Source: Symbiodinium natans
Taxonomy: Eukaryota; Sar; Dinophyceae; Suessiales; Symbiodiniaceae
Direction of reading: 5' to 3'
Assembly: GCA_905221605.1 (NCBI GenBank)
Contig: CAJNDS010000029.1
Coordinates: 62,001-126,000, forward strand
DNA length: 64,000 nucleotides
This document shows positions 1 to 64,000 of the stretch, in pieces. The notes under the pieces are model-generated. The model ran no database searches. It saw only the letters and a program-made list of their open reading frames with translations, and was not told where the DNA came from. Within the stretch, counting starts at the first letter, position 1. Each line of letters opens with the position of its first letter. The translations under genes and the position numbers were made by a program.

Positions 1-260
1 AGCAGATGGGAATCGGGCAAGCAAGCTCTTGGAAGGGCTCTTGAAAAGCTAGACCCACCAAAACGCTCCCGGGCTCCCTGAAGGGCCCTGATTGCTGTAC
101 CTTTCCTTGGCAAGGCCTCTGAGACTTTTAGGGTTTGGGGTTTAGGGTTTAGGGTTTAGGGCTGATTCAAGTCCCCGCGAACCAACTGAAGCGCCTTGCG
201 GCGGATCACTCCGCGCGCACGAAGCAGAGCAGCTCGAGCCTCGCCAGCGAGCTGCTCCTC
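1..260 (-). CDS. Left-edge fragment of an unassigned minus-strand gene
   Basis: Reading the minus strand, an AG|G acceptor at 261-262 opens a frame rich in Ala, Arg and Leu that begins E-E-Q-L-A-G-E-A-R-A-A-L-L-R and runs to about position 178. A second short coding-like stretch (A-L-Q-G-A-R-E-R-F) follows another AG|G near position 93. The segment between them carries telomere-like repeats and would be an intron. I do not recognise the protein. The support is the acceptor style, identical to the 12 introns of the two recognised genes in this window, and a composition unlike the surrounding non-coding DNA. The gene continues beyond the window edge, so neither its end nor its donors can be fixed. 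It could also be chance open frame. Confidence 0.3.
127..161 (+). repeat. Interstitial telomere-like repeat (TTTAGGG)5
   Basis: Five tandem 7-mers of the TTTAGGG type. The second copy carries an A-to-G change (TTTGGGG). TTTAGGG is the plant/dinoflagellate-type telomere unit. The short interrupted tract sits inside gene-containing DNA, so it is interstitial rather than a chromosome end. Confidence 0.9.
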
Positions 261-926
261 CTGCAATCTCGGGGGTTACGAACATGAGGGACCCTTAATA
301 TAGACCCCAAATGGTAGGATTCCTTTACAATGGATCCCCAAAAAGGTACGCTCCATTTCGGACTTCGGAAAACCCCATTTACGGCTGCTTTTGAATTGCG
401 GGGGTTTGCGGGCCCTGGGAGATAAGGAGCAGATCTTGAGACGCGAGCCTCGCGTCACAGCAGACAACAGCACTTGCGCGAGAGCCAAACTTGAAGCGGA
501 GATGTGTGTTACTATCGTGGTCATGACCGCTCCCATACTTCTACCAACCAGCACTGGTATACTTTTGGACAAAGACCACTGCCATGTAACCTCATGCGCC
601 GATGGTGAGATCTTGACAGTGACGACGGTTCAATGTAGCACGACCGATTTCTGCAAGTATTCGTTGTTCTGCTCTTTTGTTGGTTTCGTAAGAAGTCCGG
701 TGGGGAAAACAGTTCGTACGCGACTGCTCATGGAACTGCCGGCCACACAGACTAGTTGCCACCACGGCCAGGCTGTTGTAAATTCCCATGGACGCTTGAA
801 CAACTCGCAAGTGAAGCGACACATGGCTGTAGCAAGTGCTGTCGCTGAGGTTCAGTCTATGATCCAGAAGAAAGCGACAGAAAGTGAGCGTCAGAACTAC
901 GAGAGATGGCGCACAGTACGCACACA
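261..926. other. Intergenic or intronic DNA, no assigned gene
   Basis: Open frames exist on both strands here (a 179-codon frame on plus at 391-930 and 111 codons on minus at 592-927). They overlap, neither shows a recognisable domain, and neither has a splice pattern I can defend. The stretch separates the left-edge gene fragment from the last exon of the CTF8 homologue. Confidence 0.5.
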
Positions 927-1615
927 TTAAAGCATTTTAGGCTTGGGGCTGCGAAGCTGGACTTTGACGGACCTGGCCGGTCCGCTCCATAAGCACCTCA
1001 GATCTGCTCTGGGGCGAAATTCGAGTTTAGGGCTTCGGGCTTGCGTGCATACGAAATCATGGGGGGCACAATGCAGCGTTGAATCCCAAGTCCCCAAACC
1101 CCCAGAAAACCACCTCACCTCGGAGCTACAATCTCTTCACTTGCCGAAGGGCCAGCGGGCTCTTGAGCTCTTGCAGGGATCCATAGAGGCTGCGAGGGCC
1201 GTTCGTGAGAACCACGCTGCCTGTAGCAGCAGCGTTGTCAAACCCTTCAAGCCTTCAAGCATGTCTGTAGCAGAAACCCTAAAAAGTCTTTGCCTCCTTT
1301 CAGCTCCAGCGTTCCGAGCTCCTGGTCGGTGACCTTCGAACCATCCTCCCAGGAGGTTCAAAAAAAGAGATGTCTGGGTTGTTTGACGGTCAGGGGCACA
1401 GTACCCTGTTCCCCGGCACGCTCCTCCATGTAAGCCGTGCTCTGCAGCTCGATCAGCACCAGCTCTTCTGGCTTGCCCTGACTTGTCGAGAGCCGCAGCT
1501 TCGCAGGATAAGCATCGCACGTTGAACAAGCAGAAGGACACACTGCGCCGTGCGGAAGGAATGGAGAGAGGAAGATACGAAGAGGGAGAGAGCATCTGGG
1601 AGAGGTCATCTCCAC
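927..1615 (-). CDS. CTF8: Ctf8 homologue (Ctf18-RFC clamp-loader subunit), four exons
   Basis: Ctf8 is a small protein that, with Dcc1, joins the Ctf18-RFC clamp loader acting on PCNA in replication and sister-chromatid cohesion. Exons on the minus strand are about 1405-1525 (upper limit unsure), 1294-1345, 1145-1220 and 927-972. Exon 1 encodes K-P-E-E-L-V-L-I-E-L-Q-S-T, matching the family's Leu-Met-Glu-Leu-Gln-Gly motif. Exon 2 gives ELGTLELKGG. Exon 3 gives V-V-L-T-N-G-P-R-S-L-Y-G followed by L-K-S-P-L-A-L, matching the family's G-x-x-x-L-x-G...L-x-x-P-L pattern. Exon 4 ends KVQLRSPKPKML-stop, like the family's Arg-Pro-Lys-Pro tail. Introns are 60, 73 and 172 bp; all acceptors are AG|G, and donors are GT, GC and GC (GCAAGT). 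The reading frame joins cleanly. The 5' end is uncertain: the frame stays open to a Met at 1615, but the first 30 or so residues look non-conserved and an upstream exon may exist. Confidence 0.82.
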
Positions 1616-2933
1616 AAAGGCTTTTCAACCAGATCTAGGAACTTGGGACAGGCTCGGACAAGTGCAGGTTCATCTGACACATGTGCAGACGACCACCCCA
1701 AAACATGCCTCAAAGCGAAGCACTGCTGACTTCATTGCCATCGCATCTACAAGAAGCCAGAAAATCTTTGACAAGCTGGATAAACCCGATTCACGTGGGC
1801 TAACTAGTTCTGCGCCAGGCCATGTGTCTGCACAAGCATGAAAACTTGGAACCAACCCGTCATGGCTATTCCGACACCCACTCTGAGCCTGAGATACAGC
1901 ACAAGGCAAAGCATCCACAGGCCCTCAAGGTCGGGCATGCACGAGATGTCCTTTCCACCGTCCCGAGCTCATACCGGCGAGCAGGCTGGGCGGCTCCGCC
2001 CTTACCACAGTATCGCTTCCCAACCGTCCGCCCTTCCCAACCTCCCCATCGTCCCCCGCTTTTTGGGCCCTCCGCTTCAGAAATGGGAGCCCGTTGTCCT
2101 AAATTGTCCAAAATGCTCCGCCCTTGAGGCCGTCTGGCTAACGGCACGGACAGACGAGGTCCTGCTCTTTCCCCGCCCTTTCGTCATCTCCCAGGTCCCA
2201 GATGCCTGATTCCACTTTCCGCATCCATTCTTCATACGGTTTTGGGTCCTACGTGATTCCCCCACAGGGCACGCGCGCACTTGTGCTTGCTGTTGGGGGG
2301 AGGAGGGTGGGAGGGGAGGGTGACCGACGGCCCCAGAACGTGCAACCATTCAGGCGCAAGCGGTTGGGGCCTCTGGAAGTGTCGATCTGAGTACCGTGCT
2401 GGGATGCATTGTTCGACCCCAAGCGGCTTTCAGGTCTCCATTTATCACCCTCCCAGGCCCGAAGTGCGCTTCTCCTCGGAGTTGCGCGAGTGAGCATCGG
2501 CGGCATTGGCTGGGTCGGCTGGGGGCGGGGGCGGCTCTGGGCGACAGCGTTTGATTCCACGTCAAAATGTGCGAACAGGTTGCAGAACTAAGGGCGATCG
2601 GCAGAGAGACACACGCGCTCGTCTCTTTTGTTCCACTTGTTGTAAGTGTCGCAGTGCACATGGATGCAAGAGCCTCGGCTCAGTGCTTCGTGTTCCTTCC
2701 AGCACCTGCCAAAAAAACACGGATGAAACATCGGAAAAGCCGGAGTTGCTTCAGAAGGCACACCTCGCAAATTGAAGCAGAAGCACCAAGTTGACATCAG
2801 GTAAACAAGGGCACGTTGCATCACAGCAGCTTGCGGGATCTTCTATGCACCTCGGAGATGAAGAGCCATTGAAAAACTACGAAGGTCACAGGAACAGACG
2901 GCACAAAGCTCCCTAACAGAAGCTTCAGAAGCT
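1616..2933. other. Intergenic region between the CTF8 homologue and the S74 gene
   Basis: Only short overlapping frames on both strands, none with a recognisable domain. It must contain the 3' flank of the S74 locus and the 5' flank of the CTF8 homologue. A 9-bp direct repeat (agcttcaga, just over two copies, 2921-2940) overlaps the S74 stop codon. Confidence 0.6.
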
Positions 2934-4686
2934 TCAGAAGCTGGGAGCAGCGCTTGCTTCGAGGCGATCCAAACGTCGCTTCATGGCTTCAAGCTCCCTC
3001 TGCTGATCGAGGACTGTCTTCTTGTACTCGTCGTGCTCCTGACACGAAGACAGACATGCGCCCACGCCCAGCTCTGCGCTCAGCCATGCTCAGCCTACCT
3101 CAAGTACCTCAAAGCTCTGCCCCGGATTACACAACAGCTCCTTCTGCAGGTTCTGGAAGGCGAGGGTCAGCACTGCGATGAGGTCCTGAAAGATACGTAT
3201 TCTCAAGAAGGCTGGAGATGTCACCGGAGGTGATGGTAAGCCAATTGGTTAATTGGCTAACCATTCACTACTTACCAAAAAATTGAAAGTTTCAAAAAAC
3301 AAAGTATATAGACGTAGACATGCCATTAAAATACTTAACTGCATATAAGTGGGTTTGCTAATTGATTGCATGGCTCTACGTTTATGATATTACTGCCAGC
3401 TATTGGCCTTCTGATTGGAACAGTCTTCACTTGACCCAGCCACGCTTATCCAAACATTGTAATCTGCAAGGATCGAAATACTTCGCCCAACGGATCATGA
3501 GTAGTCCAGAGATACCACGAAGTAAAGCTCGGAAGAAATCCGCAACCAGTGTGAACTGTCGTAACGTTAGTAATCGGTATCAAAAAGACAAGGGCTAAAC
3601 ACTCCCCACACAGAAGTCACCCTCTCCTGGCTGGCGACTGCCTTCGTGTCGTCCCCAACTGTTCGAACCTTGGTAGAGACAGGTTGAAAACGCTCCGACA
3701 TCTTGTGAAACATTGCGTCGGCTACGCCTGTGCTATCCTGTGCTTCTCGTAACTAAGCACCAGACCAAGTTGGGGAACACTGCTTCAAGCTCTTGCGCGA
3801 TGAATCCGAACTTCAGGTACCTGCCAAGTAGCTTCATTGTTATCTTGTATCGCTTTGTGCGGCGACTTGAGCGTGGCACTTGGCTTCCGGTCCACGCTTC
3901 AGCTGGAAGGAAACTGGTCGGAGCTCACCTGGGTGGCGAAAGGCCTCTAGCCCTTGGGGCTGTGGGCAATATTTCTTGGTGTCAAGGGCCAAACCAATAT
4001 AGCTACTGTTGAAGGCCTTCCCCTCTTTATTGGCCACAAGCGAAAGATCGCTTGGGGCCGTCTGGGTTGCGCACGAAGTAGCCACTTCACCTGTTCGCCT
4101 TCACTCAGCCTCAAGATTGGCCACATTCCAACTTCATGTTGACGTGCAGGTTTGTGCAGCTATGTGCAGGTTGACATGGCTAAGTTATGCACTTGTCAGC
4201 TGGTTGCGCAGCCGAGTCAGTCTCCCATCCTCAGCAGGTAAGCAGGTGCGTGGTGCTACTGGGCGAACAGATGCTGACCCACAGAGTTAACTGGGGCTGG
4301 TACGATCACGCGCCCTGGTTGCAATCGTTTGGTACAGCGGCTGAATGTTGCGCTTCAGACGCCTGTCCTGGGTTCTCATGATTGCCCTGTCATCCTGTCC
4401 ACCTCAAGCAAGGCCACGGCGACGTGATAACTTAGCATCAGGCGGACGTTGTGATACTGGCTTCTGCTGACCAAGCACCTAGGTCTGCAAGTCTCCCCGA
4501 CAACATCAAGTGACTCCAAGTGCTCTGCTGAGCAGAGTATGCAAGGTTACACTCCTAGCACTGTGCTGCAAGCAAGTCCTAAGCTGAACTGCAGAAGGTC
4601 AGCTGAGCTTTGGGCCATGCAACGTGCCGCCACTTGCTGTCACCGTTATACCACGGTAAGTACCAGCGTAGACGTCCAGCTGAGAC
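2934..4686 (-). CDS. Peptidase S74 (intramolecular chaperone) C-terminal cassette, nine exons
   Basis: This is the C-terminal end of the giant repeat gene. Exons, 5' to 3' on minus: 4616-4686, 4444-4478, 4314-4367, 4075-4109, 3880-3928, 3766-3820, 3627-3668, 3099-3185, 2934-3038. Joined, they give about 177 residues without a stop, containing SDRRLKRNI, LRPVSFQLKRGPEAK, FGFIAQELEAVFPNLV and DLIAVLTLAFQNLQKEL, then a short helical tail ending in SF-stop. These are the hallmark blocks of Peptidase S74, which trimerises beta-helical fibres and then cleaves itself off. The catalytic Ser (codon 4444-4446) and the Lys five residues later (4353-4355) are both present. All acceptors are AG|G. Donors are GT except GC after exons 4616-4686, 4444-4478 and 4314-4367, and probably GA after 3627-3668; a GT donor 6 bp further would add Glu-Arg. 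Introns are 59-441 bp. One G shared by both sides makes some boundaries shift by one base. The frame enters from the array exon ending near 4832 through a 145-bp intron. Confidence 0.88.
3186..3626 (-). other. Largest intron of the S74 cassette, AT-rich
   Basis: A 441-bp intron between the exon ending K-A-V-A-S-Q and the exon starting D-L-I-A-V-L. It is clearly more AT-rich than its flanks. The acceptor follows a pyrimidine-rich run (TATCTTTCAG|G). The donor is best read as GA, which keeps the family's Gln-Asp-Leu junction. Confidence 0.65.
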
Positions 4687-7600
4687 CTTGCTTGATGGTA
4701 GCTTAAACGGACGACTGGGGCACCTGTGTCCTGAAGTGCAAGCAGGGGACGAGCTGATCTTGAGGTACGTGGAGTCGGAGCCATCTGAAATGAGGGAGCT
4801 CCTACAGGTCAGGGCGTTGCTTCCCTTTCACCCTGAACACAGCCGGGGTCCCTGTCCTGATTGTTCCTGCCGATGAAGTGCTTCCGAGGTTGACAAGATC
4901 CAAGGCTGGCAGAGCCGGCCCGAACCGAACACTTGAGAAAGTGGGCAGCGTGGGGCCAAGTTAAAACCTGCTTCTTGCGGGCATTGCGGAGCCCATCATT
5001 GTCAAGTCGACCGCGGAAGGGACGGGATCTAGCCGCATCGCCGCAAAAAGAGGCGCCACCGGCCCCAGCCAGGAACAGCATCTCACGGACACCGGTGGCC
5101 CAAGTGAGCTCGCATCAAACGTGAATACCAAGAAGCCTGACCGTGCTAGGCCAAAGAGGAGCACGGAGGATCCTAGGCGTTTGAAAGACCGCAATGGCGG
5201 GGCGGAGCCCAGCCTCGTGGCGTCATACGAGGAAGTCAAAAAGCCAACCTTGGAACAACCGGACAAAAACGCAAGGAAACCAGGTCGACCAGGTTGGCGC
5301 ACCGGCAGTGAGCTGCCGGTCATCATGCAATCCACGGGCGAGATCAAGAAGTCCATACAAACGAAGCTTTGCAGAGGCGAAGAAGACCCGGAGTGCGTGA
5401 AATCGAGGACCAGAACGGATGGACCCACCCTTCCCAGACCACAAATTGAGAGGCTTGACCCAGCTCTGAAGAGATTTTGGGTGGACGGCACAGGGCCATA
5501 GTTAGTCATATCCAGGGCCGATGGTGATGCCTCTGCCCTACCAATGCCAAAGGCCGAAGCTGCTGGGCCCGTGCGAGCCAAACTTCGGACGGAAGGGGCT
5601 GGCCCTAAATGCGTGGGGTCAGGCACGAGCAGCAAGAGCTCAAGGCGTCCCAGTCCTGCTGTCAGCGCCACGGAGGCCAGGTAGGCGAAAGAACGCGGTA
5701 ACAGCAGCAAGCCCGTATGTTGGCTGTCCAACACTAAGGCCGCAAAGCCGAAGCGGGCAATGGCAAAGGCAGGAAGTGCCGAGCCCAGATGGGCGGCACT
5801 GTGAGGCAGCGCTGGTGGGCCTGGATGGGAGAAGTCGAAGACCAACAAAGAAGAGCCGAGCCCAGTCAACCCGGATGACAACAGAGGCAGCCCGGACCGT
5901 GCCGGAGATCGAACTGACAGCGAGAAACCTGAGTGGGAACAGTCAAATGCCGACACTGCCAGGACAAGTCGGAACGCACCATCGGTCAGGAGCGAAGGCT
6001 CAGGTCAGGAAAAGCTTCGAGGTGACAGGGGCAAGCCCATGGCCAGGAAGTCAGGTACCAGCACCAACAAGCCCAGACATCCCAAGCCAGAGGGCGAAGC
6101 TGCGGGGCCCAGCCGTGCCAAACTTCGTGCTGGCATCGGAAAACCTGGCGTTTCCGCGTCAAAGACCGGCAGAGGGGAGCCGGGCCATGCCTGACCAGAC
6201 AAGGAAGCCGCTGAGCCAGGCCAGGCAGGGCTTTGGAGCAGCAACATCGAACCAGGACCGCTGCAATCGAAGGCAGGAAAGGAAAGGCCCAAGCAACCCA
6301 GACCAGACAAAAATGTCACTGACCCAGGCCACTCAAGGCTGTGCACCGGTAGTGGGGAGCCCATGGAAGAGCCGTCGAGCACAGAGAGGGACACTCCCAG
6401 CCTGCCTGCACCAAAGGCAGGTGGCGCGCTCCCAGGTTAACCGAAGCTGTGTGGAGGCGTCGGGGATCCGGTGTGAAGAAAGTCGAACGCCAGCAGCGGA
6501 GATCCCAACCTTCCTAGACCAAACACAAACACCAGAAATTCGACGCGCGCACGGCTGTGTAGGGGTGGAGGCAACCCGTAGTGCGCAAAGTCAGACACAA
6601 ACAGCGAAAGTCCGCAACGGCCAGGGCCAGATAAAGGAACAGCTGACCCCGTGCAAGCTGGGCTTTGTGATGGTGGCAAGGGTCCTGGATGGGTGAGGTC
6701 GAAGGCGAACAAGCTCGATCCGAGCTTTGCCACTCCAAAGACCGAAGAAGCAAGGTCAAATCGCGCAGCGCTCCGCAAGAGCAGGGTCGATCCCATTTCT
6801 GAGCAGTCTGGAGCGAGCAGGAAGAATCCTAAGCAAGCACCAGCAAATGGCGACGAGGACGGCTCGGGCCAGGCACAGGACTGCAGTGATGACATCAGCC
6901 CATAGCTTGCCATGTCGAACACAGGAAGCAGCGATCCCATGCAGGTGACCCCGAAGGCGGAGAGCGCAAAGCCCGAGCAACCGAATGATCTGGCCAGCGG
7001 CGTCAAGCCTAATTGGCAGGCGACAAAAATGAGCAGCCCGAAGTCCGCACGTGCCACTCCCATCATCGGAGACACCAACCCTGCTCAAGAAGAGCTGTGC
7101 AGGAACATTAGCGGCTCCGTGTGAAGAGAATCAGATGCTGAGACCAAGGAGCCGAATCTCGAACAGCCGGACGCCGGCAACGGCAAGCCAGCACGCGCGC
7201 AGTTCCGCAGGAAGAGGTTCGATCCCGTGGATGAGGAGTCCAGAACCAAAGGACTGAAGTCAACGCGGGACAAGCCGAAGGGGAGCAGGAGAGAGTCAGC
7301 CTTTCCGAAGTTGTGCAATGGAGGAGGGCTGCCTAGGTATGTGCAGTCAAAGGCCAGCGTCGAACTTCCTACACAAGCCATGCCAAAGGTCAAGGGAGCA
7401 GGGCCGAGACAAGCCAGCGATCGTACAAACAAAAGCAAGCCTGGAGCCGAGCTGTCAAAGGCGGGAGGCAGCAGTCCCACTTGCGACAAGCCGAATGGCG
7501 GCAACGGCAAGCCAGGTCTCCCCGTGCATTGCACAAGCGGCAGAGGACCCGGCCCAGAGCAATCCAGCGCCGGCAAGAAGAGTTCAATGCGGCCGACACC

Positions 7601-10600
7601 AAATGCAGGAGGGGAGAACCCTGACCAGGCGGGGCTTCTCAGAGGCGTAAGGCTGCCCGAATTCAAAAGATCGGACACGGGTAGCAATGACCCGAACCGT
7701 CCCTTACCAAATGAAGGCAGTGCCAGACCAAGCTGGCCTGCGCTTTGAACCAAAAGCGTTAAGCCCAAGTGGCTGCAATCAAAGGTCGAAGCTGCGACAT
7801 CCGAACGTCCCATTCCAAAGATTGGGAGTGCAAGCCCTGTCCTTGCTAAAGATCGTGCAGGAATGGGAGGCCCTGAGTGTCCAAAATCCAACGCCGGTAA
7901 CGACAAGTCGGCCCGACCTAACCCAGATAATGGTACTGCCAAGCCAGGACCAGCAAAGCTGTGGGCCGGCAGGGTGAAGTCTGGGTGACTGCGGTCAAAG
8001 GCCAGAGGGGATGCGTCGAGGCGTCCAAGCCCAAACAGCAACACGGCAGGATCCATACACGCCGGGCTGCGAGCTGGAGGAATCAATCCTGGGTGGCTGC
8101 AGTCGAAGATTGACACGGAACTGCCTGCGCGGGTGAATCCAGAGAATAGCAGCGCAGAGCCCAGACAGGCAAAGCTCCGCACAAGGGGCGACGGGCCCAG
8201 ACCGGCCAAGTCAAAGGCTGGAGCCGTGAAGTCCGCTCTCCCCATGCCAAAAGCAGATAGCGCAAGCCCAGTTCAAGAGAGCGTGTGCAGGAGGAGAGGC
8301 GAGTCGATATGCAGGAGGTCAAAGACAAGCGTAAAGAAGCCTGGACAGCCCAGGCCGAAGGCAAAGGGAGCAGACTCAGGTCGCGCGCAGGACTGCACCG
8401 GCGGTGTTGAATCGAGGGACGCGCAATCAAGTGCTGGCGAGGACAGGTCAGCCCAACCCATACCAAACAAGGACAGCACTGGTCCACAGCAGCCTGGGCT
8501 TCGAACCAGTGGCGATGACCCTGGTGAGGAGCAGTCCAAGGCCGACAAGGGCAGATCAGTTGCGGCCGCACCAGACATGGACGTTAGCGGCCCAAGTCAA
8601 GCCAAGGACCGCAGCAGCAGCAAGAAGCCCATTGAAGAACAGTCCGAAGCAGGCAAAGAAGGGCCGGCCCTGCCCAGGCCAAACAGTGAAGGCGACAAGC
8701 CGCATTGACCACAGCTTCTTGCGGAAGGCATCAGGCCTGGCGCTGAAAGGTCCAAAGCCGAGAAAGAAGGGCTGGGCTGCGTAAGGCCGAAGACAAGGGA
8801 GGCGGGGTCGAAGCAAGCAAGGGATCTGGCGGACGGGGTTAGGCCAGGTCAGGCACGTGCGTGTACCGGAGGTGAGGATCCCGGAGAAGCGCAGTCGGGC
8901 ACAAGCATTGGCAAGCCGGGCCGACCGCAAGAGAATGATGACATCGGAGATTCAGGTCGAGCCGAGCTGTGCATGGGCAGTGAGCTCCCTGTATGGCCAC
9001 AGTCAAAGGCTGAGGGCGAAAGGCCAGCGCAGTGCATCCCAAAGGTTGACGAAGCGAAGTCCGAACAGCCCATGCTTCGCACGAACATCACACTTTCCAC
9101 ACACATCATGTCCGAAAGAGACAGGGTAGAGCCCGTTTGAGAGAAGCTTTGAGGCAGCACCACGAAACCTAGGCATGCATGGTCTAAGATTAGCAGTGGT
9201 AGGGCAAATCTACTGACTCCGAAGACGGAAGACACGAAACCTGCGTGAGCAGAGCTTTGCAGAGAAATCGGCAGTTCCAGTTGAGCCATGTCAAATGTTG
9301 GAATGGTCAAGTCAAAGACTCCGATGCCAGAAATGGGTGGAGACAGACCCGTGCGCGTGTAGGAATTCACGAACAGTGAGCTGCCGAGCAAAGCTTGCTC
9401 GTCCATGTTAATTGCTGAGGCTAGGCGTGCGATGCCTGCCACGGAGATGTGCTCACCAAACCTTGTGTAGCAGCGGGTTAGCATGAAAAAGCCGAAGAGA
9501 GCAAAGTCAGGGGCTGGCAGGGAGAGTTCAGACCGGGAAATACCGAATGGTGGGGATCTCGGGCCGAGGCTGGCAAGGTTTCTTGCAAAAGGAAAGCTGC
9601 CTGAGTTCACGAAGTCGCACAAAGACATGGTGAATTCGAAACGACCAGCCCCATAGGCAGGCGACTTGAAGCCAGACCGGGCACAGTTCCGGGGGAACAT
9701 CAAGAAGTCTGCATCCATGAAGTCCAAGAGCGAAGCTGAGCATTCGAAGCAAGTCATGCCGAAGAGCGACATGATCAGGCCCGTGGTAGCTGCACCCCTC
9801 AAAAACGGTGTGGGCTCAGAGCTCGCAGAGTCGGACACCAGCAGACTCAAACCCACCCAACCAAAGCCGAAGAGCGACATGGAGAAGCCCAAGCAAGCGC
9901 AGGACCGCAAGAGCATGATTAGGCCGAGGTTCACAAAGTCACAAGCCGGCTGCGAGAATTCGGAGCGGGCTGCGCCGTAGGCCAACGACTTGGAGCCGAA
10001 GTGCCCAAGGCTCCGCGAAGACATCAACGGTCCCACCCGGACATCGTCAGGTGATGGAATTGGCGGACTCAGACGCAAGCAGCCGGATGCAAAGAGGGCG
10101 GGCTCCGTCCGACCCATGCTTCGAAGTGACAAGAAGCTTCCGATGTGTAGGCTGTTGAAGGAGGGTACTTGCAACCCCAAGCGCGCAGGGTTTCGAAGAG
10201 GAGAGGGCGATTCTGCATGCGCATAGTCGGATGAAGGCGGTGCTGAACCGCAAGTTGTGCCATATGTTAAGAATAGGAACTCGAATTTCGCCACAGCCCT
10301 GACGAAGGATGTCAACCCAAAGTTGGAGTAATCGGATGGGGGCATCGGCGGCCCAAACTTTCCAAACCCGTATATGAAGAGAGAAAAGCCAGGGCAACCG
10401 CATTTCCTCGAAGGGGTGGGTGAGCCCAGCAACAGGAAGTCAAGGACAAACAGGACAGATCCTAAGCGGCCCAGGCTGTGCAAGAACAGAAGGAAGCCTA
10501 GATTTGTGAAGTCGTGGGCTGAAGTCCAGTCACCCATACAAGTTCGGCCGAAGGGAAGCGGCGTTGGGCCAAGGCACGCGAGGCTACGTGACAACGACAG

Positions 10601-13600
10601 CAACCCTACTTGTGCATAGTCGACAATTGGCAGGACGAACTCCGATTAGACAGAGCTCCGGGCCAGCATGGCAAAGCCCAGAAGTGCATAGTCAAGCAGA
10701 GGTGGCGGGAGACCCGTCCAAGTGCAGCCGAAAGTCGAAAACACAGAGCCGGCACGTGCAAAGGCGTGCGTGGGAATCAACGGGTCGGTGTGGCCAGAAT
10801 CCAATACCAACACGGGCGATCCTGGGCGAGAAAAGGACCGCGTTGGCATCCCCGAGCCCACGTGGCAGTGCTCCAAAGTAAGCACGGAAGCCTCAAGGTG
10901 CGCAAGACTGTGGAGTAAGGGCGCCAGTCCCAATTGGAGGGGGTCAGATGCTGACACAAGCAAGCCGTAGCGAGTGCAACCTGTCACAGATGAAGCCAAG
11001 CCCGTTCTGACAAACTTTCGGACCGGTGCTGAGCTGTCAACCTGTGCAAGATCTAGCAAGGAAGCCGTGAGTTCTAAGCAGATGAGGCTATGTGCAAACA
11101 TCGCGGATGCCATGATCATAAAGTCCAAGAGCAGCATCGTGAAGCCAAGGCACACCAAGGATCTCACAGGCATGACCAGGCCAAGGAATGCATCATCCGA
11201 GGTAAAAATGGACAAGTCCAATCTGCTGAATCCCAAGGCAAGGAGAGGCAGCTCTGAACGCCCGGAGTTGCGCAAGGAAGCGGACGGGTCCGGAACCAGA
11301 AAATCCAACACAAGCAGTACGGAATCTAGTCGTGCACGACTGCGCAAGGGAGTCACGGACTCGGAGTGCGAAGAATCCGGCAGCGGCACGGAAGAGCTTA
11401 GACGCACCGTGCCCAGAATGGATAGCATCAAGCCGAGTTGCCCAAAGCTGTGCATCGAAATTGCCAAGCCAAGCGAAGCGAAGTCTGGGGGCAGCGAGGA
11501 GAGCTCCGTCCAGGTCATTCCAAACACTGAAAATGGCAAGTCAAACCACGCAAATCCCCGCGACAGCACAGCAGAGCCTGTCTCGGCAAAATCCAAGGCA
11601 GAGGCCGAGAAGCCCAGGCACACGGAAGATCTCAAAAGCGGCGGCGAGCTCAAGGAAACATAATCCAGCACGGGGGAAGGTGGCGCGAGACGAAAGGATG
11701 ACCTGGCTGGGACAGGGAAGCCAACTTGAATGTGGTCCAACACAGGCAGGGACAGAGCCATCCAGACCAACCCACAGATTGGCAGCGTTGGTCCACAACA
11801 GCCGAGGTTGTGCAGCAACGGAGACAAGTCGATCTGCGAAGGATCCATGATCGAAGGCACAAACCCCACCCGCATGGAAGATCGCGACAGCGCAGCTGAG
11901 CCTGCCTGGACGAAGTCCAACAAAGGTGCTGCCAAGCCAATCCTGGCCCTGCCAAATGGCAAGGGAGCCGAACCCGCTCTGCAGGAACTTTGCAATGATG
12001 ATGGGAAGCCCAGCAGCAAGTAGTCAGGGGCCGGTGACGTGGATTCCGGGCAGCCGTAACTTCGCAGCGAAGCCAACAGGCCAAGAAACGCAAAGTCTAA
12101 AGCAAGTGAGGAGAAGCCCGTCCTAGCCATGCTGCAGGCTGAGATCGCCGGCCCAGGACTGGCGCAGCTTCGGAGGGGCAATGCACTCGCCACGTGTACA
12201 CCCGCCATTACTGAAGCAGCGCTTTCGAGTCAGGAGAGGCTTTGAACAAATAACACCGGCTCGAGATGTGCGTAATCCAAAGGCAGCATAGGTGGGTCGG
12301 AGCATGAACAGCCAGAGGACAAAGCAGCTAAGCCAAAACGGCTGGCGCTCCTTACAGGTGGAGTGGGGGCCGGCTGCAAGAGGTCGGACATTAGCAGCAG
12401 AGGTCCGGGTCGTGCGTGGCTGTGTGAGGGCGGCATCGGGCCCGAGTTCGTAGAATCCGGCACCAGCAGCAATGGGCTTGAGCGAGACATGCCAGAGGTT
12501 GGCAGCGGAAACCCACATCGACCCGAGGACCTCAGGGGCAGAGAGCTGCCCGGGTGCCCAAAGTCAGAGGCTGGCAACAAAAAGTCCAGTCGGCCAACCG
12601 AAAAGGGGAACGCAGGCGGACCCGTGTGAGCAAAGGACCGCGCCAACATCGCAGGCCCAGCATGGACGAAGTCCGTGAGAAGCAATGCCAACCCAGCGCG
12701 GCTACCACCAGATGCGGAGAGTGACAGCCCAAAACATTTGAAGGACCGCACAGAAGGCATACTTCCCAAGGCAAGGAAATCGGAGAGGGGCGCGGCAAGG
12801 CCTGACCGGACAAGGCTGTGCACAAACGTAGATGAGGCCGCCGAGATGAAGTCGAGCACCGATGGCACTAGACCCGAGCGGGCAAAGCTGCGTGTAGAGG
12901 GTGCTGGCCCTGGTTCACACACATCCAGCACCAAAAGGATGAGACCAGGATTGGCGATACCGACGGTTGACGAGAGCGAATCGGATCTTGCTGACTGTCT
13001 CAAGGGCAGAGGAGGCTCGGACTGTGTAGGGTCTGGAGCTGGCAACAGTGATCCAGTTCACCCTAGGCCACATGCCAACAAAGTGGAGCCAGGCTGACCA
13101 GAGTTACGCAAAGGGACAGAAGAGCCGGGCACCGCAAAATCAGCCGAGAGCAACACGAATCCAAGGCAAGCATGAGATTGCAAGGAAGGAAAACTGTCGA
13201 AGTGGCTGTAGTCCAGAACGGACGGTGAAAAAGCCAAGCGGGTGACACCAGACAGCAAAAACAATAAGTCCGGCCTGGCCGAGCTACGTGGCAACAAAGG
13301 AGAGCCTGGTTCCGCGGAGTCGGGCACGGATGGAAGGCTTCCAAGCCAAAGGCAGCTTTGCAAGGAAAGAGCAAAACCAGACATGGCAAAACCCAGCACC
13401 AGCACCGATGGTTCCGAGCAAGCCACACCGACTGTAAGCAAACTGGACCCCAGGTGGCCACACATCCTTGCCGGCATCAGGAGGCCTATTGATATAAGAT
13501 CCGGGAGAGGCGCCGCCAGGTCCGAGCGAGAGAGGGACCTCGCTGGCAGGGCAGATCCAAGGTCCGTAAGGTCAGGAATCAACATTAAGGGTGCTGTCCG

Positions 13601-16600
13601 AGTGCATCCGAAAACTGGCAGAACGGGTTCAACTTGACCAGGGCCTCTTGCAGGAGTTGCGAAGTCTGTCTCGGTAGGGTCCAATGTTGGCACGACGCTT
13701 CCTGGGTAAACAAGGCTATGCAACAACGTCACAGGCCCTATATGCGTGTGGTCCAGTGTCGGAATGCTGGAATCGGTCCGCAGCAGCCCCGTGAGGAAGG
13801 ACGCTGACCCGAGGCATGCCGAGCTTTGCGTAGACGTTGTAGGCTCAGCCTGAACAAGGTCTGCCAGTGACAGCAGCAAGCCAAGGTGGGACAGGCTGTG
13901 CACCGAAGTCGGGGATCCCAAACATGCCACTTCCAGGAGTGGCAGAGTGCTGTCAGGGCAGGTTGTGCTGGACACCAAAAAGCTCAACCCCAATCTTCCA
14001 GAGCTCCTCAGCGGAGTCAAAGGGCCGGGGTAGGCAAAATCTGACGAAGGCGCCGCTGGCCCCATGCGGGAAGCAGCATGCAGCGAAACTGGAAAGCCCA
14101 GATGAGCAAAGTCCGAAGTCAGCGGCGGACTGCCCAGACGGCTCACACTGAACGCGGAAGAGGCGGATTCCATGCGAGAAGAGCTGCGCGCAAACGTCGT
14201 TGACCCGACCTCTGCAAAGTCATAGGGAGGGAAGCTGGATCCCGTCCGGAAGATCCCGAAGTGCGGGAAGGGCGATCCAGAGCGGGCCATGCTCCTCACA
14301 AGCGTTGCCGAGCCCAACTCTGCCAAGGTGAAGGCTGAAGATGCCAAGTCCGATCAAGCGGTGCTCATAAGTGGTGCAGTAAGGCCTAGCCTCACCAAGT
14401 TTCGGGTCGACATCGAGGGCCCAAACATCACGTGGTCTGGCAGCAGAACAGACAAGCCTGGGCAAGCATGGCTACGAATCAGCGTCGCAAAGCCTGGATC
14501 CGTGAGGTCCAGAGGGGAGAGTGTGGGGTCTGGCCTGCTGACTCCGCAAGCGGAGAATGCCAGATCTGGACGTCCAGAGTTCCGCGGCAGTGCAGATGAA
14601 CCGGTCTGCACGAGCTCCAGCATCGGGATGGCGAGGTCGGATTGGGCAGGGCTCCTGATAGGCATCAGCAGCTCAAAGGATGCAACCCCAAACAGGAACG
14701 ACAGAAGGCCCGAACAACCCAGGCCACAGGATGAAAGCGGGAAGCCTGATCGACACAAGGATCTCAGAAACAGGGAGCTGCCGGGCATAACGGCGTCCAG
14801 CACCAACAGTGGCAGGCCGGGTCTGGACGTGCCTGCGACAAGCGATGCCAAAGCCAGACGCATGTGTGAGCGCGGCGGCAACAAAGGCTCGAGTTGCAGG
14901 AGGTCCAGCAGAGGCAAGGACAACTCCGAGCAGCTGATACCAAACAACGACGTCAGGGAGCCGCTGCGAATCGAAGACTGCAGCAAAGGCGAAAGACCAA
15001 AGTGAGCCATGTCAAGCAGAAACGCGAGGAGGTCAATGCGGGCAAGCCCGAAAACCGGAAAGGGAAGCTCTGAACACTTGGAACTCCGAGGCAACGGAAG
15101 AAATCCTGACTCTGCTATGTCAGGAGTAGATGCCAAGAAACCCGTGCGAGCGGTACTCCACGCCGACACAGCAAACCCGAGCTGGGAGGATGACCTAACT
15201 GGCATGAGGAAGCCTAAGTGCGCGAGGTCCGCAGCCAACAGCAGCAAGCCTGAGCACGCGAAGCTGCGCAAGGGCGATGACAAGTCAAGTGTGAGAAGGT
15301 CCGGCACAGGAATGCTCAAGTTTGGTCGTGAGATGCCAGACAATGATGCCGCAAGGTCTGCTCGGCCGGAGCTTTGCAAAGGTGGGGTTGGCCCAAGCTG
15401 CACAGGGTCAGGAAGTGGTGGCATAAGGTCAAGCTACACCATGCTCCGCACCAATGCTGCCAGGTCAGCACATGCATAGTCCGAGAGAGGCGGCATCAAC
15501 TCAAGTCGCGCGTAGGCAGACACGAAGATTGTTGATCCGAAGCGGCCAATTCCTCTTGGGGGCGTAGAAGGGCCCGGCCGTAAGTAATCCGAGGCAGGTG
15601 CCAAGAAGTCAAAACGACCTGCACCCCACACTGGCGGAGCAGATCCCAGGTGACCGGGAGACCTTAAAAGCAGAATTGGCTCTAACCTCGCAAAATCCAG
15701 AACGGGCAACAAGGATCCCAGGCACGTGAAGGACTGGAGTGGCATCAAAGAGCCGAGTGCAATACGCTCCAACACCAACAGCAACGACCCCATCCAAACT
15801 GAACTGAACACGAGAAGACTTGAGCCACAGCAGATCATGGAACGGAGAGACAGCGAAGGCCCAGGCTTTGCGAAATCCAAGATGGACATCTGGGAGCCCG
15901 ATCGACTGGAGCTTTGGAGGGGCAGCAAGCTTCCAAGTGTGACGTGATCCAGGACTGAAGGTGAAGATCCCATGCGACAAATGCTGAAGGTGGAGAACGA
16001 GGGATCAGAGTGAGAAGAGCTTCGCAAAGGCATGGCCAAGTCCACGAGCGAACAATCTGGGAGTGATGCCAGCAGCTCAAGCCGGATGCTGCTAAAAGCG
16101 AGCAAGGACAAGCCCAGCTGCTTGAGGCCTCTAAGTAACACCGCCAAGCCGGGGAGATTACAATCGGGCAGAGACGAGGGAAGCTCTGTCCTGACCATGC
16201 TGAAGACTGGCAAATTCAACCCAAGGCACCCCGAGCTACGGAGAAGGAGCGACAATCCTGAATAGGCATAATCGCACACGGGCATCAAGGAGTCTGGGCA
16301 AACTTTCCCAAAGAGCGGCACCATGAGGCCCATCCAACCAGCACTGCGCAGGGATGGGGAGAAGCCCAGGGCCAGGAGGTCCGGAGCTGGCGCCGAAGGT
16401 CCCAACCTTGCAAGGCTCCGTGAGAAAATTGCGGAGCCGAAAGTGGCGAGGTCAAGGGCTAGCGAAGCGAAACCAAGGCAACATGTGCTGAAGGCTGGTG
16501 GTTTCGACCCCAAGCGACCAGAGCTTTGCAAGGAGGGAGGCGGCCCGGACTGGTGGTAGTCATAAGTAGATAGGCTGGGCCCTGGCCGTACAGTGGAGAA

Positions 16601-19285
16601 GAGCAGCAACGCCAACCCGGGTCACGAGATGCCTTGCGCCAGCAGCAACAATCCCGACTCTGTGCAGTCAAGGACAGGCGGAAAGAGGCCCGGCCTCATG
16701 TTGCTGGAGATCAGGAACGACAGGTCCAGATGCGCAAAGCTCCGCATGGGTAGCGCCAAGCCCAACTCCGTTAAATCCGATGTCGGCGGCATGCTCTCGA
16801 AGCGCCCCGCCCTAAACAGCAGCAACAATAAACCCATGGCCGCCGTGCCTCTAAGAGGTAGATGCAAGCCAAGTTGCAAGGAATCGGGCGCAGAAGTGAA
16901 GAAGTCAAAACGTGCCGTGCTGAAGGTGGGGGAGGTGGAGTCAGGGCGCACCACAGATCGAATGGACATGATCAGGCCTGATTGAAGGGAATCAAGCGCA
17001 AACAACGAGGGCTCGAAGCAGGCAACGCCGAAGAGGAATACAAGCAAGTCCATCCACCCAAAACTCTTTGAGGAAAGCAGCAATCCCGACTGAAGAAGGT
17101 CCAGTGCGGACGAGGATGGGTCCATGCGAGTGCAGCTGAAGGCAGGAATCGATGGGCCCAGGTGCGCACGGCTATGCAAAGAAGGCGTGAATCCAAAGTG
17201 GCTGCAATCGAAGGCCAGCAGAATCAGCTCAAGGCGCTGGATCCCAAACAACAGCACTGCACTGCCAGATCGAGCTGTAGACCTTGCAAATGTGGAAAAG
17301 CCTGTCTGGTCGAAGTCAGACAAAGGTGCTGCCAGCTCAAATCAGGCCACGCTCCATGTCAAAGCTGAGAAGCCAAGGTAACCCAGAGATCTCAGCAGCA
17401 AAGAAGATCCTGAGAAAGCGGAGTCAGAGGCTGGCAAGCCGAGGTCTAACTGCACGAAGGATCGGATCAAGGTCGGCAGGTCAGAATACGCAGGGTCCGA
17501 TACAGGCGACAGAGGCCCTGGCCTGCTGGCACTGAAGGCCAAAAAGGGAGAGCCCGCGCACGCGAAGGAACGAAGGAGTGGAGAAGGCCCTGAGAACGCA
17601 GAGTCCGACACCAGCATAGAGAAACCTAGGCTAGCCATGGACCTCAACAGCAAGGGCAGGCCCGGATTCGTAGAGTCTAAGGCCAAAGGCGTCAGTCCCG
17701 GCCGCAAATTGCTAAATGCCGGCAGTTGCGAGCCCGACCAGCCACGGCTTCGCGGCGATGAGATGAAGCCCGGCTCAGCGCGGTCGGACGCCGGCAATGT
17801 TGGCCCAAGCCTCCCAATGCCGAACGATGGGAAGGGACTGCCAAGGTGCGCGCTGCTGCGTGCAGAGGCTGCCGGACCAAGGTGCAAAAAGTCCAAGGCC
17901 AGAAGGGATGGCCCGAGCTTGCTAAGGCCGAAAGCCAAGAAAGGGAAGCCCATGAAGGTCATGCTCCGGATTAGCATTGAAGGGCCGGGGCGCAGGAAGT
18001 CAAGCGCTGGTGAGAGAGGCCCAAATCGAGCTTTGCCGGACAAGAACGTTGCGAAGTCTGCACACGTCATGCTCCTAAAGAACACAGGCAGTTCGGGGTG
18101 TAGAAGGTCAAGGGCAAGCAGCAAGGATCCACAACGCGCAGAACTTCGTGAAAAGAGCGTGAGGCCCATGTTGGCCAAGTCCGACACCAGCACTGCGACA
18201 CCCAAGCATGTAAGGCAGCGAGTCGGCGGCAGCAGGTCGAGCTGGGCTGCGTCCAGCACTGGCAAGGTGAAGTCGGGTCTCGAAACTCCGAGTAAAGAGG
18301 GTGACAGGCTGGGACATGTAAAGGCCCTCGAGAAGAAGGAACTTCCCAACTGGAGGGAATCCAGTACCAGCAGTGCCAAGTCCATGCAAGTGAGGGATTG
18401 CAAACTCAATGAGAGGCCCATTGCAGCACGATCTGGCACAAATGATGAGGAACCAAGGCAGCACATGCTAGAGATCGACACGACCGACTCCATTTGCCCC
18501 AAGCTGCGAGGTGAAAGCAAAGGCCCCAGCTGAGAGGAATCGAGGACCAAAAGTGGAAAGCCGGTTCATCCACAGCCAGACGCAGAAAAACTGGGTCCAA
18601 GCTTGGCAAGGCTGCGAGCCGACACTGGCGAATCCGTGTGGATAAAGTCCACAGCTGGCAGTGGTGATTCCAGCCAGGCATAGCTGTGAATCGGCGACAA
18701 AGGCGCAAGGTGGACACGGTCGGGGACAAACGATGTGAAGCCGAAGCGTGCGCATGAAAAGATAGGCGTAGGGCTGCTGGGCCGCGCAAAGCTTCGGAGG
18801 GGCAGAGGCAAGTCAAGAGTCAAGGGATCTGGAATCAGCAGGGCCAGCTCGGGTCATGACGTACTTCTAGGAGATGGCAGCAGGCCCAGATGGACGAAGT
18901 CCAAGGCTGATGGTGGACTGGCTAGACAGGCTACACCCAAGGCCGAAGCGCTCAAGCCACACCGCGCGAGGCTTCTTGTAGACGGGTTGCTTCCAGGCCG
19001 CACCATGTCGCACATCGATGCCTTGTCGCCAGGGCGGACGACTCCAAACAAAGGGATTGGAAAGCCAGGGCGGGCAAAACTGTGAAGCAGAGAGGTGGAG
19101 TCAGAGTGACTGCAGTCGGGTGCCGGAAGTGAAGGTCCAAAGCGGGTGTCCGAGAAGGCCAACAGAGCCGGATCAGGATGTGCCGTGCTCCGCAAAGGCA
19201 GCGTCGAGCCCATCTCCGTGGCATCGGACACCGGCAACAGCAGTCCAGAGCGACCGATGCCGAAAGGCAGGAGTGCAAAGCCCGT

Positions 19286-21778
19286 TTAACCCGGCGATCG
19301 TGGCAACAAAGTGGGGCCAAACTCTGTGTGGTCCGTGACTGGAAAGAAAGATCCGGGTTCGGCCCGGCTGAAGATGGAGGAGGAAGGCCCTGAGCATCCA
19401 GAACTTTGAGGCGGTGAGACGAGGTCTGGCTGCAAGAAGTCAAGAACTGGCGAGGCCAACTCAAGGCAGGCAGGGCTCCGCGAGAATGCTGCAGACTCCA
19501 GTCCCGTAAGATCCAGCACCGGCAGCGAGAAGCCCATACAAGCGCAGCTGGATGCTAGAGGCAAAGAGCCAAGCCATCCCATCGACCGCAAGAGCAGCGA
19601 CAAGCCCAGCGTTGCCATGTCAGGCGCCAGCATGAAGAAGTCAGAGCGCACGCACGAAAAGGCGGATGCGGCCGAGCCCATGCGCGCGGCGGATCTCGAA
19701 AACGGTGTGGGTTCGGGAGACACGCAGTCCAAGGCGGGCACCGACAAGCCGGTGCAGTACGTGCCGGAAGCTGGCAGGGAGAAGCCACTGCGGCCGAAGG
19801 AGCGCGGAAACAGCGGTGGGCCCGAGAACAGGAGATCCGACACGGAAGGTGGACTACCAGAGCAAGCTTTGCCGAACAGCAAAGGTGAGGGGGCCAGGCA
19901 GGCAAAGCTGCGTGGCAACAGAAAGGAGTCGATGTGCAGGTGATCTGAAACGAGCAGCACAGGTCCCGAGCGACTCATGCTTTGAGGTGGCAGAAGAAAG
20001 CCCAAATGCGCAGAGTCCAAAGCGGACAGTGAGGAGTTCGAGCGCCCTACTCCACAGGCCAACAATGCCGAGTCCGACCTGGCAAGTGACTGCAGCAAAG
20101 GCAAGAAGCCTGTCTCTGAAGAATCCAAAGCAAGTGGGAAAGATCCGAGTCTGCAGCAAGAGAAGCTTGAAAAGCTGAAGCCAAGACAACCCATACTTTG
20201 CAGAGGCAGCAGAAGGCCTACATCCGAGAAGTCTAAGGCCAAAAAGCTGGAGCCCAAGCGCGCCCTGGAGAAAACAGACAATGGAAGCTCAAATCTGGAA
20301 CTTCCTCGAAGGGGCGTGAACGAGTCCGTGCTTAAGAGGTCTGGCGCCAAAGGCGCTGGCCCTGGACGCGCCAGGCTTCTCGTCGATGGGTCTGGACCAA
20401 GGTGGAGGAGGTCCGGTACGGGCGCTGGCGGCTCAAAGCGTGAGTACGCGAAGGCAGGCAATGGGAAACCCATCCATGCAAGTGACCGCGGAGGTGGCAC
20501 GGATCCTGAACGTAGGGGGTCAGGCACGGACACCGGGAACCCCGTGCAGCCTAAGCTAAAGACTGAGGAAGCTGCCTCAAGCCAAGCGGCTGATTGGAGA
20601 GATATAGTAGAGCCCGTGAACAAGGAGTCCAGTGCGAGGATGGCTGATTCTGAGCGGCATAAGCTGTGCACAGACACGAAGAAGTCCAAGTAGGCAAAGT
20701 CAGGGGCAAACGAAGAAGAACTCGAGCAAGCCACGCCTGGCAACGGGAAGGCCAGGTCCGGTCGTGCAAGGCTTCGGAGCGGCGCAAGTGGACCAACGCC
20801 AGCAGAATCGAGAGCCAAAGTCGGAGGCCCCATGCGGCCCAGCCCAAACACCAGTAGAGCAGGCCCCAAGCATCCCATGCTTCTCGAAGGAGGCGGCGAC
20901 TCGGGTTCTGAAAGATCTGAGACCGACACGAACGAACCCAACGCCACGCGGCTAGAAGTTGAGGGTGATGAAGCCGTGTGGCCATGGCCCCGGGGCAGCG
21001 ACAAGGATCCTGAGTGCAAAAAGTCCACAGCCAGTGAGAAGGGTCCGGACCAGGTCACGCCGAAGGCCAACAAGAAAGACCCTGGCCGCGCCATGTTCCG
21101 CAAAGGTAGAGGCAAACCGGGACTTTCATGGTCCAGGGCCGGCGGCAGGAAGTCAGAGCAGATCATGCCGGATGAGAATAAGTTGGGTCCTGGGCATGCC
21201 ACACTGCGTGCCGACAAACTGAAACCCAAGTGAACGCTGTCCAGAAGTGAAGGCATCAATTCCACACGGCTCGAGCCCATAGTGAGCAGTGTGGGGTCAA
21301 ATTGGGCGAGGTTTCTCGAAGACAAGGAAAACCCGGCATGCGCAAGGTCTGGCGCAGGAAGCACGAAATCAGGCCGAGAGAAGGATCTAAATGACATTGC
21401 GGAACCAATAACCACAGGGTCCAGCGCTAGCAATGAAGGTGCAGTGCATGTCGCGCCGCAGACGGAAGTCAACAGCTCCGAGCGGCAAGAGTCTCGCACT
21501 GGAATTCCCGGTCCGACCTGTACGCTGTCCAGGGTTGGCATCGTGGAGCCGTACCGCAGGCTTTGGAAGATGGACAGCGGCAGACCGAGGTAGAGGCAGC
21601 TTCGCATGAATGTTGCCGAGTCCAAAGCCACAAAGTCCAGGACAGACAGCGGCAGGTCGGGCCGAGAGACACCGTACACTGACGAAGGAGGCCCCGAGCA
21701 GAAAAAAGCCTTTGAGGGCATGGACGAGCCAAGGTGCGCAGAGTCCAGGAGCAGCGGTATGCTGCCCGGACACACCAT
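19286..21778 (-). CDS. Second longest stop-free block of the array (830 codons)
   Basis: Same frame and same 12-residue rotation as the rest of the array, ending at a TAA in a B unit. C units here often read F-S or F-G at positions 8-9, where blocks at higher coordinates mostly read Y-G. It lies at the boundary between the two array flavours and is part of the giant locus, not an independent gene. Confidence 0.5.
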   Translation of the reverse strand: MVCPGSIPLLLDSAHLGSSMPSKAFFCSGPPSSVYGVSRPDLPLSVLDFVALDSATFMRSCLYLGLPLSIFQSLRYGSTMPTLDSVQVGPGIPVRDSCRSELLTSVCGATCTAPSLLALDPVVIGSAMSFRSFSRPDFVLPAPDLAHAGFSLSSRNLAQFDPTLLTMGSSRVELMPSLLDSVHLGFSLSARSVACPGPNLFSSGMICSDFLPPALDHESPGLPLPLRNMARPGSFLLAFGVTWSGPFSLAVDFLHSGSLSLPRGHGHTASSPSTSSRVALGSFVSVSDLSEPESPPPSRSMGCLGPALLVFGLGRMGPPTLALDSAGVGPLAPLRSLARPDLAFPLPGVACSSSSSFAPDFAYLDFFVSVHSLCRSESAILALDSLFTGSTISLQSAAWLEAASSVFSLGCTGFPVSVPDPLRSGSVPPPRSLAWMGFPLPAFAYSRFEPPAPVPDLLHLGPDPSTRSLARPGPAPLAPDLLSTDSFTPLRGSSRFELPLSVFSRARLGSSFLALDFSDVGLLLPLQSMGCLGFSFSSFSCCRLGSFPLALDSSETGFLPLLQSLARSDSALLACGVGRSNSSLSALDSAHLGFLLPPQSMSRSGPVLLVSDHLHIDSFLLPRSFACLAPSPLLFGKACSGSPPSVSDLLFSGPPLFPRSFGRSGFSLPASGTYCTGLSVPALDCVSPEPTPFSRSAARMGSAASAFSCVRSDFFMLAPDMATLGLSLLLRSMGWLGSLPLASSCACMGFSLPVLDLTGLESAAFSRSPACLELASPVLDFLQPDLVSPPQSSGCSGPSSSIFSRAEPGSFFPVTDHTEFGPTLLPRSPG

Positions 21779-24700
21779 TCCGTAGGCAGAGGGTGCAGAA
21801 CCGGGTCATGCGGAACTTTGTGGGAAGGGCGTGCTACCTATATGAATGGAGTCCAGGACGGGCGGCGGGAAACCCAGTTGGCACATACCGAAAGCAGGAA
21901 GCGAAGGCCCAGTTCGAGCAGAGGCTCGGATCAACAAAAACGGTTCGATGCTGCCGGGATCCAAAACCGGAAGCAGCAACTCTGAGCAGGCTAGGCCGTA
22001 GGCCGACAGACTGGAACCAAGCTGAATGTGCGATTGGGGAGGCAGCAGGCTGCCCGGGTGTGCTAGGTCGGGTGTGGGCAGGGTGAGCTCCAAGCATGCG
22101 ACGCCGTAAGCTGGCAGCGTGGGGCCCAAACAGAGGAGGCCACGCAAAAACAGAGCGAAGCCAGTTTCAGCATAGTCCGGCAGTGATAGGGGCAGCTCAA
22201 GGCAGCTCATCCCGTAGACGGGCAGGGCACTGCCTGAGCAGAAGAAGCCACGTGAGAACGGAAATGAACCCGTCATGGCAAGTTCCAAGGTTGACAGGGG
22301 GCTTTCTGTGCAGGTGATTCCGTAAGCTGACAACATAGGGTCAGGTCAAGCGAGTGCACGGGCCGAAAGTATCGAGCCAAGGTTTACGGAATCTGGGGCC
22401 GAGGTCGGCAGACCCATCCACGTCAAGCCATATGCAAGCATTGCAAGGTCCATGCGGCAGGATGTCTTCGATGGGGGAGAGAATTCGAGGCTGAGAAAGT
22501 CTGGGACAAAAGGGGATGGTCCGATGCGAGTCAGCCCGAAAACCGACAGAAAGGAGTCAGGTCTCATGAAGGTCCTCAGAAACATAGACGAGTCGGGGAG
22601 CACAAAGTCCAATACAAACAAACTGAGATCAGGCCTTGCCACACCCCAGGCCAAAGGCACGAAGCCCATGCAGAAGAAGCTGTGCAATGAGAGCGGAGGT
22701 TCGATAGCGACGCAGTCCGAAGCCAACAGTGTAAGACCGAGCCGCGCAAAACCGTAGGGCAAGATCGATGGGCCGCAGCGCGCGAAACTCCTGAGAAGCA
22801 GAGATGGGTCCGCATGGACGGAGTCCGATGGCAGCAGCAAGCTGTCCAACCTAGTTATGCCAGATGCGGAAGTAGGTGGGCCCAGTCAGAAGAGGCTTTG
22901 CAGAGACAGAATCAGGTCAGGATGCACGAGGTCTGGCACAGAAAGCGACAAGCCCGGCCAGGACATCCCAAAGGCCAGCAAGGTGCTTCCAAGGTAAGCA
23001 AAGTACCTCGTCAACGGGAAGGAGCCCGGGTGTATAGAATCCAGCACGAGCAGCAGCAGGCCCACCCAGGTCATGCCATATGCTGGCAACGCGGAGCCTG
23101 CTCGTAGAAAGGTGCGGGGCGGTGCTGAGAAGCCGAACCAGCCGAAGTCCAAGGCAGACAGTGAAGATCCGAGCCGCGTCATACCAAAGGCCAGCGAAGT
23201 CGAGCCGAGGCGCGCAACAGATCTGAGCAGCAGCGAGAGCCCGAAATGGCCGGAATCGGGGACCAGCATCGGCAACTCTGGTCGGGTGATGCCGTAAACT
23301 GGTGGCACAAGGCCAGGTCATGCAAAGCTTTGGGTCGACAGCCCAGAGCCTGCATGGATCAGATCAAGGATCAACGATGTAGACTCAAGGCGGGAGACAC
23401 CATAAGCAGGCAAGACCAAATCTGCATGATGAAGGCTTCTCGATGGGGGCGGGAAGCCGATGAGCACGAAGTCTGAGGTTAAGAGGGGCGGACCTGAGCA
23501 AGCCATGCCAAAGGCAGGCAGCGTGCTGTCCATGTGGATCATGCTCCGAAGGAGCAGAGCTGGGTCCAAGTGCACAAGGTCGAGTGCCGAGAGCGATAGC
23601 CCCGTGTAAGCCATTCCGTAGGCCAGCAAAGGAGGCCCAAGCCGGCACAAGCTCCTCGAGGATGCCAAAGAGCCAGGCTGAACAGAGTCCGACACTGAAA
23701 GCAAGAACCCCAATCTTCCGATCCCGTAAGCCAATGAAGTGAAGCCTGTTCACAAGTAGCTGTGCAGCGGCAACAGGCTGCCTGGCATCATAAGGTCCAA
23801 GACCAACATGAGCAGGCCAGGTCGGCACATGCCGTAGACGGGCAAAGTCAAGCCGAAGTGGGCCAAGCTGCGCAAGGATGGAGCAAGACCGGTCTGAACG
23901 GAATCCAGCGCCAGTGAGGACAGCTCAGGCCAGTTGATGCCGAACGAAAACATCAAGAGGCCGATGCAGAGGGATGTCCGGGGCAGCGTTGGGGGTCCGA
24001 GGTGCGCACGATCAGGCGGAGGCAGCAAGGGGCCCATTCGGGTCACACCGTAGGTGAGCGACAGAAAGCCAAGGTGCAAAGATGCCTGCAGCAAGAGAGG
24101 CGGGCCAGTGCCTGCAAGGTCCAAAGCAGGCAGCAGCGAGCCCGGGCGAGTCATCCCAGATGCCAAGGTCGGGCTGCCTGATCAGAAGGAGCTCCTCAAG
24201 GGGAGGGGAGGCTCAAGGTGCAAAAAGTCCAGGGCGGGCAAGGGGAAGTCAGTTCGCGTCAGCCCAAATGCAGGTGAAGTGAAGCCAGTTCTGCAGAGAG
24301 ACTGCAGAAGTGGCAGCGGGTCAATGTGCACAGGGTCCAACACAGAAAGCAAGAGTCCAGGTTTTGATAGACCGTAAGCTGGAAGGCTCAGTCCGGTGCG
24401 CATGGGAGTTCTTAAGAACAGGGATGGCCCTGCATTCACAGAGTCCAAAGCAAGCGGCAGGGATTCGAGCCTACTCATGCCCCAGGCAAGCAATGGCAAG
24501 CCCAGATGCGTAGATGTCCTCAGTAGGATGGAGAAGCCTGAATGAATAAAATCCAGGATCGACAAGGGCAGGCCTAACTTACAGAGTCCGTAGACAGGCA
24601 AGCTCAGATCTGAACGCACAGAGCTTCGTATGGACAGCAGCAAATCTGCCTGTGAAGAATCCAGCGTAAGCAAGCTAAGGCCTGACCGGGAAATGCCGTA

Positions 24701-27700
24701 AGCAAACACCAAGGACTCCAGATGAAGGAAGGAGCGAAGAAGCATCAATGGCCCAAGGTGAATGAAGTCAAGCGCAAGAAGAAAACTGCCCAGACATGTC
24801 AGGCCGTACACTGGAAGGGTCGACTCAGGCCGCAAGGGGCTTTGAAGCGACAATGAGGGTTCTATCTCAGCACAGTCAAGCACCGGCAGCAGCAAGCCTG
24901 ACTGCCAGAGCCCATACGCGAGGAGCGACAAGCCAGCACACATGAAGCTCCGAATTGAAGGCATTGGACCAGGCATCGTGAGATCCAGGATGGGAAGAGG
25001 CAAGTCCAGGCGACTCAGGCCAAAAACGAAGGGAGTTGAACCCAGCTGGGCGAAGCCTCGCGCTGAAGTCGTTGGTTCTGAGGATGCAGAGTCCGGGAGC
25101 AAAGTGGACAAACCTGGCTGAGAGACCCCGTACACAGGAGTGACTGGCTCTGACTAGATAGATGATTGCAACAATGGCGGTGGGCCCAGGTGGAGGGAGT
25201 CCGGGGTCAGCATAGGCAAACCTGCCCGACAGAGGCCGTACAGGAGAAGAGTGGACCCCGGTCAGCAGAAGCCTCTCGGAGATATCGTGCTGCCCAGCTT
25301 GATGAGGTCCAGCGCTGGCAAGGGAAGCCCTGGCTGTGTCAGGCCATAGGCGAACAGAAGCAAACCAGGACACATCATGCTTTGCAGCAGTGATGGCAAG
25401 CCGGCCATGACAAGATCCGACACCAGCAAGAGCGGCCCCGATCGACCCAAGCCATAGGCTAGCAGCATGCTCCCAAGCCTCAAAAAGGTTCGCAGCGGCA
25501 TCAGCGATCCCACGTGCACCAGGTCCAAGGTTGATGGTGTCAACTCAGGGCGGGAAAATCCATAGATTGAAGGAGAAGATCCCGGCCGCGCGTAGCTTCG
25601 AATAGGCAAGGTTAGTCCGATGTGAACGTAGTCCGGAGCGGATGACGGTGAGTCGAGCTTGACGAGGCCGTAGGCCAGTAGAGAAAGGCCGGTTTGACAG
25701 TAGCTGCGTGAGAGCAGAGAGCTCTCCAGATGCGCAGGATCCGGAGTAAAGATCGATGACTCAAGCCAGGTTATGCCGAAGGTCAACAAGAGAAACCCTG
25801 AGCACGCAAGGCTATGGAGTGGCAGCAGCAAGCCAGGATGCATGGAGTCAAGAACTGGCAAGCAGCTGTCTGCCCGAACCCTGCCTACCGCAAGCAACGA
25901 GCTACCGAAACACGCATAGCTTTGCAGAAGCGTTGCCAGGTCCAAGTTTGCGGAATCCGGCAGAAGTAAAGTGGAGCCCGAGCGTGCGACGCCGTAGACC
26001 AGCAAGGAGCTACCGGGTCGCATGAAAGCCCGCAGTGGTGTCACCGGCCCAGGATGCAGGAAGTCCAGAGCCAGAGACGGGCTGCCCGGTCTCACGACAC
26101 CATACATGGAAGGTGACAACCCACATCATGCGAAGCTGCGGATGAGCAGCAAGCTTTCAATGTGCGCAGGGTCAAGCAGAAACGGAAAGAAGCCCGGCCT
26201 GAGCAGGCCGTAAACCAGCGAGGAAAGACCAGGCCATGCGAGGGTTTGAGGAGATGGCGACGGGTCCAGGTGCACAAGATCCAGTGCAAGCATGAGCGGG
26301 TCCATTCAGGATACGCCGTACATCAGGATGCTGCTTCCTGATCAGACGAGGGCTCTCAAAGAGGAAGGCAGTTCGAGCTGCGCAGGATCCAGCGCTGAAG
26401 GAGGGAAGCCTGATCTGACCAGACCAAAGACGGGCAAGGCCAGGTCTGTTCACAGGAAGGTCTGCGGCAACGTTAAGAAGCCCGTGCTGACGAAGTCCAA
26501 AACCAACAAAGGGCTGCCTGAGCACGACAACCCATAGGCAAGCATGAAAAGGCCCAGCCTCAGAGAAGTTTGAGGAGGCAGCGGGAAGCCGACAGAACAA
26601 CAATCCGAGACGAAGAACGAAGATTCTGGTAGGGCCAGGCCATACGTGGATGTGGTAAAGTCTGGTCGCACGGGCCCCTGCAGAAGCAAAGGCGAGCTGA
26701 ATTGACAGTGATCCGGCACAAACAAGGCAAGTCCGGGTCGCGTCATACCAGAAGCCGGTGAGAATGGCCCCAGTTGCAGGGAGCTTCTTGGAAGCAGGCT
26801 GGAGCCCACGGTCACAAAATCCGACAGAGGCAGGCTCAAACCCAAGCAAAGTATGCCGTAAGCCAGAAGGAACAAGCCCATGTGCAAAAGCGTCCGCGTA
26901 GGCATGAAGAAGCCTAAGGAGACAAGATCCAACGCTGGAGGCAAGGGCTCTGTCCAGGCCAGCCCATAAACTGGCACGGAGCTCCCTGTGCACGCAGGGC
27001 TTCGCAGGAGTGGCACAAGTCCAGTTTGCACAAAATCCGGCGTGGGCAGCAGTGGGCCAGGCTGGGCGACACCGTAGGTTGAAAGTGACAAGCCCGACCT
27101 CATAAAGGTTCGCGGTGGCATTAAAGGCCCCGAGGACAAGAAGTCAGGTGCTGGCATCGGCAGTCCCAAGCTTGACATGCCGTAGGTGGACATGAAGCTT
27201 CCTGCTTGAAGGAGCGACCTGAGCAGCGGCAACAGACCCAGGTGCACCATGTCCAAAAGCAGGAGGCTGGATCCCATTCGGGTCAGGCCGTAGGCGGAAG
27301 TTGCCGGTCCTGGGCGCACGTGGCCTTGCAGGAACGTGGCAAAGCCGGGATGGACCCAGTCCAGGGTTGGTGATGTCAAGCCGGGTCAGGTCAAGCCATA
27401 TGCGGAAAGCGAGCTCTCTGAATAAGCGAAGCTCTTAATGGGTGGCGGAAGGCCCATCTGGATGGAATCCAGCACCGGCAGGCTTGAACCCGTGAGCGAG
27501 ATGCCGTAGACAGGCAGGACGAGTCCCAGCCTCACGAGGCTGCGAATGAGCACGGGCAGGCCCATTGTCGTTAGATCCAAGGGTGAAGGTGGGAGCCCAG
27601 GCCTCATCAAGCCGTAAGTTGGCAGCAAACTGCCCACGTGACTATACGACTGCAAAGAAGTAACGGATCCGGGATGGATGAAGTCTGAAACAAGCGTTGT

Positions 27701-30337
27701 GCTGTCGGGTCTTGACAGCCCGTAGACTGACGAAGAAAAGCCCATTCGGACAAAGGCGCGCAGAAAAAGCAAGAAGTCTGAATGTATAAGATCCAAGGTC
27801 GGAAGTGAGAAGCCCAACCTGGACATGCCATAAGTTGAAGGCAAAGGGCCTGGGCGCGCATGGCTTTGAAGAGACAGCGCGCTGCCAAAGTTTGCAAATT
27901 GCAAGATAGAGAACCTGCCTCCATAGCAAATCTCGCCAATCAGCAAGATTGAAGGGTCAACATGCACAAACGATCGCAGAGATGACATCAAGCCCGTTGC
28001 TACAGAGTCCGGCGCTGATGTAAGGAATCCTGGCCTAGTCATGCCAAAAGCAGAAGGTGGGCTCTCCAATCTGGCAGGGCTCCTCATGAGAAGCGAGGGC
28101 CCTGCGTGCATGGAGTCCAAGACGAACAGAGTGCATTCAGCGCAGCACCCGCCGAGCGACGAAAGCAGGAACCCAAGACGAGAATAGCATCTCGGCAATG
28201 GGGCAAAGTCTGGATGCACAAAATCGAGAACTGGCGGCGACAGTTCAATCCAGGTCATGCCATAAGGTGACAAAGTGAAGCCCAGGCAAGCGGGGCCATG
28301 CAGGGACGGCGGAAAGCCTAAGTGGACGAAGTCAAGGACAGGCGAAGACAAGCCCATGCAGCTGACTCCATAAGCCGAGGGGCTTGGACCAAACTGAGCG
28401 AAGGCTTGCAACAGCAGGCTCAAGCCTAAGTGGAAAAGGTCAGGTGCTGGCGAGGCACTGTCCGCTCGGCATTGCCCAAAGAAGGATAGCACGCTGCCAG
28501 CATGGCACATATTCCGCACAGGCGGAGCAAGACCGGGGAGCACGAAATCCAGTGCTGGCAGTAGTGGCTCGGGGCAGGCAAAGCCATAAGCTGGCGCACT
28601 GGATTCAAGATACATGGAGCTTTGAAGCAACAAGCTGAAGCCGAAGCAAATAGAGTCTAAGGCCAACGTAGACAGTCCCGGCTTCGTCATTCCAGACACC
28701 GGAAGCGAGCTTCCCATCCGCATAGAAGTCCTCAAAGACATGGAGAATCCGGGGTGCACCGAATCAGGTGTTGATGAGGTCAAGTCCAGCCAATGCATGC
28801 CATATGCTGGAACTGACGGGCCGAATTAAACGGACGTTCGCGGGAGTACTGAAGGCCCCGAGTGGACGGAATCCAGAACCGGCAGGCTGAAGCCCAGGTT
28901 GCTGAGACCGTAGACCGGAATTAAGAACTCGGCGCACATGAAGCTCCGCAAGGACGGCGAGGAACCAAAATGGGAGAAGTCCGGTACAAGCGGGGAAGGT
29001 CCTGGCCTTGTGATTCCGAACACGAGTAGCAGCGAGCCAGGGCATGCAAATCCCTTTGAAGGCAGGAGGAAGTCCATATGAATGAAGTCCAGCATGGGAG
29101 ACAAAGGGCCTGGTCGGGTCATTCCATAAGGTAGCAAGGTCAGGCCAAGCTGGATAAAGCTCCGCGTGGGTGAAAGTGGCCCTGTGTGAATGAAGTCCAG
29201 CATGAGCAACAGGAACTCCGAGCGACACATTCCGTACACAGACATAGGTGGCCCTGGGCAAAGCAAGCTTTGAGGTGGCAGGGGCAGCTCGAGCTGCGCA
29301 AGGTCCGAGGCTGGAGGCAAGGAGCCTGAACGAGCTATGCCGGAGGCCGGCGGAGTAAAGTCTGAATGTGCGAAGCTGCGTGCAGGTAGCGGCGGGCCGA
29401 CCAGAATGAAGTCAAGGATTGGCAAAGAGAGGCCTAGCCATGTCACCCCAGAGGCTGACAGCGTTGGGCCTGGGCAGCTGAGACCATGCGAAAGCGGGCT
29501 CGGCTCAGTGTGGATGAAGTCCAGGGCAAGCAGCGGAAAGCCTGGCTGCATCATGCCGTAGGCAGATGGCAGGAACCCCAAGCACAAGTAAGAATGCAAA
29601 GGTGAGGACAGACCAGCGATTGCAAAGTCGAGCACCAACGGGGGCAAATCTAAGCAACTTGTCCCATAGGCTGGCGAAGGCTTGCCAGTGCGCATGAAGG
29701 AACGCAGAAACAACAAGAGGTCGAAGTGGGCACGGTCTGGTGCAGAGGGTGGCAGGTCAAGGCGAGCAATGCCATACGCAAGCATGGAGCTCCCGGGTTG
29801 TACAAAGGCTCGGGGAAATGTGGAGAGCTCTAAGTTCACGAGGTCCAATGGTGGTATTGGCAGGCCTGAGCAGCACATGCCGAAGGCGGACAACATGAGT
29901 TCTGTGCAGGCAAGGGTCCTTACCAGAATCAAGCTGCCAATGTGAACAAAGTCTAGAGTGGATGAGGAACTATCCAGCCTGGACATGCCAAAAGCCAACA
30001 TTGGAAAGCCTGTTCACAAAAAGGTTTGTGACAACGAGCTGGAACCTGGGTGGGCAAGGTCCGGAACAAGCAGAGGCAGTCCAAGCTGAGCCATTCCATA
30101 AGCCAGCGTTGCAAGTCCCGAGTGCATATGGGTTCTGAGAGGCAAGCTGAAACCTAAGTTCAGAAGGTCTGGAGCAAAAAGCAGCAGACCAGGTCTACAA
30201 ACGCCAGAGGCCAATGGGGTCGATCCCACTCGTGCAAGCGTCCGAGGCAAAAGTGACAACTCAATATGCACAGGATCCAGGGCGGACAGCAAGAGTCCAG
30301 GAAAGCTCATGCCAAAGGCCGACAAAGCGCTTCCAGG

Positions 30338-33300
30338 TCACATGTAGCTTCGCAGGAGCAGAGAAAAGCCCAAGTTTGCGTGGTCAGGGGGAAGCAGCAA
30401 ACTGTCCGATCGGCAAAGGCCGTACACAAGTGGAGCAAGTCCCAGGCGAGAGGGCGCTTGAGTTGATGGCAATGGCTCCGCGTGGGCTGGGTCTGGCATG
30501 GACGTTGACGGGCCTGGCCGCACGATTCCATAGACCAGCAAAAAGCTACCAATGCACAGGAGGGTGCGCGGCGGAAGCAAGGAGTCTGAGTGGGCGAAGT
30601 CCAACACTGGCAAAGGGGAGTCGATCCAAGCCAATCCAGAGACAAGGAGTGGGCTTCCGGCTCTGCAGAGGGCATGCAGCAGCAGAACAAAGTCCATCTT
30701 CACGAGGTCTAGCACAAGCGGCAGGAGCTCAAGCTGAGAGATGCCATAAGCCGGCGAGGTCAAGCCCATTCGACAAGGGGATTGCGGGGATGAGGTTAAA
30801 CCAAGCTGAACAGGGTCCGAAGCAAACAAGAGCAAGTCCGGCCGTGATATGCCAGAGACCAACGAGGTCAAGCCTGGCTGTGCAAAGCCGCGAACTAGCA
30901 ACAGCAGCGCAGGATGGATGAAGTCCAGCACTGGAGGGAAGAATCCCGGCTTTGTCAGGCCATATGCTGGCAGAAACAGCTCAAGTTGCAAGAAGCTCCG
31001 CAGGAGTGTCAACGACCCCATCTGACAGAAATCAGGCATGGATGCAAGAAGGTCTGGGCTCGTGATGCCGTACACGGAGCACGAGCTGTCAGAGCATATG
31101 AAGCTCTGCAGGAAAGTTGAAAATCCGGGGTGTCCGAGATCCAGGACCGAAGTTAGAAACTCTGGGCGCGAAATTCCAGAGACCAATAGCATAGGATCAG
31201 GGTGTGCAGGTGACCTGAGGGGCAAGTTCGGGCCTGGAGAGATGAAGTCCAAGAGAGGCAGCAATGAGCCGAGTCTGCATAAGCCATAGACAAGTGGGAT
31301 GCTTTCGGTGCACATAAACGCCTGCACAGGAAGAGCAAAGCCAGGGCTGATCGTGTCTGGCAAGGGCGGAGGCGATCCCAAGCAGCATAACCCGAATGCG
31401 GGCGAAAGAAGGCCCAGCCACACGAAGCTTCGCGAAGATGCCGGAAATCCCATGCAGGCAGCATCCAAGACAGGGAGAGTCAGGCCAGGCCGGACGATTC
31501 CATATGCTGGCATCACAAATCCCATGCGCATGAAGTGATGCAAAGGGGCGGATGAGCCTGAAGACAAAAAGTCCGAAACAGGCAACGAACTCCCCGTCCA
31601 ACTCAGACCAAAGGCCAACATAGATAAGCCCAGGTGGAAGGACGTTTGAAGGGAGAGTGGCAGCCCGATGTGGACAAAATCCGGCACTGGTGGAGGTGAG
31701 CCTGGATTCGACAACCCGTAAGTTGATGAAAAAGATCCAAGCCTCAAGAACGCCCGAAGCAGCAGAAAAAGGCCCAGATGTGCAAGGTCCGATGCAAGCA
31801 GCGAGGGCTCTGGGCAAGTAACTCCGTAGACAGATGGTGGCAAGTCCAAGTGTGCGAGGCCCCGCAAGCTCAAGGATGACTCGGAGTGCCCGGAGTCCAG
31901 GGCAAACAGAAAGGAGCCTGGACGAGTGACTCCGTAGATGGAAGGGGGCGGCCCTAAGTGCAAGAAGCTACGTGCGGGCGTGGAGAGTCCCAGGCTGAAG
32001 GCATCCAGCGGCAACGGCAAACTTTCTGGCCACACGATGCCGTAGACTGGCGTCAGGCTCCCTGAGCGCAGGAAGCCACGAGGGGGCATCAAAGGTCCCA
32101 GCTGAACAGAGTCCGGTACGAAAAGCGAGGGCTCCAAGCGGGCCACGCCAGATGCTGGTGGAATGGAGTCCAGCTGCAACAAGGAGTGCAGGAAGAGGGA
32201 GGGCCCGGGATGCACGAGATCCGGCGCTAGAAGGCTTGGATCAGTTCGGGCAACCCCACACACAAGCAGCAGACTGCCGAGGCGAAAGAAGGCGTGTACT
32301 AGCAAGGACAACTCTGGGTGCAAGAAATCCAAGGCAAGCAGTGGAGGGTCCATGCACGACAGGCCGTAAGCGGACGGGACAGGACCAGGGCAACAAGGCG
32401 TTTGCAGCAGCGTTAGCAAGTCAATATGCACAGAGTCTGTGGCCAGCAAGGGGAAGCCCAAGCAGCACATGCCGGAGACCAAAAGCAGGAGCTCAGGTCG
32501 AAAGAGGCTCCTTAAGGGTGAGGAGCTACCAGGATGCATGCGATCCGACACCAAAGGAGTGAAGCCCAGCCAAGCCAAGCCGTAAGCCGACGAAGAAGGT
32601 CCTGTTTGGGCAAGGCCGTGCAGAAGCATCAGGAGTCCCAGTTGGAGGGAGTCGAGCACAAAAGGTGGCGATCCCAACTGACTCACGCCAAAGGTGGAGA
32701 GGGACAGCTCCATGCAGATGAGGCCTTGCAGGAGCAAGAGCAGGCCAGGCTGCACAAGGTCCAACGCCGGCAACAGAAATCCCAGCCAAGACATCCCGAA
32801 GGTTGATGGTGTGCTGCCGGTCCGAAGAAAGGTTTGCAAGGGCAGAAGAAAGTCGGGGTGCACACGGTCCAGTATCAGGGGCATCAAACCCAGTCTATAC
32901 ATGCCATAAAGCGGCGTTGAAGGACCGAGCCACAAGAGACTCTGCAAGGGCATGGCCGGCTCGGGGTGCACGAAGTCTGGCAGTGGCACCGGTAGGCCCG
33001 GCCAGCTGAAGCCGTAGGCCAAGAGGGGGCTACCAAGCCTTAGAAGGCCCTTCAGGGGCATCGGACTGCCAAAGTGGATAAAGTCCAAGACCAAGGTTGG
33101 AAAGCCAAGCCTGGTCAGACCAGAGGCCGACGGAACCGAGCCCAAGCACACCAGGCCACGCGGCAAAAACGGGGAGCCCAAATTTGCAAAGTCCAGCGCT
33201 GGAGTCGGAGGTCCGAGCTTTGCGACGCCGGAGGCTAAAGTCGAGGAGCCGAGGCAGCAGAAGCTTTGTAAAGAGGAGGAAAAGCCCGGAGCCGCAGAGT

Positions 33301-33505
33301 CCAATGTGGACAAGAAAGGACCGGGCCTTGCAATGCCATAGGCGGACAAGGAGAACTCGGGCCTCACAAAAGAACGCGGCAGCAGGGTGGACCCCACGTG
33401 AGTAAAGTCCAGGAGTGGCGATGAAGGGCCAAGCTGTGAGAAGCCGTAGACGGGCGGCGGCAGGCCTGAACACAGAAAGGATCTCAGTGACAGCAGAGAG
33501 TCCAT
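30338..33505 (-). CDS. Longest stop-free block of the array (88 units, 1,055 codons)
   Basis: It starts with a partial B unit at the first Met and ends at a TGA in a B unit. I split it by eye into 88 perfect 12-mers in strict B-C-A order. Asp at position 9 of A units is kept in 29 of 29, and Gly at position 9 of C units in 29 of 29. Position 8 of C units varies (Tyr, Ser, Phe, Cys). Gly at position 2 is replaced by Asp or Glu in about a third of units. The last position is Arg, Cys, His, Gln, Trp, Lys, Ser or Asn. Asp is encoded by both GAC and GAT. It is not a separate gene: it is listed because it is the best place to test for protein-level selection. Confidence 0.6.
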   Translation of the reverse strand: MDSLLSLRSFLCSGLPPPVYGFSQLGPSSPLLDFTHVGSTLLPRSFVRPEFSLSAYGIARPGPFLSTLDSAAPGFSSSLQSFCCLGSSTLASGVAKLGPPTPALDFANLGSPFLPRGLVCLGSVPSASGLTRLGFPTLVLDFIHFGSPMPLKGLLRLGSPLLAYGFSWPGLPVPLPDFVHPEPAMPLQSLLWLGPSTPLYGMYRLGLMPLILDRVHPDFLLPLQTFLRTGSTPSTFGMSWLGFLLPALDLVQPGLLLLLQGLICMELSLSTFGVSQLGSPPFVLDSLQLGLLMLLHGLAQTGPSSSAYGLAWLGFTPLVSDRMHPGSSSPLRSLFRPELLLLVSGMCCLGFPLLATDSVHIDLLTLLQTPCCPGPVPSAYGLSCMDPPLLALDFLHPELSLLVHAFFRLGSLLLVCGVARTDPSLLAPDLVHPGPSLFLHSLLQLDSIPPASGVARLEPSLFVPDSVQLGPLMPPRGFLRSGSLTPVYGIVWPESLPLPLDAFSLGLSTPARSFLHLGPPPSIYGVTRPGSFLFALDSGHSESSLSLRGLAHLDLPPSVYGVTCPEPSLLASDLAHLGLFLLLRAFLRLGSFSSTYGLSNPGSPPPVPDFVHIGLPLSLQTSFHLGLSMLAFGLSWTGSSLPVSDFLSSGSSAPLHHFMRMGFVMPAYGIVRPGLTLPVLDAACMGFPASSRSFVWLGLLSPAFGLCCLGSPPPLPDTISPGFALPVQAFMCTESIPLVYGLCRLGSLLPLLDFISPGPNLPLRSPAHPDPMLLVSGISRPEFLTSVLDLGHPGFSTFLQSFICSDSSCSVYGITSPDLLASMPDFCQMGSLTLLRSFLQLELFLPAYGLTKPGFFPPVLDFIHPALLLLVRGFAQPGLTSLVSGISRPDLLLFASDPVQLGLTSSPQSPCRMGLTSPAYGISQLELLPLVLDLVKMDFVLLLHALCRAGSPLLVSGLAWIDSPLPVLDFAHSDSLLPPRTLLCIGSFLLVYGIVRPGPSTSMPDPAHAEPLPSTQAPSRLGLAPLVYGLCRSDSLLLPPDHANLGFSLLLRSYM

Positions 33506-36500
33506 GTTAGCATAGTCCAGGGTGAGCAGTGGCAGCCCGAGTCAGCTCACGCCATAGATCAGCGGAGAGCTGCCCATGCAAGCATGGCTTTGAAGCGGGG
33601 GCGTGGGCTCGATATGAACAAGGTCGAGCACAGGGAGAGGCAAGTCAAGCTGTGTGCAGCCGTAGGCCAATGAAGTCAGGCCAGGCCGAAGATGGCTCTG
33701 GAGAAAAGACGGCAGATCCAGGTGCACAGAGTCCGACACAGAAGGCAGTGGGCCTATTCGTGCTGTTCCCCACGCAGGCAGGAGCAACCCGAGCCACACA
33801 AAGCCCTGCAAGGACAGAAGCAGGTCAGTTCCCACAAGGTCAGGTGTTGGAGGCAAGGAGCCAGTGCACGCCAGCCCATAGGGCAACAAGGACAAACCCA
33901 TGTGGACAAAGCTTCGCATGGGAGGAGTTGAGCCAAGGTGAGCGAAATCTGGGATCAACAGTGTGAAACCAGGCCATGCCAGGCCGTACACGGAGAGGCT
34001 CTTGCCAGTTCAACAGAAACCCCTTGCCAACAAAAACGAGCCCATGTTCACAAGGTCCAGTGCGAGTAGCCTGTCGCCGAGGTGTGCAAGACCGTAGGGA
34101 AGCATCTGGTTGCCCAAGCGTGCAAAGCTTTGCGAGGACATCGAGGAGCCTGGGCGGATGAGGTCCAAGGCCAAGGGAGAGAAGCCAGGCCGCGTCACCC
34201 CATAGGCAAGCAACAGAGGGTCAAGATGCATGAGCCCTCTGGGAGACGTTGCTGAGCCAATGTTCAGGTAATCAAGGGTCGGCGGGCTAAAGCCCAGTTT
34301 GGACAAGCCATAAACTGAAGGTGATAAGCCCATTCTCACAAAACTCCTCAGCAAAGGCACGGGGCCGAAGCTAATGAAGTCCAAGGCAGACATGGAAGGC
34401 TCAAGGAGACTGACGCCCACAACAAATAACAAAAAGCCCGGTCTCATGAACGAGTGCAGTGGCAGCAGGGATCCAGCCTGGGCAAAGTCAGGTGATGGCG
34501 GTGGCGAGTCGAGATGCACGCAGCCATAAGCCAGAGGCAAAGGGTCAAGTCACAAGAGGCTGCGCAACAGCATCGTAAAACCGGAGTGGGCGGAGTCCGG
34601 AGTTGGCAGCGAGGGACCCAGGCAGGTCATGCCCCATGCAGATGAAGGAGGATCTGACCTCGCGAGGCTTTGCACAAGAAAGGGTGGCTCCGGCTGCGCG
34701 AAGTCCGGGAGCAAAAGTAGCGGTCCGAGGCGGGACATTCCGAAAGCCAAGAGTGAAGAGCCCAAGCGCAGGAGGCTTTGTAAGAGCAGCAGGCTGCCTA
34801 AATGAACAAAGTCTAGGAGAAGTGACAAGCTGTCAAGCTGCACCATGCCGAAGAGAAGAAGCGAGCTGCCGAGCTGCAGGCAGCTGCGAAGCGGCGGAGG
34901 TGGACCTGCATTTATAAGGTCCAACACAAGTAGTGGGAGCTCCAAGCAGCTGACACCCCACAGAGACGTCAAAGAGTCAAGGCGTGTGAAACTGTGTGTT
35001 GGCAGGGACAATCCAACGTTAATGTGGTCCAGGGTTGGCATCAACAGGCCCAGGGTCATGAGCCCGTAAGCAAGAAGCGCCGAGCCCGGACGCATGAAGC
35101 TTCTCAGGGGCAACAGCAAGTCTGCATTTCCGAAGTCCAAAGGTGGCGGCATGGAGCCGAGCCACATAATGCCCCAAGCAAGCATCAGAAGCCCCGGACG
35201 TACGGAACTTCGAGTCGAAGTCGGGGGGTCAAGGTTCACAGGGTCCAGAACCGACAGGGTCAGCTCCGAGCGCGCAAGCCCGTACGCCGAGCATGAAGGC
35301 CCCAGCTGAAGGAGGGTTCTCAGAAGTGCAAAGAAACCAAACTGAACATAATCTAAGGCCGAGGGAGGGAAGCCCGGTCTGCAAACACCATAGGCAGACG
35401 TGGCAGATCCGGGGCACAAAAGGCTCCTGAGGGGCAACAGCAGTCCTGGTTGCACAGAATCAGGCACCAAGGGAGAAGACTCAGGACAGCCGATTCCGTA
35501 AGCCGGAGGCAAACTCCCCGGCCGTGCGAAGCCTCGGATAGACACCAACGAGGCCGTGACAGCACTGCCTCGAACAGAAAGTAAGAAGCCCAGAATCGTC
35601 TCCTTCCATGCCAAAAGCGTGCTTCCAGGTCTCGTAAGCCCTTGCAAGGGGGAAGTCAAGCCCAAACTGACAGGGTCAAGCACAGACGGAAAGAGTCCCA
35701 GCTGCGACATTCCGTAGGCAGACATGGCAAGTCCCAAGTAAATGTGGCTTCGCGAGGATGGGGTGCTTCCTAGACTGATGGAGTCAAGCACTGGCAGCAA
35801 GCTGCCCAGCCGAACCATGCCGTAGGCAAGGAGCGCACTGCCACAATGAATGAAGGAACGGAGCGGCGGGGACAAGCCGAGATGCGCAAGGTCCAGGGGA
35901 AGCATCGGCGGCTCCAAGCGCGCCATGCCAGACACCGGCGTCAGAAATCCTAACCAGACGGAGCCATGCAGAGAAGCCATGAAGCCCACGTTAAAGAAGT
36001 CAAGGACCGACAGTGGGAGGTCTAAGCAGGTCACGCCGAAAGTCAAAAGGGAAAAGCCGAGTTAGGCAAAGCTCCTGGGAGGCAAAGACAAGCTCACGGA
36101 GACAAGATCAGGAATCGACGGCATCGGCCCAAACCGGGACAGGCCATACACGAGCAGCGCAGGATCAAGTCTCAAGTAGCTCCGGAGCAAGACGCTGCTC
36201 CCTGGGTGGATGAGATCCAGCACCAGAAGCATGGACTCGGGTCAAGCCACTCCAGATGATGACGTCAAGCTGTCTGACCAGCCAAGAGTCTGCAGAGACA
36301 AAATGAGGCCTGGGTGCAAGAAGTCCAGGATCAGCAAAGGCAGGCCCGAGCGCGACATGCCGTAGAGCGGCGGAGGAGGTCCGATCCAGAAGTGCCCGTG
36401 CAAGAGCGGCAGGAGCCCCGAGTGGCAAAAGTCCAAGACCAAGGGCGGCTCGTCGGTTCGTGTGATGCCAGAGGCAGGCAAAACGGGCCCCAACCGACTG

Positions 36501-39500
36501 TGGCCACGGAGAGGCATCGTAGAGCCCATGTGGACAAAGTCCAGAGCTGAAGCTGATGGCCCCAGACGCGAAATTCCGTACACTGGCGCCAAAGACCCGA
36601 GGCAGCTGAGGCTGTGTGTGGGCAGAGATGGGTCCGTATGCACAAAGTCAAGGACTAGCAGGAGTAAGCCCGAGCAGGAAACTCCATAAGCGAACGGGGA
36701 ACTGCCAAGGCACGCAACGCCCCTTGGCGATGAGGGCAAGCCCAGATGCAGAGAGTCCAGCACAAAGAATGGGCTTTCCATCCATGTCATGCCATAAAGC
36801 AAGGTCGTGAAGCCCGGACACGCATGGCCTCGGGGCAATAAAGAGCTTCCAAAAGTGCAGGGGTCCAGAATTGGAAGGAAGAGGTCAGCACAAAACATTC
36901 CGTATGGCAGCGTGGGACTGTCTGAGTAAGCGGAGCTCCGGGGCAGCAACGAAAAGTCCGTGTGCACAAAGTCTGGTGCAGACAGCAGCAGATCAGGACA
37001 CGATAGGCCATAAGGCAGCAAACTCGAGTCTGGGCATGTCGGGCCCCGCAAGAGAAGGGACGGCCCTGAATGCAAGGAGTCAGGCACTGATGAAGACAGG
37101 TCGAGCCACACGACCCCAAAGGCAAGCATCGAGGAGCCCATGCAGATGAAAGAGTGGAGGGGCATCGGAAAGCCAAGGTTCACCAGGTCCAGGACTGGCA
37201 AGGGTAGCCCTGTCTGCGTAACGCCGTAGGCCAGCAAGGGAAGCTCCGAGCGCGCGAGTGACCTCGGTGGTAAGAGCAAACCCATGTGCACAAAGTCAGG
37301 CGCGGAGATCGAGAAGCCTGGCCTAGAAACTCCATAGACCGGCATCAAGAAACCCAAGCGTGCAAGACTTCGGAGCAACGGGCTGCTGCCCATGAGAACA
37401 GGATCCAGCACCAGCAAAGGTGGTCCGAGGCACGTGAAGCCAAAGACTGGAACCGATAGGCCAAGACGGGCAGGGCCTCGAAGGAGCAGCATGAGGCCCA
37501 AGTTCATGCAGTCAAGAGTTGACGTCGTGCTGCCGAAGCGAAAGCACTTGGAGACGGAAGTCGCTGGGTCCGCACAGAGGAAGGACCGCAAGAACAGGAA
37601 GCTGCCAATTCCAGCAGGGTCAAGAGGCGGCAAGAAGAGGTCCGGTCGGACCATTCCGTAAGCTGGGAGCGATGGGCCGAAGCAAGCAGGGCTCTGCGGA
37701 GGCAACAGGCTGTCAAGGTGGATGGAGTCTAAGGCCGGCATGGATGGACCAAGACCGGAGAAGCCATAGGCGAAGGTGGAGAAGCCCATTCAGCAAGGGC
37801 TTTGTGGCGGCATGGTGCTGCCAGTGGTCACAAAGTCCAGAAGTGGTATAGCAAAGCCTGGCCTGACCATGCTGTAAGCCGACAGCAACTCACCCAACCG
37901 AGCAAAGCAAGTGAGAAAGAGAGAGCTTCCGGGATGAACAAAGTCAGAGGCAAGCAGGGGTGGGCCCAAGCAAGTCATGCCAAAAGCAGGCAGCATCAGG
38001 TCAGGCTTGATGCAGCTGTGCGGCGGCGTCGAAGGCTCCAGCTGAACAAAATCCGGCACCGACATGCTGGGACCCAAGCAAGTCATGCCAAAGGCGGAAA
38101 GCAACAAGTCCGTGCAGCATGGGCTCTGCGGGGAAAGCAGCGGTCCTGAGTGCAAGAAGTCCGACACGGGGAGAGGCAGCTCTGGTCAGGTACAACCGGA
38201 CACTGACATGGACAGGCCCGGACGACATGAGCTGTGTAGGGATGGCGGGAATCCCAAATGGAAGGAATCCGATGCCGAAAGCGATGGATCTAAGCAGGTC
38301 ATACCAGACGCTGATAGCAAGAAGCCAGATCAGGCGAGACCTTGGAGCAAAGGCAGCGGCCCAACGTTAACGTGATCCAAAAGCAGTAGTGAAAGGTCAG
38401 GCCTGCTTAGGCCATAAGCCGACACGAAGGACCCCGGACACAAGAGAGTTTTGGGTGGAGTGGACGAGCCCAGGTGCAAGTGGTCCAGAATCAGCATTGA
38501 GGGGCCTGACCAGGTCAGACCGTAAGCTGGCATCGAAGGCTCCATGCATAAGTGGCTGTGCGGAGACATGCTCAGGTCCAGATGGATGAAGTCAGGCAAG
38601 AGTGGAAGAGAGCCCAGGCGCGTCATGCCAAAGGCAGACGATAGCAGCCCTGATTGGGCAAGCCCCCTCAGCGGCAAGAGCAGGCCCAGGCTAATGAGGT
38701 CCAACATTAGCAAAAAGGGACCAGGCCTCACGATCCCATAGGCAAGCGTTGAGAGGTCGAAACATGCAAGTGCCCGGAGCGGCAAGGAGAAATCCAGGTG
38801 TGCGGGGTCAGGGGCTGGCAGCAGAAACCCCAAGCGCACCATCCCGTACACGGAAGGTGAGCTCTCTGGCTAAGCAGAGGAGTGCAGCAGAGAGGAGGAG
38901 CCAAAGGTTGCAGGGTCCGATGCCAGCAGAGGCAGCCCGAGAAGAGAGCAGCCGGAAGCAAGCAAGAAAGAGCCTGTGCAAGCAGACGCTCGAAGCGAAG
39001 TCAAACTGCCGGAGGACACGTGGTCTAGAACAAACAAGGAAAGGTCCAGCCTTGAACAGCCATAGACGAGAAGTGAAAGTCCTGGCCACACAAGGCCTTT
39101 GACCAACAGCAGCAAGCCGATGTGAACAAAGTCCAGGGCCAGGGACGAAGGATCGGGGCGAGAAAGGCCGTATGCCAGAAGTGCGCTTCCCGTTCAGCAG
39201 AAAGCTTTCAAAAACATTGAGCTGCCAGAGCTGATAAAGTCCAGAACCAACAAGAAACTTTCGAGCTGGGTCAGGCCATACGCCGGGAGAGACGGATCTG
39301 AACACGCGGGGCTCCGGAGTGGTGTCGTCAGGCCCAGGTTCACATGGTCCAAAACCAAAGGCGAGAAATCGAGACAGGACAGGCCGTACACAAACAGAGC
39401 ACTTCCGATTCACACGTGGCTGCGTGACAGCGCCGCCGAGCCAGCAGCACAGAAGTCAAGCAGGAAAAGCGAAGATTCAGGGCATGACATGCCGTATATC

Positions 39501-42500
39501 AGCACGGTGGGCTCTGAGCGCGCAAGGCTCCTCAAAGGCAGCATGGAACCTATCAAGACGGAGTCCGAGGTAAGCATGGGAAGGCCGGGGCAAGAGATCC
39601 CATAGACCGGCGCACTCGAACCGATACGCACAAGGCCCTTCAAGAATGGTGCGCTCCCGAATGTCACATGGTCCGACACAAACAAGGGTGAGTCCAGTCG
39701 ACTCACGCCGTAAAGGAGCAGAATGGGTTCTGAGCACATGAAGCCATGCAGCAAGGACGAGCTGTCAATAGTCACAGGATCAAGGGCAAACAACAAAAAC
39801 GCCGGCCTTGCTGTGCCGTACACGAAGAGAGTGAGGCCTAGCCAGGCGAAGCTTTGCAAAGGCGCTGAAGGGCCCATGTGCACGAAGTCCAATGCAAACA
39901 ACAAGCTTTCCAAGCAACTGAAGCCATAAGTAGGGGCCGAGAAGCCCATCCTCGTGCAACTTCGCAGCAGTGCTGGTGAGCCGACCGTTATGTGGTCGAG
40001 AGCTGGCATCGGAGGGCCCGATCAAACAATGCCAAACATGGGTGCCAAAGGCTCCGATCAAGCGAGGCTACGCAAGGGCAGCACGCTCCCAGGGTGAATG
40101 AAGTCTGGTACTGAACAGCTCGGACCGAGTCGGAAGCTTCCGTACACCGGCGTGGCGCTGCCAGGCTGCGCAGGTGCTCGCGAAGGCATGGTGGGGTCTG
40201 GAACCACGTGGTCCAGCACGGATGGTGGTGGGCCGGTTTTGCTGATTCCATAGAGAAGAGTCAACGGGCCGGGACAAGCAAAGCTTTGAAGGAGCAGCAG
40301 AAGGTCGATCTGTACAAAGTCCAAGGTCAAAGTCGATGGGTCCAAACGGGCCAAGCCGTAGGCAGATGGGGGGCTTCCTAACCTTGCAAAGCTTCGAAGT
40401 GGCGTCGCCGATGCAGAACGGCAGCTGTCAAAGGCCAGGGGTATGAGGCCAAAGCAAACGTAAGAACGTGCAAGCAACAGTGAACCTGGTGAGACATAAT
40501 CCAGCACCAACAGTGGGAAATCTGGTCAAGCCAGCCCATATGCAGACGTGAGTGAGCCTAAACAGCCAGGAGTTCGAAGGGATATTGGCAGGCCCAGGTG
40601 TAGAAGGTCCGGAGTGGACAGCAAGAAGCCCAGCCACGTCATGCCATAAGTTGGGAGAGCTGGACCAAGGCAAGCGAAGCTGCTTGTGGGCATGAAGCTT
40701 TCGAAGTGAACAAGATTCAGCACGGACGTCACGCTGTCAAGGCGCACAAGCCCATAGGCAGGCATGGCTGGGCCGTATCATGACAAGCCACGCGAGAGTG
40801 TGGCCGAGCCCAATGTCACGAAGTCGGGAGCGAACAGCGCGGACTCCAACCATGCCATGCCATAAGGAGGCGACAAGAAGTCCGCTCTCGAGGAGGTTCG
40901 CAGGGACAGGAATGATCCCGGATGCAAGTAGTCTGAGGCCGAAAGAGAGGACCCAAGTCAGGCCATTCCGTAGGCTGACAAAGGAAAACCCGGCCGTGAG
41001 AGACTGTGCAGTAACAGAGCGGAGCCAAGAGTCACATGGTCGAGCGCAAGCAAGAAGGAGTCTAAGCGAGCCATGGAGTATGCCAACAACACAGACCCAA
41101 GCTGGGCGAAGCTCCTCAAGAACATCGTCAAGCCAACATGAATAAGGTCCAAAGCAAGCAACATCAGCTCAAGACGTGTAGCCCCATACGTGGGCAATGG
41201 CAATTCCGGCCGTGCATAGCTGCGTGACGGAAGCAAGGATCCCATGTGCAAGAAATCCAAGGTTGGAAGCAAGAATCCCAATCACTGCATGCCATAGGCA
41301 AGCAGCGAAGACCCCAAATATCCAAAGCCGCGGAGCGAGGCCGGTGAAGCCATGTGCACATAGTCCAAGGCTGGCATCATCAGCCCTGAGCAAGACAACC
41401 CAAAGACGGAAGTAAAGAATTCCATGCAGCCCATGCCATGCAGTAGCAAGAAGCTGCCAGAAGTCACGTGGTCCGGCATGGGCGGCAAGGACCCCAAACA
41501 AACCGTCCCGTAAGTCGAAAGTGCCAGGCCAAGGCACGCAAACTGCCTCAAGGATGGTGCGCTGCCCAATGACACAAGATCCAGAGCAAGCAAGAAAAGC
41601 CCAAGTCTCGCCACGCCGAACGCCAGCGAGATTGGCCCGATGCATACAAAAGTTCTTGGAAACATAAGTGGTCCAAGGCTCACAAAATCCAAGATTGGCG
41701 GCAAAGGCTCGGGTCGGCCTACTCCATACACAAGCATCACAAGCTCAAACCGAACAAGCCCATGCAACAGCAAAGGTAGGTCAGATTGGATGTGATCCAA
41801 AGCTGGCAAAGGAAGGTCTGGCTGCGTGGTGCCATAGACCAGCGTAGCAGATCCCAGGCGCACGTAAGAACGCAACAGTACGGCCGAGCCGGGGGTCACG
41901 TGATCTGGCACTGACAAGCTGAAGCCCAGCCGGATGTTCGCATAAGCCAGCATCAAGCTGCCTGGGCGCACAAAGCTTTGAGGGGGCAGCAGAAGGCCTG
42001 AGTTCACAGAGTCCGATACCAGCATCAGGGATCCAAGCCTTGTCAACCCAGATACAAAGAGTGGGAATTCGATCTTCACGAGGCTGTGGAGAGGCGCTGG
42101 GCTACCAGAGCTCATCCAATCCAGCACAGGAGGCATCAGTCCTGAGCGCATCGCCCCGTAAAGTGGTGGAGGCAGCCCAAGTCGCCCGCAAGATCTGAGC
42201 AAGGCTGGCAATTCTAATGTAATGAGGTCCGAGGCTGGCAGGGTCGGATCAAGCCTAGCAATCCCATACACGAAAGGCGCGCTTCCGCATCACACGTAGC
42301 TCTTTGGAGATGGGGCAGGATCAGGGTGTAGGGAATCCAGCACCAGCAAAGGCAATCCAAGACGGCTCATGCCAAAGGCCAACAGAGGCAAATCAACGCA
42401 CAAGAAGCCATGCGAGGAAAGCATAAACCCCATGTTTCCATGGTCTGATGACAGCGGAAGCAAGCCTGGTCATGACACACCGTATGCTGGCATAACACTG

Positions 42501-45500
42501 CCGAGCTGAACGTGGCCTTGAAGCAACAAGGAAAAGTCCATCTGGGTAAGATCTGGAGCTAACGGCAGAGAACCCGGTCAGGCGACGCCATACGCTGGCA
42601 ACATGCTACCAGTTTGTGTGGGGCCACGCAAAAGGAGCGATGAGCCAGGAGTCACGGACTGCGGTACAGGAAGTGACGGCCCGAGCCAAGCGACGCCATA
42701 GACGAGCAGCACACTCCCTGACCAAGCGTGGCTTTGCATGGGTGGTGTTGAACCTGGGACGACCATGTCGGGAGCAAGCAGTGAAGGCCCCAGACATGCC
42801 ATTCCGTAGAGGAAAAGCGACAGCTCCAAGCAGGCCATGCTGCGCAGCAGCAGGAACGAGGCGAGGCTCACAAGGTCCGGCGCTGGCATCGAGAATCCGA
42901 GCCGTGCCAGGCCATAAGTCGAGGCTGAGGATCCAGGCCAGGCAAAGCTCTGGGGCAGCAACGTGGGCTCAGTTTGTATGGAGTCAGGGGCTGGCAGGGT
43001 CAGGTCAAGTCTAGACATGCCGGAGAGCAGCGCGCTGGAGCCGATGTGGCAGGGACCTCGGGGAGGCATTGTGAGCCCCGAGTGAATGTAGTCCAACACT
43101 GGCAATAACGACTCCAATCGCGACATGCCAGAAGCCAAGGGTGTGGAGCCTAAGCACAGAGATCCACGCAAGGGCATCATCAAGTCCGAATGCACGGAGT
43201 CCAGCGCCAAGAGCGTGAGGCCCAGTCAAGCCATGCCATAGGCGAATGTCATGGGGCCAACATGCAAGAGCGTGCGCAGAAGCATCAGGAAGCCCAGCTG
43301 CAGTATGTCAGGAACTGGCAAGAAGGAGTCTGGACATGTCAGCCCATAAACCAACAAAGAGAACTCAAGTTGAACGAAGCTCCTGGGAGGCAAGGTGGGT
43401 TCAGCGTGGATGCGGTCCAGTGCTGGCAGCATGGAGCCCAGCCTGCAGACACCATAGACGGGTATGACAAGGCCAGGTCAGGTGGGCCCCTGCAAAAGCA
43501 GCGTACTACCTGCAAAGCAGCTGTCAAGGATGAACAGAAGGCTCCCGTAGCGTGTCATGCCGGAGGCTGGGGTGGCCAACCCAAGACAGACGCGGCTTCG
43601 AGGAGACGAAGAAGAATCCGTGTTGATGTGGTCGAGGACAAGTATGGAGAGGCCCAAGCGCGTCATGCCGAACGCCGGCGAAGCGAAGCCGATTCACAGA
43701 AGGCTTCTCAAGAACAGAGGCGGCTCCATCATCGCAAAGTCAATCAAGAATGGTGAAGCGCCAGATCGCGTTGCTCCGAAGGTCGAGGAGGTGGAGTCCA
43801 TCTGGCACAGGCTGCGCATAGGCATCGAGGGGTCTAAGTGCAGCAAGTCCAGGAGAGGCAAAAGACTACCAAAGCGAGCTCGTCCAACGGGTGAGAAGGT
43901 GAAACCTGCCCTGGTAAAACCTCGAGCAGACATGGACGGTGCCGTGAGGGCGTAATCCAATGCAGGCATAAGCAAACCGAATCACGACATGCCACACACA
44001 GACAGCATGAAGCCCACCCGGCAGTGGCTACGGATGGAGGATGTCAGCTCTAGGTGAAAGAAGTCTGAGGCCAACAGAAAGGATCCTGAACAGGCCATGC
44101 CATAAGCAAACGTTGGCAAACCGAAGCAAGACCACGCTCGCAGCAAAAGTGTGAGCCCGGGATGCAAGTAGTCTGGTGCTGATAAGAATGGGTCAAGCCG
44201 GCACATGCCATAAGCTGACAACAAGGAATCCAGGCAAGCAAAGCCACGCAAGAGCAGCAAAACCTCTGCTTGGATGAAGTCAAGTGGAAGCATTGCGGAG
44301 CCGAGCCGCAGCAAACCGTACACAAGCGAGAGTGACCCGAAACAAGAGCACGTCTGCACCAGCATCGCTGAGCCCGCGTGTACACAATCTAGAACAAGCA
44401 TGCCAAAGCCCAGGCAGCTCAAGCCGAACGTAGAGGGCAATGAACCTGTGCACGCGGGGCTCCGCGAGGGAAGCAAGCTACCAAGCGCGCAAAGGTCAAG
44501 AACAGGCATGACTGGGCCAAAACAAACAAGTCCGTAGGCCAGCGATGAACTTCCGAGCCGTGAAAAGCTCTGTACGCTAATCGCGCTGCCGGATTCGGCC
44601 TTGTCACGCGCAGGGAGGCAGCTGCCCATCCTCACCTCAGAGAAGACTAGCAATGAGGAGCCCAGTTGTTGGAGGCCTCTCAACAGCATGGCAAGGCCCA
44701 TGTGAACAAAGTCCAAGGCAGGCAACAAGAAGTCCAAAGTCACCATGCCGTAGGCGAACAAGGCCGAACCAAGTCAGACCAGATTGTGCAACGGAACAAG
44801 CGACCCGAAGGTAGCATAATCAGGAAGCGAAAGGGAAGGACCTAGGCAGACTACACCATAAAGAAACACTGCAGAGCCTGCTCTCGAGAAGCCTCGCAAG
44901 GGCATGGGGCTGCCAGGTGTCACGGAATCTGGGGCGGGCAAGGACAAGCTCAGCCAAGCCATGCCATAAGCTAGCAGCAGCGGCCCGGAGCATGCAAAGG
45001 ATTGAATTGGTGGAGTTGGGCCTGGATGAACGAAATCTGAGGTTGGCATGGAAGATCCAAGCCATGCCATGCCGTAGGTCAAAGGTGCACTGCCCACCCT
45101 GGAGAAGCTGCACAAAGAGAAGGAAGGTCCCAACTGGACAAAATCCGGGGCGAAAGGCAGGAAGCCAAGGCTAGCCATTCCATATACTGGCATGGGGAAG
45201 CCGGGGCAACCAAGGCTGCGCAAGAGCAGCGCAGGACCTGAATGTACAAGATCGGGCGCGAGCAGCAAAGGGCCAAGCCGCTGCATGCCGTAGACAAGCG
45301 AGAACAAGCCGAAGCATGAAAATCCACGCAGGAACGGCAGCGATCCCGTGTGGACAAAATCTGATGCGAGCAGGAGTGAGCCAAAACACTGTACCCCAAA
45401 TGCAGAAAACAACAGTTCCACACAGCACATGCTTTGAGGCAACAAGGATGAAGCCGTCTGCGTGTGGTCCAGAACTGGCAGCAGCGGCCCCAAGCAAGTC

Positions 45501-45640
45501 ATGCCATAGATCAGCAGCGTGCTGCCTAATTATGCAGAACCTTGCAAGGACGAAGCCAACTCCACCACTGCAAAGTCCGGAGCTAGCAAAGGCGCGCCCG
45601 GTCACGTGACGCCGTAGGTCGGCGACAAGCTTCCCATTTA

Positions 45641-46192
45641 TGCAAAGCTGCACGTCAGGGATGAGCTGCCGGAGTGGCCAAAGTCCAGCGCCGGTGGTGA
45701 CGAACCAAGCCGAGCGAAGTCGTAGACAGATGTGGTGGAGCCGTGGCGGGCAAAGTTTGCAACAGAGAGCGAGCTTGCTAAGGTTGCAAAGTCCTTAGCG
45801 GACATGAAGGAACCGAAGCAAATGATTCCAAACACAGATGACGTGCTACCTAGCCTTGCGAAGCTCGCAACCAAGAGGGCACTGCCAAAATAGCTCTTGC
45901 CCTCCACGGAGGTTGATTCGCCAAAACGGACGAAGTCTTTAACGGACAGGCCTTTGCCGAAGTCAACTTGGTCTGCCACCGAGAGGGTGCTGCCGAAGCA
46001 GACCCTTGAATATACGGAGAGTATGCTGCCCAGGACAGTTGCGTCGAACACTGACAAGCTGCTGCCAACCCTTACATCGGACAAGACAGACAGCGTGCTG
46101 CCAAGCACTGCTGTGTCAAAGACCGAGAGGGTTGAGCCGATCTGCACTTGGTCAATGACGCTAAGGGACATGTTGAAGAAGGCCTCCTGCTC
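45641..46192 (-). CDS. 5' exon of the giant gene with conserved GSxLSV units
   Basis: An AG|G acceptor at 46193-46194 opens a frame starting E-Q-E-A-F-F-N-M-S-L-S-V; the Met codon is 46169-46171. About 12 units of 12 residues follow, most with G-S-x-L-S-V and a variable tail (F-D-T-A-V, L-S-D-V-R, A-D-Q-V-D, K-D-F-V-R). They lack the strict A-B-C rotation and the Pro-rich positions of the main array. They are free of stops until the TAA at 45638, where the A-B-C array takes over in the same register. The block therefore looks like a maintained N-terminal solenoid. The frame is open for 28 codons above the Met, so translation could start there or in an upstream exon. Confidence 0.6.
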
Positions 46193-46491
46193 CTGACACG
46201 CGACTCCGCTAACACAGCGTATTCTATAATGGCAACAAAGGGTAGCCGTGGTCAATGTAGGGAAAATTCATTGCTGGCCTGGGTGATGACCATGTACGGA
46301 GTCTGTCCGCCAAATCTTTCAGAGAAGATCACCTTATGCAAGCCAGGGGAAACTGCGCACAGCATCTTCAAGGCGTGAATTCTCCAAATCTTGCTATGTA
46401 GGCTCACATGTCGCAGGCTTCCGAGAACATGTGACCAGAGCACTCTACCTGAGCAGGGAACTATGTCCATGGGCCTCTGAACGGTCTCCAC
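46193..46491 (-). other. Possible upstream intron and exon of the giant gene
   Basis: A GC donor at 46277-46278 after a Gln codon would give an 86-bp intron (46193-46278) joining a frame that ends F-G-G-Q-T-P-Y-M-V-I-T-Q to the E-Q-E-A-F-F exon in phase. The upstream frame has Met codons further up. No domain is recognisable, so this is only a candidate for the 5' end. Confidence 0.25.
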
Positions 46492-46761
46492 CCCGATGCT
46501 CCATTGCCTTCCACCAAGTCACTTCAAACAAACTTGACAACCCCTGTTAGGACTCTCAGCCCACCCAGCTGGAGGGTCATCCCCGGCCACGAACCTCAAA
46601 AAAATATTAACACCTGCGGGTCATTCCCCGCCCACGAAAAAAGCAAATGTGACCACACCTTCTAGGAAAAGTCAACGAGCAATCTTGATCGGATCAAGGT
46701 TGCTCAGTAGGGAAATCCGTCGGATCAAGAATGCTCAGCAGCGAAATCCATCGGACGCAAA

Positions 46762-47292
46762 GGCCCAGAGTCCATACTACAGCTGAGGATGTTGTTGGTT
46801 GCCGGCGAAAAGGGCCCAGAATCCGAGCTGCATCTGCGGACGTGTTTTAGGTGACGGCGGGAAGCAAAGGCCCAGATTCCCCCCTGAAGCGTAGGATTCT
46901 TGTGGGGTGCGGCGGGAGGCAAAGGCCCAGATTCCGTACTGCAGCGTAGGATTTTTTCGGCGGCAGCGGAGTCCGCACTGCTGCTGAGGATTTTGTGGGG
47001 TGCGGCGGGAAGCAAAGGCCCAGATTCCGTACTGCAGCGTAGGATTCTTTCGGCTCCGCACTGCTGCTGAGGATTTTGTGGGGTGCGGCGGGAAGCAAGG
47101 GCCCAGATTCCGCACTGCAGCGTGGGATTCTTTCGGCGGCGGCGGAGTCCGCACTGCTGCTGAGGATTTTGTGGGGTGCGGCGGGAAGCAAAGGCTCAGA
47201 TTCCGTACTGCGGCGTACGCACTGCAGCTTAGAGTTCTTTCGGCGGCGGCGGAGTCCGCACTGCTGCTGAGGATTGTGTGGGGTGCGGCGGG
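46762..47292. repeat. Tandem repeat of about 93 bp, six to seven partly truncated copies
   Basis: Copies begin ggcccagattccgtactgca and pass through a GCGGCGG/CTGCTGAGG core to a ggggtgcggcggga end. Starts lie near 46762, 46813, 46868, 46924, 47018, 47101 and 47194. Some copies lack an internal 35-40 bp. Open frames on minus here are only repeat translations (P-P-H-P-T-K-S-S-A-A-V). It lies 0.6 kb upstream of the giant gene's first recognisable exon. Confidence 0.88.
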
Positions 47293-48281
47293 AATGTTCT
47301 CGCTGTCGCTTTTCGCGCAGGGAAAGGCAAACTTGTCAAATGACAAGAATCCGATACCCTTGCAAGCACTCATGCGTGTCGTCATCTTTCCTGCTTGAGC
47401 CAATGAGCATCAGAACACTTTCTACTTAGGGCAATTGGGATTATAGGGTGTCCTAACTCAATGCCGACTAGTTAACGTTATTAACGACCTCGTGCGCGTT
47501 TTGGTCTCCCGGTGCCGCTTGCCGGGGGGTGGCCCAGGGCCTCACCAGGCCGGGCTCACCCGTTTTGTCAAAACAACATTTTACGACTTACGGCATTGAG
47601 TTGAGGACAAACTTTTGTATCTAGTTACAGTAGAGCCCCCCCTGCCCAAGCCGAACTAGATGAATGAAGGACTCTGGATGAAGTTACAAGATGGCAAAAC
47701 ACATGTACAACATGATGGCCTGGGCTAGAGGGAACCCCAGGCCCAGGTGTGAGCCCCTAGTGGGACCCGACACCCTTCCACGGGCCCCCCTTCTCAAAAC
47801 GATATATAAAACTTAACCGGGGGTTTGGGCTCGGGAAAAATATGCCGGGGAAATTTCTAGAAGAATCAAAGCATCGTTGGGCAACAAAGTCCCCAACGGC
47901 ATCGCAGGGCTTTATACTATATATACATGTATACATATCTATATGTGTGCCCTGCGGATGGGCCGAAAACGGCCCGTTTTTGCGCAGGCAACATGAGCAT
48001 CAGCATCATCGGCATCCTGATGGTACAGTCATCGCCTGGAAAGTAAGGTGTAATTGACGAAGCCAATATTCGCATGGGCGAAAAACTGAAACGTGCCTGG
48101 ACGAGCGAGAGACTGGAGATGGGTTCATCAAGTGGCTGGTGGATAGAGGGGGCGTGAAGCTGAGCATGGCATAACTTTACAAGAAACCTGAGCACTCTTG
48201 CCGACTACCGGTGTGGAGTTCCACACCAGTCACGGCCGTTAAGCCTTCGCTTAGACCATGTGGCCTGTTTGAAACACAGCA
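47293..48281. other. Non-coding spacer
   Basis: No recognisable gene. It contains a short TA-rich run (about 47911-47948, with tatatata and tacatgtata) and a GC-rich patch near 47510-47570. Frames on both strands are short. Confidence 0.5.
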
Positions 48282-48737
48282 AACGACGACGACGGCGGCG
48301 GCGGCGGCGACGGCGACGGCGACGGCTGTGGCGGCGGCGAAGACTATGACGATGACGGCGTCTACGACTACAACTACGACTACGTCCACTACGACGACTA
48401 CTACTACTACGACGACTATACCACTACCACCACCGCCACCACTGCCACCACTTCCACCACTACCACCACTACCACCACTACCACCACTACCACCACCACC
48501 ACCACTACCACCACTACCACCACTACCACCACCACTACCAGTACCACTGCGACTACTGCTACCAATGCTACTGCTGCTGCTACTACTGCCACCATTCTGC
48601 TACTGCTACCACTGCTACTACTGCTACTACTGCTACTACTGCTACTACTGCTACTGCTGCTACTACTGCTACTACTGCTGCTACTGCCGCTACTGCTGCT
48701 GCTACAGCACGACCACGACCATGATGACGACGACGGC
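48282..48737. repeat. Compound trinucleotide microsatellite, about 455 bp
   Basis: Runs of ACG, GGC, ACT, ACC and CTG/CTA triplets follow one another without loss of the 3-bp register (acg/ggc, then act/acc, then tgc/tac). The plus strand reads through as Ala/Thr, Pro/Leu and Tyr/Cys homopolymer-like stretches, an artefact of triplet periodicity. Confidence 0.93.
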
Positions 48738-49709
48738 CAAAGTCAAGCCCACTGCCTCGCGCCCTTTGATCTAAATGTGAGCTTCGCGTCTTGGTTGAAG
48801 GAAGGATCTGCCAAGGTTGACAATAAGGAGCAAGTCTGGGTACTCACAAACATGTTGCATCACCGGAAAATCGCCGGAAGCACCAATGTCAACAGGACCG
48901 AGGAGTGTAACCTCGCCCTCCCTGGACACGAGCACCCTGGCAATGTGTGGGATGGCCGACAAGCTGGATTTGGCAGACTGCACCATGCTCCTCTTCTTTC
49001 TGGAAAGTACCACCTAGATTAAGCATCCAAGACTGCTTCAAGACTGCGCAATAGTATGCAAGAATCATTCCTCAAGCCAAGCTTACCGGGTACCGATCCT
49101 CATGCCATACTACACCTGTGGGAAAGCTCGTCGCTGCCGAGTGCTGTCTTGCAGTGGGGCGCACCACGCATGGACGTTCTCAATGAGGCAGAGGATCAGA
49201 AGAAACAGCAATGGCAATTTCCTCCCGGAACAACACGAGCAGTGCACGCACCAATGCCAAGGCATCAAGACCATGGGACATGGCCCTGCTATTCTTAGAG
49301 TGCTACCCGCGCTCGCCTCACCCTGCATCTTAAGCAGCCTATGGGCCTATGCTTTGAAAGGACACCGTATCTGCACCTTGCAGTCCTTGATTCAGGGCAT
49401 ACTTCCTTGTAGGGGTTCGAGCCCGTTGATCCACGTAAGTGCAGGCACCTGCACCATCTGGCAGGGCGCACATCAGCAGCCCATGCCCACATCTGTGGCA
49501 CCTGACGCAGGCCATCTTCAGAATGAACCCCAAACCTAAACCCACTTCAGGGGGTGCATGCTGGACAAATTGACAATGGCAGCAGGCGCTTAGGACCGAG
49601 ATCCCCCACTGCTTCTACCGGAGTGCTGGCGTCAAGGAGCTTTCTTTGCTCAAATGACGTGGCCGAACCCTAGCTCCATGGCGGAACCCCGGCACTTTAG
49701 GAACGAACC
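48738..49709. other. Spacer with unassigned minus-strand open frames
   Basis: Two minus frames look somewhat protein-like: 48771-49013 (contains E-G-E-V-T-L-L-G-P-V-D-I-G-A-S-G) and 49339-49545 (contains C-V-R-C-H-R-C-G-H-G). Both have AG|G sites nearby. I recognise no family and cannot join them into a gene, so I do not call one. Confidence 0.25.
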
Positions 49710-49738
49710 ACGCGCACACGCACGCACACGTGCGCGCG

Positions 49739-49784
<46 letters not shown>
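49710..49784. repeat. 75-bp perfect alternating purine-pyrimidine tract with (CA)n
   Basis: A run of CG/CA steps (cgcgcacacgcacg...tgcgcgcgca) leads into about 18 CA dinucleotides and ends in tgta. Purine and pyrimidine alternate without a break, the classic Z-DNA-prone pattern. Confidence 0.92.
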
Positions 49785-52700
49785 GAATACTAACCCCTGT
49801 GTTGACGGAAGATCCCTGGCCCAGCCCGCCCCCTCCCTCACCCTCCCCTTCCCTCCCTTGTCCCAGCGTCGGTGCAATCCAAATCCCCTTAGCCTGCACG
49901 GACTGCTTGGCTCCGTGTGGCGGAGCTGCTCCATGCTGCTTGTTTGCATTTCTTCGTGGACTGGCCGTGCCTATAAAAAAAACTCTACGTCAACTGGCAA
50001 CTGGCAACTACGTCAGCAAGCCATTCGTCACTCCTTTGCTCACTGCATTGCGCCAAACATGCGGGCTTCATCTTCGGCTGCAGTTCAACATATTCGGTAC
50101 GTTCTTGTTTGCTTCAAGCACGACGTACACAGGCAACCAACTGACAAAGATTGCAGTCCTCATGTGAAGGGACTTTCATGACAACCGAATGCTACAGCGC
50201 CTGCGCCCGCGGCGTCCAAAGCCTGGTGCCTGGTTAGGTGCAGGACCTGGGCCAGATTCGAGAATTGAGAATCGCATGCAGAAACTTGCCTCGGGCCCAG
50301 CCGTGGGCGTCAGAGATTACAAGAAACCCAACTTTTTTCCCCTCCTCTAATCTCCCTTGCCTAAAAACGTCCCCCCCCCCCGCCCAGCCCCCCATAGACA
50401 ATGACGGCTGAAGCCGATGGCTCAATCCCATGACTTGGTGGCTTTAAGGAGATCTTTGGGGGATCCGAGCCACCTTTCGAGCGTTTGCGCTGTTCACACA
50501 CCGATTTTCAAGATTTCTTTGGGCTCCGAGGTGGTCGAGATGGGTCTCAGGGGGACATCCCTGCTGATTGCTGAGATGCCCGCTCATGCAGCGTATGAGT
50601 CTGTCATGGCGGGCATTGGCAATACCCGCCCTGAGCCCAAAAGCGCGGCACACGGACTTATGTTCTGCGTGAGAAGTCTTCTGGTACTTCAGAGGCTTGG
50701 TCTCTACACGACAGCATTCAAGATTCATCGAAACGACCACATGGCATGTAGGGAACTGATCATTCTGCCAACGCTCTTTTTTGGTTGCCCTAACCCAGCA
50801 TCATTGACTGGTCCGATCTCGTCAGTCGAGCCAGAGAAGAAAAAAGTCAGCCTGCATGAGGCTGCAGGTCTTTCGTGGCCCAGTGTGTCATTATTAGGAC
50901 ACAGGCCGGCCAACAAGATGTCAGATCTCGACAAAAACTGATTGCGGATGATCCGTTGCAACCCAAACTTTCTGTGGTTCTTTAGTGGCTTCGGTCGTGT
51001 CCCACATGGCGGGCCGCAGGGCCACTCCTTCAAACAACACATGATGGAATCCCTGGCCAAACTGGAAGAAGCGAATGGGAAGAGCAGCCATAGCAGCCTG
51101 CTGGAGTTCTTCACTTTACCAAGTTTAACAGTGCCAACTTCACAGCTTTCACGCTGCCCACACCCATCTTGCCGAGATTGCACAAGCCTGCACGGATTCT
51201 GCACTTTAAGTGCTCCGAAGCAGGGTCCACAACGCAGCAGGCTCTGCCAGCTTTTCCTTCCTCTGAGAAAACCGTCCCAACTAGTATAGCCCCTCACTGT
51301 ACATCATAGTCGCCATCCTGCAAAACTGCGGCACCAGCAACATGGGACGCAATGGGGATCCACAGGCTCTCTGGGGGTCGAGGTGATCAGGCCCCGAATC
51401 GTCTTTAAGGAACTTGCGAGCGCAGCATGGCCCAATGCAGTCCACCACATGGGGTCCCATGGAGCCTCTGAAGCCAGAAAAGGTTTTGCCATGCTATCAC
51501 CCGTTTCGCGTCATGAAATCCTGTGAACCTTGTCCGGACGTGTGCTTGCATCAGTGGCAATAGCAAAAAACAACATAATGCTTCAGAGGTCTGCTCACGA
51601 TTATCACCACATGTCCCTTGAAAATACAGAAAGTTACGGGCTTCTGAAAACAAAATAGCAATGGAATCCTGCGGGCGACATAAAGTAAGCCGTGCAACCC
51701 CGATGATATCATAAGCATGGGAAACACAGCAGAAAAGCATGAAGGGTCTCCGGTGCTTGTGCTGCGCGCACTCCCACAAAACCCCATCAAAATATGAGCA
51801 GGAGAGCACCGGGAAACAAAAGACCAGAACCCACACTACCTTCAAAAATATCCACACAGGCACCTGCCACCTGGGCAAAAGCTTCGCCGTTCAATTGAAC
51901 GCCACAAGTGGCGAGGTCATGGGGGTGACAGCATGTGAAGGTGTACAACAACTCGAAAAAAGGCCTTGCGTCGAAGCTTGTACAGCTCCTCCAACATCGT
52001 GCGGCTGCTGGGTGGACGTGGGGATTGGTCAACGCCCAGTGGATCCTGAACGTTGGTTCATCATGCCAGCAAAACAAACAAACAGGAAAGCACTTCCACA
52101 AGCCATGTGTGCCAGAATGGGGCCAGGCACATCTTGGCCGGGCTAAGTTGGGAGAAGGACTTCGACAAGTTGCGCAGCCTGGCAAGTTTCGAGTGAGGTT
52201 GTCAATACATAACACACGAGCGCCAACTTGTGATGGCCTCTTCTTTAGCAAAGTCAACAGGAAGCATCCCACAAAAAACACAATTTCGACGTTCAAGGCA
52301 CCTCGAAGGAGCCACTTCGGAGGGAACGTAGGGCCGACTCCTGAGCACCAGAACCTGAGACTTTGGACAGTGATACTGCCTGCGACAAGCCAAAACACGA
52401 GCCTTGAGAGCTGGTGCGTGTACGGGGTGTTAGCATGACACGTCCGAGAATGGGCGTTCAAGCCGAGCACAGTCTCCCTTTTTGTCTGTGTTCCTTGCTT
52501 GGCAGAATTCTTGTGTCTTTTTTGCGGATGTCGATTGGCTGCTTGCTTCGACTGTGAGGAAAGGACTGTCTGCGGCCCTTGTGATTGTGGTTGTCTGCCC
52601 TACGCCATGGCCAACTGCTGCAGGCAACTTCTGATCCAGCTGATGTGTGGGGTCTTGCATCCTCCGTCCACCAAAGGTGGCAGCTTAAGGTGCGTCTGCA

Positions 52701-55555
52701 TGTGTCCATTCAAACTTGGTCGCTGCATCTCAGTCTGGTCGGCGATATTCGGCGATGGTGGCGAGGCATTCAACTTGATTTGAATTGGCCTGTCAAGTCA
52801 AGCCCAAGAATCAGCTTGATGCAACTAACTCGTCCCGAAGAATACTCGGTTCTTCTGCCCCCCCCTCCCCCCCCCCCCGCAATGTCAAATCCACACTCCC
52901 TTCTTGAGAATACAAAAAGCAGCAACGGCGAACCTTCAAGGAGGAGGGATCTGGCCCGGAGGTGCTCCGCCAGCAAATTGAAGACTTCCCCCTAGCAAAC
53001 GGACGTGGAGTTTAGCAGCTTTAGGTTTTGGAGTGGTAAGTTTGGAGTGACTTCTATTGCAGCATGACCCAGGGTTCTCCTGCACTGCTCTGCCAAGTTC
53101 ACAAAAACAGTCGGCAACCATGCTCTGCCATGGAGTTGCAACAATCTGGGACTGCGGCACAAGTCCCTCAGACTCATAGTCCCCCCGTGTGCACTATCGT
53201 TTGCCAGAACCTGGCGCAATCGACCACACTGCAATAGAAGGTCTGTGGAAGCTTGGCTACTACTGTTTCAAAAGCTGCAATGTTACGGGCGAGCTCACAG
53301 CTGGCAAACAAGACCACAGTCAACAGCCGAACAGACATGCAACATGCTTCACTGACGTACAGACAGACTTAGAGTCGCGGTTGCACAACCTGTTGCTATC
53401 CAGCCCGGTGAAAACTATCTCGAACCCAGTTCGAGACCGACCACCACTGTGTAAAAACATGTCTGTGCGCACGAGAACAGTTGATAAGTGGCAGCGCTGG
53501 TGATTCGTTGGGTCAAGAACGGCAAGCTAAAGAGAAAAGACTGCTCACAAAGGATGAATGAGATCATCGCCATTCCGCTATGACAAGAACAATCATCCTC
53601 AGACTGTGAGGTCAAATGCCTTGAGATACGTAGATCTTTTGAACAAGACTGGCTGAACAGTTCATAATGATGGTATTGAACGTATATTGAAAGCATCTTT
53701 AAAGTAGGATGTGCAACTTGGCGGTCACTTGATTGCATGACTCTCGCTACCCATACTTGATCTACAAGCCCTATGGAACATGCCTGGCCCAGCAATCGGA
53801 GAAGTTCACGCTGCCTCTTGTCCAGCTTCATCACGTCGTCCGGGTGAGAACAATGACAAAAATGGCACCGCCCCTGCGCGATGCGACTTCAGGAAAGTCA
53901 CGCAAATCTCAACTTCTGGCTCGGAACTTGAAAGCTGTCAAGGCAACGATGACGGAGCTTAGGCACTGTCAGAAGTTGATTCACGCGATGGGCACTCAGA
54001 TGCAACAAGCCAGAAAATAGTGTCCTTCTCGCAGTGGCCAGCCAGAAAATGCGTTGCAGCTAATTGGAATGTCCAAATTTGGAAAAGCACATCATATACC
54101 ACACGACACATTGACAGGCATCTCTTCTGCCGAATCCTTCGAGCATGTGGGAATTCATTCGAACAAAGCCTCTCCTGTTAGCAACTTCAGCAACAAAGGC
54201 CAAGGAACATGCACAAAGCTCTGGATGTCAGCCACTTCCAACGTTTTTGGGGCCGGCCGTTTCTGGCATCCGCTTCGCAATGCACATTAGCAAGCCTGGC
54301 ACGACGCAGTTTAGCAAACTACTGAAGCGGAAGTGCACTTGCTGGTTCAAGATACGAACCTCAGCCTAGAACACAGTGCGATTGTGTCCCACTATGCCAC
54401 TATATATGCAACAGGCGCTGGCACCTTGCTGTGAAGAAGTGACAACTGCACTCCTCCTAGATGGCCGCGGAAGCCTCTACCATCTTGCTGCGCGTGGGGG
54501 TGGGTACCTGACGAAAGTGACGACATTGCCAGAATCTTTTTGATGGCTATGTTTCCCTCTTCCCACAGCACAAACTCATGTGTCAGGATTGCATATGGCG
54601 CAGGCGAACAGTCAGAAATGAAAGGCGGGGCACACTACGCGCCCTTTGCTCGGCCGGTGGCCTGGGAACAGTAGCGACCGCATGTTTCTGCATGCTTGCA
54701 TTGGGAGGCAATCATACCACATCGCACGGGCACAAGAGTACGAAAGCGTTGTTAAAACAATGTTGCTGTCTAATTGCCACAATCTGCAAGATATCAACTG
54801 CTACTAAGTACTCATCTCATGTTTTACCAAAACGACCATCCCGTCACTCATGGTCAGCCGGCCACGGGAGTCGAACCCAAGCATCTCACGTCAAAACCGG
54901 CAAAACAGTTTCATTGCGTGACCCTTCGCTGCACTGCCATTGTACGTTCCAACACGCACAATCATCCTTTACACCAGTCACTCCAGCAAGCCCAATCGGA
55001 AGGCGAATTCTAAGACCCTATTGCAAATCGAGCGACGTCTTCAACGTTAGAAAGTGTTTTCGTACTGCAGAAAGTCGGCCATGGTAGCAGACAACTGCCA
55101 GAGGACTCGCCGGGCAAACGCGAGCAGCTAATGCGGCAGTGCGACCATACATGAACATGCATTTTCAGAAGCCCACTTCTCCGAAACACATGCGACTTCT
55201 ATCACACTTCAGGGCCAACCCATCCAAGATCGACTCAGCCAAGCCGTGCCCAAAAGTAGCAAAACTGACTAACAGCAGAACTTAAACACTGACAAATCTC
55301 GGTTATTCAAACAAGTGTCTTCCAAGTTTTCCCTGAAAATTGAATGGCTCATGAAAAACTTCGGGAGTTTTGCCAGCTGGTGTGTTGCTGTGCCTGCTTG
55401 AATTGTTGGTTTTTCATCAGTGTATCCCACTTGTTTTTACCCTCGTGACCTCATTCACTTCGTATCTTTCTACTTTGGGAGTTGATTCATCAGTTGGCCC
55501 TCGTCGTCTCATTCGTTTCTTCAGATCTGCACCGCTTTCGTTTTTCCTACCCCTA
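49785..55555. other. Gene-poor spacer of 5.8 kb
   Basis: I see no gene I can name. Overlapping open frames occur on both strands (50417-50941 plus, 50725-51297 minus, 51787-52470 minus, 51935-52438 plus, 53733-54020 plus, 54578-55087 plus), none with a known domain. Poly-C runs lie at about 50373-50383 and 52859-52880. A plus-strand end at 53870-54020 (Arg/Lys/Gln-rich, stop at 54018-54020) is the most coding-like piece but remains unassigned. Confidence 0.4.
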
Positions 55556-55606
55556 GTAGGATCGTAGGATTGCAGGATTGTAGGATGATTGTAGGATTGT
55601 AGGATT
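55556..55606 (+). repeat. Short tandem repeat of GTAGGATT
   Basis: About six imperfect copies of an 8-bp unit (gtaggatt, with gcaggatt and gatgatt variants). Confidence 0.85.
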
Positions 55607-55986
55607 ACAAACAAAGCCAGCTTGCAACAAGGTGAGCCACACGCCGACCGTCTGAGGAAATTACATCCGAGACTAACTTAACCCAGCTGTGCAACCCAAC
55701 AGCCAGCAAGACAAAGATGATCAAGCTCCGTTCCATTCTGACGTTCCGTTCCGGCGTTCCGCTCCGCTCCGTTCCGGCCTCCGGGGTGATACATGGCCCC
55801 CCGCCTCTAGAGATAGAAACCCAACCCTTCGGCTGTTGGGAATAAACATCACAATTTACTTCTGAACCCAACCCGACGCTCCGGAGTTAAACCTTAGAAC
55901 CTGTTCGCCGAGCAATCAAAGTTGTGAAAAACCTGAAAGGTTAGAAAATAGCTCCCGCCAGCGACCAAATGGCTCGCGCCATCGCC

Positions 55987-56092
55987 AAACCCTACGAGCA
56001 CCGAGGGAGGGGACATACGACAAACCTCTAGTGCCCTGATAAGGGCCCTAAAAGTTTGTCGCATGTCCCCTCCCTTTGTGCTCATAGGGTTT
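55987..56092. repeat. 39-bp inverted repeat with 28-bp loop
   Basis: Arms 55987-56025 and 56054-56092 are reverse complements with four or so mismatches. The core is ggaggggacat...cgacaaac against gtttgtcg...atgtcccctcc. It could be a foldback element or the remains of a small inverted-repeat transposon. No flanking target duplication is obvious. Confidence 0.85.
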
Positions 56093-56188
56093 TATACCAG
56101 GGAAATCACGCCCGAAAACCCGTAATCGTGGCTCCATAACGGTTGTGAATACGCCTCTGGCTATGCGTAGAATATCATAGAATGCTTG

Positions 56189-56225
56189 TAGTCCCACGAA
56201 GGGATAATAGTCCCACGAAGGGATA
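56189..56225 (+). repeat. 18-bp direct duplication (period 19)
   Basis: The sequence tagtcccacgaagggata occurs at 56189-56206 and again at 56208-56225. Confidence 0.9.
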
Positions 56226-56419
56226 TATATCTCAATTGACTCAAACAACCCTCTCCCCAAAAAAGGGTTGTTACCGAAACATCTGGACTGTGGGCAGGTT
56301 ATGGGGCCACGATTGCGTTACCAGCACAATTTTTGGGCAGGCTATGGAGCCATCGTGGGACTAGTAAAACAAGTTCTGTTGAAGGCATTCCTTGCATGTC
56401 AGTCGTAGGCAGTTGTAGT

Positions 56420-57230
56420 CGTAGTACTCCACATTCTGTCCCTTCTCCCTTCCTCCCACTCCCTCGTCTGTGATTTAAAATAAAATCTACTTCTAGAAAC
56501 AAAAACAGTCTCGTCTCTACTCCTCTGATTTTTCCAATAAAGAAAACAAAAAACAAAAGAAGATTCGAGGGGGGTGGAATTTAGAATAAATTCCCTTCTC
56601 TCTTCTCCTTTGATTTTTCGAAGAATGAAATACAAAAAACAAAAAAGATTCGAGGGGGGGTGGAATTTTGAATACATTCCCTTCTCTCTTCTCCCTTCCT
56701 CCCACTCCACATTCTCTCTTCTCCCTTCCTCCAACTGCCTCGTCTCTATATAATTTAAAATAAAGTCCCTTCTCTCTTCTCCCTTTCCTCCCACTTTACA
56801 ATAAGCAAATGGGGGGGGCTGCGCCCCCACCAACCCCCCCGCTCTTTACTTCTAAAAGCAAAAACAGTCTCGTCTCTACTCCTCTGATTTTCGAACAATG
56901 AAATACAAAAACAAAACAAGATTTGAGGGGGGTGGAATTTAGACTAAAGTCCCTTCTCTCTTCTCCCCTTCCTTCCACTCCACAACAGGCAACATGGGGG
57001 GGGCTGCGCCCCCCCCAACCCCCCTGCTCTTTACTTTTAGAAACAAAAAAAAGTCTCGCTTTTTACTCCTCTGATTTTTCAAATAAATGAAAGACAAAAA
57101 CCCAAAAGAAGATTCGGGGGGGAGGTGGAATTTGGAATAAATTCCCTTCTCTCTTCTCTTCTGATTTTTCGAAAGATGAAATACAAAAAAGAAAAGAAGA
57201 TTTGAGGGTGGTGGAACTAAAAATACATCC
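56420..57230. repeat. Pyrimidine/purine-biased modular repeats with G8/C8 hairpins
   Basis: Modules recur four to five times: a CTTCTCTCTTCTCCC-type pyrimidine run, a CTCTGATTTTTC box, an A-rich stretch, then GATTCGAGGGGGGTGGAATTT. Two copies, about 183 bp apart, carry a G8-C-TGC-G-Cn hairpin (56811-56828 and 56996-57016; the second has a 9-bp stem with a 3-base loop). Minus open frames here are repeat translations (E-E-R-R-x-F-x-L-N-S, G-G-V-G-G-G-A-A-P-P). Confidence 0.85.
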
Positions 57231-57233
57231 CTT

Positions 57234-57437
57234 TTATTTGCCTTGTGGACCGCATGCACAAATCACATCGCGTATGCGATTGGTTGTAGCATTTAAATTT
57301 CAATCTCCCACTGTATAAGAGTCAGCATAGGAATCTTGAAATCCAATGACAGAATCTATCTGAGTAAAAGGTTCACAAAACTAACGATCCAGAAGATTCA
57401 TCACATGAGATCCCAAACAATACTCACTCGCTCCTTT
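57234..57437. repeat. Direct repeat of about 200 bp, copy 1
   Basis: Nearly identical to 57859-58058 (a few substitutions), from tatttgccttgtggaccgca to caatactcactcgct. It contains a small palindrome around atcgcgtatgcgat. The two copies flank a 420-bp core. Confidence 0.92.
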
Positions 57438-57526
57438 GTTTTTCTTCCAAAAGGCAAAGGGGTCAAAGTCGGTCTTCTTTTTTGCACCGTGGAGGCCACG
57501 TGGGAACTGGCAATGCCTGCTACACC

Positions 57527-57606
57527 ACGATGGACCATCCACACAAGAGCATGCCCGATCATCCCCACGATGGACCATCCACACAAGAGCATGCCCGATC
57601 ATCCCC
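57527..57606 (+). repeat. Perfect 40-bp tandem duplication
   Basis: Two identical 40-bp copies, 57527-57566 and 57567-57606, beginning acgatggaccatccacacaa, in the core between the two 200-bp direct repeats. Confidence 0.95.
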
Positions 57607-57858
57607 CGGTGTGGGTGGGTGGGTCAAAGATGTTTTTCTTCTGACACTCAAAACTTGAGAAGAAAGAGCCATCATGCCCATATATTCTCTCAAACATGCT
57701 GCGTCAAAGTCATCTTCAAAATCAGCTCACATCATGTGACTTCATGCTTGGTTTGATAAAACAAACCTCATGTCATGGACACTGCAGGCTTTGTTTTGAT
57801 GACAATCAAAACAATCCACTTCTACAAATAAGGGTGTTGCCCATTCTGGGCCGGTACC

Positions 57859-58058
57859 TTATTTGCCTTGTGGACCGCATGCACAAATCACATCGCGTAT
57901 GCGATTGGTTGTAGCCATTAAAATTTCAATCTCCCACTGTATAAAAGTCAGCATAGGAATCTTGAAATCCAATGACAGAATCTATCTGAGTAAAAGGTTC
58001 ACACAACTAACGATCCAGAAGATTCATCACATGAGATCCCAAACAATACTCACTCGCT
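57859..58058. repeat. Direct repeat of about 200 bp, copy 2
   Basis: Second copy of the repeat at 57234-57437, same orientation, offset 625 bp. It lies downstream of the copia Pol frame on the element's strand. It does not show clear TG...CA ends, so calling it an LTR is not justified. Confidence 0.92.
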
Positions 58059-58806
58059 GTTGAAAAACGTGGTAAACATCATGGCTCACTTTTCCTACCA
58101 CGCTCTAAAGGCAAAACAACTTTTCTCGCTTTCGACTCTTGAGCCTAAGCCTCCGGTGTCAAACTCGTTCTGCTCAGACTCAACATGCCTTAGGGCATTT
58201 GGTGTCTTTCCTACTGCACCCATTCACTGTACCTGGATACATGCTGTACACTTAACACCCCGCCTCGGAACAGATCGAAGGCTTTAGGGCGTTCTCTTTC
58301 CTGCAGTGATTCTCACTGCTGTGCCAAAAGACGAAGAGCTGTTTCGGACTTCAAGTGTACTGAACTGGGGACATTCGTCTCCTCTAGTCCAAGGTCTTTT
58401 ACCCAGTTCTTTCTGCTTTGTTTCTTGAAACATGCATAAACTCCTAACCTCGAATTTCTAGTTACACGGGCTTGTCTTAGAGTCCTCATCTTGTGAGTCT
58501 CAGCCCTGTGGCCAGCCTATGGCTCTTGTGTGGTCTTCTCTTTTACCTAACCATCTTCTTTCTTCAACTGTTCTTGCCTCTACCTGGCTGCACCTTACAC
58601 TCCTAGTCCTGCTTCGTGAAACTCTTCGTGAAACTACTTTCTTCTTGGTGAAACTCGTGTGAATATCACAAGGCGTATTGGGGTCCTTGCTTATTCAAAA
58701 ACATTCGTTGTACCTACTTTGTACTTCGTGCAATGTTCGGGGTGCTCGAACTTCTATGTACACAGCTTCAGAAAATCTATACATGCTTCACGCTGCGTTC
58801 AGTCGT
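58059..58806. other. 3' flank of the copia element, probably LTR-containing
   Basis: No coding signal. The 3' LTR would be expected here on the minus strand. Its far end cannot be set without the 5' LTR, which is outside the window. Confidence 0.35.
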
Positions 58807-58816
58807 CACCCTTCTC
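58807..58816 (-). promoter_or_regulatory. Candidate polypurine tract and 3' LTR start
   Basis: On minus, GAGAAGGG (58809-58816) is followed at once by TG (58807-58808), 25 bp after the Pol stop codon. This is the usual arrangement of plus-strand priming site and LTR start in copia elements. It is a positional guess only. Confidence 0.25.
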
Positions 58817-58841
58817 GATGCTTCTTGCTGGCTTCTTCTTT

Positions 58842-61800
58842 TCACCAGCCTTTCTTGCCTCCACCACCATACTTCCATTTCCCTTTGCCTTGGTACTTCC
58901 CCTTTGGGGCGTAGTGGTAGTAGGCGTAGTCTGGCTCCCAGTAGTTCTGGCTCCAACCGTCGTCGGCGTACCAGTCCTGCTGCTGGTGCCAACTTTCTTG
59001 CTGCCAGTCTTCTTGCTCTCGACTTCTTCTTCCTCGCTTTCCTTCTTGCTGCACCTCAGGCTCATCTCTCTCTCTTCTTATTTCTGTGGGGCTCTCCCAC
59101 CTTCCTGTCTTCTTGAAGTGCTTCGTCACGAGGTTCCAGTCTTCGGCACCTTTGATCCGCGCTCCTTTCACCTGCGCTGATCCTTTCTGATCAAGCCGAA
59201 CTGCTCGATACTCATTCGTGTCTTTGCAATACTCCCAGATCCAACCACAATCTGTGAACGTGACCACATTCCATCTGCCCTTTGCGTTCTTGCTACCTTT
59301 CTCTCCTCTCTGCGGTGGTTCTCGGTACTGCTCTTCTTCTTTCTCCTTTCTCTCTTCTTCTGTTCCTGCTGCTCCTCCTTCTTCTTTTCCTTCTTCGCTC
59401 GACTCTGCAACGTCGGGCGGTGGCGTGTATCCTTTCTTTGTCCACCAGTTTGGATCATACCACTGGCCTTTGATCCTGACCCACAATGCTCCTTTGTGGA
59501 TCTGCCACACATTGCCTTCTGCATCCTTCTTTCCTTCTGCTCCTAGTGTGGGCTTTTCATCTTCAGATCCTGAATCTTCAACTTCAACGACTTCAATCTC
59601 CTTCATTCTTGCTCTTTCCTTCTCTGCCTCAATCTCCGCTTGTGTCTTTCGTTCCTGTGCTTCCTTCAACTCCTTCTTTGCCTTCTCCTTCTCTTCCTTC
59701 GTCGCTTCTTGGGCTTCCTGCTCCTTTCTTCTCATTTCCTCATAGGCCTCTAGCTTTGCTCTTTGCTTCTTCGCCTTCTCCTTCGCGATTGCCTCGTTCC
59801 TTTCATCTTCCTTCTCCTGTGCTTCCTTCTCCTCCTGTGCTTTCCTTTCCTGTGCTTCCTTCTCCTCTTGTGCCTTCTTCTCCTTTGCCTTCTTCTTCTC
59901 CTCTTGTGCTTTCCTTTCCTGTGCTTCCTTTTCCTCCTGTGCTTTCCTTTCCTGTGCTGCCTTCTCCTGGGCCTCTTTCTCCTCCTGGGCCTTCTTTGCC
60001 TGCTCCTTTTGTCTCATTGCTTCGGCTTTCTTGTCTGTCTCCTCTTTCCTCCTTTGTCGTTCTGCTGCTTCAATCTTTTCCTCGTTGGCTTTTCTGATCT
60101 CTGCATTGATCCTGTCTTCCTCCTCTCTTCTTTGTTCTGCTGCTTCTAGCTCTTCTGCTTCTCTCTTTCTCTCGTCTGCTTCTTTCTTCATGTGCTTCGT
60201 GATCATGTCGTAGTCCTTCTTCAACTGCTCTCTCACCTCTTTGGCATCTTGCTTGTACGCTTCTTTCTGCTTCTCTAACTCTTCCTTCTCTTTCTCCAAA
60301 GCTTTCTTCTCTGCTTCAGCTTCACTGAACTTCGCAACCACCTTCGCCTTCATAACAAATGCTTGGTCACGATCTTCTTCTGCTTCCTTCGCCTTCTCTT
60401 CTGCTTCTTCTCTCTTCAACTTTTCTTTCTCCAAGGCACGTTCTTGCTTCTCCATCTTCGCGATCAGCTCGTCGAACTTCATCTTCACGGTCTCGTCGTC
60501 TTCGAGGACACCTTGCGAGCTCTTCTCTTTGTCTTCTTCTTCTTTCTTCTTTGTGACTTCACCTTCAGGCTTCTTTTCTTTGGGCTTCTCTTCTTTCTCA
60601 CCCTTCTTCTCTTTCTTCTGGTTCACTGCCAAGTAGACAATGATTGTCACCAGAACAACAATCACAGCCATGCACACGGGCACGAACATCTCAAGCTCAG
60701 GCATGCTCGTGAAAACGTGTGAAAACTTCATGCTGCTGTTGCTGCTTTGACCATGTAAAACTTCTTGTTCAACTTCTTGAAGTTCTTGAGGTGGCTCTTG
60801 AGCTGTAGAAAACGGACCAAACACAAAACTCATCAACTGCATGCAAAAATATCTTCGTGCTACAAAATCTCCTTCTTGCTGACCTGCAGATTCAACTGCA
60901 AAACCAAAAGCTGACAATAACGTCAAACCAAGTCTGCTTCCGGATACCTTTGTCAATCTTCTGACTGTAGCTGTGCTCTCTGCGGCCATTCGTTCTTCAC
61001 GACCGATTGCTTCTCGATCATCATGAACTTGAAGGATGTTCAAAAGTAGCTTCATTCTCGATGCGTTGAGGGGCTTGGTCCCTAAGTCGGCAGGGTTGAA
61101 AACAGTGCTCACTGCCTTCACGCTGCATAGGCCGTTTCTGGTAACTTCTTGCAACCAGAGCATTCTCGTTGCTAAGTGCTTGATACGACCAACACCTTGC
61201 CGATGCACAATGCCGCGTGCTGCACTGCTGTCTGTGTACGCCTTCATTCGCGCTGCTTTGCCAGAAAGGAACTCTACGGCTTCTCGAATGCCAATTCCTT
61301 CTGCGACAGCACCAGTGAGTGCGTAGTACTCGGACTCGCCACTGGAAAGTGCCACAGTTTTCTGCGTTCTTGAGTAAGAAAACGCATACTGGCCGTCCAG
61401 GAAGATGACTCCTCCTGATACAGATTTCCGGCTGCTCTTGTTGCCGGCCCAGTCGGCATCAGAAAATACTTCGACCAGGTGACTGCCACTCTCGATGCTC
61501 TTCTCGTTCTCATTCTCGGAATCTTGCTCCAAATTCTTGCTTCTTTGCAAGGTTGCCGTTCCAGGTCTCCCTGCTGTGTAGCAAACCGCATAGCCTGCAG
61601 TCTTCTTCAGATACAACGCGCAATGCTCGAGCTCTTTCTGCTTCTTCTGCGTAGGAGCCTTCATTCCAGTTGCCAAATTTCGGACTGCATACTGGATGTC
61701 AGGACGATCTTGGGCAAGATATAGCAGTACACCGACACAACTTCGGTACACATTCTTCTTGTTCTCGTCCAGCTCTTTTGTCTCATCGGTGTTCTGCACA

Positions 61801-64000
61801 TTTCCTGCTGCAGGGGTGGCTTTCTCTCTTCTCGATCCAAGGCGTAGCTTTTCAAGGAGCTTGGTGACATACTTGGTGTCAGGGCGGACAAACAACTTTC
61901 CGTCTTCATAGCTATACCTTCTCTTGAGAAAACGCACAGACTGCTTGGAAAATCCATTGCGATAATCTTCTTCTGTCAGAAAAGGTCCTTCTACTTGTAG
62001 CTTCACCTTCTTCGCTAAAGCTTCGAGGACGGGCTTCACCACTGCTGCTTTTCCTGCTACTTGAAGGTCATCGACATGTACGATGCAAACGGATACGACC
62101 TTGCCGTTCTTGATCAAGCGAAACAACGCTGGGTTCGCGATGCTTTTCTCATAGCCTTCTTGTTGCAAAAGTTCTGCACAAAATTCGCTCCACAGAAGAC
62201 TAGCATCTCTTTGTCCAGGAAGGACACGACCAAGACGCCAGCATTTGGCTTCCATTCCGTGTACTGCTTGACTTCCTTTTCCTCGTGGAATCTTGCAGTG
62301 TACAGGTCTCTTCTGGGGAACCTGCAAAAATGCATCTTTGATGTCAAGCGACCAAATACTCCATCGATTTGCCAATGCCAAAATTGGAATCAGCTTCGTC
62401 AACGACGGAGAGGTAGCTGGGCTGAACACATCTTCTCGCTTCGAGTTGTTATACTCTCTTGCTACCAGCCTTGCTCTTCTCTGCCAACATCTTCGTGGCT
62501 TCAGGGCTTCATGAGGAACTTCTTGTTGCCCTTCAGGGATCTCGTTCTCGCAGATGACGTTTTCTGACTCCCGAAATCTCCAGTCGAAAACCAGCTTTGT
62601 TGTCAACCAAACAACTTCTTTGCTCTCTTCTTGCTCCATGGGCACCTCTTCTATGACACCCATCTTTGTCAATCTGGAAACTTCTTTTCCTGCTGCGGCA
62701 TCGTCAAAGATCTCGAGGTCTTCTTCTGCGAGTTGAGGAGGTCCTGCTTCCTCTGAGAAGAAACTCTCTGGAAGGACTTGAACTTCTTCTTGTTGCTCTT
62801 CATCGCTCCATTCATCTTCTGTCTCAAAGTCACCAGCTTCACTGCCTGCAAAGCAATCTTCTTCTTCGTCCGACCTCTCATCATTGTCGGGCATTCTTTC
62901 TGCTCTCATCACCGAAGACGATGCTCCAGGTCCAAACCTGGGAAGCTCAACTCTTGTTCTTGGGATCTTGCTTGGTGAACCAACACATTCGAAGTCTGGT
63001 CTGCTTTCTCGATCCATCTTTGCTTCTTCAGGAACTTCTTCTCTTTCATCTTCATGCTCGGAAACCATATCTGCAAGAGGATCATGCTCATCATGAACAA
63101 GTTCAAATTCTTGAAGCAATTCTTCTGCATCTCTTCTTGCTTTCTCTTCATCACTTGTTGGAGGATCAGAGGCGGCTTCGTCTGCAACTTCATCTTCAAG
63201 GCTCTTTCGTTCTTCACCTGCTGCAACTGCTGGAAGAATAATCTGCGGAGAAACCAATCTTTTCTGAGGTAGTACTCGGCTGCCAAGTGTGTTGTTCTTG
63301 ATCGACCAAGTGAAAACGTTCACGCTGCTGATGGCCTTCGCGTCGTAAGCTTCACCAACTGGTCTCGCACTTCTTGATGCGTGAATGCCATCGCTCTGGA
63401 AAGTAAGCCACATTCCAGATTCAGTCTTGCCGAGGAACACTCCGAACGTCCACAAACGGTCACCTTTGCGCTTCGGTCTCAAGCGTTTCACCATAATCGT
63501 GCTTGCAAATGGCACGAGTTCTCCTCGATACGGTTGGCCTGTCATGAATTCATACGGCGTCTTTCCTGTTGCTGAGGACCGATGAAAACGGTTGAGTAGC
63601 CACGCAGAGTGTCGCATTGCCCACGACATCAGTGGGTGTTCATGGCTAAGAGGAAGTTCTGTCTTCACTCTGACCTCATCCAGGATACAATTCGCATGCC
63701 TTCTGACTGTTTGGACTGCACGCTCGGCCAAACCATTGCTTTCGTGATCATGGGGTACACTTGAAAGAAGTGTAGTGCTCAGGCCATGCGCTCCACGCAT
63801 TTTCTGGAGTGCAATTTTCAAGCTTCTACAAACACCTTCATTGTCTGCCTTCACATTGATTTCTGAGTACCCAAGCTGCAGTGTAGCTGTAGTCAACGCT
63901 TCGGTCATGTGCCTCAGCGCATCTGCGCCTCCTCTTCTTGCGACGGGCACGGCGACAAACCACTTGGACCATGCATCATTCGCGATCAGCGTGACCATGG
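58842..64000 (-). CDS. pol: Copia Pol polyprotein with unusual membrane/coiled-coil C-terminal extension (5' cut by window)
   Basis: At least 1,718 codons; the first Met seen (63996-63998) is probably internal. Residue numbers count from it. Integrase core 1-160: second catalytic Asp52 in KADNEG, Glu92 in NGLAER, then the copia GKTPYE box at 145-150; the first catalytic Asp is outside the window. Acidic linker 260-440. Reverse transcriptase 460-800, with DIKDAFLQVP (552-561) and HVDDLQVAG (641-649, catalytic Asp643/644). RNase H 842-990, with Asp847, SSGESEY (Glu890), Asp923 in TDSSAA, and NPADLGTKPL. Beyond this, where copia Pol normally stops, come one hydrophobic segment (1105-1125), a Glu/Lys/Ala-rich coiled coil (1127-1470, with EAQERKAQEEK-type repeats), Trp-rich stretches (1497-1520, 1575-1590, 1664-1688) and a Gly/Lys tail ending KKGW. 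No internal stop or frameshift is seen. Confidence 0.93.
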   Translation of the reverse strand, partial: MVTLIANDAWSKWFVAVPVARRGGADALRHMTEALTTATLQLGYSEINVKADNEGVCRSLKIALQKMRGAHGLSTTLLSSVPHDHESNGLAERAVQTVRRHANCILDEVRVKTELPLSHEHPLMSWAMRHSAWLLNRFHRSSATGKTPYEFMTGQPYRGELVPFASTIMVKRLRPKRKGDRLWTFGVFLGKTESGMWLTFQSDGIHASRSARPVGEAYDAKAISSVNVFTWSIKNNTLGSRVLPQKRLVSPQIILPAVAAGEERKSLEDEVADEAASDPPTSDEEKARRDAEELLQEFELVHDEHDPLADMVSEHEDEREEVPEEAKMDRESRPDFECVGSPSKIPRTRVELPRFGPGASSSVMRAERMPDNDERSDEEEDCFAGSEAGDFETEDEWSDEEQQEEVQVLPESFFSEEAGPPQLAEEDLEIFDDAAAGKEVSRLTKMGVIEEVPMEQEESKEVVWLTTKLVFDWRFRESENVICENEIPEGQQEVPHEALKPRRCWQRRARLVAREYNNSKREDVFSPATSPSLTKLIPILALANRWSIWSLDIKDAFLQVPQKRPVHCKIPRGKGSQAVHGMEAKCWRLGRVLPGQRDASLLWSEFCAELLQQEGYEKSIANPALFRLIKNGKVVSVCIVHVDDLQVAGKAAVVKPVLEALAKKVKLQVEGPFLTEEDYRNGFSKQSVRFLKRRYSYEDGKLFVRPDTKYVTKLLEKLRLGSRREKATPAAGNVQNTDETKELDENKKNVYRSCVGVLLYLAQDRPDIQYAVRNLATGMKAPTQKKQKELEHCALYLKKTAGYAVCYTAGRPGTATLQRSKNLEQDSENENEKSIESGSHLVEVFSDADWAGNKSSRKSVSGGVIFLDGQYAFSYSRTQKTVALSSGESEYYALTGAVAEGIGIREAVEFLSGKAARMKAYTDSSAARGIVHRQGVGRIKHLATRMLWLQEVTRNGLCSVKAVSTVFNPADLGTKPLNASRMKLLLNILQVHDDREAIGREERMAAESTATVRRLTKVSGSRLGLTLLSAFGFAVESAGQQEGDFVARRYFCMQLMSFVFGPFSTAQEPPQELQEVEQEVLHGQSSNSSMKFSHVFTSMPELEMFVPVCMAVIVVLVTIIVYLAVNQKKEKKGEKEEKPKEKKPEGEVTKKKEEEDKEKSSQGVLEDDETVKMKFDELIAKMEKQERALEKEKLKREEAEEKAKEAEEDRDQAFVMKAKVVAKFSEAEAEKKALEKEKEELEKQKEAYKQDAKEVREQLKKDYDMITKHMKKEADERKREAEELEAAEQRREEEDRINAEIRKANEEKIEAAERQRRKEETDKKAEAMRQKEQAKKAQEEKEAQEKAAQERKAQEEKEAQERKAQEEKKKAKEKKAQEEKEAQERKAQEEKEAQEKEDERNEAIAKEKAKKQRAKLEAYEEMRRKEQEAQEATKEEKEKAKKELKEAQERKTQAEIEAEKERARMKEIEVVEVEDSGSEDEKPTLGAEGKKDAEGNVWQIHKGALWVRIKGQWYDPNWWTKKGYTPPPDVAESSEEGKEEGGAAGTEEERKEKEEEQYREPPQRGEKGSKNAKGRWNVVTFTDCGWIWEYCKDTNEYRAVRLDQKGSAQVKGARIKGAEDWNLVTKHFKKTGRWESPTEIRRERDEPEVQQEGKRGRRSREQEDWQQESWHQQQDWYADDGWSQNYWEPDYAYYHYAPKGKYQGKGKWKYGGGGKKGW

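Follow-up and report, generated by a model that had tools for sequence, protein, structure and literature searches.

Peptidase S74 domains trimerise and cleave themselves off in phage tail fibres and in MYRF, and the mitochondrial cryptogenes of trypanosomes and diplonemids are organelle genes edited mainly by guide RNA-dependent insertion and deletion of U. Dense editing of nuclear mRNA, with the same kinds of change as those predicted below, is described for Symbiodinium microadriaticum by Liew et al. 2017 (PMC5357065), where about 20 edits per 300-bp amplicon occur in five checked genes; over the edited genes the density is about 1 site per kb, and the editing is partial, condition-dependent and read as diversifying. 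In dinoflagellate plastid genes, by the part of PMC4079212 drawn on here, 0.4–6.9% of bases are edited, A>G contributing 55% and C>U and U>C 13% each. In the portion of Sloan 2025 (PMC12710240) used here, restorative editing is treated as an organelle feature, nuclear editing mostly diversifies proteins, and the cost of hitting wrong sites across a large transcriptome is named as a possible bar to restoration in the nucleus.

The window analysed, a stretch of 64,000 nucleotides from Symbiodinium natans, likely holds a working nuclear gene whose predicted product is a giant repeat fibre capped by S74. Its message would be corrected by dense RNA editing before translation. Editing by C>U, U>C and A>G at some 4,000 to 5,000 sites is likely, a reading drawn from comparison of the array with homologous proteins. 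The predicted editing resembles that of S. microadriaticum (PMC5357065) in being nuclear, in a Symbiodinium, richer in transitions than transversions and clustered, with frequent Pro>Leu and Pro>Ser changes and an example of Cys>Arg. In contrast, 11.9 sites per 100 nt are predicted here, directed and restoring one repeat pattern. Dinoflagellate organelle mRNAs, as far as described in the part of PMC4079212 used, also show transition-rich conversions restoring conserved residues, but the present gene is nuclear and spliced, has one repeat register and far more sites per message, and its rule-counted C>U (2,873) and U>C (1,675) changes exceed A>G (345). Similarly, like the trypanosome and diplonemid cryptogenes, the gene could not be read from DNA without RNA editing, although base conversion in the nucleus is predicted here. 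The product shares with Peptidase S74 (chaperone of endosialidase) fibres a C-terminal S74 domain behind a repetitive stalk and a coiled-coil-like tail; unlike these fibres it would have a stalk of some 13,700 residues, with a 12-residue repeat in 36-residue order, encoded by a eukaryotic intron-bearing gene.

Both the array and the S74 cap are confirmed, and they likely belong to one gene on the minus strand, from about 49,274 to 2,934 (46 kb). The first-pass annotation had placed the locus at 2934..46192, which takes in the array and the cap but falls short at the 5′ end, where further N-terminal exons extend up to 49274. All features listed here lie on the minus strand, and exon limits are the ends of tblastn pieces, not splice sites. 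The likely first exon (49164..49274), recognised by eye from its translation, has a signal-peptide-like start and ends in VHAW, the P0157 counterpart being VRAW. N-terminal exons follow: VLVSREGEVTLLGPVDI at 48876..48953 (tblastn of P0157 and P0160), and DPSFNQDAKLTFRSKGARQWA at 48746..48808 and VIFSERFGGQTPYMVITQASNEF at 46264..46332 (both tblastn of P0157). The array occupies 4853..46180, with 1,145 counted 12-codon units plus one, transitions at fixed sites and 61 in-frame stops. Its first 14 units (45677..46180) are nearly unscrambled, with 13 rule-counted changes in total, and P0157 and P0160 align to its start.

Downstream of the array, tblastn of P0029 breaks the 3′ part into about ten pieces reaching 2934. 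The exon SSLISDGSDSTYLKISSS (4747..4809) lies between the array and S74, within what had been taken for a single array-to-S74 intron (4832–4686), and the single intron is not confirmed. It is followed by SQLDVYAGTYRGITVTASGGTLHG (4614..4685), an S74 exon beginning DRRLKRN (4302..4367, 5′ limit approximate, also a profile match), a short S74-linker piece (4198..4227), LSEGEQVKWLLR (4073..4111), the S74 exons ELRPVSFQLKRGPEAK (3879..3926) and YLKFGFIAQELEAVFPNLV (3763..3822, 3′ limit approximate), VRTVGDDTKAVASQ (3618..3668, 3′ limit approximate) and the last two pieces, QDLIAVLTLAFQNLQKE and EHDEYKKT...ASAAPSF, separated by an intron within 2934..3188. The stop codon is a TGA at 2936–2934. The exon carrying the Ser that precedes DRRLK in homologues (TTSDRRLK) was not located in the window. 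As proposed earlier, the S74 exons lie on the strand of the array, and exon pieces trimmed and joined by hand match PF13884 with 45.8 bits (cut-off 22); YLKFGFIAQELEAVFPNLV alone gives 24.3 bits. The order of repeat then S74, also proposed before, is found in one open frame in homologues P0001, P0006, P0013 and others. P0013 and P0070 (UniRef, Alexandrium) are presumably transcriptome-derived. The PDB sequence search returned nothing below E 0.19 for the S74 part or 0.23 for P0096. Two distant loci with an S74-like match were seen on viral contigs.

Autocorrelation of the minus strand reveals a 36-nt period with a 108-nt higher order (0.443 at 108); a plain tandem-repeat search did not pick up the array. 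Instead of the roughly 1,148 repeats first reported for it, 1,144 or 1,145 in-register units are counted from 46180 to about 4860, plus one to 4853. The sole register break seen in the whole-array read-out is one codon lost near 10,220. The reading frame is held across 41 kb despite the 61 in-frame stops (50 TGA, 8 TAA and 3 TAG), all located at codon 0 of the 12-codon unit. These stops are absent from the earlier account. A non-coding DNA satellite is ruled out by the codon-position structure of the array.

Almost every departure of the units from the repeat of homologous proteins (R-L-G-S-S/T/A-L-S-V...) is a transition, and these fall at fixed sites where clean homologues (R-LGSSLSV) have Ser, Gly, Leu, Val or Arg. 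C/U mismatches, in either direction, fall at c1.2, c3.1, c3.2, c4.2, c5.2, c6.1, c6.2, c7.2 and c0.1, and A stands for G at c2.2, c0.2 and c8.2; adjacent sites call for opposite changes. With the first 14 units excluded, and with clean residue sets taken from 135 units of 11 transcriptome-labelled proteins filtered on c2, c3 and c6, C/T or A/G swaps would bring 4,023 of 4,093 off-target codons at c1–c7 to homologue residues, against 723 and 824 (18–20%) for the transversion classes. The pattern is unchanged when c6 may be any of S, L, P, F and A in the selection. Rule-counted changes over the whole array total 4,893, a number that also contains the background level, about 0.9 per unit as judged from the first 14 units, so about 4,000–4,900 sites are estimated. 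A-to-I (ADAR-type) editing alone is rejected by the excess of C>U and U>C over A>G. A base-calling artefact is likewise rejected, since the effect is confined to set sites at codon positions 1 and 2 and third bases show all four letters, as is a genetic-code change as sole cause, since all three stops are present and the scrambling also affects Ser, Gly and Leu sites.

The same architecture occurs twice more in this genome, on contig C1369, and scrambling is common to all three genes. There, transitions restore 14,651 of 15,000 off-target codons, the transversion classes 2,778 and 2,849. Purine-pyrimidine-N codons are found at c3 in 588 and at c6 in 168 of 4,136 units, less pure than in the window array; part of this fits the Ala present at c3 in homologues. 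Further arrays were noted on C2066, C1446 and C1793. A decaying pseudogene under a transition-biased, context-bound mutator, with clean transcripts arising from other, clean genes, would account for the dominance of transitions and accords with the clean repeats present on some contigs of 6–17 kb (P0036, P0045, P0111, P0113), from which it follows that some genomes may encode the repeat directly. Decay is nevertheless very unlikely, given that no frameshift is seen across the 41 kb, that the length of 97 of the 99 short C1369 gaps is divisible by 3, and that Asp at c9 is intact in 271 of 274 cases when unit types are taken from neighbours (typing by c8/c9 would make the Asp count circular). 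Moreover, the same scrambling is shared by the three genes and by proteins from Symbiodinium, Durusdinium, Breviolum and Effrenium records, sites flip between species within S/L/P/F in 33 of 35 pairs, and no clean array was found among the best candidates scored in searches of the organism's own 759-Mb genome.

That the array is translated unedited, as a fibre tolerating Ser/Leu/Pro/Phe and Gly/Asp/Glu with its stops read through or decoded, is highly improbable. The frame is indeed open save at codon 0 and c1–c7 are confined to codon-table neighbours, but the c6 codons of the 1,145 units (YYN 1,140, AGY 4, AAC 1) admit S, L, P and F, never A, T, V, I or M (0/1,145), and keep AGY, a set that no side-chain property fits. 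At c3 the codons are YYN 979, AGY 141, GGY 1 and AAY 1; from both sets of counts, Ser appears guarded where written AGY and free to drift where written TCN. Within one set of 329 units, first 14 excluded, Gly drifts at c2 yet stays constant at c9 (GA 88 and GG 235 at c2, GA 0 and GG 291 at c9; Fisher 5e-28), and TGA, TAA and TAG are all present. The transcriptome-labelled homologues are clean in 11 of 11 cases, with 108–144 bits to the consensus against 24–72 bits for 39 genome or long-contig proteins, the two lists being drawn by different queries. Translation of the array as it stands, for which the first-pass annotation gave a repeat part of about 13,800 residues, is unlikely, with 61 stops and with Ser sites reading Leu, Pro or Phe in 737 of 1,144 units at c3 and 843 of 1,144 at c6. 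The giant S74-capped fibre itself is supported by the homologues with repeat and S74, the moderate-confidence beta-solenoid prediction and the two recurrences on C1369.

P0006 is a clean protein from a related species. Its 284 residues are encoded on contigs no longer than 1,016 bases, for which the window, introns included, needs about 2.2 kb. Such compactness does not fit an unspliced origin, and on this basis P0006 is very likely cDNA. Its S74 part is identical at 188 of 190 positions to P0017, a Symbiodinium genome protein with a scrambled array. Against the array end, 26 of 34 differences are transitions (null 33%), by kind C>U 21, U>C 4, A>G 2 and G>A 0; the 8 non-transition differences likely reflect species divergence. 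A clean message made by joining clean pieces in trans or by rewriting DNA at another life stage would yield clean products from scrambled DNA, and dinoflagellates trans-splice a leader (PMC12787238, in the part drawn on), but this is scarcely credible, as the unit-specific residues of P0006 run in the order of the scrambled array, with identity rising from 45/76 before correction to 66/76 after, which points to a product decoded from an array of this sort instead of one built of standard pieces, and as no clean copy lies among the best assembly candidates.

The clean repeat is predicted, with moderate confidence, to fold as a beta-solenoid. AlphaFold of P0001 with alignment A1 gave a low-confidence model (pLDDT about 50 in the array), whose best Foldseek matches, LpxD/LpxA at E 0.03 or worse, were not used. 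A left-handed hexapeptide beta-helix of the LpxA/LpxD type is not supported by profiles: NCBIfam matches of this type, present in 3 of the 4 clean proteins, reach at best E 5.5e-7 and 28.8 bits against a curated cut-off of 242.5, and no such Pfam match is found in 8 proteins.

In the editing reading preferred here, the machinery would read the repeat register and put in the right base, converting P/L/F to Ser, D/E to Gly, P/S/T/A to Leu/Ile/Val and C/W/stop to Arg. With a single register common to all units, one guide or a small number of trans-acting factors might be enough for thousands of sites. Mutations that the editor can reverse would thereby become neutral and drift towards saturation, and those beyond its reach (transversions, G in place of A, frameshifts) would be purged. 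The corrected chains may then fold as a beta-solenoid, and S74, by analogy with phage tail fibres and MYRF, may trimerise and self-cleave. The editing-enzyme profiles PF14432 and PF02137 gave no match, and their controls were silent as well. Probably, the three loci represent a nuclear cryptogene family of giant fibre genes, in which each message would undergo some 4,000 to 9,000 conversions in three directions set by base phase in the 12-codon repeat. A single editor or set of guides that reads the register would rewrite about 12% of the array portion in mRNAs of tens of kilobases, amounting to about 22,000 sites when the three loci are added up, and the repeat itself would overcome the off-target problem, considered a barrier to restorative editing in nuclei.

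If this is true, the organelle rule would have a clear exception in a nuclear gene that needs restorative edits by the thousand, and the repeat as a single target register suggests why nuclear restoration can exist. The thousands of natural site variants in each message would be useful for finding the dinoflagellate editing machinery, including that for U>C, and would allow a direct test of constructive neutral evolution. Gene models for such loci in coral-symbiont genomes would be misread, and the finding may bear on edits already published for these algae.

The array in the window is a scrambled text whose unscrambled form is found in the products of relatives, where clean denotes an intact homologue repeat pattern (R-LGSSLSV) and scrambled denotes DNA departing from it by C/T and A/G swaps. 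It covers 46180–4853 of the minus strand and is built of 12-codon units (codons c0 to c11; c6.1 is the first base of codon 6) with a 108-nt higher order, three unit types alternating as Y-L-R with the clean forms RLGSSLSVYGMA, RLGSSLSVLDFV and HLGSSLSLRSFA. The first-pass annotation had proposed about 1,148 repeats; the long array stands, with 1,144 or 1,145 in-register units in two counts and one more down to 4853. One codon is lost near 10,220, and no further register change was seen in the read-out of the array. The S74 exons lie 3' of the array on the same strand and the hand-joined pieces, searched by profile, reach 45.8 bits against PF13884 (cut-off 22), bearing out the combination of array and S74 cap much as it had been claimed. 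The pieces mapped by homology to P0029, a database homologue, are located on the minus strand at 4903–4853, 4809–4747, 4685–4614, 4403–4302, 4227–4198, 4111–4073, 3926–3879, 3822 onwards, 3668–3618 and 3188–2946; the piece at 4809–4747 gives a different join from the single intron (4832–4686) previously placed between array and S74. The nearest relatives of these pieces are P0029 and a second homologue, P0006, both matching Symbiodinium sp. CCMP2592, which points to Symbiodinium as the likely genus of the window. Distant S74-like matches to P0006 occur on two IMG/VR contigs (L049 and L050). The 43-kb locus first delimited at 2934..46192 contains the repeat and S74, but its 5' limit has to be moved, as exons matching the homologues P0157 and P0160 are found further upstream on the minus strand at 46332–46264, 48808–48746 and 48953–48876. 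A signal-peptide-like exon was recognised by eye at 49274–49164 (minus), and the upstream exons, this exon and the S74 pieces thus define a gene of ~46 kb. Two of the N-terminal exons enclose 83-bp and 176-bp tandem repeats (46893–47275), which are therefore likely intronic. Upstream of the gene, an open frame of 1,718 aa at 58845–63998 (minus) matches RVT_2 (PF07727, E 5.4e-16) and is likely a piece of a Copia-type retroelement, while five telomere-like TTTAGGG copies at 127–161 are remote from the contig end, the window beginning at contig position 62,001.

The reading frame of the array is intact over 41 kb, and all 61 in-frame stops (50 TGA, 8 TAA and 3 TAG) are at codon 0. Codon 6 (n = 1,144) encodes Leu in 379 units, Pro in 359, Ser in 300, Phe in 105 and Asn in one, with pyrimidines at the first two bases in 1,140 of 1,145 codons, the other five being AGY (Ser, four) and AAC (one). 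Codon 3 comprises 979 YYN, 141 AGY, one GGY and one AAY. Therefore AGY serines are guarded and TCN serines are free to become Leu, Pro or Phe. All four letters occur at the third bases of c2 and c6. Positions c0.2, c1.2, c2.2, c4.2, c5.2, c6.1, c6.2, c7.2 and c9.1 are more than 90% purine or pyrimidine but split by transition; c9.1 is not read as an editing site, being a mixture of unit types having D, G or S there. Asp at c9 of L units, with types set from neighbours, is retained in 271 of 274. Two Gly sites compared across one set of 329 units have 235 GG and 88 GA codons at c2, and 291 GG and no GA at c9; thus, tolerance to change tracks the site and not the amino acid.

The target residues for c1–c7 were those common in 135 transcriptome-labelled units. 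Over 1,131 window units, transitions at codon positions 1 and 2 restore 4,023 of 4,093 off-target codons, against 723 for A/C-G/T swaps and 824 for A/T-C/G swaps. Were the mRNA of the S74-capped gene restored by base conversion under a fixed site-by-site rule, the array would require 4,893 changes (2,873 C>U, 1,675 U>C and 345 A>G), or 11.9 per 100 nt. Only 13 of these fall within units 1 to 14 (45677–46180), and density climbs from about unit 14 to ~4.3 per unit; this nearly clean stretch may mark the point where editing can begin. The Durusdinium protein P0160 is likewise clean at its start. Arginine codon c8, in 372 units following L units, reads CG in 155, CA in 129, AG in 75, AA in 11, TG in one and other in one, and at c0 of non-R units the main readings are TG (274), CG (224), CA (93), AG (90) and TA (22). 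Under mRNA editing, A>G could act at c8 as well as at c0, and U>C at c0 only. Codon 0 of L-type units is CAR in 22 cases versus CAY in four (32 and 36 in Y-type units), an imbalance that hints at a sequence context for A>G.

P0006 is identical to the last stretch of the array at 55 of 89 residues. Transitions account for 26 of its 34 differences (21 C>U, 4 U>C, 2 A>G and no G>A), against 33% under a single-step null; the remaining eight are other changes. The fixed rule raises identity from 45/76 to 66/76, a consistency check, as the rule derives partly from such products. The 284 residues of P0006 fit on contigs no longer than 1,016 bases, against ~2.2 kb including introns for the equivalent window stretch; from this compactness P0006 is very likely cDNA. 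Its S74 part is identical at 188 of 190 residues to P0017 of Symbiodinium sp. CCMP2592, a genome protein with a scrambled array. Against the clean consensus, 11 transcriptome-labelled proteins score 108–144 bits, and the ten scored at c6 have Ser/Ala in 100% of scored units (nine proteins) or 93% (the tenth). Another 39 proteins score 24–72 bits, namely P0017, P0021, P0067 and a list of 36 (33 on contigs of at least 9 kb and three EukProt gene models); the 38 of these that have four or more scored units show the scrambling of the window, with Leu/Pro/Phe at 49–83% of c6. P0036, P0045, P0111 and P0113 are exceptions, clean or nearly clean on 6–17 kb contigs. This contrast between clean transcriptome and scrambled genome proteins is supportive, the lists being drawn by different queries and forming no census.

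The 759-Mb assembly containing the window (2,543 contigs) was searched by scoring the best 137–150 candidates. Among these, the top match of P0006 is the array end in the window, 60% identical and with an internal TAA, and the clean consensus scores at most 81.9 bits. On contig C1369 (15001–215000; loci L029–L048) the architecture of the window gene recurs twice, in genes placed head to tail whose arrays measure ~87 kb and at least 95 kb. The first has N-terminal exons at ~214.5 kb, its array at 211–124 kb and S74 exons at 118.9–118.1 kb; in the second, N-terminal exons lie at ~115.4 kb and the array extends from 110 kb down to at least 15 kb. Tiling with c3 and c6 masked gave 4,136 units, scrambled as in the window, and zero tile runs on the opposite strand; it leaves 16 gaps of at least 400 bases, two of which contain the gene border and a 6.8-kb unread stretch. 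Transitions restore 14,651 of 15,000 off-target codons, A/C-G/T swaps 2,778 and A/T-C/G swaps 2,849, and 143 of 146 stops are at codon 0. The rule would make 9,004 changes over 2,127 units in the first gene and at least 8,427 over at least 2,009 units in the second. Further repeat matches lie on C2066 (374–441 kb, plus), C1446 (42–61 kb, minus) and C1793 (199–201 kb, minus).

PMC5357065 describes nuclear editing in S. microadriaticum at 3,304 sites, ~1 per kb in edited genes and of all 12 types, confirmed by PCR and Sanger sequencing in five genes, with Pro>Leu and Pro>Ser among the frequent changes and one Cys>Arg site shown. For Prorocentrum cordatum, a review puts the number of putative nuclear sites at 69,953 (PMC11453091; PMC10666404), and in plastids one gene has as many as 6.9% of its bases edited (PMC4079212). 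Sloan 2025 (PMC12710240) assigns restorative editing to organelles and describes nuclear editing as diversifying, and the DYW candidates of Symbiodiniaceae have been called into question (PMC12787238). The accessible portions of the open-licence literature yielded no description of such an S74/endosialidase gene, nor a matching one of dense, restorative or hyper-edited nuclear messages, in dinoflagellates or Symbiodinium. Predicted mRNA editing best fits the tests run, and the main interest of this gene is, rather than its architecture, that its DNA text is scrambled and is seen unscrambled in relatives' products.
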